From positions 17,323-81,322 of the forward strand of contig PHCS01000006.1 in assembly GCA_002840845.1 (NCBI GenBank): a DNA stretch of 64,000 nucleotides. Direction: 5' to 3'. The notes under the pieces were generated by a model. It was given only the letters and a program-made list of their open reading frames with translations, had not been told where the DNA came from and did no database searches. Shown here one piece after another: positions 1 to 64,000 of this stretch. The number at the start of each line of letters is the position of its first letter. Positions within the stretch are counted from its first letter, which is position 1. A program made the translations under genes and the position numbers. This stretch comes from Betaproteobacteria bacterium HGW-Betaproteobacteria-14 (GTDB lineage Bacteria; Pseudomonadota; Gammaproteobacteria; Burkholderiales; Rhodocyclaceae).

Positions 1-279
1 CTGATGGACATTGGCATCCTGCTCGGTGCCGCCGCTGCCGCCGCGCTGACAAGCCGCTTCGTGCCGCAGTGGCGCTTTCCGTTGCGCTCGCTGGCGGCGG
101 CCGTGCTGGGCGGCCTGCTCATGGGCTACGGCGCACGCATCGCCTTCGGCTGCAACATCGGCGCCTTCTTCTCCGGCGTGGCTTCGACCAGCCTGCACGG
201 CTGGCTGTGGTTCGCCGCCGCCCTGGCGGGCAGCGCGCTCGGCGTGCGCCTGCGGCCGCGGTTCGGCCTCGCCAACTGA
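1..279 (+). CDS. YeeE/YedE family sulfur transporter, C-terminal part (5' end outside window)
   Basis: The reading frame is open from base 1, so the gene begins upstream of the window. The visible 92 residues hold two or three hydrophobic helices and the family signature around GCNIGAFFSGVAS, in which a conserved cysteine lies in the pore. YeeE/YedE proteins are inner-membrane carriers for thiosulfate or other sulfur species. A second, full-length member lies at 12770-13786. The substrate cannot be told from this fragment. Confidence 0.8.
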   Translation: MMDIGILLGAAAAAALTSRFVPQWRFPLRSLAAAVLGGLLMGYGARIAFGCNIGAFFSGVASTSLHGWLWFAAALAGSALGVRLRPRFGLAN

Positions 280-284
280 ACGGT

Positions 285-1058
285 TCAGGCGGAGACTGCG
301 CCGCCCTCCCTGTCGCCCCAGGTGAGGCGCCGGTAATCGAAACCGTTCTCCAGCGCCGGCTTGACGATGGCGAAGTAGGGCGAGATGTCGAAGTCGCGCG
401 GCACGAACAGGCTGTGATGGCGGATGTGCAGGATATCGTCGTGGCAGTCGTTGCAGTCCTCGCGCGGCGCCGGCCGGCGCGTCACGTCGGGCAGGATGGG
501 GTAACGCACCGACTGGAAGGCCTGGGCGATCAGGGTCGAGCAGATGGCGCGCGTGGGGTCCCCGCTGCCCAGCGCCAGCATGCGGCGGCGCCAGCGCGTC
601 GGCACCGGCGGCTGCGGCAGCAGGTAGCGCACCAGGTCGATGATGTTCTTCAGGTCGTAGCGATGGCCGAGGCGGGCCAGGGCATAGCCGATGACCTTGT
701 TGCGTTCCTCTTCGCCGAGGCCGACCGGCCGGCAGATGCGGGTGTGCATTTCGGCATATCTCTCCAGCGGCACGGCAACGACGCCCTCCACCACATCGGC
801 CTCCACCAGCCATTGCCCGGGTTCGCCGTCCGGCAGCGCCGTGCCGATGTAGAGCGCGGCATGCGACCAGGTCGACTGGCTGAGATACTTGATGGCCTTG
901 CTGAAGCGGGTGTTGCCCTCCACCAGCAGCACGTCGCCCGGCGCGATGATCGCCGCGACGCCACGCGGATCGCAGGTCGCCAGCGGCTGGTAGCGCGGAT
1001 CGGGCCGGCTCAGGTAGCGGGCCAGGCGGTCTCCCAGCCGGCTCATGATCGGGTTCAT
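285..1058 (-). CDS. YiiX/YaeF-like permuted NlpC/P60 (papain-like) family protein
   Basis: A 257-residue protein of the circularly permuted NlpC/P60 fold. A His in TWSHAALYIG comes first and the likely catalytic Cys in AICSTLIAQAF comes later, the order seen in YiiX and LRAT-like enzymes. No clear signal peptide is present. Family members are cysteine hydrolases or acyltransferases acting on peptides or lipids; the substrate here is unknown. The start at 1058 is chosen because GAGGAAG lies a few bases upstream; a longer frame to 1103 would swallow that site. An ECF-type promoter (1117-1146, minus) lies about 60 bp upstream, tying the gene to the regulon described in the findings. Confidence 0.75.
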   Translation of the reverse strand: MNPIMSRLGDRLARYLSRPDPRYQPLATCDPRGVAAIIAPGDVLLVEGNTRFSKAIKYLSQSTWSHAALYIGTALPDGEPGQWLVEADVVEGVVAVPLERYAEMHTRICRPVGLGEEERNKVIGYALARLGHRYDLKNIIDLVRYLLPQPPVPTRWRRRMLALGSGDPTRAICSTLIAQAFQSVRYPILPDVTRRPAPREDCNDCHDDILHIRHHSLFVPRDFDISPYFAIVKPALENGFDYRRLTWGDREGGAVSA

Positions 1059-1116
1059 GCGTCTTCCTCTTTTCTTTCTGCCCGGGCGGAGGCGCCGGCG
1101 CACGGTGTCTCAAAGA

Positions 1117-1146
1117 TTAGTCCGGCGGACAAGCGCCCGTCTTACA
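1117..1146 (-). promoter_or_regulatory. ECF-type promoter of the YiiX-like gene
   Basis: On the minus strand TGTAAG (1146-1141) is followed by GGACTAA (1123-1117). The spacing of 23 nt from first base to first base matches the other sites of this family in the window. Transcription would start about 50 nt before the ATG at 1058. Assignment to an ECF sigma factor is inference from the repeated pattern. Confidence 0.6.
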
Positions 1147-1189
1147 GATCACGGCATCGCAATCGGGCAAAGAAATTTTCTGCGCGAGG

Positions 1190-1218
1190 CGTAATTAAAC
1201 CTTACCTGCCGCGACAAA
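1190..1218 (+). promoter_or_regulatory. ECF-type promoter of the first small peptide gene (weaker match)
   Basis: CGTAATTAAA at 1190 and CGACAAA at 1212-1218 have the same 22-nt spacing as the better copy at 6709-6737 in front of the paralogous gene. The first T of TGTAA is replaced by C. The 5' leader that follows is almost identical in the two copies. Confidence 0.5.
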
Positions 1219-1286
1219 GGGGCGCTGGCCGGATGGATCGGCCGGAAAGAAGCAACCCAACCCCAACTTTGCACAAGGAGACTGAC

Positions 1287-1430
1287 ATGAAAACCCTCTC
1301 GACCCTGCTCGCTGTACTGGCTACTGCTACCGCCCTGTTTGCCGCCCCGGCCGTTCAGGCTGCCGACAATCAGGAACGTGTGAATCCGCACGCCGTGCTG
1401 CCATTTCCCGGGGTGGAATTCGCGCGCTGA
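1287..1430 (+). CDS. Small secreted peptide, 47 residues (copy 1)
   Basis: An ATG with a strong AAGGAG site 7 nt upstream opens a 47-codon gene. The product has a typical signal peptide (MKTLSTLLAVLATATALFAA, cleavage after AQA or VQA), leaving a mature peptide of about 22-23 residues with the core NPHAVLPFPGVEF. A paralogue at 6806-6949 has an almost identical mature part and leader. A third gene at 37770 carries a similar NPxxxLxxPG core. I do not recognise the family; it has no cysteine, so a disulfide-stabilised toxin is unlikely. Possible roles are a periplasmic signalling or stress peptide, or an envelope-binding factor; none is shown. Confidence 0.7.
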   Translation: MKTLSTLLAVLATATALFAAPAVQAADNQERVNPHAVLPFPGVEFAR

Positions 1431-1438
1431 GCCGGCGG

Positions 1439-1475
1439 GCGATGCGGCTCTTCCGTGAAGGGGGAGCCGCATCGC
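1439..1475 (+). terminator. Perfect 12-bp hairpin after the first peptide gene
   Basis: GCGATGCGGCTC (1439-1450) pairs perfectly with GAGCCGCATCGC (1464-1475) across a 13-nt loop, starting 9 nt after the stop codon. There is no T-run behind it, so it may be an attenuating or RNA-protecting hairpin rather than a classic intrinsic terminator. The rest of 1476-1708 shows nothing I can assign. Confidence 0.4.
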
Positions 1476-1708
1476 CGCGCGCATGGCGAAGACGGGCTCG
1501 ACCACGTTGTTCCGTCTTCGTGGTCCGTGCGATAGGGCACGGTTTTGCAATTCGGTAATGGCCGCAACGCATGTCAGTGGCAATACGAATTGCCCTTCCG
1601 GCCGGCCAAGCCTATTTTCTACATTCCGTATCCACGCGGCGAAGAACGCCAACAAGAACGCGCCATGAACGGAACTGAGCACATTTTCCTCTGCCCGATT
1701 GATTACCC

Positions 1709-3715
1709 GTGAGCGGGCCATCGCATCTGCCTGAACGCCGCCCTGGCGAAAGTTCCAGGCGGCTGCTTGCCTACCTGATCGTGACGGCCGCCTATTTTGC
1801 CGTCGGCGCAGTCTCGCTCGTCGTCTACCCGGCGGGCAGCGGCCTCGCCGGCATCTGGCCGGCGTCCGGCATAGCCGTCGCCGCCGTGCTGCTGCTGGGG
1901 CCGCAGGCGTCGCTGGCCGTGCTGGCGGGTGACCTCCTGGTCGGACTGTATGCCGGGCTGGCGCTTGCGCCGGCCCTCGTTTCCGCCCTGGCCGGCGCCG
2001 GAGAATCGCTGCTTGCCTGGTACCTGCTGACGCGCGTGCATCCGATCGACATGCGCCTGGAACGCGTGCGCGATGTCGCCGCCTTCATCGGCCTGGGCGT
2101 GGTGCTGAACGCCGTTCTCTGTTTCGTCGTCAGATATCTGCTCGCGGCGAATGGCCAGACGACGGAATTCATTGCCGCCGCCGCGCTCGGCCACGGGCTG
2201 GGCGTGCTGATCGTCACGCCCGTCGTCCTGAGCTGGCGCGTCCAGCCTGTTCCTGCCCCGTTTTCCGTCGAGCTGCTGCTGCTGCTGCTGGCCACGGTAC
2301 TGATCAACGTCGCTACCTTCTCGACCTCGCTACTGACGCCCGGTTCGCCGCTGCTGTATGCCGTCTACCTCGTTGTGCTGTGGGCCGCGCTGCGCTTCGG
2401 TCCGCGCGAGACGTCTGCCGTGCTGCTGGTGACGGCGCTCTTCGCCATGTGGGCCGCCGGCCGCCGCAGCGGCCCCTTCCTGCTGGCCAGCCCCAGCGAA
2501 GCTCTGTCCTCGTTGGGGGTGTTCCTGCTGGTGTCGGCAGCGACGGCCCTGCTGCTGGCGGCGGCCGTGCGGGAAAAGCGCGCCTCCGACCTGCGCGTCG
2601 CCGAGAGCGAGAGCGTGCACCGCACGCTCATCGAGCAGATGGGCGAGGGCGTTGTAATGATTGACGCCGACGGGCGACTAACCTACATCAGCGACCGCTT
2701 CTGCGAAATCTGCGCACGGCAGCGTGAGGGGCTGATGGGCGTGCGCCTGGCGGACATCGTGCGCGAGGCCGACCGGGAGGCGATCGAGGCGGCGCTGCAG
2801 CATTCCGTCATCGACAGCGACACGCGCATCGAGACCGTGCTCAGGCAGCCCTCGGGACAAGCGCTGGCAGTCTCTCTGGCGCTGCGCCGGCTGGACGATG
2901 CACAGGACGGCAAGGCAGTTACGCTGGCGATGCTGTCCGACGTGACGGAGCGCCGGCGAGCCGAGGAACTGGCCAGGCTGCATCTGCAGCAGTTGGCGCA
3001 CATGGGAAGGCTTAAATCGATGGATGAAATGGCGATTGCGATGGCGCACGAAATCACCCAGCCCCTGACGGCGATCATGAGCTATACCCAGGCCGGGCGG
3101 CGGCTCCTGAGCGACGGACACGCCGACGACCCGGCCCTCGCCGAGGCCCTGGCGGGCGCCAACGGGGAGGCGCGGCGGGCCCGCGCCATCGTGCATCGCA
3201 TCCGCGATTTCGTGCAGAACCGTCCGGCACGGCCGGTCACCATCGAGGCGGCGTTCCTCGTCCGGGAGGCGATCCGTTTCGCCGAGCCGGAAGCGCGCCA
3301 GCATGGCGTCGAGCTGCGCCTGGCGCCAGGGGCCCCCTCCTGCAGCGTGCATGCCGACCCGATCCAGATCCAGCAGGTGCTGCTCAATCTGGTGCGCAAC
3401 GCCGTCGAGGCCATTGCGGCGGCGGCTTGCCCGCGCCGCAGCGTCACGCTGCGCGTGCGCCTGCTCGAAGTGGAAAACGAGGTCGAGTTTTCCGTCGAGG
3501 ACAGCGGCCCGGGCCTGCCGGCGTCGCATGTCGAGCGGGTGTTCGAGCCCTTCTTCACCACCAAGGAGGACGGCGTCGGCATCGGGCTGGCGCTCTGCCA
3601 TTCGATCGTCGATGCCCACGGCGGCAGCATCCGCGCCGAACCGCATCCGGACGGCGGCGCCGTCTTCCTCTTCAGCCTGCCTGTCATCGCTCATGCAACC
3701 CGAGCGCACGCCTGA
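1709..3715 (+). CDS. MASE1-PAS sensor histidine kinase (FixL/TodS-like output)
   Basis: A 668-residue membrane sensor kinase. Residues 20-290 contain about eight hydrophobic helices of MASE1 type. A PAS domain follows (about 300-415), then a dimerisation/phosphoacceptor domain with His447 in MAHEITQPL, and an ATPase domain with N-box (LLNLVRNAVEA), G1 (VEDSGPGLP) and G2 (GVGIGLALC). The start is a GTG at 1709 with no convincing ribosome site, so the true start may be slightly downstream. The 3' end overlaps the response regulator gene by 23 bp, so the two form one unit. The signal is not known; MASE1 domains sense unidentified membrane cues. Confidence 0.88.
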   Translation: MSGPSHLPERRPGESSRRLLAYLIVTAAYFAVGAVSLVVYPAGSGLAGIWPASGIAVAAVLLLGPQASLAVLAGDLLVGLYAGLALAPALVSALAGAGESLLAWYLLTRVHPIDMRLERVRDVAAFIGLGVVLNAVLCFVVRYLLAANGQTTEFIAAAALGHGLGVLIVTPVVLSWRVQPVPAPFSVELLLLLLATVLINVATFSTSLLTPGSPLLYAVYLVVLWAALRFGPRETSAVLLVTALFAMWAAGRRSGPFLLASPSEALSSLGVFLLVSAATALLLAAAVREKRASDLRVAESESVHRTLIEQMGEGVVMIDADGRLTYISDRFCEICARQREGLMGVRLADIVREADREAIEAALQHSVIDSDTRIETVLRQPSGQALAVSLALRRLDDAQDGKAVTLAMLSDVTERRRAEELARLHLQQLAHMGRLKSMDEMAIAMAHEITQPLTAIMSYTQAGRRLLSDGHADDPALAEALAGANGEARRARAIVHRIRDFVQNRPARPVTIEAAFLVREAIRFAEPEARQHGVELRLAPGAPSCSVHADPIQIQQVLLNLVRNAVEAIAAAACPRRSVTLRVRLLEVENEVEFSVEDSGPGLPASHVERVFEPFFTTKEDGVGIGLALCHSIVDAHGGSIRAEPHPDGGAVFLFSLPVIAHATRAHA

Positions 3716-4343
3716 AGCCGGCACGGTGTACATCGTGGACGACGAGCCTGCCGTGCGCGACGCCCTGCGGCTGCTCTTCCATTCCGTCGGACTGAAGGCG
3801 GTCTGCTTTGCCGAGGCTTCGGCGTTCCTCGATCATCGGCTCGAGGTTGGATGCGGCTGCCTCGTCACGGACCTGCGCATGCCAGGCCTGAGCGGCATCG
3901 AGCTGATCGAGGCGCTGCGCAGCCGAGGTTGCAACCTGCCGGCGGTGGTGGTCACCGGCCACGGCGACGTCCGGCTGGCCGTGCGCGCACTCAAGTGCGG
4001 CGCGGCGAATTTCCTCGAGAAGCCCTTCCACGACCAGGATCTCCTGGACATCGTGAATGGCGCGCTGCTGGCCTGCCGCCACGACAACTGCGCCTGCACG
4101 CAACCCGACGGCCCTTCGCTGGAACTGGAAAGGCTCACCGTGCGCGAACGGGAGGTGCTGCGGCTGGTGGCGCTGGGCCGCCCGAACAAGCTGATCGCGC
4201 GCACGCTCGATCTGAGCACCCGCACCGTCGAGTCGCACCGCGCCAGCCTCATGCGCAAACTGCAGGTCGACTCGGTTGCCGGGCTGGTCGCCCTGGCGCT
4301 GCGCTGCGGCCTGCTCGGCGACGGCGCCGGCAGAGGTCAGTAA
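3693..4343 (+). CDS. FixJ/NarL-family response regulator
   Basis: A 216-residue regulator. The N-terminal receiver (about 10-125) has the acidic pair IVDDEPAV, the phospho-accepting Asp in LVTDLRMPGLSG, Thr in VVTGHGD and Lys in LEKPF. The C-terminal LuxR-type HTH (about 145-205) reads LTVREREVLRLVALG and ends with RTVESHRASLMRKL. The gene overlaps the kinase gene and is surely its partner. The FixJ-like receiver sequence (VTGHGDVxLAVRALK) suggests a FixLJ-type relay. Targets are unknown; the EF-hand, thioredoxin and porin genes that follow are plausible but unproven. Confidence 0.88.
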   Translation: MQPERTPEAGTVYIVDDEPAVRDALRLLFHSVGLKAVCFAEASAFLDHRLEVGCGCLVTDLRMPGLSGIELIEALRSRGCNLPAVVVTGHGDVRLAVRALKCGAANFLEKPFHDQDLLDIVNGALLACRHDNCACTQPDGPSLELERLTVREREVLRLVALGRPNKLIARTLDLSTRTVESHRASLMRKLQVDSVAGLVALALRCGLLGDGAGRGQ

Positions 4344-4520
4344 TCTCCGTAGTCCACCTCCGTAGCGGCACGAATATCCAGACCGCATTCATCGGACTAT
4401 CTTCATATCACGGGACAGGAGGTCGGATCCACCGGCAACCCCGAACAACGTCGGATTGCCCGCATCCCGCAAACAGGGCGCAGCGACCGGCGAATCGACA
4501 ATCAACTCAAGGAGAATCAA

Positions 4521-4772
4521 ATGAAACTGATCAAAATCGCATCCGCACTCGCACTCGGTGTCGCCCTTGTCGGGGGCGGCGTTGGTTCCGCCCTGGCCGA
4601 CATTCCGGCCAATTCGCCGGTCTGGGCGATGGACGTTAACAAGGACAAGAAAATCAGCAAGGAGGAGTTCCTCGCCTATCAGGCCAAGATGTTCGACAAG
4701 ACCGCCGGCAGTAAAGGCTATTGCACATACGAGGAAATCCAACCCTTCTTCGAGTTCAAGAACCCGGCCTGA
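4521..4772 (+). CDS. Small periplasmic EF-hand-like protein
   Basis: An 83-residue protein with a signal peptide (cleavage near ALA-DI) and one canonical calcium loop, DVNKDKKISKEEF, around residues 38-50. Bacterial EF-hand proteins of this size are periplasmic calcium buffers or sensors. A good AAGGAG precedes the ATG. It lies between the two-component pair and a thioredoxin gene on the same strand, with 177 bp and 159 bp gaps, so it may be transcribed separately. One cysteine is present (YCTYEEI). Function beyond probable calcium binding is unknown. Confidence 0.72.
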   Translation: MKLIKIASALALGVALVGGGVGSALADIPANSPVWAMDVNKDKKISKEEFLAYQAKMFDKTAGSKGYCTYEEIQPFFEFKNPA

Positions 4773-4931
4773 TCGGTCGTCTGCATGGGGTGCCCGGATT
4801 GGTTGCCTGATCTGGGCCCGTCCAGCCTGACAACCTGACCCGCTGCATCCGTGACGGGTACGGCGGCGTTGTTTTATAGCCAGCTCCGACCAAGGAAGAA
4901 AGCTGCGTCTGATCCGAACGGGGACACATCA

Positions 4932-5417
4932 ATGAATCCGATCCGTAATGCGTTCATCGTGCTGTTGCTCGGCATGCTGGCACTCACCGCCCGGGCCGAC
5001 CTCGGCCAGGGGGATAGGGCGCCGTGGCTGGATATCGACCTCATCGGCGGCAAGACGCTGGCCGCCAGCCAGCTGGATGGCAAGGTGGTCGTTTACATGA
5101 TCTGGGCCACCTGGTGCCCCATCTGCCTACACGAATTGCCCGAATTCCAGAAGGTGCACGACCGGTACAAATCCCGCGGCCTGGAAATCGTCGCCCTGTC
5201 GCTCGACGACAGTGCCGGCAAGGTAGCGGATTTCTGGCGACACCACGGCTATACCTTCCCGGTCGCCATGCGCTCCGATGAGGCCCGTCAGGGTTTTGGC
5301 AATATCAAGGGCACGCCTACCATTTTCATCGTCGATCGCAAGGGCAAAGTGGCCTACAAGCATCTCGGCGGCATGCCGGACGGCGAGCTGGAAAAACGGA
5401 TCGAGGCGTTGCTTTAG
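4932..5417 (+). CDS. TlpA/ResA-like periplasmic thioredoxin
   Basis: A 161-residue secreted or membrane-anchored thioredoxin. A signal sequence (residues 1-22) precedes a TlpA-like domain with the redox pair Cys62-Pro-Ile-Cys65 in WATWCPICLHE and the cis-Pro region GTPTIFIVD. Such proteins reduce disulfides in the periplasm, often for cytochrome c maturation or thiol repair. The start at 4932 is preferred over a longer frame from 4851, because only the shorter form starts with a signal peptide. The partner that feeds it electrons is not adjacent; a CcdA homologue lies at 15152-15847. Confidence 0.82.
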   Translation: MNPIRNAFIVLLLGMLALTARADLGQGDRAPWLDIDLIGGKTLAASQLDGKVVVYMIWATWCPICLHELPEFQKVHDRYKSRGLEIVALSLDDSAGKVADFWRHHGYTFPVAMRSDEARQGFGNIKGTPTIFIVDRKGKVAYKHLGGMPDGELEKRIEALL

Positions 5418-5461
5418 CCGTGACGCCAGGCGTTATTCATAACGAACCCAGGAGAGACGCA

Positions 5462-6661
5462 ATGAAGAGAAAATATTTCGTAGTTACGGCAGCCGCCTTG
5501 CTGGCCGTGCCGGCAGCCATGGCGCAGACCAGCGTCAGCATTTCCGGCCGCTTCAATGTCGGTTGGGAGAACTACAAGGTGGGTAGTTGCCCGGGCTGCG
5601 ACACCGAATCGCGCGTCAGCGAAAGTTCCTCGCGCATCGACTTCAGCATTCGCGAGGACCTGGGCGGCGGCCTGAGCGCATGGGGCTACCACAGCCTGCG
5701 CTTTTCGCCGGATCTGGGCACGATCAACACCAGCGGCAATACGGCCGTGGGCCTGCAGCACGACCGCTGGGGCAAGCTGACCATCGGCCGCTGGGACGTG
5801 CATTACCTCGAAGCCGACATTCCTCTCGGCGCCCTGCATCGCGGTTCCAACCAGGCCCTGATCGGCGGTGGCGGTCTGCTGGGACAAATCCAATCCGGAC
5901 CGGGCGGCGCCGTCGTGATCATGGGAAACGGCACGCGTACGCCCAACCTGCTCATGTGGGACAGCCCTGCCTGGAACGGCTTCAGCGCTCGCCTGGCCTA
6001 TGCCGCCAGCGGCGGCGCAGCACCCGTGGCTGTCGCCGGCGTGGTCACCGTTATTCCAGGCGCGAGCACCTTGGGCGAGGGCGCGACCAACCGGGGGCCG
6101 GGCGATCCCGGCAGCGGCCGCAGCTGGAGCGGCGCCCTGCGCTACAGCAACGGTCCCTGGGCCGCGGGTCTCAGCTACTGGAATGCAAACGCCGAATCCG
6201 ACGTGACCAACGGCGTCAATCGGGACAACGATCAGCGCAGCACGCGCGCCTGGCTTGGCTACAAGTTTGCCATGGGCCTGAACGCCGGCCTGAGCGTCGA
6301 TCGCAGCAGCCTGGATACCGGCATCAACGGCGGCGCTTCCAGCAAGTCCCGCCGCACTTCTTGGTTCATTCCCGTCAATTATCGTTTCGGTCCGCACAAC
6401 TTGATCGCCCAGTACTCACGCGCCGGCAAGCTGACCGGGTCTGCAATCGCCGCGGGCACGAGCGGCAATTACAAGGCGCATGCCTGGATGCTCGGATACG
6501 AATATGCCTTTTCCAAGCGCACTTCCATCAACCTGAATTATACGAAACTCGTCAATGGCTCCCTGGCTAGCTACGATATGTATGCCTTGAACGGAGCGAC
6601 CAATACCGTGGCAGGCGAAGACCCGAGGCAGGTCTACGTCGGTATGCGCCACGACTTTTGA
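5462..6661 (+). CDS. Gram-negative general porin (betaproteobacterial type)
   Basis: A 399-residue outer-membrane porin. It has a signal peptide ending in AMA-QTSVSISG, the usual opening strand GRFNVGWENY, alternating aromatic beta-strands throughout and a C-terminal Phe in VGMRHDF, the outer-membrane insertion signal. Length and layout match the trimeric 16-strand porins of Burkholderia and Neisseria type. Two cysteines close together (GSCPGC) in an early loop are unusual for porins. GGAGAGACGC precedes the ATG at 5462. The selectivity of the pore is unknown. Confidence 0.88.
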   Translation: MKRKYFVVTAAALLAVPAAMAQTSVSISGRFNVGWENYKVGSCPGCDTESRVSESSSRIDFSIREDLGGGLSAWGYHSLRFSPDLGTINTSGNTAVGLQHDRWGKLTIGRWDVHYLEADIPLGALHRGSNQALIGGGGLLGQIQSGPGGAVVIMGNGTRTPNLLMWDSPAWNGFSARLAYAASGGAAPVAVAGVVTVIPGASTLGEGATNRGPGDPGSGRSWSGALRYSNGPWAAGLSYWNANAESDVTNGVNRDNDQRSTRAWLGYKFAMGLNAGLSVDRSSLDTGINGGASSKSRRTSWFIPVNYRFGPHNLIAQYSRAGKLTGSAIAAGTSGNYKAHAWMLGYEYAFSKRTSINLNYTKLVNGSLASYDMYALNGATNTVAGEDPRQVYVGMRHDF

Positions 6662-6708
6662 GACCTGGCGGCAGCGAGTGGAGCGGATAGGCGGAAATTC
6701 GAAAGAAA

Positions 6709-6737
6709 TGTAATAAATCGTCTCCTGCGGCGACAAA
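6709..6737 (+). promoter_or_regulatory. ECF-type promoter of the second small peptide gene
   Basis: TGTAATA (6709-6715) and CGACAAA (6731-6737), spaced 22 nt first base to first base. This is the better of the two duplicated promoter copies. The leader that follows (to 6805) is nearly identical to that at 1219-1286. Confidence 0.6.
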
Positions 6738-6805
6738 GGGGCGCTGGCCGGATGGATCGGCCGGAGGGAAGCAACCCAACCCCAACTTTGCACAAGGAGA
6801 CTGAC

Positions 6806-6949
6806 ATGAAGACCATTTCCACCCTGCTGGCCGCACTGGCCACTGCTGCCGCGCTGTTTGCCGCCCCGGCCGTCCAGGCTGCCGACAATCAGGAACGTGT
6901 GAATCCGCACGCCGTGTTGCCTTACCTGGGATCGGAATTCGCACGCTAG
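6806..6949 (+). CDS. Small secreted peptide, 47 residues (copy 2)
   Basis: A paralogue of the gene at 1287-1430: same length, same signal peptide architecture and the same mature start (ADNQERVNPHAVLP), differing only in the last residues (YLGSEFAR here, FPGVEFAR there). An AAGGAG lies just upstream. The duplicated block covers promoter, leader and gene, about 241 bp. It is followed directly by a strong terminator, so it is a monocistronic unit. Function unknown. Confidence 0.7.
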   Translation: MKTISTLLAALATAAALFAAPAVQAADNQERVNPHAVLPYLGSEFAR

Positions 6950-6960
6950 GCGTTGTCTGA

Positions 6961-7012
6961 AAAAGCCCTGTCCGCAGCCCCGCTGCGGACAGGGCTTTTC
7001 TTCTTTTTGGCG
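6961..7012 (+). terminator. Strong intrinsic terminator
   Basis: Eighteen-base arms (6961-6978 and 6982-6999) pair perfectly around a CCC loop and are followed by CTTCTTTTT. It ends the second peptide transcript and insulates the next promoter at 7021. Confidence 0.85.
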
Positions 7013-7020
7013 CACCGGCG

Positions 7021-7050
7021 TGTAAGCATTGCCGATCATGAGCCGACCAC
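7021..7050 (+). promoter_or_regulatory. Candidate ECF-type promoter of the phosphonate-type transporter operon
   Basis: TGTAAGC (7021-7027) and CGACCAC (7044-7050), spacing 23 nt. It starts right after the terminator, in the correct position for the operon at 7178. The -10 is less good than in other copies. Confidence 0.45.
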
Positions 7051-7055
7051 CAATA

Positions 7056-7083
7056 GATCGGCCCGATCAGATCGGCCCGATCC
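7056..7083 (+). repeat. Two tandem 14-bp palindromic units
   Basis: GATCGGCCCGATC occurs twice in direct succession (7056-7068 and 7070-7082), each unit being a palindrome. It lies just downstream of the candidate promoter, in a position typical for a repressor operator. No regulator is known. Confidence 0.6.
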
Positions 7084-7177
7084 GCGTCGCTCTTCGTTGC
7101 TGCGGCTGCACGGCCGGCCAGGGCAGCAGCTGCGGCGGGGCGCTCGAAACGCATTCGACGACGACAAGGGAGACCGC

Positions 7178-8047
7178 ATGAACCGCATGCTGCGCACCGT
7201 CCTCGGCCTGCTGGCCGCCGCCCTCATTCTGCCGGCCGCGGCGGCCGAGCCGCCGCTCAAGTTCGGCGTCGGCCTGTTCCAGCCCGACAAGGACAGGAAC
7301 GACGCCACCTATCGCCCGCTCGCGGCCTATCTGGAAAGGACGTTCGGGCGCAAGGTCGAGTTGCGCACCGTGGATACCTGGGAAGGCTTGGCCAAGTCGC
7401 TCGCCAATGGCGAGACCGATCTGGCGCTGATGGGGCCGTGGGGCTACGTGCTCGCCAACAACGAGGCCGGCGCCCAGGCCGTCGCCACCATCCTATACGA
7501 CGGCAAGCCCGAGTATTACGCGATCATGGTGACCCACCCCGATTCCGGCATCAAGTCCGTGGCCGATCTCAAGGGACGCAGCTTCGCCTTCGGCGACAAG
7601 GGATCGACCTCGGGCTACCTGATCCCGCTGCATTACTTCATGAAGCAGGGCATCAATCCGGACACCTACTTTGCCAAAGTGATGCACGCCAAGCATCAGG
7701 CCATCGAGACCCAGGTCGCGCAGGGCGTGCTCGATGCCGGGGCCGACTACAACCGCAACCGCAACGCGATGATCGAACAGGGCCTGATCAAGGCCGAGCG
7801 CTCGGTGGTCTTCTGGCAGTCGGATCCCTTGCCCAATGACGCCTTTGCCGTCAGCGCCGGCCTGGCCCGGGACGCGGCCTTCGTGGCGAAGCTGCGCGCC
7901 GCCCTGGAAGGGGTGTCCGGAGAACTGAAGGCGCAGCCCGACCTGCTGCCTGCCCACTACGGCGGCTTCGTCGCCCGCGACAACGGCTTCTACAAGCCGA
8001 TTCGCGATGCCGGGCTCGCCACCGGCAAGCTGCAGCCGAGGCGATGA
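7178..8047 (+). CDS. PhnD-like ABC transporter substrate-binding protein
   Basis: A 289-residue periplasmic binding protein with a signal peptide ending in AAA-EPPLKFGV. The body matches the phosphate/phosphite/phosphonate family: a DLALMGPWGYV segment that lines the ligand site and SVADLKGRSFAFGDKGSTSGYL, typical of PhnD/PtxB proteins. The gene is followed with overlaps by permease and ATPase genes, so it is the receptor of one importer. The ligand is uncertain: phosphonate, phosphite or another oxyanion. The start at 7178 follows AAGGGAG. Confidence 0.8.
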   Translation: MNRMLRTVLGLLAAALILPAAAAEPPLKFGVGLFQPDKDRNDATYRPLAAYLERTFGRKVELRTVDTWEGLAKSLANGETDLALMGPWGYVLANNEAGAQAVATILYDGKPEYYAIMVTHPDSGIKSVADLKGRSFAFGDKGSTSGYLIPLHYFMKQGINPDTYFAKVMHAKHQAIETQVAQGVLDAGADYNRNRNAMIEQGLIKAERSVVFWQSDPLPNDAFAVSAGLARDAAFVAKLRAALEGVSGELKAQPDLLPAHYGGFVARDNGFYKPIRDAGLATGKLQPRR

Positions 8048-8940
8048 GCGGCGCGGGCGCCATGGCCTTGATCGGCGCGCGGCGCCATGCCGGCCGGCTC
8101 GGCTTTCTCGGTCTGGTGCTGGCGTATGCCGTGCTGGTCGCCGTCGCGCTCGCCACCCTGGCGGTCGACGGCGACCTGTCGCTCGGCCGCAATCCGCTGG
8201 CGAACCTGGCGAAGACCGCCGGCGAGTTCGCCCGCCCGAGCTTTCTCGACGTCTGGTTCGGCGACCCGCAACGCGAATACCGCAGCGAGGACGGCACGCT
8301 GCTGCGCGTCGAGGATCGCCGTGCCGTGGAGGCCGGCTTTCTGCGCCAGCTCGGCGCCGCCGCCTGGACCACCTTCGTCATCGGCACGCTGGGCTCGCTG
8401 CTCGGCGCCGTGCTGGCGCTGCCGCTCGGTGTGGCTACCGCACGCAATCTCGGCGCATCGCGATTCTTCAGCTTGCCGGCCAAGGCGATCCTCGATGCGA
8501 CGCGGTCGATCCACACCCTCGTGTTCGGCCTGGTGCTGGTGGGCATCGTCGGCCTCGGCCCCACGGCGGGCATCCTGGCCATCGCCCTGCATTCGATGGG
8601 CACCTACGGCAAGCTCTATGCGGAGGCCATCGAAACGTTGGACATGAGCGCCGTCGAAGCCGTGCGCGCGGTCGGCGCCGGTCCGGCGCAGGTGTTCTTC
8701 AACGGCGTCTGGCCGGCCGTCCTGCCGCAGTTCGTCTCCGCCCATCTCTACATCTGGGAGTTCAACATCCGCGACTCCACCGTCCTCGGCCTCATCGGCG
8801 CCGGCGGGCTGGGGCTGCTGATCACCGAGGCGACCGCGCTGTTTCAGTGGGGGCGCCTGGCGACCATCCTCCTCGTCGTGGTCGCGCTGGTGTCGGCGTT
8901 CGATGCCGTCAGCCGGCGCATCCGCAAAGCGCTGCTGTGA
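8044..8940 (+). CDS. PhnE-like ABC transporter permease
   Basis: A 298-residue inner-membrane permease with about six helices. The conserved cytoplasmic coupling loop reads EAVRAVGAGPAQVFFNGVWP, as in PhnE/PtxC. A soluble insert at about residues 60-95 sits between the first helix and the core, as in PhnE. It overlaps the binding-protein gene by 4 bp (ATGA), so translation is coupled. With its neighbours it forms a complete importer. Confidence 0.82.
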   Translation: MSGAGAMALIGARRHAGRLGFLGLVLAYAVLVAVALATLAVDGDLSLGRNPLANLAKTAGEFARPSFLDVWFGDPQREYRSEDGTLLRVEDRRAVEAGFLRQLGAAAWTTFVIGTLGSLLGAVLALPLGVATARNLGASRFFSLPAKAILDATRSIHTLVFGLVLVGIVGLGPTAGILAIALHSMGTYGKLYAEAIETLDMSAVEAVRAVGAGPAQVFFNGVWPAVLPQFVSAHLYIWEFNIRDSTVLGLIGAGGLGLLITEATALFQWGRLATILLVVVALVSAFDAVSRRIRKALL

Positions 8941-9767
8941 GCGCGGCGGCGAAAGTCAGTCCCGGCGGGACGGCGGCCAGGCTGGAGGGCGTCGTCTGCG
9001 AGGTGGCCGGCAAGGCGGCGATCGACATCGAGGCCCTGCGCATTGCGCAGGGCGAGCGCATCGCACTCGTCGGCCCCAATGGCGCGGGCAAGTCCACCCT
9101 GCTGCGGCTGCTGTCCGGCTTCGCGCGACCCGGGCGCGGCGAAGCCGTCGTGCTGGGGCGCCGCCTGCCGCTTGCCGGCCGCGAACTGAGGGCGCTGCGC
9201 GGCGAAATCGGCCAGGTGCTCCAGGGCCTGCACCTGGTGCAGCGCCTGAGTGCGCTCGACAACGTGCTCATCGGCGCGCTGGGCCGGCTGGCCGGCTGGC
9301 GCACCCTGGCACGCTGCCATCGTGCACAGGACATCGCCGAGGCCGAGGCCGCGCTGCGCGCCGTCGGCCTGCTGGCGAAAGCCGACTGCCGCGTCGACCG
9401 CCTCTCCGGCGGCGAGCGGCAGAAGGTGGCCGTCGCCCGCATGCTGATGCAGCGCCCGCGCCTCATCCTGGCCGACGAGCCGACGGCCGCGCTCGATCCG
9501 CGCGCCGCGGCCGAGGTGTGCGCGCTGCTCGCCGGGGCGGCCGGCGGCGCCACGCTGGTGTCGGTCGTGCACAACCCCTCGCTGCTGCCGCTGCTCGCCG
9601 AGCGGGTCGTCGGGCTCCGGCAGGGCCGCATTGCCTTCGATCTGCCGCTCGCACAGGCGGACGACCAGCGGCTGCTGGGCCTCTACCGCAGAGACGAAGT
9701 CGGCCCGGCGGACGGCCTGGCGCACGCGCCCGCCCGGCCGCGCCGGATTGCCGCGGAGATGCCATGA
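8937..9767 (+). CDS. PhnC-like ABC transporter ATP-binding protein
   Basis: A 276-residue ATPase with Walker A GPNGAGKST, Q-loop GQVLQGLHLVQ, signature LSGGERQK, Walker B LILADEPTAAL and a His switch (SVVHN). The GTG start at 8937 overlaps the permease stop codon (GTGA) and is chosen over much longer upstream frames for that reason. It powers import by the preceding permease and receptor. The family assignment comes mainly from the operon and the PhnC-like TLVSVVHNPS segment. Confidence 0.82.
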   Translation: MSAAAKVSPGGTAARLEGVVCEVAGKAAIDIEALRIAQGERIALVGPNGAGKSTLLRLLSGFARPGRGEAVVLGRRLPLAGRELRALRGEIGQVLQGLHLVQRLSALDNVLIGALGRLAGWRTLARCHRAQDIAEAEAALRAVGLLAKADCRVDRLSGGERQKVAVARMLMQRPRLILADEPTAALDPRAAAEVCALLAGAAGGATLVSVVHNPSLLPLLAERVVGLRQGRIAFDLPLAQADDQRLLGLYRRDEVGPADGLAHAPARPRRIAAEMP

Positions 9768-10822
9768 GCGTTCCGCACTGCCGCCCGAAGGGGCGCCAGC
9801 CAAAACCCGGAGCCGCGCATCGGCGAACCATCGTCACCCCCTTCCTCGGGAAGGGGGCCGGGGGGATGGAGGCCTCAGCTGAGGCCACGGGCCGCGCCTG
9901 CCCCCTCGGCTATCGCTACGGCGCGGCTGCGTTGCGCGCCTGTCCGGAGCATCACGCCGCCACGCTCTACGTCATCGGCGGCCTCTACGGCAACCTGCCG
10001 GCGCTCGAAGCGATCCTCGCCCTGGCGGCGCGCGAGCCCACGCCCGTCACGCTGTGCTTCAACGGCGACTTCAACTGGTTCGATGTCGACGACGCCGGCT
10101 TCGCCGCGATCAATCGCGCGGTGCTCGAGCACGACGCCCTGCTCGGCAATGTCGAGGCGGAGCTGCTCGCGCCGGGCGACGATGCCGGCTGCGGCTGCGC
10201 CTATCCGGCGCAGGTGGACGACGGCACGGTCGAGCGTTCGAACCGGATCCACGCGCGCCTGAAGGCGACCGCGCGGCGGCACCCGCACATCGTCGCGCGC
10301 CTCGGCCGGCTGCCGATGCTGCGCCGCTACCGCGTCGGCGGCCTCGCCGTCGGCGTGGTGCATGGCGACGCCGAATCCCTGGCCGGCTGGCGCTTCGACG
10401 TCGCGGCGCTGGACGACCCCGGCAACCGGCCCTGGCTGGAGGCCGCCTTCGCCGAGGCCGGCGTCGACGCCTTCGCCAGCACCCACACCTGCCTGCCGGC
10501 GCTGCGCACCTTCGATATAGGCGGCCGCCGCCGCGCCGTCGTCAACAACGGCGCGGCCGGCATGCCGAATTTCCGCGGCGAACGGACCGGCCTGATCACG
10601 CGCATCGGCACCGCGCCGGGTCCGCACCCGGTGCTCTACGGCGCGCGTCTGCGGGGCGTGCACCTCGACGCGCTGCCGGTGCCCTACGACGCGGCAAGAT
10701 GGGAGCTGGCCTTCCTTGCCAATTGGCCGCCGGGCTCGGATGCGCACGTCTCGTATTTCCGCCGCATCCGCGACGGCGCGGATTTCACGCCGGCACGCGC
10801 CCGCGGCGCGGATGGGTTATGA
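9764..10822 (+). CDS. Calcineurin-like metallophosphoesterase, first metal motif degenerate
   Basis: About 352 residues. The body resembles YfcE/ApaH-type phosphoesterases: YGNLPALEAIL, NGDFNWFD, LLGNVEAEL, VVHGDAES and a late STHTCLPAL. The first motif, normally SDIHGN with metal-binding Asp and His, is here IGGLYGN, so both ligands are missing. The ATG at 9764 overlaps the ATPase stop, but the first 35 codons run through a dispersed palindromic repeat (9824-9866), and an ATG at 9866 may be the real start. It sits in the transporter operon, suggesting action on the imported phosphorus compound; catalytic ability is doubtful. Confidence 0.65.
   Translation: MSVPHCRPKGRQPKPGAAHRRTIVTPFLGKGAGGMEASAEATGRACPLGYRYGAAALRACPEHHAATLYVIGGLYGNLPALEAILALAAREPTPVTLCFNGDFNWFDVDDAGFAAINRAVLEHDALLGNVEAELLAPGDDAGCGCAYPAQVDDGTVERSNRIHARLKATARRHPHIVARLGRLPMLRRYRVGGLAVGVVHGDAESLAGWRFDVAALDDPGNRPWLEAAFAEAGVDAFASTHTCLPALRTFDIGGRRRAVVNNGAAGMPNFRGERTGLITRIGTAPGPHPVLYGARLRGVHLDALPVPYDAARWELAFLANWPPGSDAHVSYFRRIRDGADFTPARARGADGL
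9824..9866 (+). repeat. Dispersed REP-like palindrome (copy A1)
   Basis: GAACCATCGTCACCCCC, then TTCCTCGGGAAGGGGG and a G-run. Nearly the same sequence lies at 44778-44822 and a shortened version at 46511-46545. Here it falls inside, or just before, a coding region. Confidence 0.6.
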
Positions 10823-10946
10823 GGCGGGTCGTTTCGGTTATCCGTCCCGCCGGCTGCCGTGGCCAAATGGAAGCGCAAGCGAATAAGCACAGCGGGCGTC
10901 CGATACGTCCGCGCATCGAAAACCCCAAATACCGAGGAGAAGCAAG

Positions 10947-11483
10947 ATGAGACAAGCATTTTCGAAACGGCCCTTGATCGCCGCCGTGCTGGCCTGCGCG
11001 GTCCTCCTGCCCATGCAGGGCGCACTGGCCGAAACATTTTCCCCCTACGGCACGGCCAAGGTTGACATGCATGCCATGCCCGTGACCGACGTCGTGTTCG
11101 ACGTGAACTACGAAGACCCGAAACAGCTGAACACTCTGTACAACTTCATCAGAAACACGGCGCGGGAAACGAAGGGCAATGTCGTGGTGGTGACCCACGG
11201 GCCGGAGCTGCGCGCCTTCGCCAAGGAGAACTACGAGAAGTACCAGGGCATCGTCGACCGGATGGCCGAGCTGGCGAAGGACGGCGTGCAGTTCAAGATG
11301 TGCAACAACGCCATGAAGGCGGCCGGTTTCAGGAGCGAGGACATGCACGGCTTCATCACGGTGGTGCCGGCCGGCTTTCCGGAGCTCGCCTACTGGCAGG
11401 GCAAGGGCTACAAGTACATCAACCCGCTGCCCCTGCCGGTCAAGGACGTGCGCTACATCGATCAGCCCGGGCTGAAGAAATAG
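10947..11483 (+). CDS. DsrE/F-like periplasmic protein
   Basis: A 178-residue protein with a signal peptide (cleavage near ALA-ETF) and a DsrE-like domain: DVVFDVNYEDPKQLNTLYNF, then VVVVTHGPELRAF and a single Cys in VQFKMCNNAMKAAG, where DsrE proteins place the persulfide-carrying cysteine. Cytoplasmic DsrE relatives pass sulfane sulfur; secreted forms are common next to sulfur genes but are poorly studied. AGGAGAAGCAAG precedes the ATG. It lies in the plus-strand cluster after the transporter genes with a 124-bp gap. Confidence 0.75.
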   Translation: MRQAFSKRPLIAAVLACAVLLPMQGALAETFSPYGTAKVDMHAMPVTDVVFDVNYEDPKQLNTLYNFIRNTARETKGNVVVVTHGPELRAFAKENYEKYQGIVDRMAELAKDGVQFKMCNNAMKAAGFRSEDMHGFITVVPAGFPELAYWQGKGYKYINPLPLPVKDVRYIDQPGLKK

Positions 11484-11503
11484 GCCGCCGTGCCGGATCG
11501 GCA

Positions 11504-12199
11504 ATGACGCGCCGGGAATCTCCCGCAAGAATCGAGGGCGTGCGCGCCTGCGTCTTCGACGCCTACGGCACCCTGTTCGACGTTTCGAGCGTCGCCCGCG
11601 GCGCGCAGGACGCGCTCGGCGAGCGCTGGCAGGCGCTGTCCGACCTGTGGCGCCTCAAGCAGCTGCAATACACCTGGCTGCGCGGGCTCGCCGGCCAGCA
11701 TGCCGATTTCTGGCAGGTGACAGGGGATGCCCTCGATTACGCGATGGCCACCCTCGGCATCGCGGACGAAGGGCTGCGCGGGCGGCTCATGAACCTGTAT
11801 CTCTCCATCTCCGCCTATCCCGAGGTGCCGGCGATGCTCGCCGCGCTCAAGGCGCGCGGCCTGAAGCTCGCCATCCTTTCCAACGGCTCGCCGGCGATGC
11901 TTGCCGCCGCCGCCGGGAATGCGGGCATCGCCGGCCATTTCGACGCCGTGCTCTCGGTCGAGGAGGTCGGTGTCTACAAGCCGCATCCGCAGGTCTACGG
12001 CCTCGCGCCGCGCAGGCTGGGCGTGGCGAAGGAGCAGGTCTGCTTCCTTTCCTCCAACGGCTGGGACGCGCATGCCGCCAAGGCCTTCGGCTTCCGGGTG
12101 CTCTGGTGCAACCGCTTCGCCCAGGCGCCCGAGCGCATCCCGGCGACGCCGGACGGGGAAATAGTCGATCTCTCCTCACTGCCCGAACGGGTGGGCTGA
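11504..12199 (+). CDS. Haloacid dehalogenase, type II (HAD superfamily)
   Basis: A 231-residue HAD hydrolase with nucleophile motif DAYGTLFD near the N-terminus, motif II Ser in ILSNGSP, Lys in VGVYKPHPQVYG and motif IV SSNGWDAHAA. The pattern SSNxWD matches type II 2-haloacid dehalogenases, which displace halide from short L-2-haloacids. Substrate range in such homologues varies, and some are plain phosphatases. The start at 11504 follows the DsrE gene by 20 bp. Confidence 0.85.
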   Translation: MTRRESPARIEGVRACVFDAYGTLFDVSSVARGAQDALGERWQALSDLWRLKQLQYTWLRGLAGQHADFWQVTGDALDYAMATLGIADEGLRGRLMNLYLSISAYPEVPAMLAALKARGLKLAILSNGSPAMLAAAAGNAGIAGHFDAVLSVEEVGVYKPHPQVYGLAPRRLGVAKEQVCFLSSNGWDAHAAKAFGFRVLWCNRFAQAPERIPATPDGEIVDLSSLPERVG

Positions 12200-12204
12200 G
12201 ACCG

Positions 12205-12519
12205 GTGTTCCGGCAGGACCTGTCGGAACCCTTCGGGCGCACCATGGGCTGCACCGCGCGCGAGCTGCGCGGCTGGCTGGTGCGTGCCCTGCCCGGCGCA
12301 CGACTTGCCATCGAGGGAGACGACGATGAAGGCCTTTGCCGGGCGCGCTTCGAAGACGGCGAACTGCACATCGCCTGGCGGACGCTCGCGCCGCGCAGGA
12401 TCGCGTTGCTGAGCATTCCGCAACTGCAGGTCCGCTTTCACTACACCGGCCTTTCGCCGCAGCGTCGCCGCGATGTCCAGGATTACTTCGACAGGGCCAC
12501 CCAGCGCGGCGGAGGATAG
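12205..12519 (+). CDS. Hypothetical protein, about 104 residues
   Basis: An open frame of 104 codons from a GTG at 12205, or 91 codons from the ATG at 12244. It starts 6 bp after the HAD gene, so it is probably translated with it. The sequence is basic at the C-terminus (HYTGLSPQRRRDVQDYFDRATQ) and has no signal peptide or membrane helix. Codon use looks like its neighbours. I do not recognise the family. Confidence 0.6.
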   Translation: MFRQDLSEPFGRTMGCTARELRGWLVRALPGARLAIEGDDDEGLCRARFEDGELHIAWRTLAPRRIALLSIPQLQVRFHYTGLSPQRRRDVQDYFDRATQRGGG

Positions 12520-12588
12520 GGCGCCACCACCATCGTCATCAAGCTGTACCCGGCAAGAACCGCGCTAACCGCAGGTGCATCCATACTA

Positions 12589-12770
12589 GGGTCTGTTCTC
12601 ATTCATTCTGTCGGTGCGCCCGGAAATATCCGTTCCCTTCGGGTTGCGGCGCAAAAGCGCCGGCTGCGTCGTTGCGCTCCTTGTCAAGGGGGCGGCCATT
12701 GACTGCATCGCGTCTGGCAGTCGACGCTTCTGGCTACAACGCATCCGACAGAATGAATGAGAACAGACCC
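12589..12770. mobile_element. 182-bp MITE with perfect 26-bp terminal inverted repeats
   Basis: GGGTCTGTTCTCATTCATTC and six more bases (12589-12614) are repeated perfectly inverted at 12745-12770. The element is flanked on both sides by TA (12587-12588 and 12771-12772), the duplication expected for IS630/Tc1-like transposition. It encodes no transposase. Its right end supplies the last base of the stop codon of the YeeE gene next to it. Confidence 0.85.
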
Positions 12771-13786
12771 TAAGCGCAGCGATCATCAGAGCAGACAATC
12801 GGGGCCATCCTGCCGCCCAAGGCGCGCATCGCCAGCAAGGCAACCGCAACGCCGGCGAGCAGGGCAAGATAGGCTGCCAGCGCCCACGCCGACAACGTCG
12901 GGATCGCCCTGAGGATGAGCGTGTCGTTGCCGCCCGGAATCAACGCGACGCCCATTCCCATGAGGAGCCCTCCGGCAAATCGCCGTCCCACGGTTGCGGG
13001 CCGCCCGAGCCGCAAGGCGAAAGAGCGGCGCTGCCATGAGGAGAGCAGCATCCCGGCGACGAGCGCAAGAACCAGCACACCCTGCATTGCCGAGGGCGGG
13101 GGGACTTGCGCAACCCAGGAATCGACCTGTGCATGCAGGAAGCGGGTATAGGTCCACGTGCCCTGCAGCGAATAAAGCAGTCCGCCGGAAACGCCCATGA
13201 TTGCCGCAGCGGTGGATAGCCGATAGGCGGGACTGAACAGCCGCTGAAACAGCGGCGCCGGCGAACGGTGCACGCGCCAGAGGCGCAGGGCCTCCCAAGC
13301 GACCCAGAGCCACAGCGCCGAGAGCATGAATACAACCCATGTGTCGTGAGAGGACCAAGGATCGGCCAGAGACTGAGAGGCAGTCAGATGGAAGCGATGC
13401 GCCGATGCGCTCCAGGCTGTGATCCCCGCGGCCAACCCGGCGGTGGTACCCAGCATGGAAATATCGCCATCGGCCAAGCGCTGCAGGGTGGATAGTGAAC
13501 AGGCGCCGTTGACGGCGGCGCCGACGCCAAAAAGGAAGCCGCCTGCCAGGGTGTAAATGTGCGGCGTGCGGTCGATCAGGGACATGCCCGATGGCGAGGC
13601 GACGAGCAGAACGGCTCCGGCCACGGCGGTTGCCCATGCTGCCGCCTTGGCGAAACTGGACAGCATGTGCGCTGTGCCCGACGTCATGATTTCGCCGACG
13701 GCCCGAACGGTACACAAACTGGCCCGGTGCGAGGCGAAGCCGAGCCAGATTACGAGGCCGACGGAAATCAGGGCAACGATGCTCAC
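12770..13786 (-). CDS. YeeE/YedE family sulfur-compound transporter
   Basis: A 338-residue integral membrane protein with about nine or ten helices. It shows the family features: the pore-lining cysteine in HRASLCTVRAVGEI near the start, a second in GAAVNGACSLSTLQRLADGD, and a related pattern in the C-terminal half. Members import thiosulfate or sulfur anions. The stop codon TAG is formed by the TA target duplication plus the first base of the adjacent MITE, so the original C-terminus may have been a few residues different or longer. The final residues VCSDDRCA are cysteine-rich. Confidence 0.8.
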   Translation of the reverse strand: MSIVALISVGLVIWLGFASHRASLCTVRAVGEIMTSGTAHMLSSFAKAAAWATAVAGAVLLVASPSGMSLIDRTPHIYTLAGGFLFGVGAAVNGACSLSTLQRLADGDISMLGTTAGLAAGITAWSASAHRFHLTASQSLADPWSSHDTWVVFMLSALWLWVAWEALRLWRVHRSPAPLFQRLFSPAYRLSTAAAIMGVSGGLLYSLQGTWTYTRFLHAQVDSWVAQVPPPSAMQGVLVLALVAGMLLSSWQRRSFALRLGRPATVGRRFAGGLLMGMGVALIPGGNDTLILRAIPTLSAWALAAYLALLAGVAVALLAMRALGGRMAPIVCSDDRCA

Positions 13787-13844
13787 GGGGACGCTCTGGC
13801 CTCAGACGAAAATGCCGCAACGCGCAAGCCGTTTCTACCAGCGT

Positions 13845-14918
13845 TCAGCCGTCCTTGGCCTCGAGCGTGAAACGGAAGCTGTTGCCGTCGATCAGCTCGA
13901 AGATCGGGCGGTAAAGCCCCGGCTTGTCGCCGGCGCGGAACTCGATCGGCAGCAGGCCGGGGTTCGGCTTGCCGCCGCCGCCGGCGGGTGGGTAGGCCGC
14001 ATCGCGCAGCACTTCGCCCGACAGCACCGGCTTGCCGTCCGCGCCGCGCGGGCTGGAGGCCGACTGGCCCCTGGCGCCTTCCGGCGCGGCGCCGATGATG
14101 CCGCCCACGACCTTGTCGGTGGCCGCATCGAGCACCTTGTCGTCGTTCGTGTCCTGCACCAGCAGTCCGCCGGTATAGCGCGGGAAGCGCTTGAGATCGC
14201 GCGGCGCGACGCCGACCCGGTTCAGCGCGCTGCCCGTCTCGCCCCACAGCAGCAGCCCGAGGCGGTGCGGCATGACCTGGCCCGGCGCGGCCTTCTGGTA
14301 ATCCGCATTCGTGCCCGGCGGCAGATGGAAGTTCGTCGGCGCGAGGCGGGCCTTCGGCGCATCCTCCAGCACCTTGATGCTGCCCGACCATGCGGCGATG
14401 ACTTTGCCGTCGGCACCGAGATGCTCCGCCGCGACCGGGTAGTCGCCGGGGAAGGGATTCAGGAAGGTGCGCCCGCGCAGGTGGATGACCTTGATGCCCG
14501 GCGCGTTGGCGCCCGACGCGGCGATATCCGCGGTGGCCGTGACGGTCATCGCATGGGCCTTGCCGTCATAGCCGATGCGGTACTGCCCGGCCAGTTTCAC
14601 GGCCCCCTGCGGCCAGCCCTTGGTGAAAACGAGGTTGGCGTCCGTGTCCGGCTTCACCGCCGCCTGATCGTTGCGCTTGAAGGCCTCAGGCATCCTGAGC
14701 CGGATCGATTCGCCGGCTTTCATCGCCAGGCCCGGCGTGGCGGGATTCGCATCCGGCACCAGCACGAAGACATAGTCGGTGGCCTGGCCGGAAACGTGGC
14801 CGTCGTAGGTGATCGGCGCTGGCGCCACGGCGAGCGGGTGCGGGTTCGAGGCGGGCAGGGTGCTGCAGGCGCCGAGCGCGGCGGCCAGCGCGGCGACGAG
14901 TACGGGGTTTCTCGACAT
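13845..14918 (-). CDS. Secreted lipoprotein of unknown function
   Basis: A 357-residue protein with a lipoprotein signal peptide; the lipobox LGAC places the acylated cysteine at residue 18. The mature part is beta-rich by appearance and includes a calcium-loop-like stretch (DTNDDKVLDAATD) and a glycine/proline-rich turn near residue 305. No known family is recognised. It is monocistronic on the minus strand, with an ECF-type promoter 46-75 bp upstream. By its lipid anchor it should sit in the outer or inner membrane facing the periplasm. Confidence 0.7.
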   Translation of the reverse strand: MSRNPVLVAALAAALGACSTLPASNPHPLAVAPAPITYDGHVSGQATDYVFVLVPDANPATPGLAMKAGESIRLRMPEAFKRNDQAAVKPDTDANLVFTKGWPQGAVKLAGQYRIGYDGKAHAMTVTATADIAASGANAPGIKVIHLRGRTFLNPFPGDYPVAAEHLGADGKVIAAWSGSIKVLEDAPKARLAPTNFHLPPGTNADYQKAAPGQVMPHRLGLLLWGETGSALNRVGVAPRDLKRFPRYTGGLLVQDTNDDKVLDAATDKVVGGIIGAAPEGARGQSASSPRGADGKPVLSGEVLRDAAYPPAGGGGKPNPGLLPIEFRAGDKPGLYRPIFELIDGNSFRFTLEAKDG

Positions 14919-14963
14919 GGACGGTCTCCTTGGGGTTGGGGTATTGTGGTGCGTTGCACCTCC

Positions 14964-14993
14964 TTCGTCTGGCGGAGCGGTCGATTTCTTACA
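14964..14993 (-). promoter_or_regulatory. ECF-type promoter of the lipoprotein gene
   Basis: On the minus strand TGTAAG (14993-14988, continuing AAAT) and AGACGAA (14970-14964), spacing 23 nt. It lies 46 bp before the start codon. The remaining gap to 15151 shows nothing else. Confidence 0.6.
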
Positions 14994-15151
14994 GCGTCCG
15001 CACTAGCTTTCCCGCCTGCCGCCGTCCTGCCGGGACTGACTTTGGAGCGGCCATGTCTGGCGATGCGTGCCTGCGGTTCTACGCGTGACGAGTGCACGGG
15101 CTGCCACGCCCGCCGACTGAAAGTCGTCGCAAGGAGCGGGGTCGGCCCGAG

Positions 15152-15847
15152 TCAGGCCGCAAAACCGGGCACAACGAAAAAGTAGGCGCTGAGCACGTAA
15201 AGACCGGACAACATCAGCAGAATCCCGCCGATGACTTCAAGGTATTTGTGGAATCGGCGCAGCCCAGAGAGGCCTTCCAGCCATCCTGCGGCTGCCGCGC
15301 CCAACAGGATGGGCATCGCCCGCCCCAGGGCAAATGCAAGCAGCAGCGCCATGCCAAAGCCGGGAGAGCCAATACCGGCGGCAACGCCGAGCAGAACCAC
15401 AAGGGCGGGCGTGCAAAACGGGCAGATTGCCATCGAGAACGGAACGCCCAGCGAAAATGCGCCCCATGCCCCGGCCACGGGCCTCGCACGAAATTTCAAG
15501 GCCGGGAGAGGCAGGCGCAGCCATCCCGGCCACATAAGGCCCAGCACGATCAGCAGCGGGCCGAGCACCAAACCCCATGCACGCCCAAGCAGATGTTGAA
15601 CCCAGCTGCCGCCGAGGCCGGCTGCCAGTCCCAAGGCGACATGGGTCACGACCATGCCCAGTATGAAAAAACCGCCATAGAGCGTTGCCTGACGCGGGGA
15701 ACGCGCTGCCGTCACGTAGGCGAGGGAAACGGGGATCGCCGCCAGCGCAACCGGGTTGAAGCTGAAAGCAAAGCCCGTCAGAAAGCCAATCCACAGGGCG
15801 CCAAGCCCCGCTTGCGACACCGCCAGGCGTAATGCTTCGGCGTCCAT
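15152..15847 (-). CDS. CcdA/DsbD-like thiol-disulfide transporter membrane protein
   Basis: A 231-residue membrane protein with six hydrophobic segments, matching the CcdA size. Redox cysteines are visible in MAICPFCTPALVVLLGV; the partner position in the first half (FAFSFNPVALAAIPVSLAY) has Asn rather than Cys, so it departs from standard CcdA, which uses one cysteine in each half. It overlaps the thioredoxin-like gene upstream (TGATG) and would pass electrons to it or another periplasmic thiol protein. Together with the MerR-type gene it forms a metal-linked thiol module. Confidence 0.72.
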   Translation of the reverse strand: MDAEALRLAVSQAGLGALWIGFLTGFAFSFNPVALAAIPVSLAYVTAARSPRQATLYGGFFILGMVVTHVALGLAAGLGGSWVQHLLGRAWGLVLGPLLIVLGLMWPGWLRLPLPALKFRARPVAGAWGAFSLGVPFSMAICPFCTPALVVLLGVAAGIGSPGFGMALLLAFALGRAMPILLGAAAAGWLEGLSGLRRFHKYLEVIGGILLMLSGLYVLSAYFFVVPGFAA

Positions 15848-16113
15848 CAGTGCGGCGCCAGGCGGATCAACGCCGCCCTGAACTGATCGGGGGGCGGTAG
15901 TGCCGAAAACGTCAGCTCGCCGTTGATGGCGATGGCCGGCATGCTCAGCACCCCGAGAGACACCGCGTAGTCGAGCTCCTCCATGACATCGATCTCGCGC
16001 CAGAAGACATTGTCCTCGCCGAGCAGGCTGATTGCGACGGCGCGGAGTTCGCCCTGTGCGGCTGCGCACTTGCCGCATCCCGGCGCGGCGATGACCTCGA
16101 TCCTGACGCTCAT
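15847..16113 (-). CDS. Small thioredoxin-fold protein
   Basis: An 88-residue single thioredoxin-like domain with the redox pair Cys13-Gly-Lys-Cys16 and a cis-Pro loop [14 protein letters not shown]. It lacks a signal peptide, so it is cytoplasmic or acts on the cytoplasmic face. The ATG at 16113 overlaps the MerR-type gene's stop, and its own stop overlaps the CcdA-like start, giving a tight three-gene operon. Such proteins (redox-active disulfide protein 2 type) commonly accompany CcdA-like carriers. Confidence 0.75.
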
Positions 16114-16526
16114 CGGGCCGCCTCGGCGAGACTGTTCTCCAGCGCTGCGAGGATGGGGCAGTCGGCGGTCACGGCCTTGCCGCCCGAACAGCTTTTGATC
16201 AGATCGTCCAGGGCGTGCGACATGGCTTGCAGCGCCAGGAGCTTGTGCGTTATGCGCAGCTTCTTCTCGATGGCCAGGCTGCGCACGTCTTCGCAACAGG
16301 CGCCGTCGGCCTGCTTGAGCGTCAGCAGTTCGCGAATGTCCGACAGCGTGAATCCGCACTGCTGGGCGTGCTTGATGAAACGGATCCGGCGCATGGCCTC
16401 ATCGTTGTACAGTCGATAACCCGCGGCGGTTTTCGACGCAGGTCGGATCAAATGCTCCTTCTCGTAGTAGCGCAGCGTATCCGTGCTGACGCCGGCGAGC
16501 ATGGCGACTTTTCCGATGGTGTACAT
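16110..16526 (-). CDS. MerR-family metal-responsive regulator
   Basis: A 138-residue regulator. The winged HTH reads [21 protein letters not shown]; a long coiled-coil and a C-terminal metal loop follow, with Cys pairs in [15 protein letters not shown] and [11 protein letters not shown]. This cysteine layout is closest to the ZntR/CadR/PbrR/MerR group, so the ligand is a soft divalent metal. The start at 16526 follows GGAGGG at the right distance; the ATG at 16538 lies upstream of that site and is not used. It probably controls its own operon from the 19-bp-spacer promoter at 16551. Confidence 0.85.
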
Positions 16527-16550
16527 GATGCCCTCCAAGCCGAAGCCACA

Positions 16551-16581
16551 ATATAAACCTTGGAGTCAACACTACGGTCAA
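16551..16581 (-). promoter_or_regulatory. MerR-type promoter with 19-bp spacer
   Basis: On the minus strand TTGACC (16581-16576) and TTATAT (16556-16551) are separated by 19 bp, the overlong spacer that MerR proteins untwist. It lies 25 bp before the regulator's start codon, so the operon is probably autoregulated. Confidence 0.7.
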
Positions 16582-16651
16582 GCGTTCATCCAAATAGTTT
16601 TGCAGGAGCGAAATCTGGAGAGAGGCCGCGGTCCCTCGCCGGACCCGCCGT

Positions 16652-16915
16652 CTAGGCCTGGCCGAGGCCGGCGGCGCCCAGCGCCTGTTCCTCGACGCCA
16701 GCACCCGAGCAGCATGAAGCCAGCTGGCCATCGATCGCGACTGCGGGTACCGAGCGAACACCCAGGTCCCGTGCGCGTTTTGCCACATCGATGTCATTCA
16801 TGTCGAGGACAGAAACCTCGCAAGCACGGCATGAGAGGCGATTGACGAGTTCGATCGCGGTTCGGCAGGCGGGGCATCCCGCACTAAACACTTCGACTTT
16901 GCGTTGGGTGGTCAT
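16652..16915 (-). CDS. Thioredoxin/glutaredoxin-like small protein
   Basis: An 87-residue thioredoxin-fold domain with Cys14-Pro-Ala-Cys17 (FSAGCPACRTA) and the cis-Pro loop VRSVPAVAIDGQ. Extra cysteines (LSCRACE and a CC near the C-terminus) could bind metal. No signal peptide. Similar proteins occur beside mercury-resistance genes and are annotated as thioredoxin family proteins. It has a candidate MerR-type promoter at 16995-17025 and lies between two MerR-controlled modules. Confidence 0.72.
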   Translation of the reverse strand: MTTQRKVEVFSAGCPACRTAIELVNRLSCRACEVSVLDMNDIDVAKRARDLGVRSVPAVAIDGQLASCCSGAGVEEQALGAAGLGQA

Positions 16916-16994
16916 GGCGTTTCTCCAAAAGTGGGTGAGGTCGCGGCGCGCGAGAATTGCCCGCTTCGGCAGCGAGGCGCCCGGCGCACCATTA

Positions 16995-17025
16995 CGCTAG
17001 CCCCTGGTTCAGGCTCCAAAGTCAA
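16995..17025 (-). promoter_or_regulatory. Possible MerR-type promoter for the thioredoxin-like gene
   Basis: TTGACT (17025-17020) is followed after 19 bp by CTAGCG, or after 20 bp by TAGCGT. The -35 and spacer fit a MerR-type promoter, but the -10 is poor and the dyad imperfect. Confidence 0.35.
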
Positions 17026-17534
17026 GCGCTGCCCCGATTCCCGTACGGCGCACCGGATGCGTGGTGGCGCCGCGCCCAGATCAGCGCGGCGGCGGGCACT
17101 ACCAGCCATTGCAGCAGCGGCGAAACACCGAGCGGAACAAAGGGCGTCAGCGGCATCCATTCGGAATAGGCCCAGTTTGCCCACACCGCAGTGTTGAGCC
17201 ACTCGCTGAACGCCGTATAGGCGAATCCGAAGGCGATGGCGACGGCTCCCGTTCGACGCCAGCACCATTGGCGAAGCCTGCCGGCCCGCGTCGCGACGAG
17301 CGCGGCGAGCAAGGCCAGGACGCCGATGAGCACATCCCCCAGGGTGCAATGGATGACGGCATAAGCGATGAACGCGGGCGGAGCTTCCCGCCACAGCGTG
17401 TACAGCGGCAGTTGCGCGATTTCCCACAGCAGGTTCAACAGGGCGAATACGGTGAGGTAGCGCCCGAGAACGAAGCGCCAGACGGCCGGGTCGTCATGCC
17501 ATGTGTGGGCGGCGCCCGTGCCGCTCGTCAACAT
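17022..17534 (-). CDS. Integral membrane protein of unknown function
   Basis: A 170-residue protein with four or five hydrophobic helices and conserved-looking charged residues inside them (LLWEIAQLPLYTLW, HCTLGDVLIG, FSEWLN). It follows merA on the same strand after a 60-bp gap and may be part of the mercury operon. The acidic and His residues in membrane segments would fit a transporter or a heme/metal-binding protein, but no family is recognised with confidence. Confidence 0.65.
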   Translation of the reverse strand: MLTSGTGAAHTWHDDPAVWRFVLGRYLTVFALLNLLWEIAQLPLYTLWREAPPAFIAYAVIHCTLGDVLIGVLALLAALVATRAGRLRQWCWRRTGAVAIAFGFAYTAFSEWLNTAVWANWAYSEWMPLTPFVPLGVSPLLQWLVVPAAALIWARRHHASGAPYGNRGSA

Positions 17535-17594
17535 CCGGCCCCCATTCGCGTCGCGCTCGCCAGCGACAGATTCATGACAGTGCGCCGCCGGGCG

Positions 17595-19013
<1,419 letters not shown>

Positions 19014-19289
19014 CTACTGCTTCAGTGTGGCGGGATAGCCTGCGTTTTCGCTGGCCAGCGTCAGGGCTTCGACACTGGTTGCGGCGTCGTCGAAGGTCAC
19101 GACGGCTTCCCGTCTCTCGTAGCTGACCTCGGCTTTCTTCACGCCGGCGACCCTGGTCAGCGCCATCTTCACCGTGATCGGGCACGCGGCGCAGGTCATG
19201 CCGGGCACGGACAGGGTGACGGTTTGGGCGGCCGCCCAAACGGGAGCCACGACAGTAACGAGGGCAAAAGCGGCAAACAGCTTCATCAT
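19014..19289 (-). CDS. merP: Periplasmic mercury-binding protein MerP
   Basis: A 91-residue protein with a signal peptide (AAA-QTVTLSV) and one heavy-metal-associated domain with the motif GMTCAACPITV, binding Hg(II) through two cysteines. It hands mercury to MerT. It follows merT by 13 bp and precedes merA by 3 bp. Two ATGs (19289, 19286) are possible; the first is given. Confidence 0.95.
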   Translation of the reverse strand: MMKLFAAFALVTVVAPVWAAAQTVTLSVPGMTCAACPITVKMALTRVAGVKKAEVSYERREAVVTFDDAATSVEALTLASENAGYPATLKQ

Positions 19290-19302
19290 GGTGGACTCCT
19301 GA

Positions 19303-19653
19303 TCAGTATAAGAAAGGCAACATGTAGGGAAAACCGAGCGCGACCAGCACCAGCGCGGCCACGATCCAGAAAATGAGCTTGTAGGTGCTGCGCACCTGCG
19401 GAAGCGCGCAGACCTCGCCCGGCTTGCAGGCCTGTGCCGGGCGGTAGATGCGCCGCCAGGCGAAGAACAGGGCGATGAGCGCCGCGCCGATGAAGAGGGG
19501 GCGGTACGGCTCCAGCGCCGTCAGGTTGCCGATCCAGGCGCCGCTGAATCCCAGGGCGACCAAGACCAGCGGCCCCAGGCAGCAAGTCGAGGCGAGGAGG
19601 GCGGACAGCCCGCCGGCAAAGAGCGCGCCGCGCCCGCTTTGCGGTTCCGGCAT
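19303..19653 (-). CDS. merT: Mercuric ion transport protein MerT
   Basis: A 116-residue inner-membrane protein with three hydrophobic helices. The Cys pair in STCCLGPLVL lies in the first helix and a second pair (ACKPGEVCA) in the cytoplasmic loop, as in MerT of Tn21. It carries Hg(II) from MerP to MerA. The start at 19653 has AAAGGAAT upstream; a longer frame to 19719 would run through the mer operator. Confidence 0.95.
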   Translation of the reverse strand: MPEPQSGRGALFAGGLSALLASTCCLGPLVLVALGFSGAWIGNLTALEPYRPLFIGAALIALFFAWRRIYRPAQACKPGEVCALPQVRSTYKLIFWIVAALVLVALGFPYMLPFLY

Positions 19654-19688
19654 AAGGTATTCCTTTTGAGGTTTCGCTCGATGCGGTA

Positions 19689-19719
19689 ACCTTACTTCCG
19701 TAGTCAAGTACGGAGTCAA
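19689..19719 (-). promoter_or_regulatory. mer operator/promoter
   Basis: TTGACT (19719-19714), 19 bp spacer and TAAGGT (19694-19689). The spacer contains the dyad CCGTACTTGACTACGG, the same layout as the Tn21/Tn501 mer operator. It serves merTPA and, on the other strand, overlaps the merR leader, allowing MerR to repress itself. Confidence 0.92.
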
Positions 19720-19724
19720 GCGGC

Positions 19725-20168
19725 ATGGAGAACGAGCTTGAGAATCTGACCATCGGCGCCCTTGCCAGGACCGCCGGTGTCAATGTGGAGACCATCCGCT
19801 TCTATCAGCGCAAGGGGCTGCTGCCGGAGCCGGATCGGCCTTACGGCAGCATCCGGCGCTACGGCATGACGGAGGTGGCTCGCGTTCGGTTCGTCAAGAC
19901 GGCTCAGCGGCTGGGTTTCAGTCTGGACGAAATCGCCGAACTGCTCCTGCTGGAGGACGGCACGCATTGCGCCGAGGCCCGCGCGCTGGCCGAGCGCAAG
20001 CTGGCCGATGTGCGCGACAAGCTGAGGGACCTGACGCGCATGGAAACCGCGCTGGCCGGGCTGGTGCGCGCCTGCCGGGCGCGCAAGGCGCAGGTCGCCT
20101 GTCCGCTGATCGCGTCGCTGCAAGACGCGGCGCGCCCCGACCTCCCGGCAAGCGGCAAGAGGAAGTAA
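19725..20168 (+). CDS. merR: Mercuric resistance regulator MerR
   Basis: A 147-residue MerR. The HTH ([21 protein letters not shown]) is followed by the dimerisation helix and the three Hg(II) ligands: Cys in GTHCAEAR, Cys in VRACRARK and Cys in [10 protein letters not shown], matching Cys82, Cys117 and Cys126 of Tn501 MerR. Divergent from merTPA across the operator. The C-terminus has a short basic extension (LPASGKRK). Its 3' side is close to the insertion sequence. Confidence 0.95.
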
Positions 20169-20290
20169 GCAGTTCCTCGTTTTTGCGCCGTCCCGCGAGG
20201 ACTAATGGGATGGTCGCCCCCTTCTGAGACGGCATCGATGTGCCAAAGTGGAGTTGTGACACAACCACTTGAACGAAAGGGGCGACCGAG

Positions 20291-21316
20291 ATGAAGCTTA
20301 CGACGATTGGGATTGATCTGGCAAAGAACGTGTTTCAGGTGCATGGGACGGATGACAAGGGGCGGGCGGTGCTGAGGAAACAGCTCAAGCGAGCGCAGAT
20401 GCTGCCGTTCTTTGCCAACCTGCCGCCGTGCAGGATCGGCCTGGAAGCCTGCGGCAGCACCCACTACTGGGCGAAGAAACTGCAGGCGCTCGGCCACACG
20501 GTGCAATTGATCGCACCGCAGTATGTGAAGCCCTTCGTCAGGCGGAACAAGAACGACGCGGCGGATGCGGCGGCGATCTGCGAGGCCGTGACGCGGCCGG
20601 ACATGCCGACGGTGCCGATCAAGAGCGCCGAGCAGCAGGCGATCCTGAGTGCGCATCGTGCCCGGCAAGGCTTCGTCAAGGCACGCACGGCACAGGCCAA
20701 CCAGATTCGCGGGTTGCTGGCCGAGTACGGAATCGTCCTGCCGCAGGGGATAGGCCATATTGCCCAACGGGTGCCCGCGATCATCGAGGACGGCCAGAAC
20801 GACCTGCCTGGCAGTTTCCGGCTGCTCATTCAACGCCTGCTTGATCACATGAAGGAACTTGGCCGCCAGATCGGCGAATTGGCCGCCGAAATCCAATTGT
20901 GGCATCGGCAGAATGCCGCCAGCCAGAAGTTGGCGGCGATTCCGGGGCTGGGCCCGCTCACCGCCACGGCGATCGTGGCCTCCATCGGGGATGCCCGCAA
21001 CTTCAAGAATGGCCGGCAACTGGCGGCTTGGCTGGGCATCGTGCCCAGGCAGCACTCGACCGGCGGCAAGCCGACGCTTCTTGGCATCAGCAAGCGGGGC
21101 GATGCGTACCTGCGCACGCTGCTCATCCACGGCGCCCGGGCGGTCATCCGAACAGCTGAACGCAAACCGGATGCCGGTCCGTGGCTTACCCAACTGCTGG
21201 CGCGCCGGAACAAGAACGTGGCGGCAGTAGCGTTGGCGAGCAAGAATGCACGAACAATCTGGGCGCTCCTGGCGCATGATCGTGAGTACGAGCCGGATTA
21301 CGGCATGACGGCATGA
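20291..21316 (+). CDS. IS110-family transposase (DEDD recombinase)
   Basis: A 341-residue transposase. The N-terminal RuvC-like domain shows Asp in GIDLAKNVFQVH, Glu in GLEACGS and Asp residues in RRNKNDAADAAAICEA. The C-terminal Transposase_20 domain carries IPGLGPLTATAIVASIGD and the serine region GISKRGDAYLRTLLIHGAR. The frame is intact and full length, so the element may be active. Family members cut and rejoin DNA with a structured guide RNA from the element's own noncoding end. Confidence 0.93.
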   Translation: MKLTTIGIDLAKNVFQVHGTDDKGRAVLRKQLKRAQMLPFFANLPPCRIGLEACGSTHYWAKKLQALGHTVQLIAPQYVKPFVRRNKNDAADAAAICEAVTRPDMPTVPIKSAEQQAILSAHRARQGFVKARTAQANQIRGLLAEYGIVLPQGIGHIAQRVPAIIEDGQNDLPGSFRLLIQRLLDHMKELGRQIGELAAEIQLWHRQNAASQKLAAIPGLGPLTATAIVASIGDARNFKNGRQLAAWLGIVPRQHSTGGKPTLLGISKRGDAYLRTLLIHGARAVIRTAERKPDAGPWLTQLLARRNKNVAAVALASKNARTIWALLAHDREYEPDYGMTA

Positions 21317-21584
21317 TTAACACCGCGGCGTAATGCTGCGACGAGAACGGCTTCGAAAGGAGAACCTCCACCGATTGCACAGGCAATCACGACATGATGG
21401 CAAGACAGGTCAGACCGTGGCTCCGCCAACCTGCGAAAAGTCGGGCGCTTCGAGCGCGTGAGACTGATAAGGACGGGGCCAGCGCATTCCATCAGGGACA
21501 GAGGCTTGTGGCCTCGATTACAGTCCGGATCTATGGCCGCAATCTCTACCTACTTACCATCATCGAGTGAAGGCTTGGCAAACC
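21317..21584 (+). ncRNA. Candidate bridge/seek RNA region of the IS1111-like element
   Basis: The 268 bp between the transposase stop and the right subterminal repeat encode no convincing protein. In the IS1111 subgroup this right-end region makes the guide RNA that pairs with target and donor DNA. No structure could be computed here, so the call rests on position and family knowledge. Confidence 0.35.
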
Positions 21585-21614
21585 GGGGGCGACCATCTAT
21601 GACTTTTCCTTGGC

Positions 21615-22451
21615 TCACCCCCCGGTCTGCCGCCGCAGCCACACTGACGGCGAGATGCCGGTTTCGCGGATGAACGCCCGCGAGAGCGCCGGCTGGCTGC
21701 CGTAACCCACTTCCCCGGCCACCCATCCCAATGGACGTCCCTTGCGCAGCAGGCGCTGTGCGAAGCCGATGCGCACCTGGGCCAGGAAGGCGGCCGGGGC
21801 GACGCCGACGACTTGCCTGAACTGCCGGGCGAAGGCGGTGCGCGAGAGGTGGGCGACGCCGGCCATCGTGTCGAGCGTCCAGTCCCTGCCCGGCGCATCG
21901 AGCAGCGCGACCAGCAGCGGGCCCAGGCGTGGTTGCGCCAGTCCGGCGAGGATGCCGCTGGCGACGAGGCCGTGCGCCATGGCGTGGCGCACGATCTGGA
22001 TCAGCAGCACGTCGCAGAGGCGGTCCAGCATCACCTGCCGGCCGGCGCGCGCGGCGGCGGCCTCGTCGAACAGCAGGGACAGCGTCGGCTCCAGGCCGGG
22101 CATCTCGCGGAAAGGGATCGCCACGACGTCGGGGAAGGACTGGGTGATGGCGTTGTCCATGCCGGCGTCGTAGCTTACGCTGGCGCACAGCACGTCGGCG
22201 GTGACGCGGCCGGCGACGTCGAGGCGATGGTCGAGCGGGCGCGGATAGAACAGCAGTGCGGGTTCGGCGACGGCGATGGGCGGGCGCCCCTTCTGCCCGG
22301 CGCGAAGGGCACCTGCGCGCACGACGTGCAGGTGGCCGACGCCTTCCGCGGCGTCGAAGTCGTGCAGGCCGCACAGCGGGCCGGCGTAGAAGGTGCTGGC
22401 GCGCAGGCCGACATGGTCGAGGAGGCGCGAGATGCCGTCGGGAGATTCCAT
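21615..22451 (-). CDS. AraC-family transcriptional regulator, cupin_6 type
   Basis: A 278-residue regulator. The N-terminal half is a cupin-like sensing domain (LHVVRAGALRAG and ALLFYPRPLDHRL), and residues 175-275 hold two AraC HTH motifs (LDTMAGVAHLSRTAFARQF, WVAGEVGYGSQPALSRAF). It is divergent from the two CMD-domain genes and probably controls them in response to an electrophile or oxidant (inference from context). Its 3' end lies only about 15 bp from the insertion sequence. Confidence 0.82.
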   Translation of the reverse strand: MESPDGISRLLDHVGLRASTFYAGPLCGLHDFDAAEGVGHLHVVRAGALRAGQKGRPPIAVAEPALLFYPRPLDHRLDVAGRVTADVLCASVSYDAGMDNAITQSFPDVVAIPFREMPGLEPTLSLLFDEAAAARAGRQVMLDRLCDVLLIQIVRHAMAHGLVASGILAGLAQPRLGPLLVALLDAPGRDWTLDTMAGVAHLSRTAFARQFRQVVGVAPAAFLAQVRIGFAQRLLRKGRPLGWVAGEVGYGSQPALSRAFIRETGISPSVWLRRQTGG

Positions 22452-22569
22452 CGTTGCGGTACGAAAGGTTATGAAGCCGGTACGCATGATAGCCGCAAAT
22501 CCAGGCCGGCGGGCTACCCTGCATTCCGGATCGCGCATCCCGCGCGCCATTGCATTCACGGAGGACACC

Positions 22570-23139
22570 ATGAACCGGCATTTCGTCGCCAGGACCCTGA
22601 ACGCCGTCACCCTCGGCAGCGCCAACCCCGAACAGAAAGAGGTGCTCGAAGCCGCCCAGAAGCAGATCGGCTTCATCCCCAACATGTACGCCAACATGGC
22701 GAACGTGCCGGGCGTGCTGACCACCTACCTGCATGGCTACGCCGCCTTCCGGCAGAAGTCGGGCTTCACCCCGGCCGAGCAGGAAGTGGTTTTCCTCGCC
22801 GTCAGCCAGCAGAACGGCTGCACCTATTGCACGGCCGCGCACAGCATGATCGCCGACAAGATGTCCGGCGTGCCGGCGCCGGTGCTGGCGGCGATCCGCG
22901 CGCACCAGCCGATCCCGGATCCGAAGCTGAAAGCCTTGTACGAATTCACGCAGGCGCTGGTGAGCACCGCCGGCAAGCCCGGCCAGGCGGCGGCCGATGC
23001 CTTCCTCGCCGCCGGCTACACGGAGGCCCACGCGCTGCAGATCATCCTGGCGGCGGCGGTGAAGACCCTCTCCAACTACACCAACCACCTCTTCCAGACG
23101 GAAGTGGACGACAAGTTCGCCGCCTACAAGGTGGCCTGA
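22570..23139 (+). CDS. Carboxymuconolactone decarboxylase/AhpD-like protein (1)
   Basis: A 189-residue protein of the CMD/AhpD superfamily with Cys84 and Cys87 in NGCTYCTAAH and His91, the AhpD-type redox centre. N-terminal part resembles alkylhydroperoxidase-like proteins (KEVLEAAQKQIGFIPNMY). Probably a peroxidase or thiol-disulfide enzyme acting against peroxides. GGAGGACACC precedes the ATG. Divergent from an AraC regulator; followed 31 bp later by a second member. Confidence 0.85.
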   Translation: MNRHFVARTLNAVTLGSANPEQKEVLEAAQKQIGFIPNMYANMANVPGVLTTYLHGYAAFRQKSGFTPAEQEVVFLAVSQQNGCTYCTAAHSMIADKMSGVPAPVLAAIRAHQPIPDPKLKALYEFTQALVSTAGKPGQAAADAFLAAGYTEAHALQIILAAAVKTLSNYTNHLFQTEVDDKFAAYKVA

Positions 23140-23170
23140 AAAATACAACGATACGAAAGGGAGCAAAGAA

Positions 23171-23560
23171 ATGAGCACAGTCGACATTCCTTCCGAGGCG
23201 CAGGCCACCGACGAGGTTGAGGCGGTCTTCGCGGAGATTCGCCGAGCTTTCGGAATGCCCTTCGTGCCCAACCTGTTCAAGGTGATGGCCCACAACCCGG
23301 CCTATCTGAAGGCCAGCTGGGAGCGGGTCAAGGTCGTCATGGGGCCGGGGCTGCTCGACCGCAAGACGAAGGAAATGATCGCCGTCGCCGTCTCCGCGGT
23401 GAATGGCTGCGACTATTGCGTCCTGGCGCACACCGCGGCCCTGAAGTCGATGGGCGTCGGCGACGGCGAACTCGTTGAACTCATGGCGGTGGTGGACCTG
23501 TTCAGCGGGTTCAACAAGCTGTTGGAGGGGTTGCAGGTGCCGCCCGACATCGGCGCCTGA
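23171..23560 (+). CDS. Carboxymuconolactone decarboxylase/AhpD-like protein (2)
   Basis: A 129-residue member of the same superfamily with Cys80-x-x-Cys83 and His87 in NGCDYCVLAH. It shares the opening logic (RRAFGMPFVPNLFKVMAHNP) with the preceding gene, and the two are probably functional partners. An AAAGGGAGC lies upstream. The short core size fits trimeric or hexameric CMD enzymes. Confidence 0.85.
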   Translation: MSTVDIPSEAQATDEVEAVFAEIRRAFGMPFVPNLFKVMAHNPAYLKASWERVKVVMGPGLLDRKTKEMIAVAVSAVNGCDYCVLAHTAALKSMGVGDGELVELMAVVDLFSGFNKLLEGLQVPPDIGA

Positions 23561-23609
23561 TCCGCAGGTGCGGGTTTCGGCATCGCCGCCGCTTCCGGTG
23601 GCGATGCCC

Positions 23610-23639
23610 TGTAAGGAACGGCACGCTTCCCGAGACAAA
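23610..23639 (+). promoter_or_regulatory. ECF-type promoter of the bdhA operon
   Basis: TGTAAGG (23610-23616) and AGACAAA (23633-23639), spacing 23 nt, located 57 bp before the GTG start at 23696. Confidence 0.6.
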
Positions 23640-23695
23640 TCAAAAGGAGCCGAATCGGCGCATCCGCGCAAACGCGCTCCGTCAAGGGAGGCCTC

Positions 23696-24478
23696 GTGCC
23701 TGAAAGAAAAACCGCACTGATCACCGGCTCGACCAGCGGCATCGGCCTGGGCATCGCCGAATACTTCGCCCGCCAGGGCGCCAACGTCATCCTCAACGGC
23801 ATGGGGGATGCCGCCGAAATCGAGGCGACGCGCGCCCGGCTGGCGCAGTCCTGCCAGGTCGAGGTGCGCTACCAGGGCGCCGACATGAGCAAGCCCGAAG
23901 CTATCGAGACGATGTTCGCCGCGGTGGCCGGGGAGTTCGGCGGCGTAGACATCCTGGTCAACAACGCCGGCATCCAGCATGTCGCGCCGATCGACGAGTT
24001 TCCCGTCGCCAAGTGGGATGCCGTGATCGCCATCAACCTGACGGCGGCCTTCCACACCATCCGCCTCGCGTTACCTCACATGAAACAGAAGCAGTGGGGG
24101 CGCATCGTGCAGATCGCCTCGGCGCATGCGCTGGTCGCCTCGCCCTACAAGTCGGCCTATGTCGCCGCCAAGCATGGCATCGCCGGCCTGACCAAGACCG
24201 TGGCGCTGGAGGTGGCCGAGCAGGGCATCACAGTGAATGCCATCTGTCCCGGCTATGTGTGGACGCCGCTGGTGGAAAAGCAGATTCCGGAAACCGCCAG
24301 GGCGCGCGGCATCAGCGAGGCCGAGGTGATCCAGAACGTGCTGCTGGCGGCACAGTCGACCAAGCAGTTCGTCACTGTTGAACAGGTCGCGGCCCTGGCC
24401 GGCTTCCTCGCTGGCGGCGATGCGGCGTCGATCACCGGCGCCGTGATTCCGCTCGACGGCGGCTGGACGGCGCACTGA
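23696..24478 (+). CDS. bdhA: 3-Hydroxybutyrate dehydrogenase (short-chain dehydrogenase)
   Basis: A 260-residue SDR oxidising D-3-hydroxybutyrate to acetoacetate with NAD. Seen are GSTSGIGLGIA, NNAGIQHVAPIDEFP, the catalytic Ser in IASAHALVAS and YVAAKHG; the ending and the QHVAPIDEFP segment are typical of BdhA. GTG start with AGGGAGG upstream. It begins a three-gene unit with acetoacetate decarboxylase and a patatin-like protein, consistent with use of polyhydroxybutyrate breakdown products. ECF-type promoter upstream. Confidence 0.9.
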   Translation: MPERKTALITGSTSGIGLGIAEYFARQGANVILNGMGDAAEIEATRARLAQSCQVEVRYQGADMSKPEAIETMFAAVAGEFGGVDILVNNAGIQHVAPIDEFPVAKWDAVIAINLTAAFHTIRLALPHMKQKQWGRIVQIASAHALVASPYKSAYVAAKHGIAGLTKTVALEVAEQGITVNAICPGYVWTPLVEKQIPETARARGISEAEVIQNVLLAAQSTKQFVTVEQVAALAGFLAGGDAASITGAVIPLDGGWTAH

Positions 24479-24487
24479 GGCCAGCCG

Positions 24488-25273
24488 ATGAATGCACAGG
24501 ACATCCTGCAACTGCCGTCGATGCCGGCGGCATCGCCTTCCTATCCGCGCGGTCCCTACCGCTTCATCGACCGCGAATACCTGATCATCACTTACCAGTC
24601 CGACCCCGAGGCGATCCGCGCCGCGCTGCCGGAACCGCTGGAACCCGACGGCAGCGACACGGTGCTTTACGAATTCATCCGCATGCCGGATTCGGCGGGC
24701 TTCGGCAGCTACACCGAATCCGGCGTGGTGATCCCGGCGCTGCATCGCGGCGAACACGTCAATTTCACCGCCCAGATGTATCTCGACGACGAGCCGCCAA
24801 TCGCCGGCGGCAGAGAGATCTGGGGCTTTCCAAAGAAGCATGGCCAGCCCCGGCTCAGTGTCAATCACGACACGCTGACCGGCACGCTCGACTACGCCGG
24901 GGTGCAGGTTGCCGTCGGCACCATGGGCTACAAGCACCAGCACCTGCTCTACGACGTGGCCGGCAAGAAGCAGTGTTCGTCGGCGTCGATCATCGAGAAG
25001 ATGAGCAAGACCCAGGTCAATCTCAAGCTGATCCCCGGCGTCGATGGCGAACTGGCGATTGCCCAGCTGGTTGCCTACAACCTGACCGACATCGCGGTGC
25101 AAGGTGCCTGGTCCGGCCCGGCGCGACTGCATCTGGTGCCGCACGCCAACGCGCCGGTGGCCGACCTGCCGGTGCGCAAGGCGCTCGGCGGGCTGCATTT
25201 CATTGCCGATCTGACTCTGCCTTATGGCCACGTCCTGCACGACTATCTCGCCGGTGATCCGGCCGCTTCCTAA
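24488..25273 (+). CDS. adc: Acetoacetate decarboxylase
   Basis: A 261-residue enzyme converting acetoacetate to acetone and CO2. The catalytic lysine region IWGFPKK (Lys116-Lys117) and the preceding GGRE match the family, including the adjacent lysine that lowers the pKa. Starts 9 bp after bdhA, so acetoacetate made by BdhA would be its substrate. It could also be a decarboxylase-like protein acting on a related keto acid. Confidence 0.88.
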   Translation: MNAQDILQLPSMPAASPSYPRGPYRFIDREYLIITYQSDPEAIRAALPEPLEPDGSDTVLYEFIRMPDSAGFGSYTESGVVIPALHRGEHVNFTAQMYLDDEPPIAGGREIWGFPKKHGQPRLSVNHDTLTGTLDYAGVQVAVGTMGYKHQHLLYDVAGKKQCSSASIIEKMSKTQVNLKLIPGVDGELAIAQLVAYNLTDIAVQGAWSGPARLHLVPHANAPVADLPVRKALGGLHFIADLTLPYGHVLHDYLAGDPAAS

Positions 25274-25284
25274 GGAGCATGCGC

Positions 25285-26427
25285 ATGGCCAAATCACGTA
25301 CCAAATCAGCGTCACATACTCCTTCGCCCGTAGCCGCCGGCAATTTGCAGCTACCCGGCCAGGTGGTGCTGGTCATGCAAGGCGGCGGCGCGCTCGGCGC
25401 CTTCCAGGCCGGCGTCTATGAAGCCATGCACGAAGCCGGCATCGAGCCGGACTGGGTGGTGGGCACCTCGATCGGCGCCATCAACGGCGCGATCATCGCG
25501 GGGAATTCGTCGCAAAACCGCCTGTCGCGACTGCGCCAGTTCTGGGAAATGGTTGCTAGTGGTGCCGCTTCGGCGCCACACTGGAAGGCGTTCGGGATGG
25601 GCAACCTGATGCACAACCTGAACACGGTGGCCCGCGGAATTCCGGGCTTCTTTGCGCCGAACCCGGCGTCATGGGTCGGTGCGCACACGCCGTTGGGGAT
25701 AAGCGATGCCTCGTATTACAGTACGGCGCCATTGCGCCGCACACTCGCCGAACTGGTGGATTTCGGCCGCATTACCAAGGGCGGAACCCGCCTGACATTG
25801 GGTGCCGTCAATGTGAATTTGGGCCGCATGCGCTATTTTGACAGTCGCGACGAGGTGGTAGGGATCGATCACGTCATGGCCTCCGGAGCCTTGCCGCCGG
25901 CGTTTCCGGCAGCGGTAATCGACGGCGAACCGTTCTGGGACGGCGGCATTTATTCCAATACGCCGATCGAAGTCGTGATGGATGACCATCCGCGCCGCGA
26001 TTCGGTGATCTTTGCCGCCCAGCTTTGGCAGCAGGAAGACGCGGAGCCGCAGACGATTCAGCACGTTATGGCACGTCTCAAGGACATCCAGTATTCAAGT
26101 CGGGCGGCAAGCCATATTGCGCGACAGCAGCAGATTCACCACCTGCGCCACGTCGTGCGCGAGCTTGGCCGCCTGATGCCGGCAAGTGCGCGCGCCAAGC
26201 CCGAGATCAAGGAACTGCTCGGCTGGGGCTGCGGCACGGTGATGCATGTCCTGCCCTTGCAGGCGCCCCTGCTGGACGGCGACGATCACACCAAGGACAT
26301 CGATTTCACGCCGGGCGGCATCCGTGCCCGCTGGGCGGCGGGGCGGGAACTGACGCGCCGCCGGCTCGCCGAGGCGCCCTGGCGCGGCGCGGCCGACCCC
26401 AGGGCCGGCATCCTGGTGCACGATTGA
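25285..26427 (+). CDS. Patatin-like phospholipase with DUF3734 tail
   Basis: A 380-residue protein. The patatin fold shows the oxyanion loop QGGGALGAFQAG, nucleophile Ser in GTSIG and the catalytic Asp in FWDGGIYSNTP. A DUF3734-type C-terminus follows (from about residue 255). The start at 25285 has AAGGAG at ideal distance; the ATG six bases earlier is too close. Third gene of the bdhA-adc unit. Such proteins may hydrolyse lipids or intracellular polyester; the latter would suit the context but is inference. Confidence 0.85.
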   Translation: MAKSRTKSASHTPSPVAAGNLQLPGQVVLVMQGGGALGAFQAGVYEAMHEAGIEPDWVVGTSIGAINGAIIAGNSSQNRLSRLRQFWEMVASGAASAPHWKAFGMGNLMHNLNTVARGIPGFFAPNPASWVGAHTPLGISDASYYSTAPLRRTLAELVDFGRITKGGTRLTLGAVNVNLGRMRYFDSRDEVVGIDHVMASGALPPAFPAAVIDGEPFWDGGIYSNTPIEVVMDDHPRRDSVIFAAQLWQQEDAEPQTIQHVMARLKDIQYSSRAASHIARQQQIHHLRHVVRELGRLMPASARAKPEIKELLGWGCGTVMHVLPLQAPLLDGDDHTKDIDFTPGGIRARWAAGRELTRRRLAEAPWRGAADPRAGILVHD

Positions 26428-26461
26428 CGACCGGGGCGCTCGTGCGGAGAACATCCTTCCG

Positions 26462-27838
<1,377 letters not shown>

Positions 27839-27893
27839 CGCCGATCCGGCCGCAGGCCGGCATATCCCAAAGTATTTGTTGCGCGCGGCGCGC

Positions 27894-28274
27894 CTACAGG
27901 CTGAAGCTGCCGCGCCAGGCGCCCCCCGCGAAGTCGAGGCTGACCTTTCTGGGCGCGATTTTCCCGACCGCCGCGGTATGCAGCTCCATTTCCGGCTGGC
28001 GGCCCAGGCGCTCGGCGACCTCGAAGCTGCAGGCGGTCGAAGTCACCGGGCGGAAATACAGCAGCAGATTGTCGCCGGCCGCGACGGCCGTGCGGTCTCG
28101 GGCGTCGTCGCGGAAGTGCACGAACTTCTTTACCAGGCAGGAGAAATACAGCTCCAGCTCGACGAACAGCGGCGTCGTCCGCCTGGACAGCTCGCGGGCG
28201 GCGGCCGGGGTCCATTCGACCAGGACGTTCCTGCCGTTGATGACGACGGTCGATTCGAGGCATTTTGCGGTCAT
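27894..28274 (-). CDS. Hypothetical protein, 126 residues
   Basis: An orphan gene on the minus strand with a strong GGAGG site before its ATG. The product has no signal peptide. It contains the stretch VELELYFSCLVKKFVHF and ends in a short basic segment; no family is recognised. A degenerate ECF-type promoter may lie upstream (28309-28338). The coding frame is supported by the ribosome site and by normal codon use. Confidence 0.65.
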   Translation of the reverse strand: MTAKCLESTVVINGRNVLVEWTPAAARELSRRTTPLFVELELYFSCLVKKFVHFRDDARDRTAVAAGDNLLLYFRPVTSTACSFEVAERLGRQPEMELHTAAVGKIAPRKVSLDFAGGAWRGSFSL

Positions 28275-28308
28275 GGGTGATCCTCCATCGTTTCGCTGTA
28301 TACAGCAC

Positions 28309-28338
28309 AGGGTCGGTTCGGCATGGCGTTTTCTTACA
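28309..28338 (-). promoter_or_regulatory. Degenerate ECF-type promoter candidate
   Basis: TGTAAGAAAA (from 28338 on the minus strand) is a perfect -35, but the expected -10 at 28315-28309 reads CGACCCT instead of CGACTAA. It lies 35 bp before the hypothetical gene. Confidence 0.3.
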
Positions 28339-28391
28339 CGAACATGTTCTATCCTGCCATGGTTGCGTGAGTCGGGAAGAGGAGATGCCGC

Positions 28392-28961
28392 ATGAAGGTC
28401 AGGCTGATCGAGGAGCAGGTGGGCTATTCCGGGTTTTTCAGGCTGCGCCGGGTGACGCTCGAGCATGAGCGCTACGATGGCACCATGTCGGCGCCGCGGG
28501 CGCACGAAGTTCTGGAGCGCAGCGACGTCGCGGCGGCGGTGCTGTTCGACCCGGCAGCGGACAGCATCGTCATGGTCGAGCAGTTCCGCCCGGGCGCCTT
28601 TGCCGCGGGGCTGCATCCCTGGCTGCTCGACATCGTTGCCGGCCGCATCGAGCCGGGCCAGTCGCCGGAGGAGGCGATCGTGCGCGAGATCGCCGAGGAA
28701 TCGGGCCTGACGCCGCATGCCGTCGAGTTTATCGGCAGCTATCTGACGGCCCCCCATCTTTCCAGCGAGCGCGTGCACCTGTTCTGCGCCCATGTCGATG
28801 CTTCGCGGATCGCCGGCACGCGCGGGCTGCCGGAGGAGGGCGAGGATATCCGCCCCGTCGTCATGGAACGCGCCGCGGCGCTCGGCTTGCTGCAAAGTGG
28901 CGTCCTGCCGCTCTGGGCCGGATTGGCCCTGGCCTGGATTTCGCTACGCCGCCGCGAATAG
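28392..28961 (+). CDS. Nudix hydrolase, ADP-ribose pyrophosphatase-like
   Basis: A 189-residue Nudix enzyme. The Nudix box is seen as GRIEPGQSPEEAIVREIAEE with the catalytic glutamates, preceded by VEQFRPGAFAAG as in NudF/YffH ADP-sugar hydrolases, and followed by the LSSERVHLF segment. It would split ADP-ribose or a related ADP-sugar to AMP and a sugar phosphate. Single gene on the plus strand; GAGGAG precedes it by a short distance. Confidence 0.88.
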   Translation: MKVRLIEEQVGYSGFFRLRRVTLEHERYDGTMSAPRAHEVLERSDVAAAVLFDPAADSIVMVEQFRPGAFAAGLHPWLLDIVAGRIEPGQSPEEAIVREIAEESGLTPHAVEFIGSYLTAPHLSSERVHLFCAHVDASRIAGTRGLPEEGEDIRPVVMERAAALGLLQSGVLPLWAGLALAWISLRRRE

Positions 28962-28977
28962 GGCGGACACCCCGTTC

Positions 28978-29006
28978 TGTAAGGTTTACGGCGTCCCGGC
29001 GACTAA
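28978..29006 (+). promoter_or_regulatory. ECF-type promoter of the VTT-flavoprotein operon
   Basis: TGTAAGG (28978-28984) and CGACTAA (29000-29006), spacing 22 nt. This is one of the best matches in the window and lies 53 bp before the start codon at 29060. Confidence 0.68.
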
Positions 29007-29059
29007 AAAAGCATACGGTGCATGGCTGGCCAGCCGCATAACAACAAAGGGAGATGACG

Positions 29060-31204
29060 ATGCTGCGCAAACTGCTGGTGGCGGCGGCGATCGGCCTGAC
29101 GATCGGTCTGTATTTCATTTTCGACCTCGGGCAGTACCTCAGCCTCGACGCGCTCAAGGCGCAACAGGCGGCCATCGAGGGCTACCGGACGGCGCACCCC
29201 TGGCTTGCCGCCGCGATCTTTTTCGCCCTGTATGTCCTGATGGCCGCCCTGTCGCTGCCGGGCGCGGCGCTGATGACGCTCGCCGGCGGGGCGGTGTTCG
29301 GCCTGTGGTGGGGCACGCTGATCGTCTCCTTCGCCTCCAGCGCCGGCGCGCTGGTGGCCTTTCTCGTGGCGCGCTTCCTGCTGCGCGGCTGGGTGACGCA
29401 GCGCTTCGGCCAGCGCCTGGCGGCCATCGACGAGGGCATACGGCGCGAGGGGGCGTTCTACCTCTTCGCCCTGCGCCTGGTGCCGGTCTTCCCCTTCTTT
29501 CTCATCAACCTGCTGTTCGGGCTGACGGCGATGAAGGCGCGCACCTACTACTGGGTGAGCCAGCTCGGCATGCTGGCCGGCACAGCGGTCTACGTGAACG
29601 CCGGCACCCAGCTCGCCCGCCTCGAGTCGCTCTCCGGCATCGTCTCGCCGGCCCTGCTCGGCTCCTTCGCCCTGCTCGGCGTGTTCCCGCTCGTCGCGCG
29701 CAAGCTCGTCGGGTCGCTGCGCGCGAAAAAGGTGTATGCACCCTGGAAGAAGCCCGCCCGCTTCGACCGCAACCTCGTCGTCATCGGCGCCGGCAGCGCC
29801 GGCCTGGTGACGGCCTACATCGCCGCCGCCGTGAAGGCGAAGGTGACCCTGGTCGAGAAGCACAAGATGGGCGGCGACTGCCTCAACACCGGCTGCGTGC
29901 CCTCGAAGGCGCTGATCCGCTCGGCGAAATTCCTCTCGCACCTGCAGCGGGCGGAGGAATTCGGCCTGCGCCGTCCCACAGGGACCGACTTTTCCTTCGC
30001 GGAGGTGATGGAACGGGTGCACAAGGTGGTGCGGACGGTCGAGCCGCACGATTCCGTCGCGCGCTACACCGAGTTGGGGGTCGATGTCGTCGAGGGTTCG
30101 GCGAGGATCGTTTCGCCCTGGGAGCTGGAGATCACCCGGAACAACGGCGCCACCGAGAAGCTGACCACGCGCAGCATCGTCGTTGCCGCCGGGGCGCGGC
30201 CCTTCGTGCCGCCGATCTCAGGTATTGAAGAAGTAGGCTATCTTACTTCGGACACGGTCTGGAACCTGCGCGAACTGCCGAAGCGCCTGGTGGTGCTGGG
30301 CGGCGGCCCCATCGGCTCGGAACTTACGCAGGCCTTCGCCCGCTTCGGCGCCAAGGTGACGCAGGTCGAGATGGCGCCTCGCATCATGATCCGCGAAGAC
30401 CCGGAAGTGTCGGAACTCGTGACAAAGCGCTTCCGCTCCGAGGGCATCGACGTGCTGGTCAATCACAAGGCCAAGCGGTTTGCGGTCGAGAACGGCGAGA
30501 AGATTCTCATTGCCGAGCATGCGGGCGGCGATGTGCGCATCCCGTTCGACGCCGTGCTGGTGGCCGTCGGCCGGGTGGCCAATCTCAAGGGCTATGGCCT
30601 GGAAGACATCGGCGTCGCCACCTCGCGCACGGTCGAGGTCAATGAATTCCTGCAAACCAATGTCCCGAACATCTACGCGGCCGGCGACGTCGCCGGGCCC
30701 TACCAATTCACGCATGCCGCCGCCCATCAGGCCTGGTACGCCGCCGTCAATGCCCTGTTCGATCCGCTGAAGAAGTTCAAGGCCGACTATTCGGTGATTC
30801 CCTGGGCGACCTTCGTCGAACCGGAGGTGGCGCGTGTCGGCCTGAACGAGCAGGAAGCGAAGGAGAAGGGCATTCCCTACGAGGTGAGCCGTTACGGCAT
30901 TGACGACCTCGACCGCGCCATCGCCGACGGCGAAGCGCATGGTTTCATCAAGGTACTCACTGTACCGGGCAAGGATCGCATCCTCGGCGTGACCCTCGTC
31001 GGCGAACACGCCGGCGACCTGCTTGCCGAATACGTGCTGGCGATGAAGCATGGCATCGGCCTCAACAAGATCCTCGGCACGATCCATATCTACCCGACGC
31101 TGGCGGAAGCCAACAAGTATGTTGCCGGCGTATGGAAGAAGGCGCACGCGCCGCAAGGATTGCTGGCCTGGGTGGAACGCTTCCATGCCTGGAGGCGCGG
31201 ATGA
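29060..31204 (+). CDS. VTT (TVP38/TMEM64) membrane domain fused to a mercuric-reductase-like flavoprotein
   Basis: A 714-residue fusion. Residues 1-220 are a SNARE-associated/VTT membrane domain (about five helices; GAALMTLAGGAVFGLWWGT). From about residue 235 a complete pyridine nucleotide-disulfide oxidoreductase follows: FAD motif IGAGSAGLVTAYIAA, redox pair Cys274/Cys279 in GGDCLNTGCVPSK, GGGPIGSELTQAF, IYAAGDVAGPYQF and the C-terminal dimerisation domain with IHIYPTLAEA. The vicinal C-terminal cysteines of true MerA are absent. The electron acceptor is unknown. The ATG at 29060 has GGGAG at good distance; the ATG at 29054 is too close. Confidence 0.88.
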   Translation: MLRKLLVAAAIGLTIGLYFIFDLGQYLSLDALKAQQAAIEGYRTAHPWLAAAIFFALYVLMAALSLPGAALMTLAGGAVFGLWWGTLIVSFASSAGALVAFLVARFLLRGWVTQRFGQRLAAIDEGIRREGAFYLFALRLVPVFPFFLINLLFGLTAMKARTYYWVSQLGMLAGTAVYVNAGTQLARLESLSGIVSPALLGSFALLGVFPLVARKLVGSLRAKKVYAPWKKPARFDRNLVVIGAGSAGLVTAYIAAAVKAKVTLVEKHKMGGDCLNTGCVPSKALIRSAKFLSHLQRAEEFGLRRPTGTDFSFAEVMERVHKVVRTVEPHDSVARYTELGVDVVEGSARIVSPWELEITRNNGATEKLTTRSIVVAAGARPFVPPISGIEEVGYLTSDTVWNLRELPKRLVVLGGGPIGSELTQAFARFGAKVTQVEMAPRIMIREDPEVSELVTKRFRSEGIDVLVNHKAKRFAVENGEKILIAEHAGGDVRIPFDAVLVAVGRVANLKGYGLEDIGVATSRTVEVNEFLQTNVPNIYAAGDVAGPYQFTHAAAHQAWYAAVNALFDPLKKFKADYSVIPWATFVEPEVARVGLNEQEAKEKGIPYEVSRYGIDDLDRAIADGEAHGFIKVLTVPGKDRILGVTLVGEHAGDLLAEYVLAMKHGIGLNKILGTIHIYPTLAEANKYVAGVWKKAHAPQGLLAWVERFHAWRRG

Positions 31205-32022
31205 GGGGCGCGCGCGCCGTGGCGTGGGGACTGACTTTCTCCTGCGCCCTCTTCGCCGCGCCCGCGCGGGCCTTCGATCACGGCCACGCCGCCTGGAGCG
31301 CGCTGCTGGCGCGGCACGTGGCGGTTGCAACCGACGGCAACGCCAGCGCCGTGCGCTACGCCGCGCTGCAGGCGGAGCGGCCCGCGCTGCAGGCCTATCT
31401 GGACAGCCTCTCCGCCGTCGCTGAGAGCGAGTACGCCGGCTGGACGAAGCCGCAGCGGCTGGCCTTCCTGATCAACGCCTACAACGCCTTCACCGTCGAG
31501 CTGGTGCTGACGAAATACCCGGCGCTGGAATCGATCAGGGAACTCGGCGGGCTCTTCCAGTCGCCCTGGAAGAAGCGCTTTTTCACGCTGCTGGGACGGC
31601 CGCGCAGCCTCGACGACGTCGAGCACGGCATGATCCGGGCGCCGGATGCCTTCGACGAGCCGCGCATCCACGTTGCCCTGGTCTGCGCCTCCGTCGGCTG
31701 CCCGATGCTGCGGCCCGAAGCCTATGTCGCCGCGCGGCTCGAGGCGCAGCTCGAGGACGGCATGCGCCGCTTTCTGTCGGACGCCTCGCGCAACCGCTTC
31801 GAGGCTGCGGACGGGCGGCTGCGGGTCTCGAAGCTGTTCGACTGGTACGGCAAGGATTTCGAACGAGGCCATGCCGGCTTCGATTCGCTCGGGGCGGTCT
31901 TCGCCCGCTACGCCGACCGGCTCGCGCCGGACGCGGCGGGCCGCGCCCGCATCCGCGCGGGCGACTATGCGCTGTCGTATCTCGAATACGACTGGCGGCT
32001 GAACGATGCCGGCCGCCCATGA
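31201..32022 (+). CDS. DUF547 family secreted protein
   Basis: A 273-residue protein with a signal peptide (cleavage ARA-FDHGH) and a DUF547 domain: LAFLINAYNAFTVELVL, then VALVCASVGCPMLRPEAY with two cysteines, and a C-terminal DYALSYLEYDWRLN. ATGA overlap with the VTT-flavoprotein gene couples the two. DUF547 proteins occur across bacteria and plants with no settled function; here a role with the membrane redox protein is likely. Confidence 0.85.
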   Translation: MRGARAVAWGLTFSCALFAAPARAFDHGHAAWSALLARHVAVATDGNASAVRYAALQAERPALQAYLDSLSAVAESEYAGWTKPQRLAFLINAYNAFTVELVLTKYPALESIRELGGLFQSPWKKRFFTLLGRPRSLDDVEHGMIRAPDAFDEPRIHVALVCASVGCPMLRPEAYVAARLEAQLEDGMRRFLSDASRNRFEAADGRLRVSKLFDWYGKDFERGHAGFDSLGAVFARYADRLAPDAAGRARIRAGDYALSYLEYDWRLNDAGRP

Positions 32023-32155
32023 TCGCCGCGCCCTGGCGCGTCGATTCCCCGGTCGCCTCGGCAGACATGACCCGCAAGTCGGGCGATGACTGCGCAGCGT
32101 CGGTATACCTGAACTTTGGCGTGCCGCCGGAGCGTCCTGCGTCGTGAGGACGCCC

Positions 32156-32185
32156 TGTAAGAAAGCCCGCCCCCGGGAAGACTAA
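32156..32185 (+). promoter_or_regulatory. ECF-type promoter of the DEP-domain operon
   Basis: TGTAAGA (32156-32162, continuing AA) and AGACTAA (32179-32185), spacing 23 nt, lying 32 bp before the ATG at 32218. Confidence 0.66.
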
Positions 32186-32217
32186 TTTTCCACGGACAGG
32201 TGATAAGGAGACCCTGC

Positions 32218-32679
32218 ATGCCCCCACCCAGGAAAATTCTTCTGGCACGCCCCCATGCATTCATCGTGTCGGAAATACGCACCTTTCTGGAGCACGCCGG
32301 CTATGCGCCGGAAAAGGCCGACAGCGTGGCGGACATTGAGTCCAGCCGGCACGGCGCGCTGGCCGGCGCCATCGTGTCGACCGCCGTCGTCTCGTCGATC
32401 GGCGCGAGTGCCGAGGAGGTGTTCGCCGCATTGCGCCGTAAATACCCCCGCCTGCCCGTCCTGTTCGCCGGCCTGGTCGATTTCGCGAAGATGCAGGATC
32501 TGGTCCGGCGCATCGTCGCTCCCCTGCACGCGGACGCGCAGATCCTGCCCATGGCGCCCGCCACCGAAAGCCACGCTGGACTGGGGCGCGAGAACGTGTT
32601 CCCGGTCCTGCGCAAGGAGGATCTGGCCCCGGGCGACGCCGCTGCGCTCGCCGCACGGATCGTGCGCAGGCATTTTTGA
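32218..32679 (+). CDS. Receiver-like protein of unknown function
   Basis: A 153-residue protein beginning KILLARPHAFIVSEIRTFLEHAGY, like a response-regulator receiver, and including a FAALRRKYPRLPVLFAG helix-strand unit. The acidic pocket and phosphorylatable Asp expected of a working receiver are not evident, so it is probably a pseudo-receiver. AAGGAG precedes the ATG. It is followed 24 bp later by a DEP-domain gene that also begins with a receiver-like region. Confidence 0.65.
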   Translation: MPPPRKILLARPHAFIVSEIRTFLEHAGYAPEKADSVADIESSRHGALAGAIVSTAVVSSIGASAEEVFAALRRKYPRLPVLFAGLVDFAKMQDLVRRIVAPLHADAQILPMAPATESHAGLGRENVFPVLRKEDLAPGDAAALAARIVRRHF

Positions 32680-32703
32680 TCCACGAAAAGGAAGAACGGA
32701 ACG

Positions 32704-33801
32704 ATGAAACCGAACCAGGCCGCCACGCTTTGGCTATCGACGCGGGATCAGCCCTTGCGCGCATTGTTGCGGGCGGCGTTCGCCTCGCAGGACATCACGC
32801 CGCTGGAGTTTCCGCCGGAGGATCTGCTGGCGGGCGCGGCCCGCAACGGCCGCGCCGATCCGCCTGCAGGCAGCCTCCTGCTCGTCGACCTGGCCTGGGC
32901 AGCGGCCGATGCGCGCGGCGCGGCCGAGATCGTCCGCCGCGCCCGGTGCCTCCCCTGGCGGCCCGCCGTGCTGGCGATCGCGCCGCTCGCCCGGACGGTC
33001 TGGCAAAACGAAAACGAATGGGCCAGGCGGCTGACCGGGCACGATCTGCTCGCCCGGCCGGAGGATTCGCAGCGCGAAACCGTCTCGGCCTTCCTGTCGG
33101 CGGCGATGCCCTTCGCCGGCTCCGGCGAGCCGGAACTGGGCCGCCTTTATACCCACCTGCGCGTGCTGGTCGGGCCCGCTCGTGGCGACTCGGCGGAAGC
33201 GACGATCCGGCGCGGCACCGGCGCTTCCCCGGCCGAACTGGCGGCGGCGCTCGCTGCGGGCGTGAAAGTGGCCGACCGCAGGTACCGGCTGAAGAAATAT
33301 CCCGAGTGCTTCGTCGGCGGCGAGGCCGTGGACTGGCTGATCGGGCGCTACCGCGTCGGCCGCGACGATGCGGTGGCGCTGGGCGAGGCCCTCAGGCGCG
33401 CCGGGCTGCTCCACCATGCCGTCAACGAACAGCCCTTCCGCGACGGCGAATTCTTCTATCGCGTGGCTGTGCCCGGCCGCTTCGATGCGGTGCCGCTCGA
33501 TGCGGCGCTCGCCTTCCTGCGCCAGGCACCGGGCCTGGTGGCGGACCGCAGCTGGCGCGGCGCCGACTTCCCGCAATGTCTGGTGGGCGGCGAAGCCGTC
33601 GCTGCGCTGGCCGCGCAGTTCCGTCTCACGCGCGCGGAAGCCACCCTGCTCGGACAGAGCCTGGCCGATCTCGGCCTGCTGCGCCACGTCGCCGACGAGC
33701 ATCCGTTCGCGGACGACTATCTGTTCTATCGCATCGCCGCGCCGCGCACCCCCCGGCCGGCCGCGGCGGCCGCCGCGGACAGGCCTTCGCTGGCAGTATA
33801 A
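32704..33801 (+). CDS. Protein with receiver-like N-terminus and two DEP domains
   Basis: A 365-residue protein. The first 140 residues resemble a degenerate receiver (LLLVDLAWAAADARG). Two DEP domains follow: about 185-255 (VADRRYRLKKYPECFVGGEAVDWL) and about 265-345 (WRGADFPQCLVGGEAVAAL). DEP domains bind membranes or partner proteins in eukaryotic signalling and are uncommon in bacteria. No membrane helix or catalytic site. Likely an adaptor in a stress pathway, given the shared ECF-type promoter upstream of its operon. Confidence 0.75.
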   Translation: MKPNQAATLWLSTRDQPLRALLRAAFASQDITPLEFPPEDLLAGAARNGRADPPAGSLLLVDLAWAAADARGAAEIVRRARCLPWRPAVLAIAPLARTVWQNENEWARRLTGHDLLARPEDSQRETVSAFLSAAMPFAGSGEPELGRLYTHLRVLVGPARGDSAEATIRRGTGASPAELAAALAAGVKVADRRYRLKKYPECFVGGEAVDWLIGRYRVGRDDAVALGEALRRAGLLHHAVNEQPFRDGEFFYRVAVPGRFDAVPLDAALAFLRQAPGLVADRSWRGADFPQCLVGGEAVAALAAQFRLTRAEATLLGQSLADLGLLRHVADEHPFADDYLFYRIAAPRTPRPAAAAAADRPSLAV

Positions 33802-33897
33802 GTATAGTGAGCATGCGCCGCCTGTCCGTCATCCTGATGTGGCCCCTGCGGCTGCGCTGCTTCTTCGGCGCGCCGCCAGACAAACTGGCCCGGCTGT

Positions 33898-34563
33898 ATG
33901 GCTGCCGTCAGCGCGAGCGATGACGCCTCCGGGCGGGTGCGCATCGCCATCCTGGCCAAGGCGCCGCTGCCGGGGCTGGCCAAGACGCGGCTGGCGCCGC
34001 GGCTGGGCGAGGCCGGCGCCGCCTGCCTGCAGCGCTGGCTGCTGCAGCGCGCGGTGGCGACTGCCGTGGTGGCGGACACCGGTCCGGTGGCGCTGTGGTG
34101 CGCGCCGGATACGCAGCACCCGGAGTTTCATCTGTGCCGCGCCTTCGGCCCGGTGAGCCTGCATCGGCAGCCCGAGGCGGACCTCGGCGCGCGCATGCTG
34201 GCGGCGCTGTCGCAGCCGCCCGTGCAGCCGACGCTGGTGATCGGCACCGATAGCCCGGCGCTCACGCCCGAGCTGCTGCGCCAGGCCGCCGGCGCCCTGC
34301 TGGGCGGAGACGACGCGGTCGTGCTGCCGGCCGAGGACGGCGGCTATGTACTGATCGGCCTGCGCCAAGCTTCCGCCGCGCCCTTCGACGGCGTGGCCTG
34401 GGGCGGCCCCCGTGTCATGGCGCAGACGCGCGAGCGCTTCGCCGCGGCGGGCTGGCGCTGGCGCGAACCGGCGACGCTGTGGGACGTGGACCGGCCGGAA
34501 GATTTCGACCGCCTCGCCGCCCTGTACCCCGACGTGCTGGACTGGCTGCGGGAGGCGGCGTGA
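33898..34563 (+). CDS. DUF2064 / TIGR04282-type glycosyltransferase-like protein
   Basis: A 221-residue protein with a nucleotide-sugar transferase-like fold: AILAKAPLPGLAKTRLAPRLG near the start, IGTDSPALTPELLRQA with the DxD-like Asp, and PAEDGGYVLIGL. These match the TIGR04282 family, whose reaction is undefined. Its 3' end overlaps the flavoprotein gene by 4 bp, so both are co-translated. Confidence 0.82.
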   Translation: MAAVSASDDASGRVRIAILAKAPLPGLAKTRLAPRLGEAGAACLQRWLLQRAVATAVVADTGPVALWCAPDTQHPEFHLCRAFGPVSLHRQPEADLGARMLAALSQPPVQPTLVIGTDSPALTPELLRQAAGALLGGDDAVVLPAEDGGYVLIGLRQASAAPFDGVAWGGPRVMAQTRERFAAAGWRWREPATLWDVDRPEDFDRLAALYPDVLDWLREAA

Positions 34564-35726
34564 AACGCCTGCTGCTGGCCGGCGCCGGCCACGCCCATCT
34601 GCATGTGCTCAAGGCGCTCGCCGCCGGGCGTCCGCGCGGCGTGGAGACGATCCTCGTCACGCCGCACCTGCGGCAGATGTATTCCGGCATGCTGCCGGGC
34701 TGGATCGCCGGGCACTATGCGCTCGACGAATGCGCCGTCCGGCTCGAACCGCTGGCGCGCGCGGCCGGCGTGCGCCTGCTGCAGGATAGCGTGGCGGGCC
34801 TGCATGCAGAGCGCCGCACCGTCCGCTGCGCCGAGGCCGGCGAGCTCGGCTACGACGTGCTGTCGATCGACACCGGCGCCCGCCTGGACGCCTCCAGCCT
34901 GGCGGCGACCGGTGCGGCCCTGCTGCCGATCCGCCCGCTGGAAGCCTTCGTCGTCGCTTGGGAGCGGCAGGTCGAGCGTTTCGCGCGCGCGGGCCGCGCA
35001 GCGCTGGCCGTCGTCGGCGGCGGCGCCGCCGGCGTGGAACTGGCCCTGGCCATCCGTCATCGCCTGGCGCGCCTGATCGGAGAGGACAGGACAAGCGTTA
35101 CCCTGGTGGCCGGCGGCGGCCTGCTCGCCGGCCATGGCGCTACCGTGGTCGAACGCGCCGAACGCGCCCTGCGCGCAGCGGGCGTTGGCATCGTGAAATG
35201 CCATGCCGCCGGCGCGCCGACGGGATTGCAGTTGGCCGACGGCAGGGAATGGGCAGTGGACTGCGTCGTGGCCGCGACCGGGGCCTCGCCCCCCGGCTGG
35301 CTGGCCGATAGCGGCCTGGCGCTGGACGGGCGCGGCTTCATCGCCGTCGGCGACGGCCAGCGCAGCCTCTCCCACGCGGAAGTGTTCGCCGCCGGCGACG
35401 TCGCCACGCGGCAGGATGCGCCGCACGCCAAATCCGGCGTGTATGCCGTGCGCGCGGGGCCGGTGCTGAGCGTCAATCTGGCGCGGGCGCTCGAGGGGCG
35501 GCCGATCGTTTCCTACCGGCCGCAGCGGCGCAGCCTCTATCTGCTGGCGACCGGGCCGAAGGCGGCGATCGTCTCCTGGCGCGGCCTGACCGCCGCCGGG
35601 AAATGGGCCTGGCGGTGGAAGGACCGGATCGACCGCCGCTTCCTGATGCAGTACGATGTTGCGGAAAAGGAGAACCATGAGCTTGCTGAAGGGGATCGCC
35701 CGGCTGTTCGGGCCGGGCGGCACTGA
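34560..35726 (+). CDS. NDH-2-like FAD-dependent oxidoreductase
   Basis: A 388-residue flavoprotein of the type often found near or fused to selenophosphate synthase. Seen are the unusual FAD loop LLAGAGHAHLHVLKAL, the PHLRQMYSGMLPGWIAGHY segment, GGGAAGVELALAIRHRL for NAD(P)H and the AAGDVATR FAD motif. Related proteins move electrons from NADH to quinones or sulfur. GTG start overlaps the previous stop. The last 50 bp overlap the HD-GYP gene. Confidence 0.8.
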   Translation: MKRLLLAGAGHAHLHVLKALAAGRPRGVETILVTPHLRQMYSGMLPGWIAGHYALDECAVRLEPLARAAGVRLLQDSVAGLHAERRTVRCAEAGELGYDVLSIDTGARLDASSLAATGAALLPIRPLEAFVVAWERQVERFARAGRAALAVVGGGAAGVELALAIRHRLARLIGEDRTSVTLVAGGGLLAGHGATVVERAERALRAAGVGIVKCHAAGAPTGLQLADGREWAVDCVVAATGASPPGWLADSGLALDGRGFIAVGDGQRSLSHAEVFAAGDVATRQDAPHAKSGVYAVRAGPVLSVNLARALEGRPIVSYRPQRRSLYLLATGPKAAIVSWRGLTAAGKWAWRWKDRIDRRFLMQYDVAEKENHELAEGDRPAVRAGRH

Positions 35727-36582
35727 GGCCACCCTCGCGCGGCCGCACGAGGACCTGCTCGCCAGCCTGCTGGTGATGGCCTGGATGGTGGAGGCGCGCG
35801 ACCCCTACACCAGCGGCCACCTCTGGCGCGTCTCGCGTTTCTCGCGGCTGCTCGCCCAGGACGCCGGCCTGGCCGAGAGCGATGTATCGCGCATCGCCAT
35901 CGGCGGCTTCCTGCACGACCTCGGCAAGGTCGGCGTGCCCGACCAGATTCTCAACAAGAAGGATCGATTGACCGAGGAAGAGTACGAGATCGTCAAGACG
36001 CACCCGGACGTCGGCTGGCGCATGCTGGCCGGCCATCCGCTGGCGCGGCTGGCCGAGGCGGCCGTGCGGGCCCACCACGAGACTCCCGACGGCGGCGGCT
36101 ATCCGCGCGGCCTGGCCGGGGCGGCGGTGCCGCTCGATGCGCGCCTCGTCGGCATCTGCGACGCCTTCGACGCCATGACCAGTTCGCGCCCCTACCGCAA
36201 GGGCATGCCCATCGTACGGGCGCTGAGCATCATCGAGGAAAACCTCGGCCGCCAGTTCGACCGCGACTTCGGCGGGCGCTTCCTCGCCCTCGGCCGCGCC
36301 GGCGCCCTCGACCACATCGCCGGCCACAGTGACGAGGGCATCCCGCTGCACGAGTGCATGATGTGCGGGCCGACCCTGGTGGTGCGCCGCGAGCAGAAAG
36401 CCGGCGAGCACGTCTATTGCCGCAATTGCGGCGGGGAGTACGCTACCGAGATGCGGGACGGACGGCTCGAGACGGTCTCCACCGGCCGCCAGGGGGCGCC
36501 GAAGGAACTGGAGGCCGAGGCCGATACGGCGCTGATCGCGCGGCTGGTGCGCGAATCGGCGCGTGCGCTGCTGGCCGGATAG
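35677..36582 (+). CDS. HD-GYP domain phosphodiesterase with C-terminal zinc ribbon
   Basis: A 301-residue protein. The HD-GYP domain (about 30-215) has HDLGKVGVP, HPDVGWRM, RAHHETPDGGGYPRGL and the DAFDAMTSSRPYR loop, so the metal site for c-di-GMP hydrolysis looks intact. It is followed by a zinc-ribbon-like CMMC...CRNC (about residues 226-251) not usual in this family. It starts 50 bp inside the preceding flavoprotein gene with its own AAAAGGAG. Likely lowers c-di-GMP; the zinc ribbon may regulate or target it. Confidence 0.88.
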   Translation: MSLLKGIARLFGPGGTEATLARPHEDLLASLLVMAWMVEARDPYTSGHLWRVSRFSRLLAQDAGLAESDVSRIAIGGFLHDLGKVGVPDQILNKKDRLTEEEYEIVKTHPDVGWRMLAGHPLARLAEAAVRAHHETPDGGGYPRGLAGAAVPLDARLVGICDAFDAMTSSRPYRKGMPIVRALSIIEENLGRQFDRDFGGRFLALGRAGALDHIAGHSDEGIPLHECMMCGPTLVVRREQKAGEHVYCRNCGGEYATEMRDGRLETVSTGRQGAPKELEAEADTALIARLVRESARALLAG

Positions 36583-36600
36583 CACAGGGAGAAGATTCGC

Positions 36601-36840
36601 ATGGCCTTTCACGCAAACCTTTTGAGCATCGCCTGCAGGCGCCCCATCGTACTGGCCGCGCTGCGCGTGGCGCTGGTGGTGGGGACGGTGCTGAACCTGA
36701 TCAACCAGGGCGAGCGGCTGCTCGCCGGATGGCCGCCCTCATGGTTCCACGTTGCGCTCAACTATCTGGTGCCGTTCTGCGTCTCCGGCTACAGCGCGGC
36801 GTGCAACGAACTGCGCCGCAACGAGGAGGGCGCCCCGTGA
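36601..36840 (+). CDS. nrtS: NrtS-like small membrane protein
   Basis: A 79-residue protein with two hydrophobic helices. The sequence LRVALVVGTVLNLINQGERLL plus LNYLVPFCVSGYSA is characteristic of NrtS, a small nitrate/nitrite transporter family. The stop codon overlaps the GTG of the next gene, an ECF sigma factor, so the pair is translationally coupled. Confidence 0.72.
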   Translation: MAFHANLLSIACRRPIVLAALRVALVVGTVLNLINQGERLLAGWPPSWFHVALNYLVPFCVSGYSAACNELRRNEEGAP

Positions 36841-37439
36841 CGGAAATGCACGACGGACCGATCATGGACGATGCGTATATCAGGGCGCTGCGGCCCGGCA
36901 TGATCCGCTTCGCCCGGATGCAGCTGCGCGATGACGAACTGGCGGAGGACGTCGTCCAGGATGCGCTGATCGCGGCGATGCACGGCGCGAAGGGCTTCGC
37001 CGGCCGCTCGGCGTTCGACACCTGGGTGCTGGCCATCCTGCGCAACAAGATCGCGGACGCGATCCGGCTGCGGAGCCGCTCGATCAACGTTTCGGCGCTG
37101 GCACCGGAGGAGGAGGGCCTCGACCAGGCGTTCGAGGCCCTGTTCAAGCCGAACGCGTACTGGTCGCCCCAGTCGCGTCCGCGCGACTGGGGCGATCCGG
37201 AGGATTCGTTGCAACGCGACCAGTTCTGGATCGTCTTCGAAGCCTGCCTGAAGCACCTGCCCGAGAACACCGCGCGCATTTTCATGATGCGCGAGTTCCT
37301 CGAGTTCGACACCTCCGAAATCTGCAAGGAACTCGCCATCAGCAGCGGCAACTGCCACGTCATCCTGCACCGGGCGCGCAACGCCCTGCGCGGCTGCCTC
37401 GAAGAGAACTGGTTCGACAAGGGAGAGCAAGCATGCTGA
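36837..37439 (+). CDS. ECF sigma factor (TIGR02943-like), copy 1
   Basis: A 200-residue sigma-70 family factor. Region 2 reads MIRFARMQLRDDELAEDVVQDALIAAMHG and region 4 ends with FDTSEICKELAISSGNCHVILHRARNALRGCLEENWF. A linker with the RDWGDPEDSL motif sits between them, as in the TIGR02943 type. GTG start at 36837 overlaps nrtS; ATGs at 36846 and 36864 are alternatives. Its 3' end overlaps a small zinc-binding anti-sigma gene. No ECF-type promoter lies directly upstream. Confidence 0.87.
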   Translation: MTEMHDGPIMDDAYIRALRPGMIRFARMQLRDDELAEDVVQDALIAAMHGAKGFAGRSAFDTWVLAILRNKIADAIRLRSRSINVSALAPEEEGLDQAFEALFKPNAYWSPQSRPRDWGDPEDSLQRDQFWIVFEACLKHLPENTARIFMMREFLEFDTSEICKELAISSGNCHVILHRARNALRGCLEENWFDKGEQAC

Positions 37440-37639
37440 GCTGCAAGGAGGTGACCCGGCTCCTTTCCGAGTCGCAGGATCGGGAACTGACTCTGTTCGA
37501 GGGCTTGCAGCTCAGGATGCATCTGGTGATGTGCAAGGGCTGCGCCAACTTCGACAGGCAGATGAAGTTCCTGCGCCGGGTGAGCCGGCAGTATGCGGAC
37601 AAGACGGTACGGGCCGACAGACCCGACCGCGGAGATTGA
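37433..37639 (+). CDS. Small zinc-finger anti-sigma factor, copy 1
   Basis: A 68-residue protein beginning MLSCKEVTRLLSESQDREL, with the ZAS-type motif His-x3-Cys-x2-Cys in MHLVMCKGCANF. It lacks a membrane helix, so it is a soluble anti-sigma. The ATG overlaps the sigma gene by 7 bp. A paralogue at 38607 has the same layout. Neisserial MseR-type proteins are similar in size and motif and act as redox or zinc-sensitive anti-sigma factors (family knowledge). Confidence 0.82.
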   Translation: MLSCKEVTRLLSESQDRELTLFEGLQLRMHLVMCKGCANFDRQMKFLRRVSRQYADKTVRADRPDRGD

Positions 37640-37693
37640 GGAGGCGCGACGCGATCGGGCTTCGCCCGGCTTCCGCCGTTTATTGCCCTGCCC

Positions 37694-37722
37694 TGTAATA
37701 AACCGCTTCGTGAGACGACCAA
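37694..37722 (+). promoter_or_regulatory. ECF-type promoter of the third small secreted peptide
   Basis: TGTAATA (37694-37700) and CGACCAA (37716-37722), spacing 22 nt, 48 bp before the ATG at 37770. The gene for a second sigma factor lies just downstream, so the promoter may also feed it. Confidence 0.6.
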
Positions 37723-37769
37723 GGGACGTGAATCGATCCCCGCGATATCCCGCGGGAAGGAGCGTCGCC

Positions 37770-37955
37770 ATGAAGAAGACCATATTGATCCTGATGTTTG
37801 CCATGGGTGCCTTGCCCGCCGCTGCCTCGCCGGGAAGCCGTTGCGCCTTGTCGGATGCCGGCGATGGCAGTCGTACCGTTATCGCCAGAATCAGCCCGAC
37901 CAACCCGAACGACCCGCTGTTTCCGCCGGGCCAATGGCCCAGATGCATGGGGTAG
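37770..37955 (+). CDS. Small secreted peptide, 61 residues (NPxxxLxxPG type)
   Basis: An ATG after GAAGGAG opens a 61-codon gene. The product has a signal peptide (MKKTILILMFAMGALPAAAS) and a mature part of about 40 residues with the core TNPNDPLFPPGQW and two cysteines (SRCALS, PRCMG) that could form a disulfide. The core resembles the NPHAVLPFPG of the peptides at 1287 and 6806. It sits between two sigma/anti-sigma pairs and has its own ECF-type promoter. Function unknown. Confidence 0.65.
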   Translation: MKKTILILMFAMGALPAAASPGSRCALSDAGDGSRTVIARISPTNPNDPLFPPGQWPRCMG

Positions 37956-38037
37956 GGCTCGTTGATGGCCGCTGTAATGTTTTTGGCGCTGATCCGGTCT
38001 CATGGGATAATCCGAACGTCCCGAAGGAGACCGAACC

Positions 38038-38610
38038 ATGGCACCGATAGCCAAAGAGGACCTGGCGGAGCTGCGCCGCTACCTGATGCGTTTCGCCCTG
38101 CTGCACCTGCGCGACCGGAACCGTGCGGAGGACGCGGTGCAGGAGACCCTGACGGCGGCGCTGGAGCGCGAGAACGGGTTTTCCGGCGGCTCCGCCGTGC
38201 GTACCTGGCTGACCGGGATACTCAAGCACAAGATCATCGATGTCTTCCGCAGGCAGCGGCGCGAGCTGGCGACGAGCGAACTGGCCGACGACGATGCTGA
38301 AGGACGCGATCCGGACGCCCTCTTCGACGCGGCCGGCGCCTGGCAGACGCCGCCGGCAAGCTGGGGAGACCCGGCCAAGATGCTCGAACAGAAGCGCTTC
38401 ATGGAAGCGCTGGAGAAATGCAACGGCGCGCTGCCGGAGAGGCTCGCCCAGGTGTTCACCCTGCGGGAGGTGACGGGGCTGACGACGGAAGAGATCTGCG
38501 CCGAGCTCGGCATCACGCCGAACAACTGCAATGTCATGCTGTACCGCGCACGCATGGGGCTGCGCGAATGCCTGGAAAAGAACTGGATGAGCGAAGGGAG
38601 GCCGTCATGA
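38038..38610 (+). CDS. ECF sigma factor (TIGR02943-like), copy 2
   Basis: A 190-residue paralogue of the factor at 36837. Region 2: MRFALLHLRDRNRAEDAVQETL; linker with TPPASWGDPAKMLEQKRF; region 4: GLTTEEICAELGITPNNCNVMLYRARMGLRECLEKNWM. It matches the TIGR02943 type more closely than copy 1. GAAGGAG precedes the ATG. It overlaps its own anti-sigma gene by 4 bp (ATGA). Likely one of these two factors reads the TGTAA...CGACtAA promoters of the window (inference). Confidence 0.9.
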   Translation: MAPIAKEDLAELRRYLMRFALLHLRDRNRAEDAVQETLTAALERENGFSGGSAVRTWLTGILKHKIIDVFRRQRRELATSELADDDAEGRDPDALFDAAGAWQTPPASWGDPAKMLEQKRFMEALEKCNGALPERLAQVFTLREVTGLTTEEICAELGITPNNCNVMLYRARMGLRECLEKNWMSEGRPS

Positions 38611-38801
38611 TCAGCTGCAAGGAGGTGTCGCGACTTGTCTCGGTGTCCCTCGACCGGCCTCTCGCGCTGCGCGAACGTTTCTGGTTGCGGCTGCATCTGT
38701 GGCGTTGCCGGAGCTGCGGCAATTTTGCCGAACAGATGACCGCGATGCGTGCCGCGATGCGCCGGCTGGCGAGCGGTCCGGACGATCCGCCCGGCCGGTG
38801 A
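38607..38801 (+). CDS. Small zinc-finger anti-sigma factor, copy 2
   Basis: A 64-residue protein, MISCKEVSRLVSVSLDRPL, with His-x3-Cys-x2-Cys in LHLWRCRSCGNF. Start overlaps the sigma gene (ATGA). Same architecture as the protein at 37433, including the N-terminal Ser-Cys-Lys-Glu-Val. Presumed to hold the adjacent sigma factor inactive until zinc is lost or cysteines are oxidised (family knowledge). Confidence 0.84.
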   Translation: MISCKEVSRLVSVSLDRPLALRERFWLRLHLWRCRSCGNFAEQMTAMRAAMRRLASGPDDPPGR

Positions 38802-38889
38802 GAGCTGTCTCCCGCCTCCGCCCGTAGGCGGCCGCGCAGGCACCTGCGTTACAATCCGGCTACCGAGGGAAACCGGAACATCCGCAGGC

Positions 38890-39285
38890 ATGACAGGAGC
38901 AATCAGTATCGGAGGCCTGGCCGCCGTCGGCGGAGGCGCCGCGCTTGGCGCCTGGACGCGTTGGGGCCTCGGCGTGGCCCTCAACCCGCTGTTTCCGACC
39001 GTGCCGCTCGGCACTTTGGCGGCGAACCTCATCGGCGGCTACCTGGTGGGCTTTGCCGTCGCCCTGTTCCATCAGCACGCCGGCCTGTCGCCGGAACTCA
39101 AGCTCTTCCTCATCACCGGATTCCTCGGCGGCCTGACGACCTTCTCGACCTTTTCCGCCGAAGTGGTGGCGCTGATCGAGCGCGCCCAGTACGGCTGGGC
39201 GCTGGCGGCGGCGGGCGGGCACCTCGTCGGCTCGCTGGCGATGACGGCGCTTGGCATCGCCACTTTTGTCCTCCTGGTTAAATGA
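38890..39285 (+). CDS. crcB: Fluoride channel CrcB (Fluc)
   Basis: A 131-residue membrane protein with four helices. Family features: GAALGAWTRWGL, NLIGGYLVGF with the conserved Asn, and TGFLGGLTTFSTFS with the Phe-box residues. It exports fluoride as a dual-topology dimer. No fluoride riboswitch was seen in the 88 bp upstream. Its stop overlaps the hrpA start (ATGA). Confidence 0.92.
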   Translation: MTGAISIGGLAAVGGGAALGAWTRWGLGVALNPLFPTVPLGTLAANLIGGYLVGFAVALFHQHAGLSPELKLFLITGFLGGLTTFSTFSAEVVALIERAQYGWALAAAGGHLVGSLAMTALGIATFVLLVK

Positions 39286-42200
39286 AGTTTGATGCTGCCG
39301 CGCGCCTGGCCGCGCGGCCGGCGATCGCCTACGATGACGAACTGCCGGTCAGCGCCCGCCGCGGCGAGATCGCCGAGGCCATCCGGAAGCACCAGGTGGT
39401 GATCGTCTGCGGCGAGACCGGCTCGGGCAAGACGACGCAGTTGCCGAAGATCTGCCTCGAACTGGGCCGCGGCGCGCACGGCCTGATCGGCCACACCCAG
39501 CCGCGCCGCATCGCCGCCCGCGCCACCGCCGCGCGCATCGCGCAGGAGCTGAAGAGCGAGCTCGGCCGCGCCGTCGGCTACAAGATCCGCTTCACCGATC
39601 GCGTCAGCCCGGACAGCTACATCAAGCTGATGACCGACGGCATCCTTCTCGCCGAGACGCAGGGCGATCCGCAGCTGCGCCAGTACGACACGCTCATCAT
39701 CGACGAGGCGCACGAGCGCAGCCTCAATATCGACTTCCTGCTCGGCTACCTGAAGCATCTGCTGCGAGGGGGGAAAAATGCGCGCCCCGACCTGAAGGTC
39801 ATCGTCACCTCGGCGACGCTGGATGCGGAGCGCTTCAGCAAGCACTTCGACGGCGCCCCGGTGATCGAGGTGTCCGGCCGGCTCTATCCCATCGAGATGC
39901 GCTGGCGGCCGCCGGAGGACAATGCCGACCTGGCGGAAGCCATCGTCGACGCGGTGGACGAGTGCCACCGCAACGGCCCGGGCGACGTGCTGGTGTTCCT
40001 GCCCGGCGAACGCGAGATCCGCGAGGCGGCGGAGGCATTGAGGAAACATCACCCCGCAGTTGCCAACACCCGAACGGAAATCCTGCCGCTTTATGCGCGA
40101 CAGTCGGCGCAGGAGCAGCAGCGCGTCTTCGCGCCGGCGAAGGGGCGCCGCGTGGTGCTCGCCACCAATGTGGCGGAGACCTCCCTCACCGTGCCGGGCA
40201 TCCGTTACGTCGTCGACTCGGGCCTGGCGCGCGTCAAGCGCTATTCCCATCGCAACAAGGTCGAACTGCTGCAGGTGGAGGACATCGCCCGCTCGGCCGC
40301 CAACCAGCGCGCCGGACGCTGCGGCCGCGTCATGAGCGGCGTCTGCATCCGCCTGTTTGCCGAGGACGATTTCCAGAAGCGCCTGGCGCACACCGAGCCC
40401 GAGCTGCTGCGCTCGTCCCTGGCCGGCGTCATCCTGCGCATGAAGTCGCTGCACCTGGGCGAGGTGGAGGACTTCCCCTTCCTCGACAAGCCGCTGCCGC
40501 GCATGATCACGGATGGTTACCAGTTGCTGGACGAACTGGGTGCAGTGGATGACGCGCGCGAACTGACGCAATCGGGGCGCGAACTGGCGAAGCTGCCGCT
40601 CGATCCGCGCATCGGCCGCATGATCCTCGCTGCGCGCGACGGCCACTGCCTGCGCGAGATGCTCGTCATCGCCGCCGCGCTCTCGGTGCAGGACCCGCGC
40701 GAGCGGCCGCAGGAACAGGCCGGCACGGCGGACCAGGCGCATGCGCAGTGGCGCGGCAACGAGCAGCAGCAACGCTCGGAATTCCTCGCCTGGCTGAACC
40801 TGTGGCAGGCGTTTGGCGAGGTCTGGACGCACGAATCGCAGCGCAAGCAGCGCGACTGGTGCCGCAAGCACTTCCTCAACACCCTGCGCATGCGCGAGTG
40901 GCGCGAAGTGCATGCGCAACTCCATACCCTTTGCGGCGAGCACAGCTGGCGCGAGAACGAAAAGCCGGCGACCTACGAGCAGATCCACAAGGCGCTGCTC
41001 GCCGGCCTGCTCGGCAACGTCGGCCTGAAGAGCGAGGAGGAGGGGCATTACCTCGGCGCACGCGGCATCCGCTTCTGGCCCCATCCCGGCTCGGCGCTGG
41101 CGAAGAAGGCCGGTCGCTGGATCGTCGCGGCCGAATTGGTGGAAACGACGCGCCTCTACGCGCGTTGCCTGGCGAAGATCGAGCCGGAATGGCTGGAAGA
41201 AGTCGGTGCGCACCTGGTGCGACGCCACGTCTTCGATCCGCACTGGGAAAAGAAGAGCGGGCAGGTGCGCGCCTGGGAGCGCGGCACGCTGCACGGCCTG
41301 GTGCTCTACGCCAGGCGACCGGTGACCTACAGCCGCATCGATCCGCAGCTTGCCCGCGAATTGTTCATCCGCGAGGGGCTGGTGCAGGGCGAGCTGCCGG
41401 AGGAGACGGCGCGCCACGCGCGCTTCTTCCAGCACAACCGCAAGCTGCTGCGCGACATCGAACAGCTCGAGCACAAGACGCGCAGGCAGGACGTGCTGGT
41501 AGACGAGGAGTTGATCTTCGCCTTCTACGATGCCCACATTCCCGTCGAGGTGGTCGACGTGGCCAGCTTCGAGCGCTGGCGCAAGGACGCAGAGCGGGCC
41601 GAGCCGAAGCGGCTGTTCCTGACGCGCGAGCAGCTCATGAGACACGATGCCGCCGGCGTGACCTCGGAGCGCTTTCCGCCGCAGATGGAAATCCACGGAC
41701 AGTGCTATCCGCTCAGCTATCATTTCGAGCCCGGCGCCGAGGATGACGGCGTCACCCTCACAGTGCCGGTGGCGGCGCTCAACCAAGTGCCGGCGGCGCG
41801 CTGCGAATGGCTGGTGCCCGGGCTGCTGGAACAGAAGGCGGCGCAGTTCGTGAAGACGCTGCCGCAGAAGTACCGCCATCGCCTGCAGCCGGTCGACGCC
41901 TTCGTCGCCGCCTTCGCGGAAGGGGCGCAAGGGGTGCATGGGGCCGACGAGCCCTTCCTGCGCGCGCTGACGCGCGCCGCCGAGGAGAAGATGCAGCTCA
42001 AGCTGCCGCTGGACGCCTTCCGCAGCGAGATGGTGCCGGCGCACTTCTTCATGAACTTCCGCGCGGTGGGAGGGCACGGCCGCATCCTGGGCCAGTCGCG
42101 CAACCTGCAGGAATTGCGCAGCCGCTACGCCCGCGAGATCGAGCAGAGCTTCGCCGCGGCCGCACCAGCCGAAGCGGCCGAGACCGCAGGGGACGCGCCC

Positions 42201-43064
42201 GCCGACGGCGTGCTCCAGGGGCTGACTTCCTGGAGCTTCGGCGAATTGCCGGAAATCATGGAAGTGAAGGCGGGCAAGCACACCGTGATCGGCTTTCCCG
42301 CCCTGGTGGACGAGGGCGACTCGGTGGCGCTGCGCGTGCAGGACACGCCGGAGAAGGCGGCGCAGGTGCACCGCAGGGGGTTGCGTCGGCTGTTTGCGCT
42401 GGCGCTGCGCGAGCAGGTGAAGTTCGTCGAGAGGTCCCTGCCGCGGGAGCTGGGCCTGCTGTTCATGCCCTGGGGCACGGAGTCCGAGCTGAAGGCGCAG
42501 ATCGTCGCGGCAACTTTGGAGCGCACCTGCATGATGGATCCCCTGCCGGCGGATGCCGCGGCTTTCGACCGGCGCAAGGAGGAGGCCCGCGCCCGCATCA
42601 GCCTGGTGGCGCAGGAGATCGCGCGCCTGATCAGTGCGATACTGGCGGAACATGCGGCGCTGCAGAAGAAGTTGGCCCAGCTGAAGGCGCAGCCTGCGGT
42701 GGCCGAGGCTATCCGCAAGCAGTGCGCGGAACTGCTGCCGAAGGATTTCGTCGTTGCCACGCCCTTCGAGCGGCTGGTGCATTATCCGCGCTACCTGAAA
42801 GCCGCGGCGTTGCGCATCGACAAGCTGCGCGCCGACCCGGCGCGCGATGCGCGCCTGGCGCAGGACTTTGCCGCACTGGAGAAGCCGTGGGAGCGCGAGC
42901 GGCAGGCGCGGCGCAAGGGCGGCGCGCCGGACCCCTGGCTGGAGGATTTTCGCTGGATGCTGGAAGAGCTGCGCGTCGCGCTCTTCGCGCAGGAACTGAG
43001 GACGCCGGCGCCGGTTTCCGTGAAGCGCCTGCAGAAAGCCTGGGACAGCCGGGCGCGGCACTGA
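39282..43064 (+). CDS. hrpA: ATP-dependent RNA helicase HrpA
   Basis: A 1260-residue DEAH-box helicase. The core has Walker A GETGSGKTTQ (residues 44-53), DEAH in IIDEAHERSLN (about 141), SAT in VTSATLDAERFS, and motif VI in NQRAGRCGRVMSG. The usual C-terminal HA2/OB-fold region follows, then the long DUF3418 tail typical of HrpA. Length fits the family (about 1300). It unwinds RNA, resolving stalled ribosomes and processing mRNA. Overlaps crcB by 4 bp. Confidence 0.95.
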   Translation: MKFDAAARLAARPAIAYDDELPVSARRGEIAEAIRKHQVVIVCGETGSGKTTQLPKICLELGRGAHGLIGHTQPRRIAARATAARIAQELKSELGRAVGYKIRFTDRVSPDSYIKLMTDGILLAETQGDPQLRQYDTLIIDEAHERSLNIDFLLGYLKHLLRGGKNARPDLKVIVTSATLDAERFSKHFDGAPVIEVSGRLYPIEMRWRPPEDNADLAEAIVDAVDECHRNGPGDVLVFLPGEREIREAAEALRKHHPAVANTRTEILPLYARQSAQEQQRVFAPAKGRRVVLATNVAETSLTVPGIRYVVDSGLARVKRYSHRNKVELLQVEDIARSAANQRAGRCGRVMSGVCIRLFAEDDFQKRLAHTEPELLRSSLAGVILRMKSLHLGEVEDFPFLDKPLPRMITDGYQLLDELGAVDDARELTQSGRELAKLPLDPRIGRMILAARDGHCLREMLVIAAALSVQDPRERPQEQAGTADQAHAQWRGNEQQQRSEFLAWLNLWQAFGEVWTHESQRKQRDWCRKHFLNTLRMREWREVHAQLHTLCGEHSWRENEKPATYEQIHKALLAGLLGNVGLKSEEEGHYLGARGIRFWPHPGSALAKKAGRWIVAAELVETTRLYARCLAKIEPEWLEEVGAHLVRRHVFDPHWEKKSGQVRAWERGTLHGLVLYARRPVTYSRIDPQLARELFIREGLVQGELPEETARHARFFQHNRKLLRDIEQLEHKTRRQDVLVDEELIFAFYDAHIPVEVVDVASFERWRKDAERAEPKRLFLTREQLMRHDAAGVTSERFPPQMEIHGQCYPLSYHFEPGAEDDGVTLTVPVAALNQVPAARCEWLVPGLLEQKAAQFVKTLPQKYRHRLQPVDAFVAAFAEGAQGVHGADEPFLRALTRAAEEKMQLKLPLDAFRSEMVPAHFFMNFRAVGGHGRILGQSRNLQELRSRYAREIEQSFAAAAPAEAAETAGDAPADGVLQGLTSWSFGELPEIMEVKAGKHTVIGFPALVDEGDSVALRVQDTPEKAAQVHRRGLRRLFALALREQVKFVERSLPRELGLLFMPWGTESELKAQIVAATLERTCMMDPLPADAAAFDRRKEEARARISLVAQEIARLISAILAEHAALQKKLAQLKAQPAVAEAIRKQCAELLPKDFVVATPFERLVHYPRYLKAAALRIDKLRADPARDARLAQDFAALEKPWERERQARRKGGAPDPWLEDFRWMLEELRVALFAQELRTPAPVSVKRLQKAWDSRARH

Positions 43065-43078
43065 CTGCGGAGCCGGAT

Positions 43079-43137
43079 CGTAGGTCGGGCTTCAGCCCGA
43101 CACTACCGCCGAAGTCGGCCTGAAGGCCGACCTACAA
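43079..43137. repeat. REP-like palindromic pair (type B)
   Basis: TAGGTCGGGCTTCAGCCCGA, then a second palindrome AGTCGGCCTGAAGGCCGACC and a closing TAC. Each half folds on itself and the two halves pair with each other. A single half-copy lies at 61332-61353 inside a coding region. Confidence 0.65.
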
Positions 43138-43158
43138 GACTTGGGTGAAGGGAATTGA

Positions 43159-43890
43159 ATGAACGAAGTTATGACCGCCTACGGGCGCGCCCTGAGGAGC
43201 CTGCTGCAGCCGGCCATTTTCTGGCACTTGCTGTGGCCGACGGCGTTGTCGATCATCATCTGGATCGTCGTTGCCTGGCTGAGCTGGGACACGGTCGGCA
43301 TCGGTATCGAGCGCCTCTTCAACGAAGTCGCCTGGCTCAACTGGATCCTGCTGCGCTGGGAGGCCTCGTCGCTGGCGGCGACGATCTTCGCCAAGGTCGT
43401 GCTCGGGCTGCTGCTGATTCCGCTCATCTACAGCACGGCCATGTTCATCGTCGCCGTGTTCGCCCTGCCGCTGATGCTGGAACGGGTGGCGGCAAAGGAC
43501 TACCCCGAACTGGAGCAGCGCCGCGGCGGTACGCTGGCCGACAGCATCGGCAATGCGCTGCTGGCGACGGCAGTGTTCCTGGTGGGCTGGGTGGTCACCC
43601 TGCCGCTCTGGCTGATCCCCGGCATGGCCATTATCCTGCCCGTGCTGCTCTCGGCCTACCTCAACTATCGCGGCTACAGCTACGATGCGCTGTCTTTGCA
43701 CGGCGATGCCGACGAGATCCGCAGGACGCTGGTGCGCGAGCGCGGGCAGCTCTATCTGACAGGCATCGTGGCCGGCCTGCTGGTCTATGTGCCGGTGATC
43801 AACCTGGTCACGCCGGCCTACGCCGGCCTGGCCTTTATCCATTACGGGCTTGAAACCCTGCGGCGGGAGCGGCATGCAGCGAAACAGTGA
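43159..43890 (+). CDS. EI24/CysZ-like membrane protein
   Basis: A 243-residue inner-membrane protein of the EI24 domain (CysZ-related) family with four to six helices and a conserved ALLGTAVFLVGWVVTLP-like segment (LLATAVFLVGWVVTLPLW) plus the LPVLLSAYLNYRGYSYDAL stretch. In enteric bacteria CysZ imports sulfate; most other EI24 proteins are uncharacterised. Overlaps the CinA-like gene by 17 bp. Confidence 0.8.
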   Translation: MNEVMTAYGRALRSLLQPAIFWHLLWPTALSIIIWIVVAWLSWDTVGIGIERLFNEVAWLNWILLRWEASSLAATIFAKVVLGLLLIPLIYSTAMFIVAVFALPLMLERVAAKDYPELEQRRGGTLADSIGNALLATAVFLVGWVVTLPLWLIPGMAIILPVLLSAYLNYRGYSYDALSLHGDADEIRRTLVRERGQLYLTGIVAGLLVYVPVINLVTPAYAGLAFIHYGLETLRRERHAAKQ

Positions 43891-44644
43891 GGCAGGCGGG
43901 AAAGTCGGCGCCCTCATCATCGGCGACGAGATTCTTTCGGGCAGGCGGGCGGACAAGCACTTTTCCAAGGTCGTCGAACTGCTCGGCGCGCGCGGCATGG
44001 CGCTCGACTGGGCGTACTACCTCGGCGACGACCGTGCGCGCCTGGCCGAGGCGTTCAAGCGCAGCTTCGCCAACGGCGATATCGTGTTCAGTTTCGGCGG
44101 CATCGGCATCACGCCGGATGACCATACGCGGCAGGCCGTCGCCGCTGCCTTGGGCGTGGGCATTGCCTTGCTCCCGGACGCCGAACGCGAAATTCGTGAC
44201 CGCTTCGGCGACGAAACGACGCCGCAGCGCCTGATGCTGGGCGAGTTTCCGCTCGGCAGCGAGATCATTCCCAACCCCTACAATCGCATTCCGGGGTTCT
44301 GTCTGCGCAATCACTTCTTCTTCCCCGGCTTTCCGGTGATGGCCTGGCCGATGCTGGAGTGGGTGCTGGATACCCATCTGGCCCACCTGCACCACGCCGT
44401 GGCGCGCGACGAGCAGGCGATCATCGTGTACGAGGCGGCGGAATCGACCTTGCTGGCCCTGATGCATCGCATCACTGCGGAATACCCGGCGGCATCCCTG
44501 TTCAGCCTGCCCTCTTTCGGCGGCGAGGGCGTGCGCCGTCATATCGAACTGGGCGTGCGCGGCGAGCCGGAGGCCGTGGCGAAGGCGATGGAGGAGATCC
44601 GCGCCGAAGTGTCGCGGCTAGGCTACGAGTGGACAGGAAGATAA
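43874..44644 (+). CDS. Molybdopterin-binding (CinA N-terminal/MoaB-like) protein
   Basis: A 256-residue protein with the MoCF_biosynth fold: GALIIGDEILSGRRADKHF, FSFGGIGITPDDHTRQAVAAALG, and GFCLRNHFFFPGFPVMAWPM. It corresponds to the N-terminal domain of CinA, without the C-terminal nicotinamide amidase domain. Members are COG1058 nucleotide pyrophosphatases. Start overlaps the EI24 gene. It ends in a TAA embedded in the A-run of a terminator. Confidence 0.82.
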   Translation: MQRNSEAGGKVGALIIGDEILSGRRADKHFSKVVELLGARGMALDWAYYLGDDRARLAEAFKRSFANGDIVFSFGGIGITPDDHTRQAVAAALGVGIALLPDAEREIRDRFGDETTPQRLMLGEFPLGSEIIPNPYNRIPGFCLRNHFFFPGFPVMAWPMLEWVLDTHLAHLHHAVARDEQAIIVYEAAESTLLALMHRITAEYPAASLFSLPSFGGEGVRRHIELGVRGEPEAVAKAMEEIRAEVSRLGYEWTGR

Positions 44645-44672
44645 AAAAAAGCCCCGGCCAGGCCGGGGCTTG
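44643..44672 (-). terminator. Intrinsic terminator reading leftward
   Basis: Arms AAGCCCCGGCC (44649-44659) and GGCCGGGGCTT (44661-44671) pair perfectly. On the minus strand the hairpin is followed by eight T, so it would stop the phasin transcript; on the plus strand there is no T-run. Confidence 0.75.
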
Positions 44673-44777
44673 AATCCGCCCCTAGGAAGGGGCTGGAGGA
44701 GGATAGTACAGCCGGGCTCCGTCGCCGGGCCGCCCCAAAGACGGAGCGGCGTATTCACGGAGCAGGCTTTGCCTGCG

Positions 44778-44822
44778 AACCACCGTCACCCCCCTTCCAC
44801 GGGAAGGGGGTGGGGGGGAAGG
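44778..44822. repeat. REP-like palindrome (copy A2)
   Basis: GAACCACCGTCACCCCCC, TTCCACGGGAAGGGGG and a trailing G-run. Over 40 bases nearly identical to 9824-9866. Intergenic between the CinA-like gene and phasin. Confidence 0.65.
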
Positions 44823-44828
44823 TTCTCC

Positions 44829-45389
44829 TTAGGCGGCCTTCTTGGCCTTCTGCGTCGCGGCGGCGCCAACGGCCTTGACCGTGGCGTTGGTCGCGGCGGC
44901 CACGTTGGCTTCGGTGATCTCGGCGACCTGCTTGGCGGCCTTGTTCATGGTGTCGTAGGCCGAGTTGGCGGCGGCGATCGCCGACTTGACTGCGGCCACG
45001 GCGACATCGGAACCGGCCGGGGCCGACTTGGCGGCCTTGTCCAGCGTGGAGGCGACGTTCTTGTTCACTTCGGCGAACTGCGCCTCGACCAGCTTGGAGA
45101 ACTCTTCCTGGGTCTGGGCGGAGATCTCGTAAACGCTGCGCGAGTAGGCAACGGCCTTCTCGACGGAGGGCTGGGCCAGGGTGGCTTGCAGGGAAACGAC
45201 TTCCTGCAGGTCCTTGGCGCCGAGCAGGGCCTTGGCGTTGTTCACGCTGTCTTCCAGCACGGCACGCGCGGTGTTCAGATTCAGGGCGGCAAAACGCTCG
45301 GCGCTCGCGAAGGCAGTGTTGGCCAGGGTGAGCATGGTTTCGACGTTGGCTTTGTTGGCGCCAGCCAGTTGTTCAGGGGTTGCAAACAT
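44829..45389 (-). CDS. phaP: Phasin family protein
   Basis: A 186-residue alanine- and lysine-rich helical protein that coats polyhydroxybutyrate granules. It begins MFATPEQLAGANKANVETM, with the phasin_2 segment AERFAALNLNTARAVLEDS, and ends in a lysine/alanine-rich tail. No signal peptide. AGGAGAGAG precedes the ATG. A palindrome about 60 bp upstream may bind PhaR. Supports PHB storage together with bdhA at 23696. Confidence 0.92.
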   Translation of the reverse strand: MFATPEQLAGANKANVETMLTLANTAFASAERFAALNLNTARAVLEDSVNNAKALLGAKDLQEVVSLQATLAQPSVEKAVAYSRSVYEISAQTQEEFSKLVEAQFAEVNKNVASTLDKAAKSAPAGSDVAVAAVKSAIAAANSAYDTMNKAAKQVAEITEANVAAATNATVKAVGAAATQKAKKAA

Positions 45390-45439
45390 TTCTCTCTCCT
45401 TAATATGACGACGATGAGTTAGGCTCGAATTCCTGCTGC

Positions 45440-45459
45440 TTGTTGCACTGCAGCACAAT
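45440..45459 (-). promoter_or_regulatory. Palindrome upstream of phasin, possible PhaR site
   Basis: TTGTTGCACTGCAGCACAA around 45440-45459 is an imperfect inverted repeat rich in TGC/GCA, as reported for PhaR-type repressors of phasin genes. The surrounding 45460-45600 is AT-rich and otherwise empty. Confidence 0.35.
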
Positions 45460-45631
45460 TCAATTATAAGGGCAAATAACGCCAAGTCAAGAAAAAAATG
45501 GTGCTATGCACAAAAAGACGGTTTAAAAATATTTATCATATGAATACAATGGACTATAAGTTAGTAAGCACTTAACTTTGTTGTCCTGATAAGCTTGCGA
45601 TGTGGCAATGCAACCTGGTTCCGGAACAGAA

Positions 45632-46513
45632 ATGACCCAACAAACCGATTCGCGGGCTTACCTGCTGGCGCTGACACCAGGCCTGTTTGTCCTGCTCTGG
45701 AGCACCGGCTTCATCGGCGCCAAGCTTGGCCTGCCCTATGCCGAACCGCTGACGTTTCTGTTGATCCGCTTTGCCTGCGTGATCGGCTTGCTGGGCACCC
45801 TGGCTTTGGCATTGCGACGCCCGTGGCCGCACAAGCCGACACAATGGTTCCACATTGCTGTTGCAGGCGCGTTACTGCATGGGGGCTATCTATCCGGGGT
45901 TTTCCTGGCCATCCATGGCGGCATGGCGGCGGGCGTGGTGGCACTGATTGTCGGCATCCAGCCCCTGCTGACGGCCTTTCTCAGCAACACCATGGTGGGC
46001 GAGCGCGTGAGCGGGCGGCAATGGATGGGATTGTTGCTCGGCTTCGGGGGCGTCGCGCTGGTGGTGTCGGACAAACTGGGATGGGTCGGGCTGAGCGGCG
46101 CAGGCCTGGCCTTCTCGGTCATGTCGCTGCTCAGCATCACCTTTGGCACGCTTTACCAGAAGCGCTTCTGCGCCGAACTGGACCTGTGGAGCGGGTCGGT
46201 GATCCAGTTCGTTGCCGCCGCACTGGTGCTGCTGCCTTTCGCACTCGTCTTCGAGACCATGCGCGTCGAGTGGAGCGGCCGGTTCATTTTTGCGCTGGTC
46301 TGGCTGATCGTGGTGCTGTCGCTCGGGGCGATTTCCCTGCTGCACCTGTTGATCCGGCGCGGCGCGGCAACGCGCGTCTCGGCGCTGTTCTATCTGGTGC
46401 CGCCGACCACTGCTCTGCTGGCTTTCTTCATATTCGGCGAGAAACTCGGTCTGGCGGCCATGGCGGGAATGGCGATCGCCGCGGCGGGCGTCGCCATTGC
46501 AGTCAGGAAATGA
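45632..46513 (+). CDS. EamA/DMT-family transporter
   Basis: A 293-residue membrane protein with ten helices in two EamA repeats (LLWSTGFIGAKLGL near the start; LLGFGGVALVVS in the first repeat; AISLLHLLIRRGAATRVSALFYL in the second). Members export metabolites such as amino acids. The ATG at 45632 is given; an in-frame ATG at 45602 would add ten residues, and neither has a strong ribosome site. Single gene. Confidence 0.85.
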   Translation: MTQQTDSRAYLLALTPGLFVLLWSTGFIGAKLGLPYAEPLTFLLIRFACVIGLLGTLALALRRPWPHKPTQWFHIAVAGALLHGGYLSGVFLAIHGGMAAGVVALIVGIQPLLTAFLSNTMVGERVSGRQWMGLLLGFGGVALVVSDKLGWVGLSGAGLAFSVMSLLSITFGTLYQKRFCAELDLWSGSVIQFVAAALVLLPFALVFETMRVEWSGRFIFALVWLIVVLSLGAISLLHLLIRRGAATRVSALFYLVPPTTALLAFFIFGEKLGLAAMAGMAIAAAGVAIAVRK

Positions 46514-46545
46514 ACCTTCCCCCTTCCCGAGGAAGGGGGTGGCAG
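46511..46545. repeat. REP-like palindrome (copy A3, shortened)
   Basis: AACCTTCCCCCTTCCCGAGG, then AAGGGGGTGGCAGG, directly after the transporter stop. It shares the C-run/GGAAGGGGG pairing of copies A1 and A2. Confidence 0.5.
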
Positions 46546-46607
46546 GTGTTCGCTTCGCTCCGAGTGGTACGTGGCAGCCAGTTTGGGGCGGCCCGGCGCT
46601 GGCTGCG

Positions 46608-47384
46608 TTACCGGTTCTTGAAGTCCGGCTTGCGCTTTTCGAGGAAGGCCGACATGCCCTCCTGCTTGTCGGCCAGCGAAAAGGCGGCGTGGAAAGCACG
46701 CCGTTCGAAGAGCAGGCCTTCAGCCAGGCCGCTTTCGTAGGCGCGGTTGACGCTTTCCTTGACCATCATGATCACCGGCAGCGAGAAGCCGGCGATGGTC
46801 TCGGCGGCCGAGAGCGCCTCCTCGAGCAGCTTGTCCGCGGGCACGACGCGGGAGACGAGTCCGGCGCGTTCGGCTTCGCCGGCATCCATCAGGCGGGCCG
46901 TCAGGCAGAGGTCCATGGCCTTGGCCTTGCCCACGGCGCGCGGCAGGCGCTGCGTGCCGCCCGCGCCGGGCAGGATGCCGAGCTTGATTTCGGGCTGGCC
47001 GAACTTCGCACTGTCGGCGGCAATGATGATGTCGCAGGACATGGCCAGTTCACAGCCGCCGCCGAGGGCAAAGCCTGCCACGGCGGCAATCACCGGCTTG
47101 CGGCAGGTCTTCACGCGTTCCCAGTTGCGCGTGATGTAATCCGGCTTGTAGACATCCATGTAGTCCCACTTGCTCATGGCGGCGATGTCGGCGCCGGCGG
47201 CGAAGGCCTTCTCGGAGCCCGTGATGACCATGGCGCCGATGGCCTCGTCGGCCTCGAATTTGCCCAGCGCGTCACCCAGTTCGTCGATCAGCGCATCGTT
47301 CAGCGCGTTGAGCGCCTTGGGCCGATTCAGCGTGATGAGACCGACCTTGCCGCGGGTTTCGACGACGATGTTCTCGTATGCCAT
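46608..47384 (-). CDS. Enoyl-CoA hydratase
   Basis: A 258-residue crotonase-family enzyme adding water to trans-2-enoyl-CoA. The oxyanion hole motif and first catalytic Glu are in [15 protein letters not shown], and the second in [20 protein letters not shown]. Length and sequence fit short-chain (PaaF/FadB-like) hydratases. It follows lptA by 13 bp on the same strand, although functionally unrelated. Confidence 0.92.
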
Positions 47385-47397
47385 GGTGACGCGCTTC

Positions 47398-48003
47398 CTA
47401 TTTTGGATTCGACATGCTGGGTGCGATCTGCAGGCGCACGGGCTGCCCGGTAGATGCGGCCTCGGCTTCGGGCTTGTTCTTCGGCTGGATCACGGCGCGC
47501 ACGCGGTTGTCACGCCCGGGCAGGACAGTGCCCGCCGGACCGCTGGTGACCGAGTAATTCTCGTTCGGCCCGTCGAAAACGATGTACTGGCCGCGCACTT
47601 CGTCGAGCCCGCTCTTGACATAGGCGCGATTGAAGAATTTGGTGATCTCGGTCTTCGCATCGTGCTCGATGCGTTCGCCCTCGCCCTCGACGTATTCGTC
47701 CTTGCCGTCGCGCTTGACGCGGAAGTGTGCCAGGTTGCCGGAGTTGGCGGTTGCGACCCCGCTCTTGAAGCCCTCGGCATCCTGCTTCACCACCAGCTTG
47801 TCGCTGCGGATGACCAGCGTGCCCTGGGACAGCGTGACGTTGCCGTCGAAAATGTGCACCTTGTTGATCTCGTCCACCGTGACGCGGTCGGCCTCGAGGT
47901 TGACCGGCTTGTTGCGGTCCGCCTTCTCGGCATGGCCGGGCGTGGCAACTGCAAGCAGGGCCGTGCAGAGGAGAGTACGGGTGATCGATTGAGCGGGCGT
48001 CAT
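47398..48003 (-). CDS. lptA: LPS transport periplasmic protein LptA
   Basis: A 201-residue periplasmic bridge protein with a signal peptide (cleavage GHA-EKADR) and an OstA-like domain: [20 protein letters not shown], then [12 protein letters not shown] and the [10 protein letters not shown] repeat. It carries lipopolysaccharide from the inner to the outer membrane. Starts 5 bp after lptC. lptB does not follow; an enoyl-CoA hydratase gene does. Confidence 0.9.
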
Positions 48004-48008
48004 GGGCG

Positions 48009-48587
48009 TCAGTGGTTTTTCTTCTCGATGGTACTGTTGACCTGGCTCAGCAGTTGATAGACCTGAGTCTTGTTGTCGGCCTCCATGCCGATGCCGCGCA
48101 CGACGGAAGCGCCCTGGGTGATCGTCACGGCGGCGCTGGTGCGTGCCACTTCGTCGTCCGGGAACACGGTGAGGTGGCTGGAGGTATATACGATTTCCGC
48201 ATCGGTTGGCGTTGCCGCGCGCACCCCGCGCACATTGCCTACCAGCGTTATCTCGCGGGCATCCGGTCCGACCAGTCCCTGGTTTGCCGTGAGGTGCGTG
48301 GGTCTCGGCCCCTTCACAAACGACATATTCGGCTCGGTCAACACCGTCGTATCGTCGTCCGGATAATGTACCATTTTTTTTGCGACGAGCGTGCTCTGCA
48401 GGCCGCCCGTCTCGGCGAAGCGGCGCACGGTGAAGTTTTCCGCGTAGTAGTCGGGATCGTGGCGCAGTTTGCTGTCGCTGAAGTTGTCCTTCAACTCGGT
48501 GGCGCGCTGCAGCCAGAAGGTGAGCCCGACGAGCAGGGACATGAGGGCGATCGGGAAGAGACTCTGGCCGCGCGGAATCAGTTTCAT
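48009..48587 (-). CDS. lptC: LPS export protein LptC
   Basis: A 192-residue bitopic protein with one N-terminal membrane helix (LFPIALMSLLVGLTFWL) and a periplasmic LptC domain (PDYYAENFTVRRFAETG, HYPDDDTTVLTEPNM). It docks on LptB2FG and hands LPS to LptA. Lies 10 bp after kdsD, with no kdsC between them. Confidence 0.88.
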   Translation of the reverse strand: MKLIPRGQSLFPIALMSLLVGLTFWLQRATELKDNFSDSKLRHDPDYYAENFTVRRFAETGGLQSTLVAKKMVHYPDDDTTVLTEPNMSFVKGPRPTHLTANQGLVGPDAREITLVGNVRGVRAATPTDAEIVYTSSHLTVFPDDEVARTSAAVTITQGASVVRGIGMEADNKTQVYQLLSQVNSTIEKKNH

Positions 48588-48597
48588 GTCGTGGCGG

Positions 48598-49590
48598 CTA
48601 GATCACCTTGGCGCGGAACAGGTCGTGCGTGTTCAGCGCGCCGACCAGCACGCCATTCTCGACCACGAGAATCTGGCTGATCTTGTGCTCTTCCATCATC
48701 TGCGCCGACTCGGCGGCGAGGCGGTCGGGTCCGATGGTGCGCGGGTTGCGCGACATGACCTGCGTGACCGGAGTGCCCCTGAGGTCGACGATCTTTTCCA
48801 GGGCGCGGCGCAGGTCGCCGTCCGTGAAGATGCCGACGACGGCTGACTGGTCGGTAACGATGGCCGTCATGCCCATGCCGCCCCGCGAAATCGCCAGCAC
48901 CGCTTCGGCGACGGTCGCATTTTCGCCGACGCGGGGCACGGCATCGATCTTGCGCATGATGTCCCTGACATGCGTGAGCAGTCGCCGCCCGAGCGTCCCG
49001 CCGGGGTGCGAGCGGGCGAAGTCCTCCGCGCCGAAGCCGCGCGCATCGAGCAGGGCGACGGCGAGCGCATCGCCCATGGCCAGCGCCGCGGTGGTGCTGG
49101 CGGTGGGGGCAAGGTTGAGCGGGCAGGCTTCTTCTGCGACGCCGGCGTCGAGATGGGCATCGGCCTCGCGGGCCAGCGAGGAGACGGGATTGCCGGTGAT
49201 GGCGACCAGCCGGCCGCCCTGGCGCTTCACCAGCGGCACGATGGTGAGCAGTTCCTCGCTTTCGCCCGAATTCGAGAGGGCGATCAGCACGTCGTCGCGC
49301 GTGATCATGCCGAGGTCGCCGTGGGCTGCCTCGGCGGCGTGCACGAAGTAGGCCGGCGTGCCGGTGCTGGCGAGCGTCGCGGCTATCTTGCGCGCGATGT
49401 GGCCCGACTTGCCGACGCCCGAGACGATGATCCGGCCGTGGCAGCCAAGGATGATCCCGACGGCCTTGGAAAAGGCGCCATCGAGGCGTTCGATGAGGCC
49501 GGTGACGGCCTGCGCCTCGATGCGAAGCACCTTTTTCGCCAGTTCAAGGGCGCTGTCGTCGACTCTCAGGATGGCCGGGATTTGGTTCAT
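48598..49590 (-). CDS. kdsD: D-arabinose 5-phosphate isomerase
   Basis: A 330-residue enzyme making arabinose 5-phosphate for Kdo synthesis. The SIS domain (about 35-170) shows IIVSGVGKSGHIARKIAATLAS and SNSGESEELL; two CBS domains follow (about 205-330). Length and order match KdsD/KpsF. First gene of a minus-strand unit with lptC and lptA; divergent from the antiporter gene. Confidence 0.92.
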   Translation of the reverse strand: MNQIPAILRVDDSALELAKKVLRIEAQAVTGLIERLDGAFSKAVGIILGCHGRIIVSGVGKSGHIARKIAATLASTGTPAYFVHAAEAAHGDLGMITRDDVLIALSNSGESEELLTIVPLVKRQGGRLVAITGNPVSSLAREADAHLDAGVAEEACPLNLAPTASTTAALAMGDALAVALLDARGFGAEDFARSHPGGTLGRRLLTHVRDIMRKIDAVPRVGENATVAEAVLAISRGGMGMTAIVTDQSAVVGIFTDGDLRRALEKIVDLRGTPVTQVMSRNPRTIGPDRLAAESAQMMEEHKISQILVVENGVLVGALNTHDLFRAKVI

Positions 49591-49650
49591 GAATGCGATT
49601 TGATTAGACTAGGCGGAAGTATACCAAACTACCCTCCATTCCCTGAATCC

Positions 49651-51618
49651 ATGACCACGCTGCAACTCGTCCTAGTTCTGCTCGCTTCCGCGGTGTTGGT
49701 GGTCGCGCTGTTCCGTTCGCTCAACCTGCCGCCGGTGCTGGGCTACCTTCTGGTGGGCGCTGCCATTGGCCCTCACGCACTCGACCTGGTGCCCGATTCG
49801 GAGGCGACGCATCACCTGGCGGAATTCGGCGTCGTCTTCCTCATGTTCTCCATCGGCCTGGAGTTCTCCCTGCCGCGCCTCTACAGCATGAAGCGCACGG
49901 TATTCGGGCTCGGCCTGGCGCAGGTCACCCTGACCGTCGCCATCAACATCCCCGTCGCCATGCTGGCGGGGCTGACCTGGCAGGCCGGCATTGCCCTGGG
50001 CGGCATTCTGGCCATGTCTTCCACGGCGCTGGTCGTCAAGATGCTGGCCGAGCGGATGCAGCTCGAGTCCAAACATGGTCGCGAGGTCATCGGAGTCCTG
50101 CTGTTCCAGGACCTCGCGGTGGTGCCGCTGCTGATCGTCGTGCCGGCGCTCTCGCAGGCACCGGAAGCGATGGCGGAGACGCTGGGCGTGGCGGCGCTCA
50201 AGGCTGCGGTGGTGCTTTCCTTGATCCTGTTCTTCGGCCAGCGCCTCATGCGCGGCTGGTTCCACATTGTTGCGCGGCGGCGTTCGGCGGAGCTGTTCAT
50301 GCTCAACGTGCTGCTGATCACCCTCGGCCTGGCCTATCTCACCGAACTGGCCGGGTTGTCCCTGGCGCTGGGCGCCTTTCTTGCCGGCATGCTGATCTCC
50401 GAGACGGAATACCGCTATCAGGTGGAGGAGGACATCAAGCCTTTCCGCGACGTGCTGCTCGGGCTGTTTTTCATCACCGTCGGCATGTTTCTCGACGTCG
50501 GGGTCATCGCTCGCCAATTTCCCTGGGTCGCCGGCCTGCTGATCCTGCTGCTGGCCGGCAAGTTCGTCGTCATTGCCGGTTTGTCGCGGGCCTTCGGCGC
50601 CCAGCCGGGCACGTCCATGCGCACCGGATTGTGGTTGTGCGCCGGCGGCGAGTTCGGCTTCGTGCTGATCTCCCACATCAAGGATCTGCCCTTGCTGCCG
50701 GGCGCCACCCTGCAGGTGGTGGTGGCCGCGCTGGTGCTCTCCATGCTGCTGGCGCCGCTCATTGCGCAGTACAGCGAGAGAATCGTCATGCGCTTCAGCG
50801 CTTCGGAATGGATGCAGCGCGCGGCCGAACTGACGCAGATTGCGGCGCGCTCGATGTCCACCGAGAAGCACGCCATCATCTGCGGCTACGGCCGCAGCGG
50901 CCAGTACCTCGCGCGCTTCATGGAGAAGGAAGGCGTCTCCTATGTCGCCCTCGACCTCGATCCGGAGCGTGTGCGAGAGGCCGCCGCCGCCGGCGATACC
51001 GTGGTGTATGGCGACGCCGCCCGGCGCGAGGCGCTGGTGGCGGCGGGACTGATGCGCGCCAGCGTGCTGATCGTTTCCTATGCCGATCCCGCCTCGGCCT
51101 TGCGCGTGCTGGCCCTGGTGCGCGAGTTGCGACCCGAACTGCCCGTGGTGGTGCGGGCCACCGACGAGAACGACTTCGATCGCCTGTCGCAGGCCGGCGC
51201 GGCCGAGGTGGTGCCGGAGACACTGGAATCCAGCATCATGCTCGCCTCCCATGCGCTGGTGCTGCTCGGCGTGCCGATCAATCGCGTCGTCAAGCGCTTC
51301 CGCGAGGTGCGCGAGCAGCGCTACGAACTGATGCGCGGCTTCTTCCACGGCGCCACCGACGCCGCCGACGATCTCGACGAGGCCTGGCAGCCGCGCCTGC
51401 ATTCCGTCGTGCTGAATCCAGGCGCCTACGGCATAGGCAAGACCATCGAGGATCTCGGGCTGGACCGCTTCAACATCACGGTATCCCTTATTCGCCGCCG
51501 CGGCATCCGTGCCTTCAGCCCGTCGCCGGAGGCGCGCTTCGAGGCGGGCGACGTGGCCGTGCTGCAAGGGGTGCCGGAGGGGCTGGCGGCGGGGGAGAGC
51601 CGGCTGCTGAAGGGGTAA
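49651..51618 (+). CDS. Kef-type CPA2 monovalent cation:proton antiporter
   Basis: A 655-residue protein. Residues 1-385 form about 12-13 helices of a Na+/H+ exchanger domain (GYLLVGAAIGPHALDLV, FSIGLEFSLPRL, LLFQDLAVVPLLI with the transport Asp). A TrkA_N domain follows (CGYGRSGQYLARFM, about 410-520), then a TrkA_C domain (about 560-650). Likely KefB/KefC-like potassium efflux gated by nucleotides or glutathione adducts. Start ATG at 49651, divergent from kdsD. Confidence 0.9.
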   Translation: MTTLQLVLVLLASAVLVVALFRSLNLPPVLGYLLVGAAIGPHALDLVPDSEATHHLAEFGVVFLMFSIGLEFSLPRLYSMKRTVFGLGLAQVTLTVAINIPVAMLAGLTWQAGIALGGILAMSSTALVVKMLAERMQLESKHGREVIGVLLFQDLAVVPLLIVVPALSQAPEAMAETLGVAALKAAVVLSLILFFGQRLMRGWFHIVARRRSAELFMLNVLLITLGLAYLTELAGLSLALGAFLAGMLISETEYRYQVEEDIKPFRDVLLGLFFITVGMFLDVGVIARQFPWVAGLLILLLAGKFVVIAGLSRAFGAQPGTSMRTGLWLCAGGEFGFVLISHIKDLPLLPGATLQVVVAALVLSMLLAPLIAQYSERIVMRFSASEWMQRAAELTQIAARSMSTEKHAIICGYGRSGQYLARFMEKEGVSYVALDLDPERVREAAAAGDTVVYGDAARREALVAAGLMRASVLIVSYADPASALRVLALVRELRPELPVVVRATDENDFDRLSQAGAAEVVPETLESSIMLASHALVLLGVPINRVVKRFREVREQRYELMRGFFHGATDAADDLDEAWQPRLHSVVLNPGAYGIGKTIEDLGLDRFNITVSLIRRRGIRAFSPSPEARFEAGDVAVLQGVPEGLAAGESRLLKG

Positions 51619-51664
51619 TGAGTAAGCCTTTATCTTTGTTTCATTGACCTTTTTTTTGAGGTGG

Positions 51665-51694
51665 TTACTATACAAAATCATAAAAGTATAGTAA
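51665..51694. repeat. Perfect inverted repeat in front of the nucleotidyltransferase gene
   Basis: TTACTATAC (51665-51673) and GTATAGTAA (51686-51694) are perfect inverted arms separated by 12 A/T-rich bases. It ends 12 bp before the ATG, in the position of an operator. Confidence 0.65.
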
Positions 51695-51706
51695 TTGAGG
51701 CTTGCC

Positions 51707-52744
51707 ATGCGATTTGCCGCCCTTTCCCTTTCGGCACAAACAGCCTATGCCGAACTGTTCAGCCAGGCGCAAGCATTCGAAATGACAAATGCCCTGGCCG
51801 GGCTGGTCGGGGCATTTCACAAGCGCGAATTGAAGGGCAGGGATTACTGGTACTTTGGCTATCGGGACATCGATCGGAAGCTGCGCATGGTTTATGTCGG
51901 CCCCGACAACGAGCGGGTTCGAGAGCTTGTAGAAAAGTTCGAAAAAGTCCGAAAGGATAAACCGCTGGCACCGCCGGCACGCATGGCCATTGCCGCAGGT
52001 TGCGTACCTGCAGCCCCCAAGCATTTCCGCATCATCAAGCGCCTGGCCGACTATGGCTTCTTCCGGGCCGGCGGCATCCTTGTCGGTACGCACGCATTCC
52101 TCGCCTTGGGCAATATGCTTGGCGTTCGCTGGCAGGATGGCGCTGCAACGCTCGATGTGGATTTTGCCCATGCAGGCCGCAATATTTCCATCGCTTTGCC
52201 TGCCGGCCTGAAAATCGATGTGCATGACGCACTTGAATCATTGGAGATGGGGTTGCTGCCCATTGTCCAATTCAATGGCAAGGCGGGAGCGCAGTACCGC
52301 AATCCGCAGGATCAGGAACTGCGGCTTGATTTCGTCACCAGCAAGTCGCGCGGCAATCGGTTCGTGGTCATGAAAGAACTCAACCTTGCGCTGGAGCCGC
52401 TCAAATTCATGGAGTTCTCTCTGGAGCAGACAACACGGGGGTGCGTTTTCTCGAATCTTGGCGCTTGCGTGGTCAACTTGCCTGCACCGGAGCGTTTGGC
52501 GGTGCATAAGCTCATTGTGTTCGGCGAGCGACCAGTCAGCGAACGGGCCAAGGCCACCAAGGACTTGCTCCAGGCGGCCAGTATCGCCAGTTATTTCCTT
52601 GCGAATGGACAGGCCGATGTGTTCAATGTGGCCTGGCGCGATGCAATCGGGCGTGGCAAGGGTTGGCAGATGCGTGCCGAGCAGGGGAGGAAAGCAATGC
52701 TGCGGATTGCGCCTGAGGTAGCGGACGATGTGCTTTGGGCATAG
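51707..52744 (+). CDS. GSU2403-type nucleotidyltransferase-fold protein
   Basis: A 345-residue protein of the family named after GSU2403, with a nucleotidyltransferase-like fold. Visible parts are FRAGGILVGTHAFLALGNMLG, the VDFAHAG segment with acidic residues that may bind metal, and KLIVFGERP. It is lower in GC than its neighbours and stands alone, with a perfect inverted repeat just upstream. Members may act like AbiEii-type toxins (inference). No antitoxin partner is next to it. GAGG precedes the ATG at 51707. Confidence 0.75.
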   Translation: MRFAALSLSAQTAYAELFSQAQAFEMTNALAGLVGAFHKRELKGRDYWYFGYRDIDRKLRMVYVGPDNERVRELVEKFEKVRKDKPLAPPARMAIAAGCVPAAPKHFRIIKRLADYGFFRAGGILVGTHAFLALGNMLGVRWQDGAATLDVDFAHAGRNISIALPAGLKIDVHDALESLEMGLLPIVQFNGKAGAQYRNPQDQELRLDFVTSKSRGNRFVVMKELNLALEPLKFMEFSLEQTTRGCVFSNLGACVVNLPAPERLAVHKLIVFGERPVSERAKATKDLLQAASIASYFLANGQADVFNVAWRDAIGRGKGWQMRAEQGRKAMLRIAPEVADDVLWA

Positions 52745-52829
52745 GCGGCCGCGGGACGGAGTTTTCATGTTTCGCGACTGCCGAAAAGGGGAAGGATCGC
52801 CGTCTTCCGGGGACTGACTTTCTGTGGGT

Positions 52830-52866
52830 GCAAAAAAAGCCCGCCGGTTCTCGGCGGGCTTTGTCG
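52830..52866 (-). terminator. Intrinsic terminator of the pilin gene
   Basis: AAAGCCCGCCGG and its inverted partner CGGCGGGCTTT enclose a short loop. On the minus strand the hairpin is followed by a seven-base T-run. It lies 20 bp after the pilin stop codon. Confidence 0.8.
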
Positions 52867-52885
52867 GCATTGATGAAGCGGGGCT

Positions 52886-53587
52886 TTAGAAAGCCATGCA
52901 CACCGTATAAGACGTTGCGTCGTCAATGGTGCCTGTGGGGACGGCTGCCGTATTGCGCGTCGTGCCGACGACGGTAGAGGCTACGGCACGCATGGAGCCG
53001 GCAGCGGTATTGCCGTCGTCGACCGTGGTGTCGAGCTGCTTGGCGAACTTGCCGAGGATGCCACGCGAGCAGATGACGTAAGTGCCGGTCAGGCCAGTGA
53101 TGAATTCTGCGCCACCACCGGTGCCTGATTCGATGCCGATGCGCCCACCATCGGCATTGGTCGGGTAATACGCGGTATCGGCCGTATTTGTGGGGCCGGC
53201 GGCGAAATTGGCGACGCGGACATGCTGCCAGAAGCGCGCTGTTTCATCGGCGGCCGTAGTGGTATCCCAGACGCCATTGATGACGCCGTTTCCGACAGGC
53301 CCGGTTCCAGAGCGGCATGGGCTGGTCGTGGGGTCGCCAGGCGTCGCGTTCGCGCAGATGCCGCCCAGGTGGTCGCCGACGTTTGCGTCGTCACCAGGGA
53401 GCGCCTTGAACTTATCCTGATATCCGTAGATGAACAGCGGGATATTCCGGAAGTCATTGGCGAAGTTCTTCACCTTGGCACTGTTGATCAGTTCCTGACC
53501 TTTCAACACGCCGCCGAGCAAGAGGCCGATAATCACCAGGACAATGGCGATTTCGACGAGGGTGAAGCCCATTTGTTTTTGTCTCAC
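52886..53587 (-). CDS. Type IV prepilin-like protein under sigma-54 control
   Basis: A 233-residue prepilin. The leader MRQKQMG is cut before FTLVEIAIVLVIIGLLLGG, with Glu at position 5 of the mature protein, a class III prepilin signal. The globular part is Gly/Thr-rich and has paired cysteines (GGICANATPGD, SPCRSG, VICSRG, VCMAF). A GTG at 53587 with AGGAGA upstream is the start; a longer frame would cover the promoter. A perfect sigma-54 site lies 37 bp upstream. It probably forms a pilus or pseudopilus major subunit. Confidence 0.85.
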   Translation of the reverse strand: MRQKQMGFTLVEIAIVLVIIGLLLGGVLKGQELINSAKVKNFANDFRNIPLFIYGYQDKFKALPGDDANVGDHLGGICANATPGDPTTSPCRSGTGPVGNGVINGVWDTTTAADETARFWQHVRVANFAAGPTNTADTAYYPTNADGGRIGIESGTGGGAEFITGLTGTYVICSRGILGKFAKQLDTTVDDGNTAAGSMRAVASTVVGTTRNTAAVPTGTIDDATSYTVCMAF

Positions 53588-53624
53588 GTTGTTCTCCTGA
53601 GTAAAGGTGCCACACCCCCCTAAA

Positions 53625-53640
53625 AGCAATTATGGTGCCA
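53625..53640 (-). promoter_or_regulatory. Sigma-54 (RpoN) promoter of the prepilin gene
   Basis: On the minus strand TGGCAC-CATAA-TTGCT matches the -24/-12 consensus TGGCAC-N5-TTGCw exactly (53640-53625). Confidence 0.88.
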
Positions 53641-53737
53641 GTGCCGGATATCAGTATTATTTGACTCAAACTGTGAATATTTCACGGAAACCTGTCGGCC
53701 TTTCGACAATACTGTCACCGTGCCGTCAAATTCAGCC

Positions 53738-55459
53738 ATGAACGGGGGCGTTTCCTCCTTTGCCCACCTTTCGCATGGCCAGCGCCGCTTGGTGCTGCTG
53801 GCCCTGCTGGTGCTATTGCATCTGCTGCTGCTGCAGGGCGTCGATAGCGGCGTCGGCCGCACCCTGCTGGTAGGGCACATCGGCCTGTTCATCCTTTGGC
53901 AACCTTTCGTGCGGGCCGAGCTGCGTCTGAGTTCCCTGCAGTTGCTGGTGATCGCCGGGCTCATTGCCGGCGCCGCTTTCTGGGCCAGCAACTGGATGCT
54001 GATCGGGTGGGTGATGGCGCTTGCGGGCATCATCGGCGGCAAGGTCTTTTTCTTTGTCGGACGCGGCGCAAAGCTCTTCTATCTGCTCGTCCTGGCCTAT
54101 CTGATCAGCGTGCTGCTCATCGTGCTGGTGCCTCAGGTGCTGCCCAGCCCCTTCGTGCTGGCCGGCGAATACCTGTTTCTGGCGCAGTTCGTGCTGCCGC
54201 TGCTCTTCCCCGTGATGGTGGTCCTGCCGGTCGAGCAGGAGGCCGAAGACCAGGCGGAAGTGGTCGATTTCGTCTACAGCGCCTTCATTTTCCTCATGCT
54301 GGCGGTGCTGGTGCTGGGCAGCATTTCCGCCATGCTGCTGATCAAGCGCGGCTACTTCGAGTCGCTTTTCGTCACGATCATTGTCCTGGGCGCAGTCCTG
54401 CTGCTGCTTGCCTGGACCTGGAACCCGCGGCTCGGTTTTTCCGGCCTCGGCATGTTCTTTTCCCGCTACCTGTTGTCGCTTGGCCTGCCCTTCGAGCGCT
54501 GGCTGCATGAACTGACCGACACCCTGCAGCGTGAGGACCAGCCCGACAGGTTTCTCGCCCAGTCGCTGCAAGGCCTGACCCGCCTGCCCTGGGTCAACGG
54601 TTGCGAATGGCGCGCCCAGGGAGGGGCGGGCGGGACGGGGCGGCGCGAGGGGCCGCGCACGGAATTCCGGCATGGTCTGCTGACGCTCGCCATTTACACC
54701 CAGCAACCCCTCAGTCCGGCGTTGACCTGGCATTTCGATCTGCTGGCGCAATTGCTGGGTGAATTCTACGAAGCGAAACTGCGTGCCCAGGAGCTGCAGC
54801 AGCTCAGTTACGTCAAGGCCATCCACCAGACCGGCGCGCGGCTGACGCACGACGTGAAGAATCTTCTGCAATCGCTCAATGCCCTATGCCTGGCGGCAAC
54901 CAGCGAGGGCGAGACGCCCTCACCGCAATACCAGGCCCTGTTGCGGCGCCAATTGCCCGTCATCTCCCAGCGGCTGCAGCAGACGCTGGGCAAGCTCCGC
55001 CGCCCGGAACTGGAAGGAGCGCAATTCATACCCGCCAGCCAGTGGTGGTCGGGGTTGCAGGCCCGCTATGCCCAGGCAGGGGTGAGCTTCTCGTCCGACG
55101 GCATTGTCGGCGAGGGGGAGATACCGGTCACGCTGTTCAATAGCGCGGCGGAAAATCTGCTGGAAAATGCCCTGGCCAAGCAGTTGGAGACGCCGGCACT
55201 GAAAATCAGCGTGGCGCTCAGTTTGCAGGATGGCCCGACGCTGCGGGTGTGCGACGGCGGGCAGGCGATTCCGGACGAGGTGGCGGACAATCTCTTCCGC
55301 GCCCCCATCGTATCGCGGGTGGGGCTGGGCATCGGCCTCTATCAGGTGGCCCGGCATGCCGAGTTTTACGGATACGAACTGAAGGTTGCCTGCAACGAAG
55401 CGGGACGGGTTTGCTTCGTGCTCGAGAAGTTGCAGCAGGAAGCGGCAGGCGAAGCGTAG
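53738..55459 (+). CDS. Membrane sensor histidine kinase, orphan
   Basis: A 573-residue kinase. About eight hydrophobic helices fill residues 15-230, then a cytoplasmic region with the H-box in TGARLTHDVKNLLQSLN (about 370-385) and a poorly conserved ATPase domain (NSAAENLLENALAK; VGLGIGLYQVARHAE). Starts at ATG 53738 or GTG 53720; neither has a clear ribosome site. Divergent from the sigma-54-dependent pilin gene, so it may feed an NtrC-type activator outside the window (inference). No response regulator is adjacent. Confidence 0.78.
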   Translation: MNGGVSSFAHLSHGQRRLVLLALLVLLHLLLLQGVDSGVGRTLLVGHIGLFILWQPFVRAELRLSSLQLLVIAGLIAGAAFWASNWMLIGWVMALAGIIGGKVFFFVGRGAKLFYLLVLAYLISVLLIVLVPQVLPSPFVLAGEYLFLAQFVLPLLFPVMVVLPVEQEAEDQAEVVDFVYSAFIFLMLAVLVLGSISAMLLIKRGYFESLFVTIIVLGAVLLLLAWTWNPRLGFSGLGMFFSRYLLSLGLPFERWLHELTDTLQREDQPDRFLAQSLQGLTRLPWVNGCEWRAQGGAGGTGRREGPRTEFRHGLLTLAIYTQQPLSPALTWHFDLLAQLLGEFYEAKLRAQELQQLSYVKAIHQTGARLTHDVKNLLQSLNALCLAATSEGETPSPQYQALLRRQLPVISQRLQQTLGKLRRPELEGAQFIPASQWWSGLQARYAQAGVSFSSDGIVGEGEIPVTLFNSAAENLLENALAKQLETPALKISVALSLQDGPTLRVCDGGQAIPDEVADNLFRAPIVSRVGLGIGLYQVARHAEFYGYELKVACNEAGRVCFVLEKLQQEAAGEA

Positions 55460-55466
55460 CGGATGG

Positions 55467-56801
55467 CTAGGCAGCGTCTGCGGAAGGCTCCTGTCCGGCC
55501 GACTTTCTGCCGATCATGCGGTGGACTTCCATGTTCCCCTTGCCTTTCAGGTAGATCGTCTGCGGCTCGTGGAAATCGAAACGATCCTTCAGGCGGCGCC
55601 AGGTGATGCCATCCACCTGGATCATGCCGGGCACGCCTTCCGAGGTGATGCGACTGGCGATGTTGACCGTGTCGCCCCAAAGGTCGTAGATGAATTTCTT
55701 TTTGCCGACCACGCCGGCGACCACCGGGCCGGTGCCGATGCCGATGCGCACTTCCAGGTGGGCCTCGTTGACCGTGAAATCGCGCTGCAGCAGCTCACGC
55801 ATGGCCAGCGCCATGTCGGCGATGGCGTCCGAATAGTCTTCCTGGCCGTCATTGAGGCCGCCCGCCACCATGTAAGCGTCCCCGATCGTCTTGATCTTCT
55901 CCAGGCCGAAGCGTTCGGCCATCTCGTCGAAGGAGGAGAAAATCCGGTTCAGCATGGCGAACACCTGGGTCGGCGCCATGCCCTCGGCGACCTGGGTGAA
56001 GTTGACGATGTCGGCGAACATCACTGTCACGTCGGCGAAGCCGTCGGCAATGGTCTGGTTGCTGTTCTTCAGCCTTTCCGCCACCGAGCCGGGAAGGATG
56101 TTGAGCAACAGGCGCTCGGAGCGCTCCTGCTCGATCTGCAGCAAATGGTGGGTTTCCGTCAGCCGGGCCTGCGCCTTCTGCTTTTCGATGGTGGCGAAAC
56201 GCAGCAGCAGAAACACGATGGTCGAGACCGCGGCGAAATTGAGGGCGAAGAAGACAACCGCCGTCTTGATGGGGATTTGCTGCTTCGTCTGGATTTCCAT
56301 CGAGGCCAGGTGAAAATCGAAGAAACCCGACATCGCCAGCAGGAATAGATAGGCGATGAACCAGCCGAACGCTTCGCGCACGCCAAAGAACAGTATCGCG
56401 CCGACCGGCGCCAGCAGGCCCCAGATGGTGATGCCGCTGGCCGTGATGAAATTGCCGATGCTCCATTGCACCACGAAGGGGAAGAAGAGGAACAGCGCCA
56501 GTTGGCTGAGGCGGAAGAAGTCGAAATTCCCCCACTTGATGTAAACCGCCAGGTTGGTCGCCAGCAGGATCTGGAAGACGAAAGGCAGCGTCGACGACAG
56601 CTGCGGGCCGAGGCTCCAGTAAATGACGAGCCACAGCATCGAGGCGACGCTGGCCAGACCCGTGGCGAACATCAGCAGCGACTTGTTCAGGCGCAGCTCT
56701 TCGCTGTCGCTGGGGTCAATGCCGGCGGTGCGCAGGCGTTCGAGTAGGCTGGGTGAGCCACCCGTCATGCGGGTCTCCGAATGGGTTGGGGCGGGGGACA
56801 T
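55467..56801 (-). CDS. Class III adenylate/guanylate cyclase with membrane N-terminus
   Basis: A 444-residue protein. Residues 40-200 hold about six helices; a short coiled-coil (EKQKAQARLTETHHLLQIEQ) joins to a catalytic domain with ADIVNFTQVAEGMAP (first metal Asp), FGLEKIKTIGDAYMVAGGL (Lys and second Asp) and LWGDTVNIASRITSEG. The substrate-lysine and metal residues suggest an adenylate cyclase. End lies 8 bp from the convergent kinase stop. Confidence 0.88.
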   Translation of the reverse strand: MSPAPTHSETRMTGGSPSLLERLRTAGIDPSDSEELRLNKSLLMFATGLASVASMLWLVIYWSLGPQLSSTLPFVFQILLATNLAVYIKWGNFDFFRLSQLALFLFFPFVVQWSIGNFITASGITIWGLLAPVGAILFFGVREAFGWFIAYLFLLAMSGFFDFHLASMEIQTKQQIPIKTAVVFFALNFAAVSTIVFLLLRFATIEKQKAQARLTETHHLLQIEQERSERLLLNILPGSVAERLKNSNQTIADGFADVTVMFADIVNFTQVAEGMAPTQVFAMLNRIFSSFDEMAERFGLEKIKTIGDAYMVAGGLNDGQEDYSDAIADMALAMRELLQRDFTVNEAHLEVRIGIGTGPVVAGVVGKKKFIYDLWGDTVNIASRITSEGVPGMIQVDGITWRRLKDRFDFHEPQTIYLKGKGNMEVHRMIGRKSAGQEPSADAA

Positions 56802-56873
56802 CCCCGTTCTTTCATCGGAGTTTCGCAGGAATGTGCCGCGCTGGCAAGGATGGCGGCATAGTCCGGGTCGCAG

Positions 56874-57284
56874 TCAAACGAACATGCCCGGAGGCACGCC
56901 GAAACGCTTGCCAAGCGCGCGGGCCTGGCGCGCATTGACCTGCCGCTTGCCGGCCAGCAGTTCGGAGACAATGCCCTGGCTGCCGACTTCAGGCAGGTCG
57001 CTTTGGCGGAGCCCATGCTGTTGCAACAAAAACGCCAGCAGGTCTTTGGGCGGGGAGGCTGGCAGTTCGTCGTGGGCTTGCTCGTAATCCGCAATAAACT
57101 CACCGAGCGCAGCGGCCAGTTCCGCGAGCGGGTGGTTCTGCTGTGCGCCCCCCGCATCGAGCAGTTCGTCCAACACCGCGACGGCGCGGCGGTAATCCTT
57201 CTTTGTGCGGATCGGTTTCAACGGGACCGACGCGCACAGGGCGCGATAATGGCTCAGCGCTGCTTCGAGTTCTCCCATTCGCAT
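56874..57284 (-). CDS. higA: HigA-type antitoxin (XRE HTH)
   Basis: A 136-residue antitoxin. Residues 75-135 form an HTH region (LRQSDLPEVGSQGIVSELLAGKRQVNARQARAL), preceded by a helical neutralising part. The ATG at 57284 has GGAAGGAG upstream. It follows the toxin gene after 4 bp, the usual higBA order, and probably represses the pair. Confidence 0.88.
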   Translation of the reverse strand: MRMGELEAALSHYRALCASVPLKPIRTKKDYRRAVAVLDELLDAGGAQQNHPLAELAAALGEFIADYEQAHDELPASPPKDLLAFLLQQHGLRQSDLPEVGSQGIVSELLAGKRQVNARQARALGKRFGVPPGMFV

Positions 57285-57288
57285 GTCG

Positions 57289-57576
57289 TTACTCCTTCCA
57301 TTTTCCGGCATCGTACTCGGCGTGCGTCATCACTGCGCGCACGAAGACCATGTGGCGGTTGAAGTGTACCGCACAGACTACCCGGTACTTGTTTCCGCCG
57401 ATATCGAACACGTACAGTTCTCCCGCCTTGTCGACGCTGCCGAAAGTGTGTTTCAGTTCGGCGAAGTTTGAAAAACTGCCAGAGGCGATCAAACCAGCCC
57501 ACGCCTGGAGCGGGCGCTCCGCCTGGGGATGCTTCCGCCAGAATTTCCGCAAGGGCTGAAGGCTGATCAGTCGCAC
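57289..57576 (-). CDS. higB: HigB-type mRNA interferase toxin
   Basis: A 95-residue toxin of the HigB family (PF09907 type): RKFWRKHPQAERPLQAW, FAELKHTFGSVDKAG, IGGNKYRVVCAVHF and HMVFVRAVMTHAEYD. These ribosome-dependent RNases cut mRNA. First gene of the unit; its antitoxin is next. The pair sits between the pilus operon and a cyclase gene, typical of a mobile TA module. Confidence 0.9.
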   Translation of the reverse strand: MRLISLQPLRKFWRKHPQAERPLQAWAGLIASGSFSNFAELKHTFGSVDKAGELYVFDIGGNKYRVVCAVHFNRHMVFVRAVMTHAEYDAGKWKE

Positions 57577-57676
57577 GGCGGCAGTTTATCTCAATACGAG
57601 ATATCTTGGAAGGCGATTGAAGAAATGCGACATGGTGCACGCATAGTTGAGCGTGCGCATTTGTATTGGTGCGGCT

Positions 57677-58384
57677 CTAGGGAAGTTTGCCGGTCGTAAT
57701 CATGCGATTCACAAGGACGGCGTGAGGCACCCATGTGACGACGTCGTCGAATCCGGCATCGGGTGTCCTGCCCACCAGGGTGTCGTCGTTGTCGGTGTTC
57801 TCCAACTCGTCAGCGCCTGCGGGCGCCGGGTTGGTGCCGCCGCTCATGTTGAAGGCGCCGGCCCCGTTGGCGCCGTGTGACAGAACCACTGCAGGCACAT
57901 TGCTGGCGATGGTTGCTGCGCAGGCGCTGTCCGCGCAGACAGTCAGCGTGCCCGCGCTGGCCAGCGTGAAGCCGACGGCACTGTTCGAAAAGGCCGCCGT
58001 CACGCGGTAGCGGAAGCGATTGTTCCAGGCATCGCGGCGGCCGAGGCCGAGATCCACCCAGGGAATGCGCCCTTCCTGGCTGGTGCAGGGGCCGGGCGTG
58101 GCAGAACGGTTTTCGAGGCCGTCGTCATCCGTGTCCGGGCAGGGAAGATAGGGTTTCAGGTCGCTTGCGGCATGGCTCGCCGCATAGCCCATGAGCGCTT
58201 CGCGGATGTCGGCAAGTGCCCTTTCGGTTTCCTGGCGCGAGCGGATCTCCTGCTGTGCGGAGAACGGAATCACTAGGCCCGTGATGAGCAGCGCCACGAT
58301 CACCAGCACCACCGCCATCTCGGTGAGGGTGAAGCCGCGGGCAAAAGTCAGTCGCTGCGGGACGGCGGTCTTCATGGCAGCCAT
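57677..58384 (-). CDS. Prepilin-like minor pilin of the MSHA-like locus
   Basis: A 235-residue prepilin-like protein: leader cut before FTLTEMAVVLVIVALLITG with Glu at position 5, then LPCPDTDDDGLENRSATPGPC and SACAATIA. Paired cysteines are likely disulfide-linked. The ATG at 58384 overlaps the large pseudopilin gene (a second ATG at 58375 is possible). Last gene of the minus-strand pilus operon. Confidence 0.85.
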   Translation of the reverse strand: MAAMKTAVPQRLTFARGFTLTEMAVVLVIVALLITGLVIPFSAQQEIRSRQETERALADIREALMGYAASHAASDLKPYLPCPDTDDDGLENRSATPGPCTSQEGRIPWVDLGLGRRDAWNNRFRYRVTAAFSNSAVGFTLASAGTLTVCADSACAATIASNVPAVVLSHGANGAGAFNMSGGTNPAPAGADELENTDNDDTLVGRTPDAGFDDVVTWVPHAVLVNRMITTGKLP

Positions 58385-60876
58385 GTCGTGGAAAAATCCT
58401 CTATGAACACTTCCTGATCTGTGGTGCGCTGCGAGTTGGTGAAGCCGAGCTGCACCGTCTGCAGGGCCGGACGGTAGCACATGTTGTCGCTGCCGCAACC
58501 CTGGCCGTCCGGGCAGGGAGTTGCGACATCGCAAGTGCTTGCCGGCAGCGCGACATCGTACATCAGCGCAATGTCGGACAGTGTCGCGGGATAGGCCGGA
58601 GCGAGCAAGCTCATGGGCCGCGTGACGTTCTTCAGAGCTTCAAGCTGCGAGGCGCTCGGACTCGAGTCGATCCAGGCCTCTGTGCGAAACGTGGTGTGGC
58701 TCAGGCGTGCATTGGCATTGTCGGCACGGCCGGTCGGGGTGAGCTCGAGGCGGACGTGATAGGTGAAGCTGTTGCCTCCCTCCGAGGCTTGCTGGCGCAG
58801 ATTCTTGAAGGCGATGCCGGGGGCGGCGTCCGGGTTGCGCGGCGGCAGCGGCGGTGTGCCGGCGGCGAGAAAAGCGGCGGAGGGAAAGCCATGCACGTTG
58901 TCGTCGAAGTCGGGTTGGTTGATGGTGTAGACAGGGGGGCCCGGATCGATGCTTGCCGTTTCGTGCCCCCAATACAGGATGGCGACGTGGCTGTTGTACT
59001 CACCACCGCAAGCAGTACCGCAAGGATCGTTGCGGCCAGGATTGGACGAGCTGATGTCGGTCTCGCTGAAGTTGGTGTTGCGGCTCTGGTCGAACTCGAT
59101 GCCGATCTTGGGGTAGTTGATCTTCGGCGTGAAGCTGTTGTTACCCGAATAGCCGAGGTGGCTTCCGCCCGCGCCGCAGGCGTTGAGGTTGTTGCGCGCA
59201 GGATCGGCGTCGGCGACGGCGAAGGCAAAGCCGTTGAGGCCGACGCTGCCGCCGACGTCGCGGAACTGGAAACTGAAATAGACGTGCAGGCCGCCGCCGA
59301 GCGGACGAGAATCGGCCAGCCAAGCGCAACCAAACAGATAGTCGGCATCGGCGTCGGCGGTGGTGAGGTCATTTCTGCCCAGAATCAGCCGGCGCAAGCC
59401 GGTGTCGTAGGCGACGAGCTGGCCGAGGCCCAGTTCGGCGAGCTTCGGCGACTCGACCGGGGTGAAGCTGCCGCCGGACGGAATGCAGCGCGTGATGTCC
59501 TGCCCGACCGCCTGGGGCGTCACCCGGTCGAACAGGATGTCGCCGGCGAAAGTCGTGCCTGGGGCAGTGAAGCTCGTCAGGTTGCCGCCTTCGAGATAAT
59601 TGCCGGGCGCGTCTTTCTGCGCCGCCGTGACGCGCAGTTGGCCGCTGCCGCGCTGGTTGGCGAAGAGCAGGACGCCGGCGCAGTTGGTGTCGCCGTTGAC
59701 CGTGAAATTGCCCGAGTTCGGCTTGGCGACGAAGACCATTTCCTTGTAATGGTCGTAATAGCCGAGCGGGTTCTGGCTGGCGTCGTAGCAGGTATTGTCC
59801 GGAATGCGGCCGGCGCTCTTGTCGATGGGCGAGGTGAAGCCGCTGATCGCCGCCGGGGTGAAACCGCTGGATGCAGCTTGGTCGCGCAGGCAGAAGGTCA
59901 TGCGGTCCAGCATCGCGTTGATGTCCGTGCGGAAATAGGCGGACTTGCGGATCGCGCCGAAGAGCGCATCGCCCGTCACGGACAGGCCGATGTCGTTGGC
60001 GACGAGATTGCAGTTCGCGCCTTGGCAGGCATTGGGGATGAAAGCGGTGCCCGTGTCGAAAATCTTGCCTTGGGAGGCGAGGGCTTTCGGGGTGTTCGGG
60101 TCGGTGACGGCACTGGCCTTGTTCGTGCCCGCCAGGTAATTGGTGACGCCGCCGAGCGCCGTCGCCGTGGCAGGATCGAGGTAGTTGGCGACATTGTAAT
60201 TGCCGCCGCAGCGCGTCACGTCGTCGCCGCCAGCTGGCGCGCGATCCTGGCCGGGCAATGGAGGTCCGGGCGAGAAAATCACCACCACCGGGCGTTCATG
60301 TGCGGAAGTCAGCACGCTGCTCAGGGCTGCGGTGCCATCGGCGACGACGATGTCGAGGTGGGCGAGGCTGTCCCAGTTCATGGGAGTCGCCAGCTGCTGG
60401 CGCTGGTGGCTGCCGGAGACGGCGTACCAGAGGCATTCGCCGTTGCCGTCGCGCAGCGGTTCGAGGCCGAGGGTGCGCCAGGGCAGGCGGCCGATCACCG
60501 TGGTGCTGAGCGCATTGCCAGCGAAGTTGGCGGCGTCGCAGCCTTCATTGACGCAGCCGACATTGTTGTTGCGGGTCGTGCCGAGATCGGGCAGCGGCAG
60601 ATAGCCATAGACCCGACCAGGCTGGCCCTGCGCGAGTTGCTGCTCGCGGTATTGCAGGGCATAGCCGATCAACGCTTCCCTGGCCTGCAGCAACGCTTCC
60701 TGGTTTTGTTGCGCGCGGCGGACTTCGACACTTTCCGGGGACAGGCCGCTGACGAGGTATCCGAGCCCGGCCATCACCAGCAGAAGGAAAAAAATCAGGA
60801 GGGCGGCGCCGCGCTGTTTGCGCGGCGGCAATTTTCTTCGCCGTCCTGCAGGGGCTGACTTTTCTCCCGCGCGCAT
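58372..60876 (-). CDS. Giant pseudopilin with C-terminal L-type lectin-like domain
   Basis: An 834-residue protein. It begins with a basic stretch and a prepilin-like leader (GAALLIFFLLLVMAGLGYL), then a pseudopilin helix (RAQQNQEALLQAREALIGYAL). The middle has many cysteines and N/D/G-rich loops. From about residue 520 on it resembles L-type lectins: VYFSFQFRDVGGSVGLNGFA, LGYSGNNSF, IGIEFDQSRN, HVAILYWGHE, NSFTYHVRLEL and the final strand IEDFSTTWLP. This would place a carbohydrate-binding domain on a pilus. It overlaps the minor pilin gene by 13 bp. Confidence 0.78.
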   Translation of the reverse strand: MRAGEKSAPAGRRRKLPPRKQRGAALLIFFLLLVMAGLGYLVSGLSPESVEVRRAQQNQEALLQAREALIGYALQYREQQLAQGQPGRVYGYLPLPDLGTTRNNNVGCVNEGCDAANFAGNALSTTVIGRLPWRTLGLEPLRDGNGECLWYAVSGSHQRQQLATPMNWDSLAHLDIVVADGTAALSSVLTSAHERPVVVIFSPGPPLPGQDRAPAGGDDVTRCGGNYNVANYLDPATATALGGVTNYLAGTNKASAVTDPNTPKALASQGKIFDTGTAFIPNACQGANCNLVANDIGLSVTGDALFGAIRKSAYFRTDINAMLDRMTFCLRDQAASSGFTPAAISGFTSPIDKSAGRIPDNTCYDASQNPLGYYDHYKEMVFVAKPNSGNFTVNGDTNCAGVLLFANQRGSGQLRVTAAQKDAPGNYLEGGNLTSFTAPGTTFAGDILFDRVTPQAVGQDITRCIPSGGSFTPVESPKLAELGLGQLVAYDTGLRRLILGRNDLTTADADADYLFGCAWLADSRPLGGGLHVYFSFQFRDVGGSVGLNGFAFAVADADPARNNLNACGAGGSHLGYSGNNSFTPKINYPKIGIEFDQSRNTNFSETDISSSNPGRNDPCGTACGGEYNSHVAILYWGHETASIDPGPPVYTINQPDFDDNVHGFPSAAFLAAGTPPLPPRNPDAAPGIAFKNLRQQASEGGNSFTYHVRLELTPTGRADNANARLSHTTFRTEAWIDSSPSASQLEALKNVTRPMSLLAPAYPATLSDIALMYDVALPASTCDVATPCPDGQGCGSDNMCYRPALQTVQLGFTNSQRTTDQEVFIEDFSTTWLP

Positions 60877-60901
60877 GGGATGGCAGGCCGGGCGCCGCGG
60901 C

Positions 60902-61402
60902 TTACTTCGCCCGTGCGCCTGGGCGCTTGACGGTGATGCTCCCGTCGCCCACGCCGCTGGTGGTTTCGCGCGTGGCGCGGTTGATGGCTTCGCCCACCTT
61001 GAGGGACGCGGGGGATTCCTCGCCGGCGACGACGGTGGTTTTGGCGGGGTTCGTTCTGTCGATTTCCACGCGCACGCCGGTGGCGGCATTCATGTCGTCC
61101 TGCGGCGTGCCGTTGACCCAGGTGGTCGATTTGCCGCTGCTGCGCTTGACGACGCCGGTCACCGTGAGTGTCGCGCCCTCGATGACCGGTTGAGATTCCC
61201 GGATGTTGAGCTGGCGCTGGCGCTCCAGTGCGGCGCGGCGCTCCGGCGTGAGGAACAGCTTGCCGAGTTCCTCGGCGGCGGCGGGCGCGGCGGGGAGCAG
61301 CAGGGCGGCGGCGAGGAGGGCGGCGGCTTTTGTCGGGCTGAAGCCCGACCTACGGGTGCGGCCAGGAGTTGGCGCCTCTGCGAATATGTCGGAGGTCATC
61401 AT
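60902..61402 (-). CDS. MshK-like secreted protein
   Basis: A 166-residue protein with a hydrophobic segment (AAALLAAALLLPAAPAAAEE) and a small periplasmic domain (GATLTVTGVVKRSSGKSTTWVNG). Position and gene order fit MshK, a small accessory protein of MSHA biogenesis; sequence identity alone does not prove it. The first 25 codons pass through a REP-like palindrome (61332-61353), so the start at 61402 (overlapping mshJ) is uncertain; the signal-like segment follows the repeat. Confidence 0.65.
   Translation of the reverse strand: MMTSDIFAEAPTPGRTRRSGFSPTKAAALLAAALLLPAAPAAAEELGKLFLTPERRAALERQRQLNIRESQPVIEGATLTVTGVVKRSSGKSTTWVNGTPQDDMNAATGVRVEIDRTNPAKTTVVAGEESPASLKVGEAINRATRETTSGVGDGSITVKRPGARAK
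61332..61353. repeat. REP-like palindrome half-copy (type B) in a coding region
   Basis: GTCGGGCTGAAGCCCGACCT and two more bases match the REP-like unit at 43079-43137 in inverted orientation. It encodes part of the N-terminus of the MshK-like protein. Confidence 0.55.
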
Positions 61403-62016
61403 GCGGCCTTTTTCTCGCGGACGGTGATCCAGTCGATGGTGCAGTCGGCGCCCAGCTGAGGCGGGATGCCGCTGCTGTCGCTGGCGCGCGGCAGGCGCTC
61501 GACGTCGCAGCGGCGCACGCGTATGTAGGCGTGCGCGGATGCGCGCAGGTCGGAGAGGAAGTTGAGCAGATCTTCTTCATGCAGCAGCTTCATGCGCAGC
61601 TGCATTGTGCTGGTCAGGTACACGTAGCTGCCGCTGCTGCCGGGGAGGATGCCGGCATCGAGCACCTGTTGCGGTGCGATTTCGTATCGCACATCGATCA
61701 GCTTGCGCGCTTCCTTGATTCTGCGAATCAGTTCGATCCAGTCAAGGCGGAGCTCCTCGCCGAAAATGCCGCGGTTCGACAATTCGTTGAAGCGGGCGAT
61801 CTTTTTCTTGATTTCCAGCTCCTCGTCGCGGGCGCGCGCGAGCTTTTCCTGGCTTTCCTTCTGCCGTGCCTGCGCCATTGCCTTGCCTTTCTTTTCAGCC
61901 TCATGCAGTTGCAGCGAGGCGTACACGACGCCGGCGCCGATGATGATCATGATGACCGCGGCAGCCAGGCTGAGGCTGATGCGGCTGAAGTCTTCCTTGG
62001 TGATGGTGGCGCCCAT
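61399..62016 (-). CDS. mshJ: MshJ-like pilus assembly protein (PilO type)
   Basis: A 205-residue bitopic protein: one helix (LAAAVIMIIIGAGVVYA) near residue 20, a coiled-coil (EKKGKAMAQARQKESQEKL), then a ferredoxin-like periplasmic domain. This is the PilO/MshJ layout that links inner-membrane platform parts. ATG at 62016 overlaps the stop of the mshI-like gene. Order G-I-J-K fits the MSHA operon. Confidence 0.75.
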   Translation of the reverse strand: MGATITKEDFSRISLSLAAAVIMIIIGAGVVYASLQLHEAEKKGKAMAQARQKESQEKLARARDEELEIKKKIARFNELSNRGIFGEELRLDWIELIRRIKEARKLIDVRYEIAPQQVLDAGILPGSSGSYVYLTSTMQLRMKLLHEEDLLNFLSDLRASAHAYIRVRRCDVERLPRASDSSGIPPQLGADCTIDWITVREKKAA

Positions 62017-62017
62017 G

Positions 62018-63586
62018 TCACAGTTTCCTGCTGAGATGGATGACGAACTGCAATTGCATCGATGAGAGTTCGGTTTCGCTCGAGCTCCTGAGCGACTTGC
62101 CGGATTCGATGTCGAATGGCATGCGCTGGACAGTGACCGTGAGCGCGGGATTCTTGCGCAAGGCCTCGGCGAAAGCGTTGACCGTTTCCAGCTGGCCGCG
62201 CTGGTCCGCGGCCATTGAAGCCGGCAGCAGCCCATGAATGACGGCGATCTCGTGCATTGCGCTTGCGGATGCCGACGTGGCCGCCGGCTGGGGCGAGGAG
62301 GGGGCCGATAGACGCGGATCTGCCAGGGATTTCAGTCCCTCGCCCGGATTGGAACTGAGCTGCCACTGGATGCGCTCGATGTCGACCTGCGGAACCTCCC
62401 CCAGCGCGCGGCTGACGAGAAGGTATAGGGGCTCGACCGACGTGCTGCGTTTTTCCAGTTCTTCGAAGCGGTTGATGACTGCGCGCAGATTGTCCGTGCT
62501 GGTGGGCATCGGCGGGAAGGTTTTCTCGATGGCGTGGTATTTCTGCGTGTCGACTTCGGCCTGTTGCAGCAGGGCTTCGGTGACGGAGCGGGCCTCCATG
62601 ACATTCACCGCCTCCCGTCCGGCGAAGAGCAGGCAGCCGAGCAGGGCGAGCGCACCTCCCTTGAGCAGCCATGCGCGCGTCTGCCAGAGTCGATAGAAGC
62701 GGCGTTCCTGCGGCTGGGCGAATTGCACGCGCGGCGGATTCTGCGCCAGCAGGTGAAGATAAAGCGATTCGCTGCGCGAGTCCTGGGGCAGGGTCTTCAG
62801 GCCGAAAGTCTTGCAGGCGGCGTGCAGGTCCCGGAAGGTGACCTGCAGTTCCTCCATGTTCTTGCAGTGCTCGAGGAAGATGCCGGTCTGGGCAGGATGC
62901 ACCAGGGCAATGACCGGCAGCGGCGCGCCGCGTGCCAGCAGGCGCTGGCTGAGCAGATACTGGTAGATTTTTGCGGCTTCCGCGGCGCAGCTGGCGGCTA
63001 TTTCAGCGGCACCAGTTGACGCCATTGACGACAGGCGGCTGAACTTGAGCTGGCCGTTCTCGAAGAAACTTTGCCGTATGCCGCCGCGGGTGATCGAGAT
63101 CAGCAGGCAGCGATCGCCTGCCGGAGCGAGCTTGGCCAGCAACGCGGCGCCGAGCAGGGGAAGGGAATAGACGCCCGAAAGCTGGGCTTCGGCGGCCCTC
63201 AGGGCAGCCAGCCAGGGCTCGAAGAGTTGCGGACGCGTCAGGGCGGTGAACAGGAACTTCTCGTCCCGGCGGCCGCTTTTTTCGCGGCCATAAGAGAGGG
63301 CCGCCGCCAGCGGCGAACCGTAGAAATACTGCCCCAGCTTGCGTGTCAGCAGGGCGTTGCGGTCGGCGCCCTGGGCGTGGGGCAGCGATTCGATCTGGAA
63401 GCCTTCATCCGGGATGTCGGCGAGCATGGCGTAGTTGCTGCCGCGGTGCCGTGCGAGATACTCGGAGAAGGCGGCAACGCCCGATTCGTCGTGAGGGAAA
63501 TGCCCCTCCTCGCGCAGGGTGCCGCCGTGCCACAGCGAGGCGCTGAGGCGGTCGGAGTCCAGATAGAGCAGGCGTTGCTGTGGCAT
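62018..63586 (-). CDS. mshI: MshI-like pilus assembly ATPase-fold protein (PilM/PilN fusion)
   Basis: A 522-residue protein. The first 270 residues form an actin-like fold as in PilM/GspL (LLYLDSDRLSASLW, LPLLGAALLAKLA), a membrane helix lies at about 300-320 (LLKGGALALLGCLLFAG), and a PilN-like periplasmic part follows with a coiled-coil (INRFEELEKRSTSVEPL). This fused layout is that of MshI. Overlaps mshG by 1 bp. Confidence 0.78.
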   Translation of the reverse strand: MPQQRLLYLDSDRLSASLWHGGTLREEGHFPHDESGVAAFSEYLARHRGSNYAMLADIPDEGFQIESLPHAQGADRNALLTRKLGQYFYGSPLAAALSYGREKSGRRDEKFLFTALTRPQLFEPWLAALRAAEAQLSGVYSLPLLGAALLAKLAPAGDRCLLISITRGGIRQSFFENGQLKFSRLSSMASTGAAEIAASCAAEAAKIYQYLLSQRLLARGAPLPVIALVHPAQTGIFLEHCKNMEELQVTFRDLHAACKTFGLKTLPQDSRSESLYLHLLAQNPPRVQFAQPQERRFYRLWQTRAWLLKGGALALLGCLLFAGREAVNVMEARSVTEALLQQAEVDTQKYHAIEKTFPPMPTSTDNLRAVINRFEELEKRSTSVEPLYLLVSRALGEVPQVDIERIQWQLSSNPGEGLKSLADPRLSAPSSPQPAATSASASAMHEIAVIHGLLPASMAADQRGQLETVNAFAEALRKNPALTVTVQRMPFDIESGKSLRSSSETELSSMQLQFVIHLSRKL

Positions 63587-64000
63587 CAGATCTTCAGCTT
63601 GGTGATGACATCGTAAATCGGGCCGAGCACCGAGAGCATGACCCAGCCGAGGATGGTGCCGAGGATGAGGGTCATCGCCGGCTCGATCATGGCCTGGACT
63701 TTCTCGATGGATTCCTTCACGTCGCGGTTGTAGAAATAGGCGACGTTGAGGAGGGCGGTGTCGAGCCCGCCGGTGTTTTCGCCCACGCGCAGCATGCGCA
63801 CCACGAGCGAAGGAAACAGGTTTTCCATCGCAAAGGAATCGCTGATGGAGGCACCATTGGCAATGCGGTCGCGGGCACGCACCAAGGCCCGGCGCACGGG
63901 CAGGTTGCTGGTGATTTTTTCACAATAGCCCAGTGCTTCGATCACCGGAATGCCGGTGCGGTACATGAGAGCAAAACTGTCGGTCAGCCGCGCCAGGATG
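63586..64000 (-). CDS. mshG: MshG/GspF-family inner-membrane platform protein, C-terminal part
   Basis: 138 residues are visible; the gene continues beyond the window's right edge. The sequence has the GspF family features GIPVIEALGYCEKI, RVGENTGGLDTALLNVAYFYNRDV and the final helices MTLILGTILGWVMLSVLGPIYD. It is the polytopic protein that works with the MshE ATPase. Its reading frame is open at base 64000. Confidence 0.88.
   Translation of the reverse strand, partial: ILARLTDSFALMYRTGIPVIEALGYCEKITSNLPVRRALVRARDRIANGASISDSFAMENLFPSLVVRMLRVGENTGGLDTALLNVAYFYNRDVKESIEKVQAMIEPAMTLILGTILGWVMLSVLGPIYDVITKLKI

What the first reader, a model, noticed from the sequence alone, without database searches (positions are those of the whole stretch)
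1117..37722. An ECF-sigma regulon written across the window: repeated TGTAAgaaa-N13/14-CGACtAA promoters
Seen: sites at 1117-1146(-), 1190-1218(+, weaker), 6709-6737(+), 7021-7050(+), 14964-14993(-), 23610-23639(+), 28978-29006(+), 32156-32185(+), 37694-37722(+), plus a degenerate one at 28309-28338(-). First base of -35 to first base of -10 is always 22-23 nt, and each lies 30-130 bp before a gene or operon start on the right strand. Two ECF sigma/anti-sigma pairs of one type lie in the same window. Inference: one of these factors reads these promoters, driving the YiiX-like protein, small secreted peptides, a phosphonate-type transporter, a lipoprotein, bdhA-adc-patatin, the VTT-flavoprotein/DUF547 pair and the DEP-domain operon. 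I do not know this regulon from the literature.
Basis: partly seen in the sequence, partly recalled or inferred. Interest (0 to 1): 0.85.

Follow-up and report, generated by a model that had tools for sequence, protein, structure and literature searches.

The report
Sigma promoters, even inside sigma genes
A 64-kb stretch of an environmental bacterium's genome carries ten near-copies of one start signal, most of them likely read by two stress switches (sigma factors) encoded among them, and in many relatives a signal of the same form is spelled inside the switch gene itself, shortly before the gene for its likely brake, which it is predicted to turn on.

Summary
A matrix built only from other genomes returns nine of the ten (eight at a score where shuffles give none) plus one coding hit. 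Eight of nine exact matches in the 3.2-Mb genome lie on this 81-kb contig.

Both sigma/anti-sigma pairs score as TIGR02943 and antisigmaE, like meningococcal sigma-E/MseR. In 200 genomes of the order the 29-nt promoter occurs outside the sigma gene in 58/90 with this sigma family and 11/110 without. But a look-alike, TGTAA-N19-GGTCTNA, lies before sigma2 and goes with a third ECF sigma just outside the window.

Unexpected: in 46 of 80 named relatives a 29-nt promoter of this form (-10 GAC or GTC) lies inside the sigma gene, in codons of the predicted recognition helix, about 76 nt before the anti-sigma start; codon usage predicts 0.9. The Cys codon there is TGT in 66 of 68 C-K proteins, while other conserved Cys codons are ordinary. 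I read this as a promoter built into the sigma gene that makes the anti-sigma. The window's own sigma genes lack it. No transcript data were available.

The parts
1117..1146 (-). promoter-like site before the YiiX-like gene 285-1058(-); TGTAA-N19-GACTAA here, GGTCTAA in sibling G011 and GGTCTAT in G008 (class A there)
1190..1218 (+). class B site (CGTAA) before 47-aa secreted peptide 1287-1430; TGTAA...CGACCAA at the matching place in G011
1287..1430 (+). small secreted-peptide-like gene, copy 1 (47 aa)
6709..6737 (+). class B site before peptide copy 2; matching sites in G011 and in G008 (L051 3657-3685)
6806..6949 (+). small secreted-peptide-like gene, copy 2 (47 aa); 7 database hits
7021..7050 (+). 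weak 30-nt site (GACCAC), 128 nt before PhnD-like binding protein 7178-8047
14964..14993 (-). 30-nt GAC site, 46 nt before lipoprotein-like gene 13845-14918(-), which matched no Pfam or NCBIfam family
23610..23639 (+). 30-nt GAC site, 57 nt before 3-hydroxybutyrate dehydrogenase / acetoacetate decarboxylase / patatin-like genes 23696-26427
28309..28338 (-). degenerate site before small gene 27894-28274(-); G011 has CGTAAG...GGACTAA before the matching gene
28978..29006 (+). class B site, best matrix hit of the window, before VTT-flavoprotein 29060-31204 and DUF547 protein 31201-32022
32156..32185 (+). 30-nt GAC site, 33 nt before 32218-32679 and the DEP-domain gene 32704-33801
36837..37439 (+). 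sigma1, ECF sigma factor, TIGR02943 (251.6 bits, cut-off 162.2)
37433..37639 (+). anti-sigma1, zf-HC2 / antisigmaE, C4-H30-C34-C37
37694..37722 (+). class B site before peptide 37770-37955 and sigma2; matching sites in G011, G007 and G008
37770..37955 (+). 61-aa secreted-peptide-like gene between the two sigma pairs
38038..38610 (+). sigma2, ECF sigma factor, TIGR02943 (225.5 bits, cut-off 162.2); 97% identical in G011
38607..38801 (+). anti-sigma2, antisigmaE, C4-H30-C34-C37

Best explanation
The repeated sites are likely promoters of ECF sigma factors: the TGTAA-N18-CGACYAA class is predicted to be read by the TIGR02943 sigma factors encoded in the window, and in 46 of 80 named relatives a promoter of this form (-10 GAC or GTC) lies inside the sigma gene itself, where it would drive the anti-sigma gene as a built-in brake. 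Shown: the sites, their places before genes, the clustering, the co-occurrence with the sigma family, and the DNA-level constraint inside the sigma genes. Inferred: (1) the short zinc anti-sigmas (C4-H30-C34-C37) hold sigma1 and sigma2 until a thiol or similar stress frees them, as proposed for MseR/HrsE relatives; (2) freed sigma starts class B genes (secreted peptides, VTT-flavoprotein/DUF547 operon, and in relatives ArsS-like, bufferin-like and thioredoxin-like genes); (3) sigma2 is itself switched on by a third ECF sigma encoded left of the window, which reads the look-alike TGTAA-N19-GGTCTNA and its own operon, so that the two systems form a cascade; (4) in relatives, but not in the window's own sigma genes, active sigma binds its own gene at the codons of its predicted -35-recognition helix and makes extra anti-sigma.
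For: Sites and chance. Sigma family and anti-sigmas; C4/H30/C34/C37 as in MseR (PMC2893595 passages). Co-occurrence over 200 genomes. Spacing peak with the sigma gene masked. Clustering in sibling G011: 6 of 7 exact matches (3 GAC, 4 GTC) in C10:84703-115243 of a 3.4-Mb genome, in synteny. Congeners without a TIGR02943-type match: 8 of 10 have no GAC match. Third ECF: class A site (up to one mismatch) before it or its operon in 11 of 19 loci, 6 of these in genomes without such a sigma match. In-gene promoter: 46 of 79 readable sigma genes, 0.88 expected from protein and local codon usage; 10 of 20 clusters at 60% identity, 0.20 expected. Of 174 codon columns the three most constrained are TGT (z 20.3; 71/79, 10.8 expected), the xCG column (P, A, T or S, xCG in 70/76, z 8.4) and the TCT/ACC column (z 8.1), the cores of -35 and -10; two other conserved Cys columns use TGC as expected (70/78, 67.3 expected; 64/77, 66.4). 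Seven of 30 loci of a separate class-wide draw carry it with other amino acids around it.
Against: No transcript start or reporter was available for any of these sites. T or A in the -10 is no clean divider: of the 46 in-gene sites 26 have GTC and 20 GAC, and meningococcal sigma-E of this kind uses CGTCTAA. The 30-nt GAC sites fit neither class well. Two congeners with a sigma match, G003 and G013, have no GAC match. Eight of 19 third-ECF loci show no class A site, G001 (99% complete) among them, though the loci are short. Five named records (Neisseria, Acinetobacter, Enterobacter, Pantoea, Burkholderia) lack the in-gene site, and so do both window sigma genes. Overlap of the anti-sigma start with the sigma gene does not differ with the in-gene site (Fisher 0.10). 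The K/TGT link on independent tree pairs has too few pairs (5; median p 0.25). Intragenic sigma sites in other bacteria are often transcriptionally silent or may cause pausing (PMC10771440 passages). In one search, 31 listed hits inside sigma genes were taken out of the 58/90 figure; 9 hits were unlisted and could not be placed, and the rest were not each checked for being intergenic. In one search a scrambled -35 (AATGT) reached 3 at N18.
Confidence: 0.73

Rival explanations
1. One regulon: sigma1 or sigma2 (or both, with the same taste) reads every site, A and B, and the T/A and N18/N19 differences are tolerated variation.
For: One matrix finds nine of the ten sites; in-gene sites of this sigma family carry both GTC and GAC; meningococcal sigma-E of this kind uses CGTCTAA.
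Against: Class A sites occur before the third ECF in six genomes without a TIGR02943-type match; GAC peaks at N18 and GTC at N19 around 80 sigma loci.
Confidence: 0.15
2. The in-gene conservation is not a working promoter: the TGT, xCG and TCT codons are kept for translation, mRNA structure or by shared descent, or the site binds sigma without firing (silent or pausing site).
For: The helix residues constrain part of the match; rows are related and the tree-pair test has too few pairs; intragenic sigma sites elsewhere are often silent or may cause pausing (PMC10771440 passages).
Against: Four different amino acids all keep xCG while wobble bases of the spacer codons (Leu, Ile) vary; -35 and -10 bases and the 18-nt spacing equal the intergenic sites of the same family; an anti-sigma gene follows in 78 of 80 loci.
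Confidence: 0.2
3. The third ECF sigma alone drives all sites of the cluster; sigma1 and sigma2 are minor or act elsewhere.
For: It lies in the same cluster, and its own operon has the closest look-alike site.
Against: Class B goes with TIGR02943 in 58/90 against 11/110 genomes; the 10 genomes with the third ECF but no TIGR02943-type match have three GAC matches (G015, G020, G027), none of them CGACYAA.
Confidence: 0.05

Closest known systems
Meningococcal sigma-E (NMB2144) with MseR (NMB2145), PMC2893595
   Same: short zinc anti-sigma with C4/H30/C34/C37, its gene directly after the sigma gene; -35 GTMAGBWTT with 12-13 spacer; MsrA/MsrB as target (section 11 read, passages of other sections)
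   Different: -10 there is CGTCTAAH, class B here has CGACYAA; 7 genes shown there, here ten sites over 37 kb and two sigma paralogues; no in-gene site in the N. gonorrhoeae record looked at
Haemophilus influenzae RpoE2 / HrsE, PMC7907618
   Same: 67-aa cytoplasmic anti-sigma with the zinc residues, msrAB and a DoxX operon as targets; sigma and anti-sigma genes cotranscribed (passages read)
   Different: very limited autoregulation; no in-gene promoter in the passages read; other target set
Cupriavidus metallidurans RpoQ/RsqA with gigPABT (PMC10304878) and GIG/bufferin operons (PMC5413113)
   Same: ECF sigma gene beside DUF2282/DUF692/DoxX genes (passages); the third ECF here has similar-looking neighbours in congeners (names recalled)
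   Different: RsqA is predicted membrane-bound; no RpoQ-dependent gig promoter had been shown there (passages)
Caulobacter sigV promoter inside the upstream cabp gene, PMC13171946
   Same: a promoter embedded in the 3' end of a coding sequence for the next, overlapping gene of an ECF system (passages)
   Different: there it makes a sigma factor from inside another gene; here the site is in the sigma gene's own recognition-helix codons and faces the anti-sigma gene

Membership tests
TIGR02943 ECF sigma factors with NF052368 (antisigmaE) anti-sigmas | sigma scores over the curated cut-off | tested here: met
   251.6 and 225.5 bits, cut-off 162.2
TIGR02943 ECF sigma factors with NF052368 (antisigmaE) anti-sigmas | anti-sigma scores over the curated cut-off and has C4, H30-x3-C34-x2-C37 | tested here: met
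   79.1 and 67 bits, cut-off 50; residues read
Neisserial sigma-E / MseR regulon | -35 GTMAGBWTT with spacer 12-13 | tested here: inconclusive
   spacing fits; GTAAG in seven of the ten sites, GTAAT in three; the full GTMAGBWTT only at 28978
Neisserial sigma-E / MseR regulon | -10 CGTCTAAH | tested here: not met
Neisserial sigma-E / MseR regulon | msrA/msrB among the targets | tested here: inconclusive
   a class A site lies before an MsrB-like gene on C16 (name recalled), which I assign to the third ECF
Neisserial sigma-E / MseR regulon | release of sigma by a change in the anti-sigma | not testable with these tools
   needs biochemistry
NF009170 (PRK12517) for the third ECF | score over the curated cut-off | tested here: not met
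   189.6 bits, cut-off 197

The most novel reading that the evidence does not exclude
Probability: 0.7. Interest if true: 0.88.

Novelty: new variant of a known kind. Interest (0 to 1): 0.74.

Why it matters
For the window: a stress regulon that is physically clustered, kept in synteny in a sibling species, and wired as two interlocking ECF systems with nearly the same promoter, a natural case for how sigma specificities part. For the family: a promoter inside the recognition-helix codons would be a dual-use sequence in which protein and promoter evolve under one constraint; it would explain a striking codon bias and give a negative feedback that needs no extra DNA. It can be tested with one synonymous codon change.

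Tried and rejected
Chance or repeats: rejected by the matrix scan, shuffles and contig concentration. All exact hits taken as promoters: rejected; many hits in relatives fell in the sigma gene (seen), were first set aside as coding coincidence, and only the codon tests turned them into a finding. Site 2653(+) as a promoter: set aside, inside a gene and its -10 not kept in G011. Clean T/A split by sigma: too simple. In-gene site tied to separated anti-sigma starts: not found (Fisher 0.10). Tree-pair test of K and TGT: too few pairs. Control families of the codon test were not all flat: best columns z 5.7, 5.1 and 10.3 in three neighbour families and 11.4, 8.5, 8.4 and 8.1 in 17 third-ECF genes, against 20.3 for TGT in 79 sigma genes. 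Structure prediction was not tried. Searches (open-access papers; listings, plus passages of PMC13171946 and PMC10771440) showed no description of a sigma promoter inside its own gene before the anti-sigma gene.
Full report
1. The observation. All ten sites exist as written. A matrix from 28 sites of other genomes, none from the window, was run over both strands. The best hits were 28978, 2653, 6709, 37694, 32156, 23610, 14964, 7021 and 1190, all at 16 or more, then 28309 at 12.6; 1117 fell below 12. Twenty second-order Markov shuffles gave a mean of 0.15 hits at 14 and none at 16. In the 3.23-Mb genome TGTAAK-N17/18-GACNAA has 9 exact matches, 8 on contig C81 that holds the window (81,322 bp), and 3 for the reversed pattern.

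2. The sigma factors. Both pairs score as TIGR02943 sigma and NF052368 antisigmaE over the curated cut-offs, with the zinc residues C4, H30, C34, C37. MseR of meningococci has exactly these positions (PMC2893595, passages), and its sigma-E promoter is GTMAGBWTT, 12-13 nt, CGTCTAAH (section 11 read). HrsE of Haemophilus is of the same kind, and hypochlorite raises expression of its sigma gene (PMC7907618, passages).

3. Two interleaved classes. Class B is TGTAA-N18-CGACYAA. Class A is TGTAA-N19-GGTCTNA. On C81 class A lies at 12423-12452(-) and 12467-12496(+), left of the window, before a thioredoxin-like/CcdA-like/third-ECF operon and before a Cys-rich protein gene, and at window 37973-38002(+) before sigma2, with GGTCTAA in G011 and G007. 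The third ECF has a class A site (up to one mismatch) before it or its operon in 11 of 19 loci (two lie in stretches my simple gene caller marked as coding), six of them in genomes without a TIGR02943-type match; 8 of 19 show none. Hence the proposed cascade: third ECF, then sigma2, then class B. The YiiX site is GGTCTAA in G011, GGTCTAT in G008 and GGACTAA in the window. The 30-nt GAC sites of the window stay unassigned.

4. Class B goes with the sigma family. Among 15 congeners, 8 of 10 without a sigma match have no GAC match, and 3 of 5 with one have at least one; G003 and G013 have none. In 200 genomes of the order TGTAAK-N16-CGACYAA was found in 66 of 90 genomes with TIGR02943 and 11 of 110 without; after taking out 31 hits inside sigma genes it is 58 of 90 and 11 of 110 (Fisher 3.9e-16), 113 and 15 hits, four of the 15 in one 68%-complete genome. 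The reversed pattern has 38 and 28 hits. Of 159 hits 150 were listed; the other nine could not be placed, and I did not check each remaining hit for being intergenic. One GAC and one GTC hit come from G011 itself (L106).

5. The in-gene promoter. In 46 of the 80 named loci TGTAAG-N17-G[AT]C[CT]AA lies in the sigma gene, in frame, as codons of C-K-x-x-x-I-x-x-[TS]-N, the predicted region 4.2 helix (assignment from family knowledge, not from a structure). The -10 is GTCTAA in 20, GACCAA in 17, GTCCAA in 6 and GACTAA in 3. It ends 39-138 nt (median 76) before the first possible anti-sigma start in the 45 where one was found; later starts would lengthen this. With the protein fixed and local codon usage the expected number is 0.88 of 79 (one row with a stop was dropped). 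At 80, 70 and 60% clustering: 34 of 59 (0.74 expected), 23 of 38 (0.51), 10 of 20 (0.20). Column test: TGT 71/79 (10.8 expected, z 20.3); next xCG z 8.4 and TCT/ACC z 8.1; other conserved Cys columns 70/78 and 64/77 TGC as expected; median z of 174 columns 1.4. In C-K proteins TGT is 66/68, in other C-x proteins 5/11 (Fisher 4e-5). Controls: three neighbour families reach z 5.7, 5.1 and 10.3, the third ECF 11.4. In a class-wide draw 44 of 369 genomes had the family; of the 30 loci given (one is the window's own) seven have the strict site. Of 58 loci in that set and the relatives, 22 had a readable C-K helix, 18 with TGT, and 28 another C-x helix, 8 with TGT; eight could not be read this way, and some repeat named loci. 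Five further named records lack the site. The motif needs 10 changes on the sigma tree and occurs on deep branches, so I read it as old with several losses; the window's sigma1 and sigma2 (TGC codons) lack it. None of the 46 loci with the in-gene site has a class A or B site in up to 450 nt upstream of sigma on the same strand; 3 of 34 without it do (some loci hold little upstream DNA), too few to conclude.

6. Targets. Window: two 47-aa and one 61-aa secreted-looking peptides, YiiX-like, PhnD-like transport, lipoprotein-like, 3-hydroxybutyrate dehydrogenase/acetoacetate decarboxylase/patatin-like, VTT-flavoprotein/DUF547, DEP operon. The cluster also holds arsenosugar-type genes (ArsS TIGR04167 left of the window, TIGR04282 at 33898-34563). 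In relatives class B lies before ArsS-like, VTT-flavoprotein-like, thioredoxin-like and bufferin-like genes (names recalled from sequence). A Pantoea plasmid record has sigma, zf-HC2, DoxX and DUF692 genes side by side. Theme: thiol, metalloid and envelope stress; the inducing signal is not known.

7. What is known nearby. A promoter inside the upstream gene cabp makes Caulobacter sigV (PMC13171946, passages), so in-gene promoters in ECF systems exist; 92 of 193 Streptomyces sigma-E ChIP sites are intragenic, and that paper recalls that such sites are mostly silent or may cause pausing (PMC10771440, passages). Neither describes, in the passages seen, a sigma promoter in its own recognition-helix codons.

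8. Verdict. Likely promoters of a known kind of ECF system with a changed -10, two interleaved classes, and in relatives a promoter-like sequence inside the sigma gene that I consider the most novel point. All functional steps are inferred from sequence. On checking, the probability of the in-gene reading was lowered from 0.72 to 0.70 and the main confidence from 0.74 to 0.73, because most in-gene sites have GTC, not GAC, and because of the silent-site precedent.

Noticed in passing
window 1287-1430, 6806-6949, 37770-37955: Two families of tiny secreted-looking peptides (47 and 61 aa) with class B sites before them; 7 and 2 database hits, none with a Pfam domain listed.
   Followed up: partly
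window 2653-2681(+): Second-best matrix hit of the window lies inside a kinase-like gene; -10 not kept in G011, so probably chance.
   Followed up: yes
G000 contigs: G+C of fetched stretches runs from 0.51 to 0.70; C14, C74 and C79 are near 0.57-0.58 while C81 is 0.66-0.68, so the assembly may hold more than one organism or large islands.
   Followed up: partly
window about 15152-21316: MerR-type regulators, a reductase and an IS110-like transposase (names recalled) lie within the cluster; the matching regulator and reductase genes in G011 stand in another order.
   Followed up: no
loci, HAD-like family of 27: One valine column (alignment column 261) is GTA in 10 of 21 where 0.8 is expected (z 10.3), perhaps another signal in coding sequence.
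   Followed up: no
L054 3808-4002: G007 has a gene 75% identical to anti-sigma1 away from sigma1, between glycosyltransferase-like and ArsS-like genes.
   Followed up: no
L167, L172, L182: Bins named Omnitrophota and Elulimicrobium hold relatives of this sigma with zinc anti-sigmas, a possible transfer or mis-binning.
   Followed up: no
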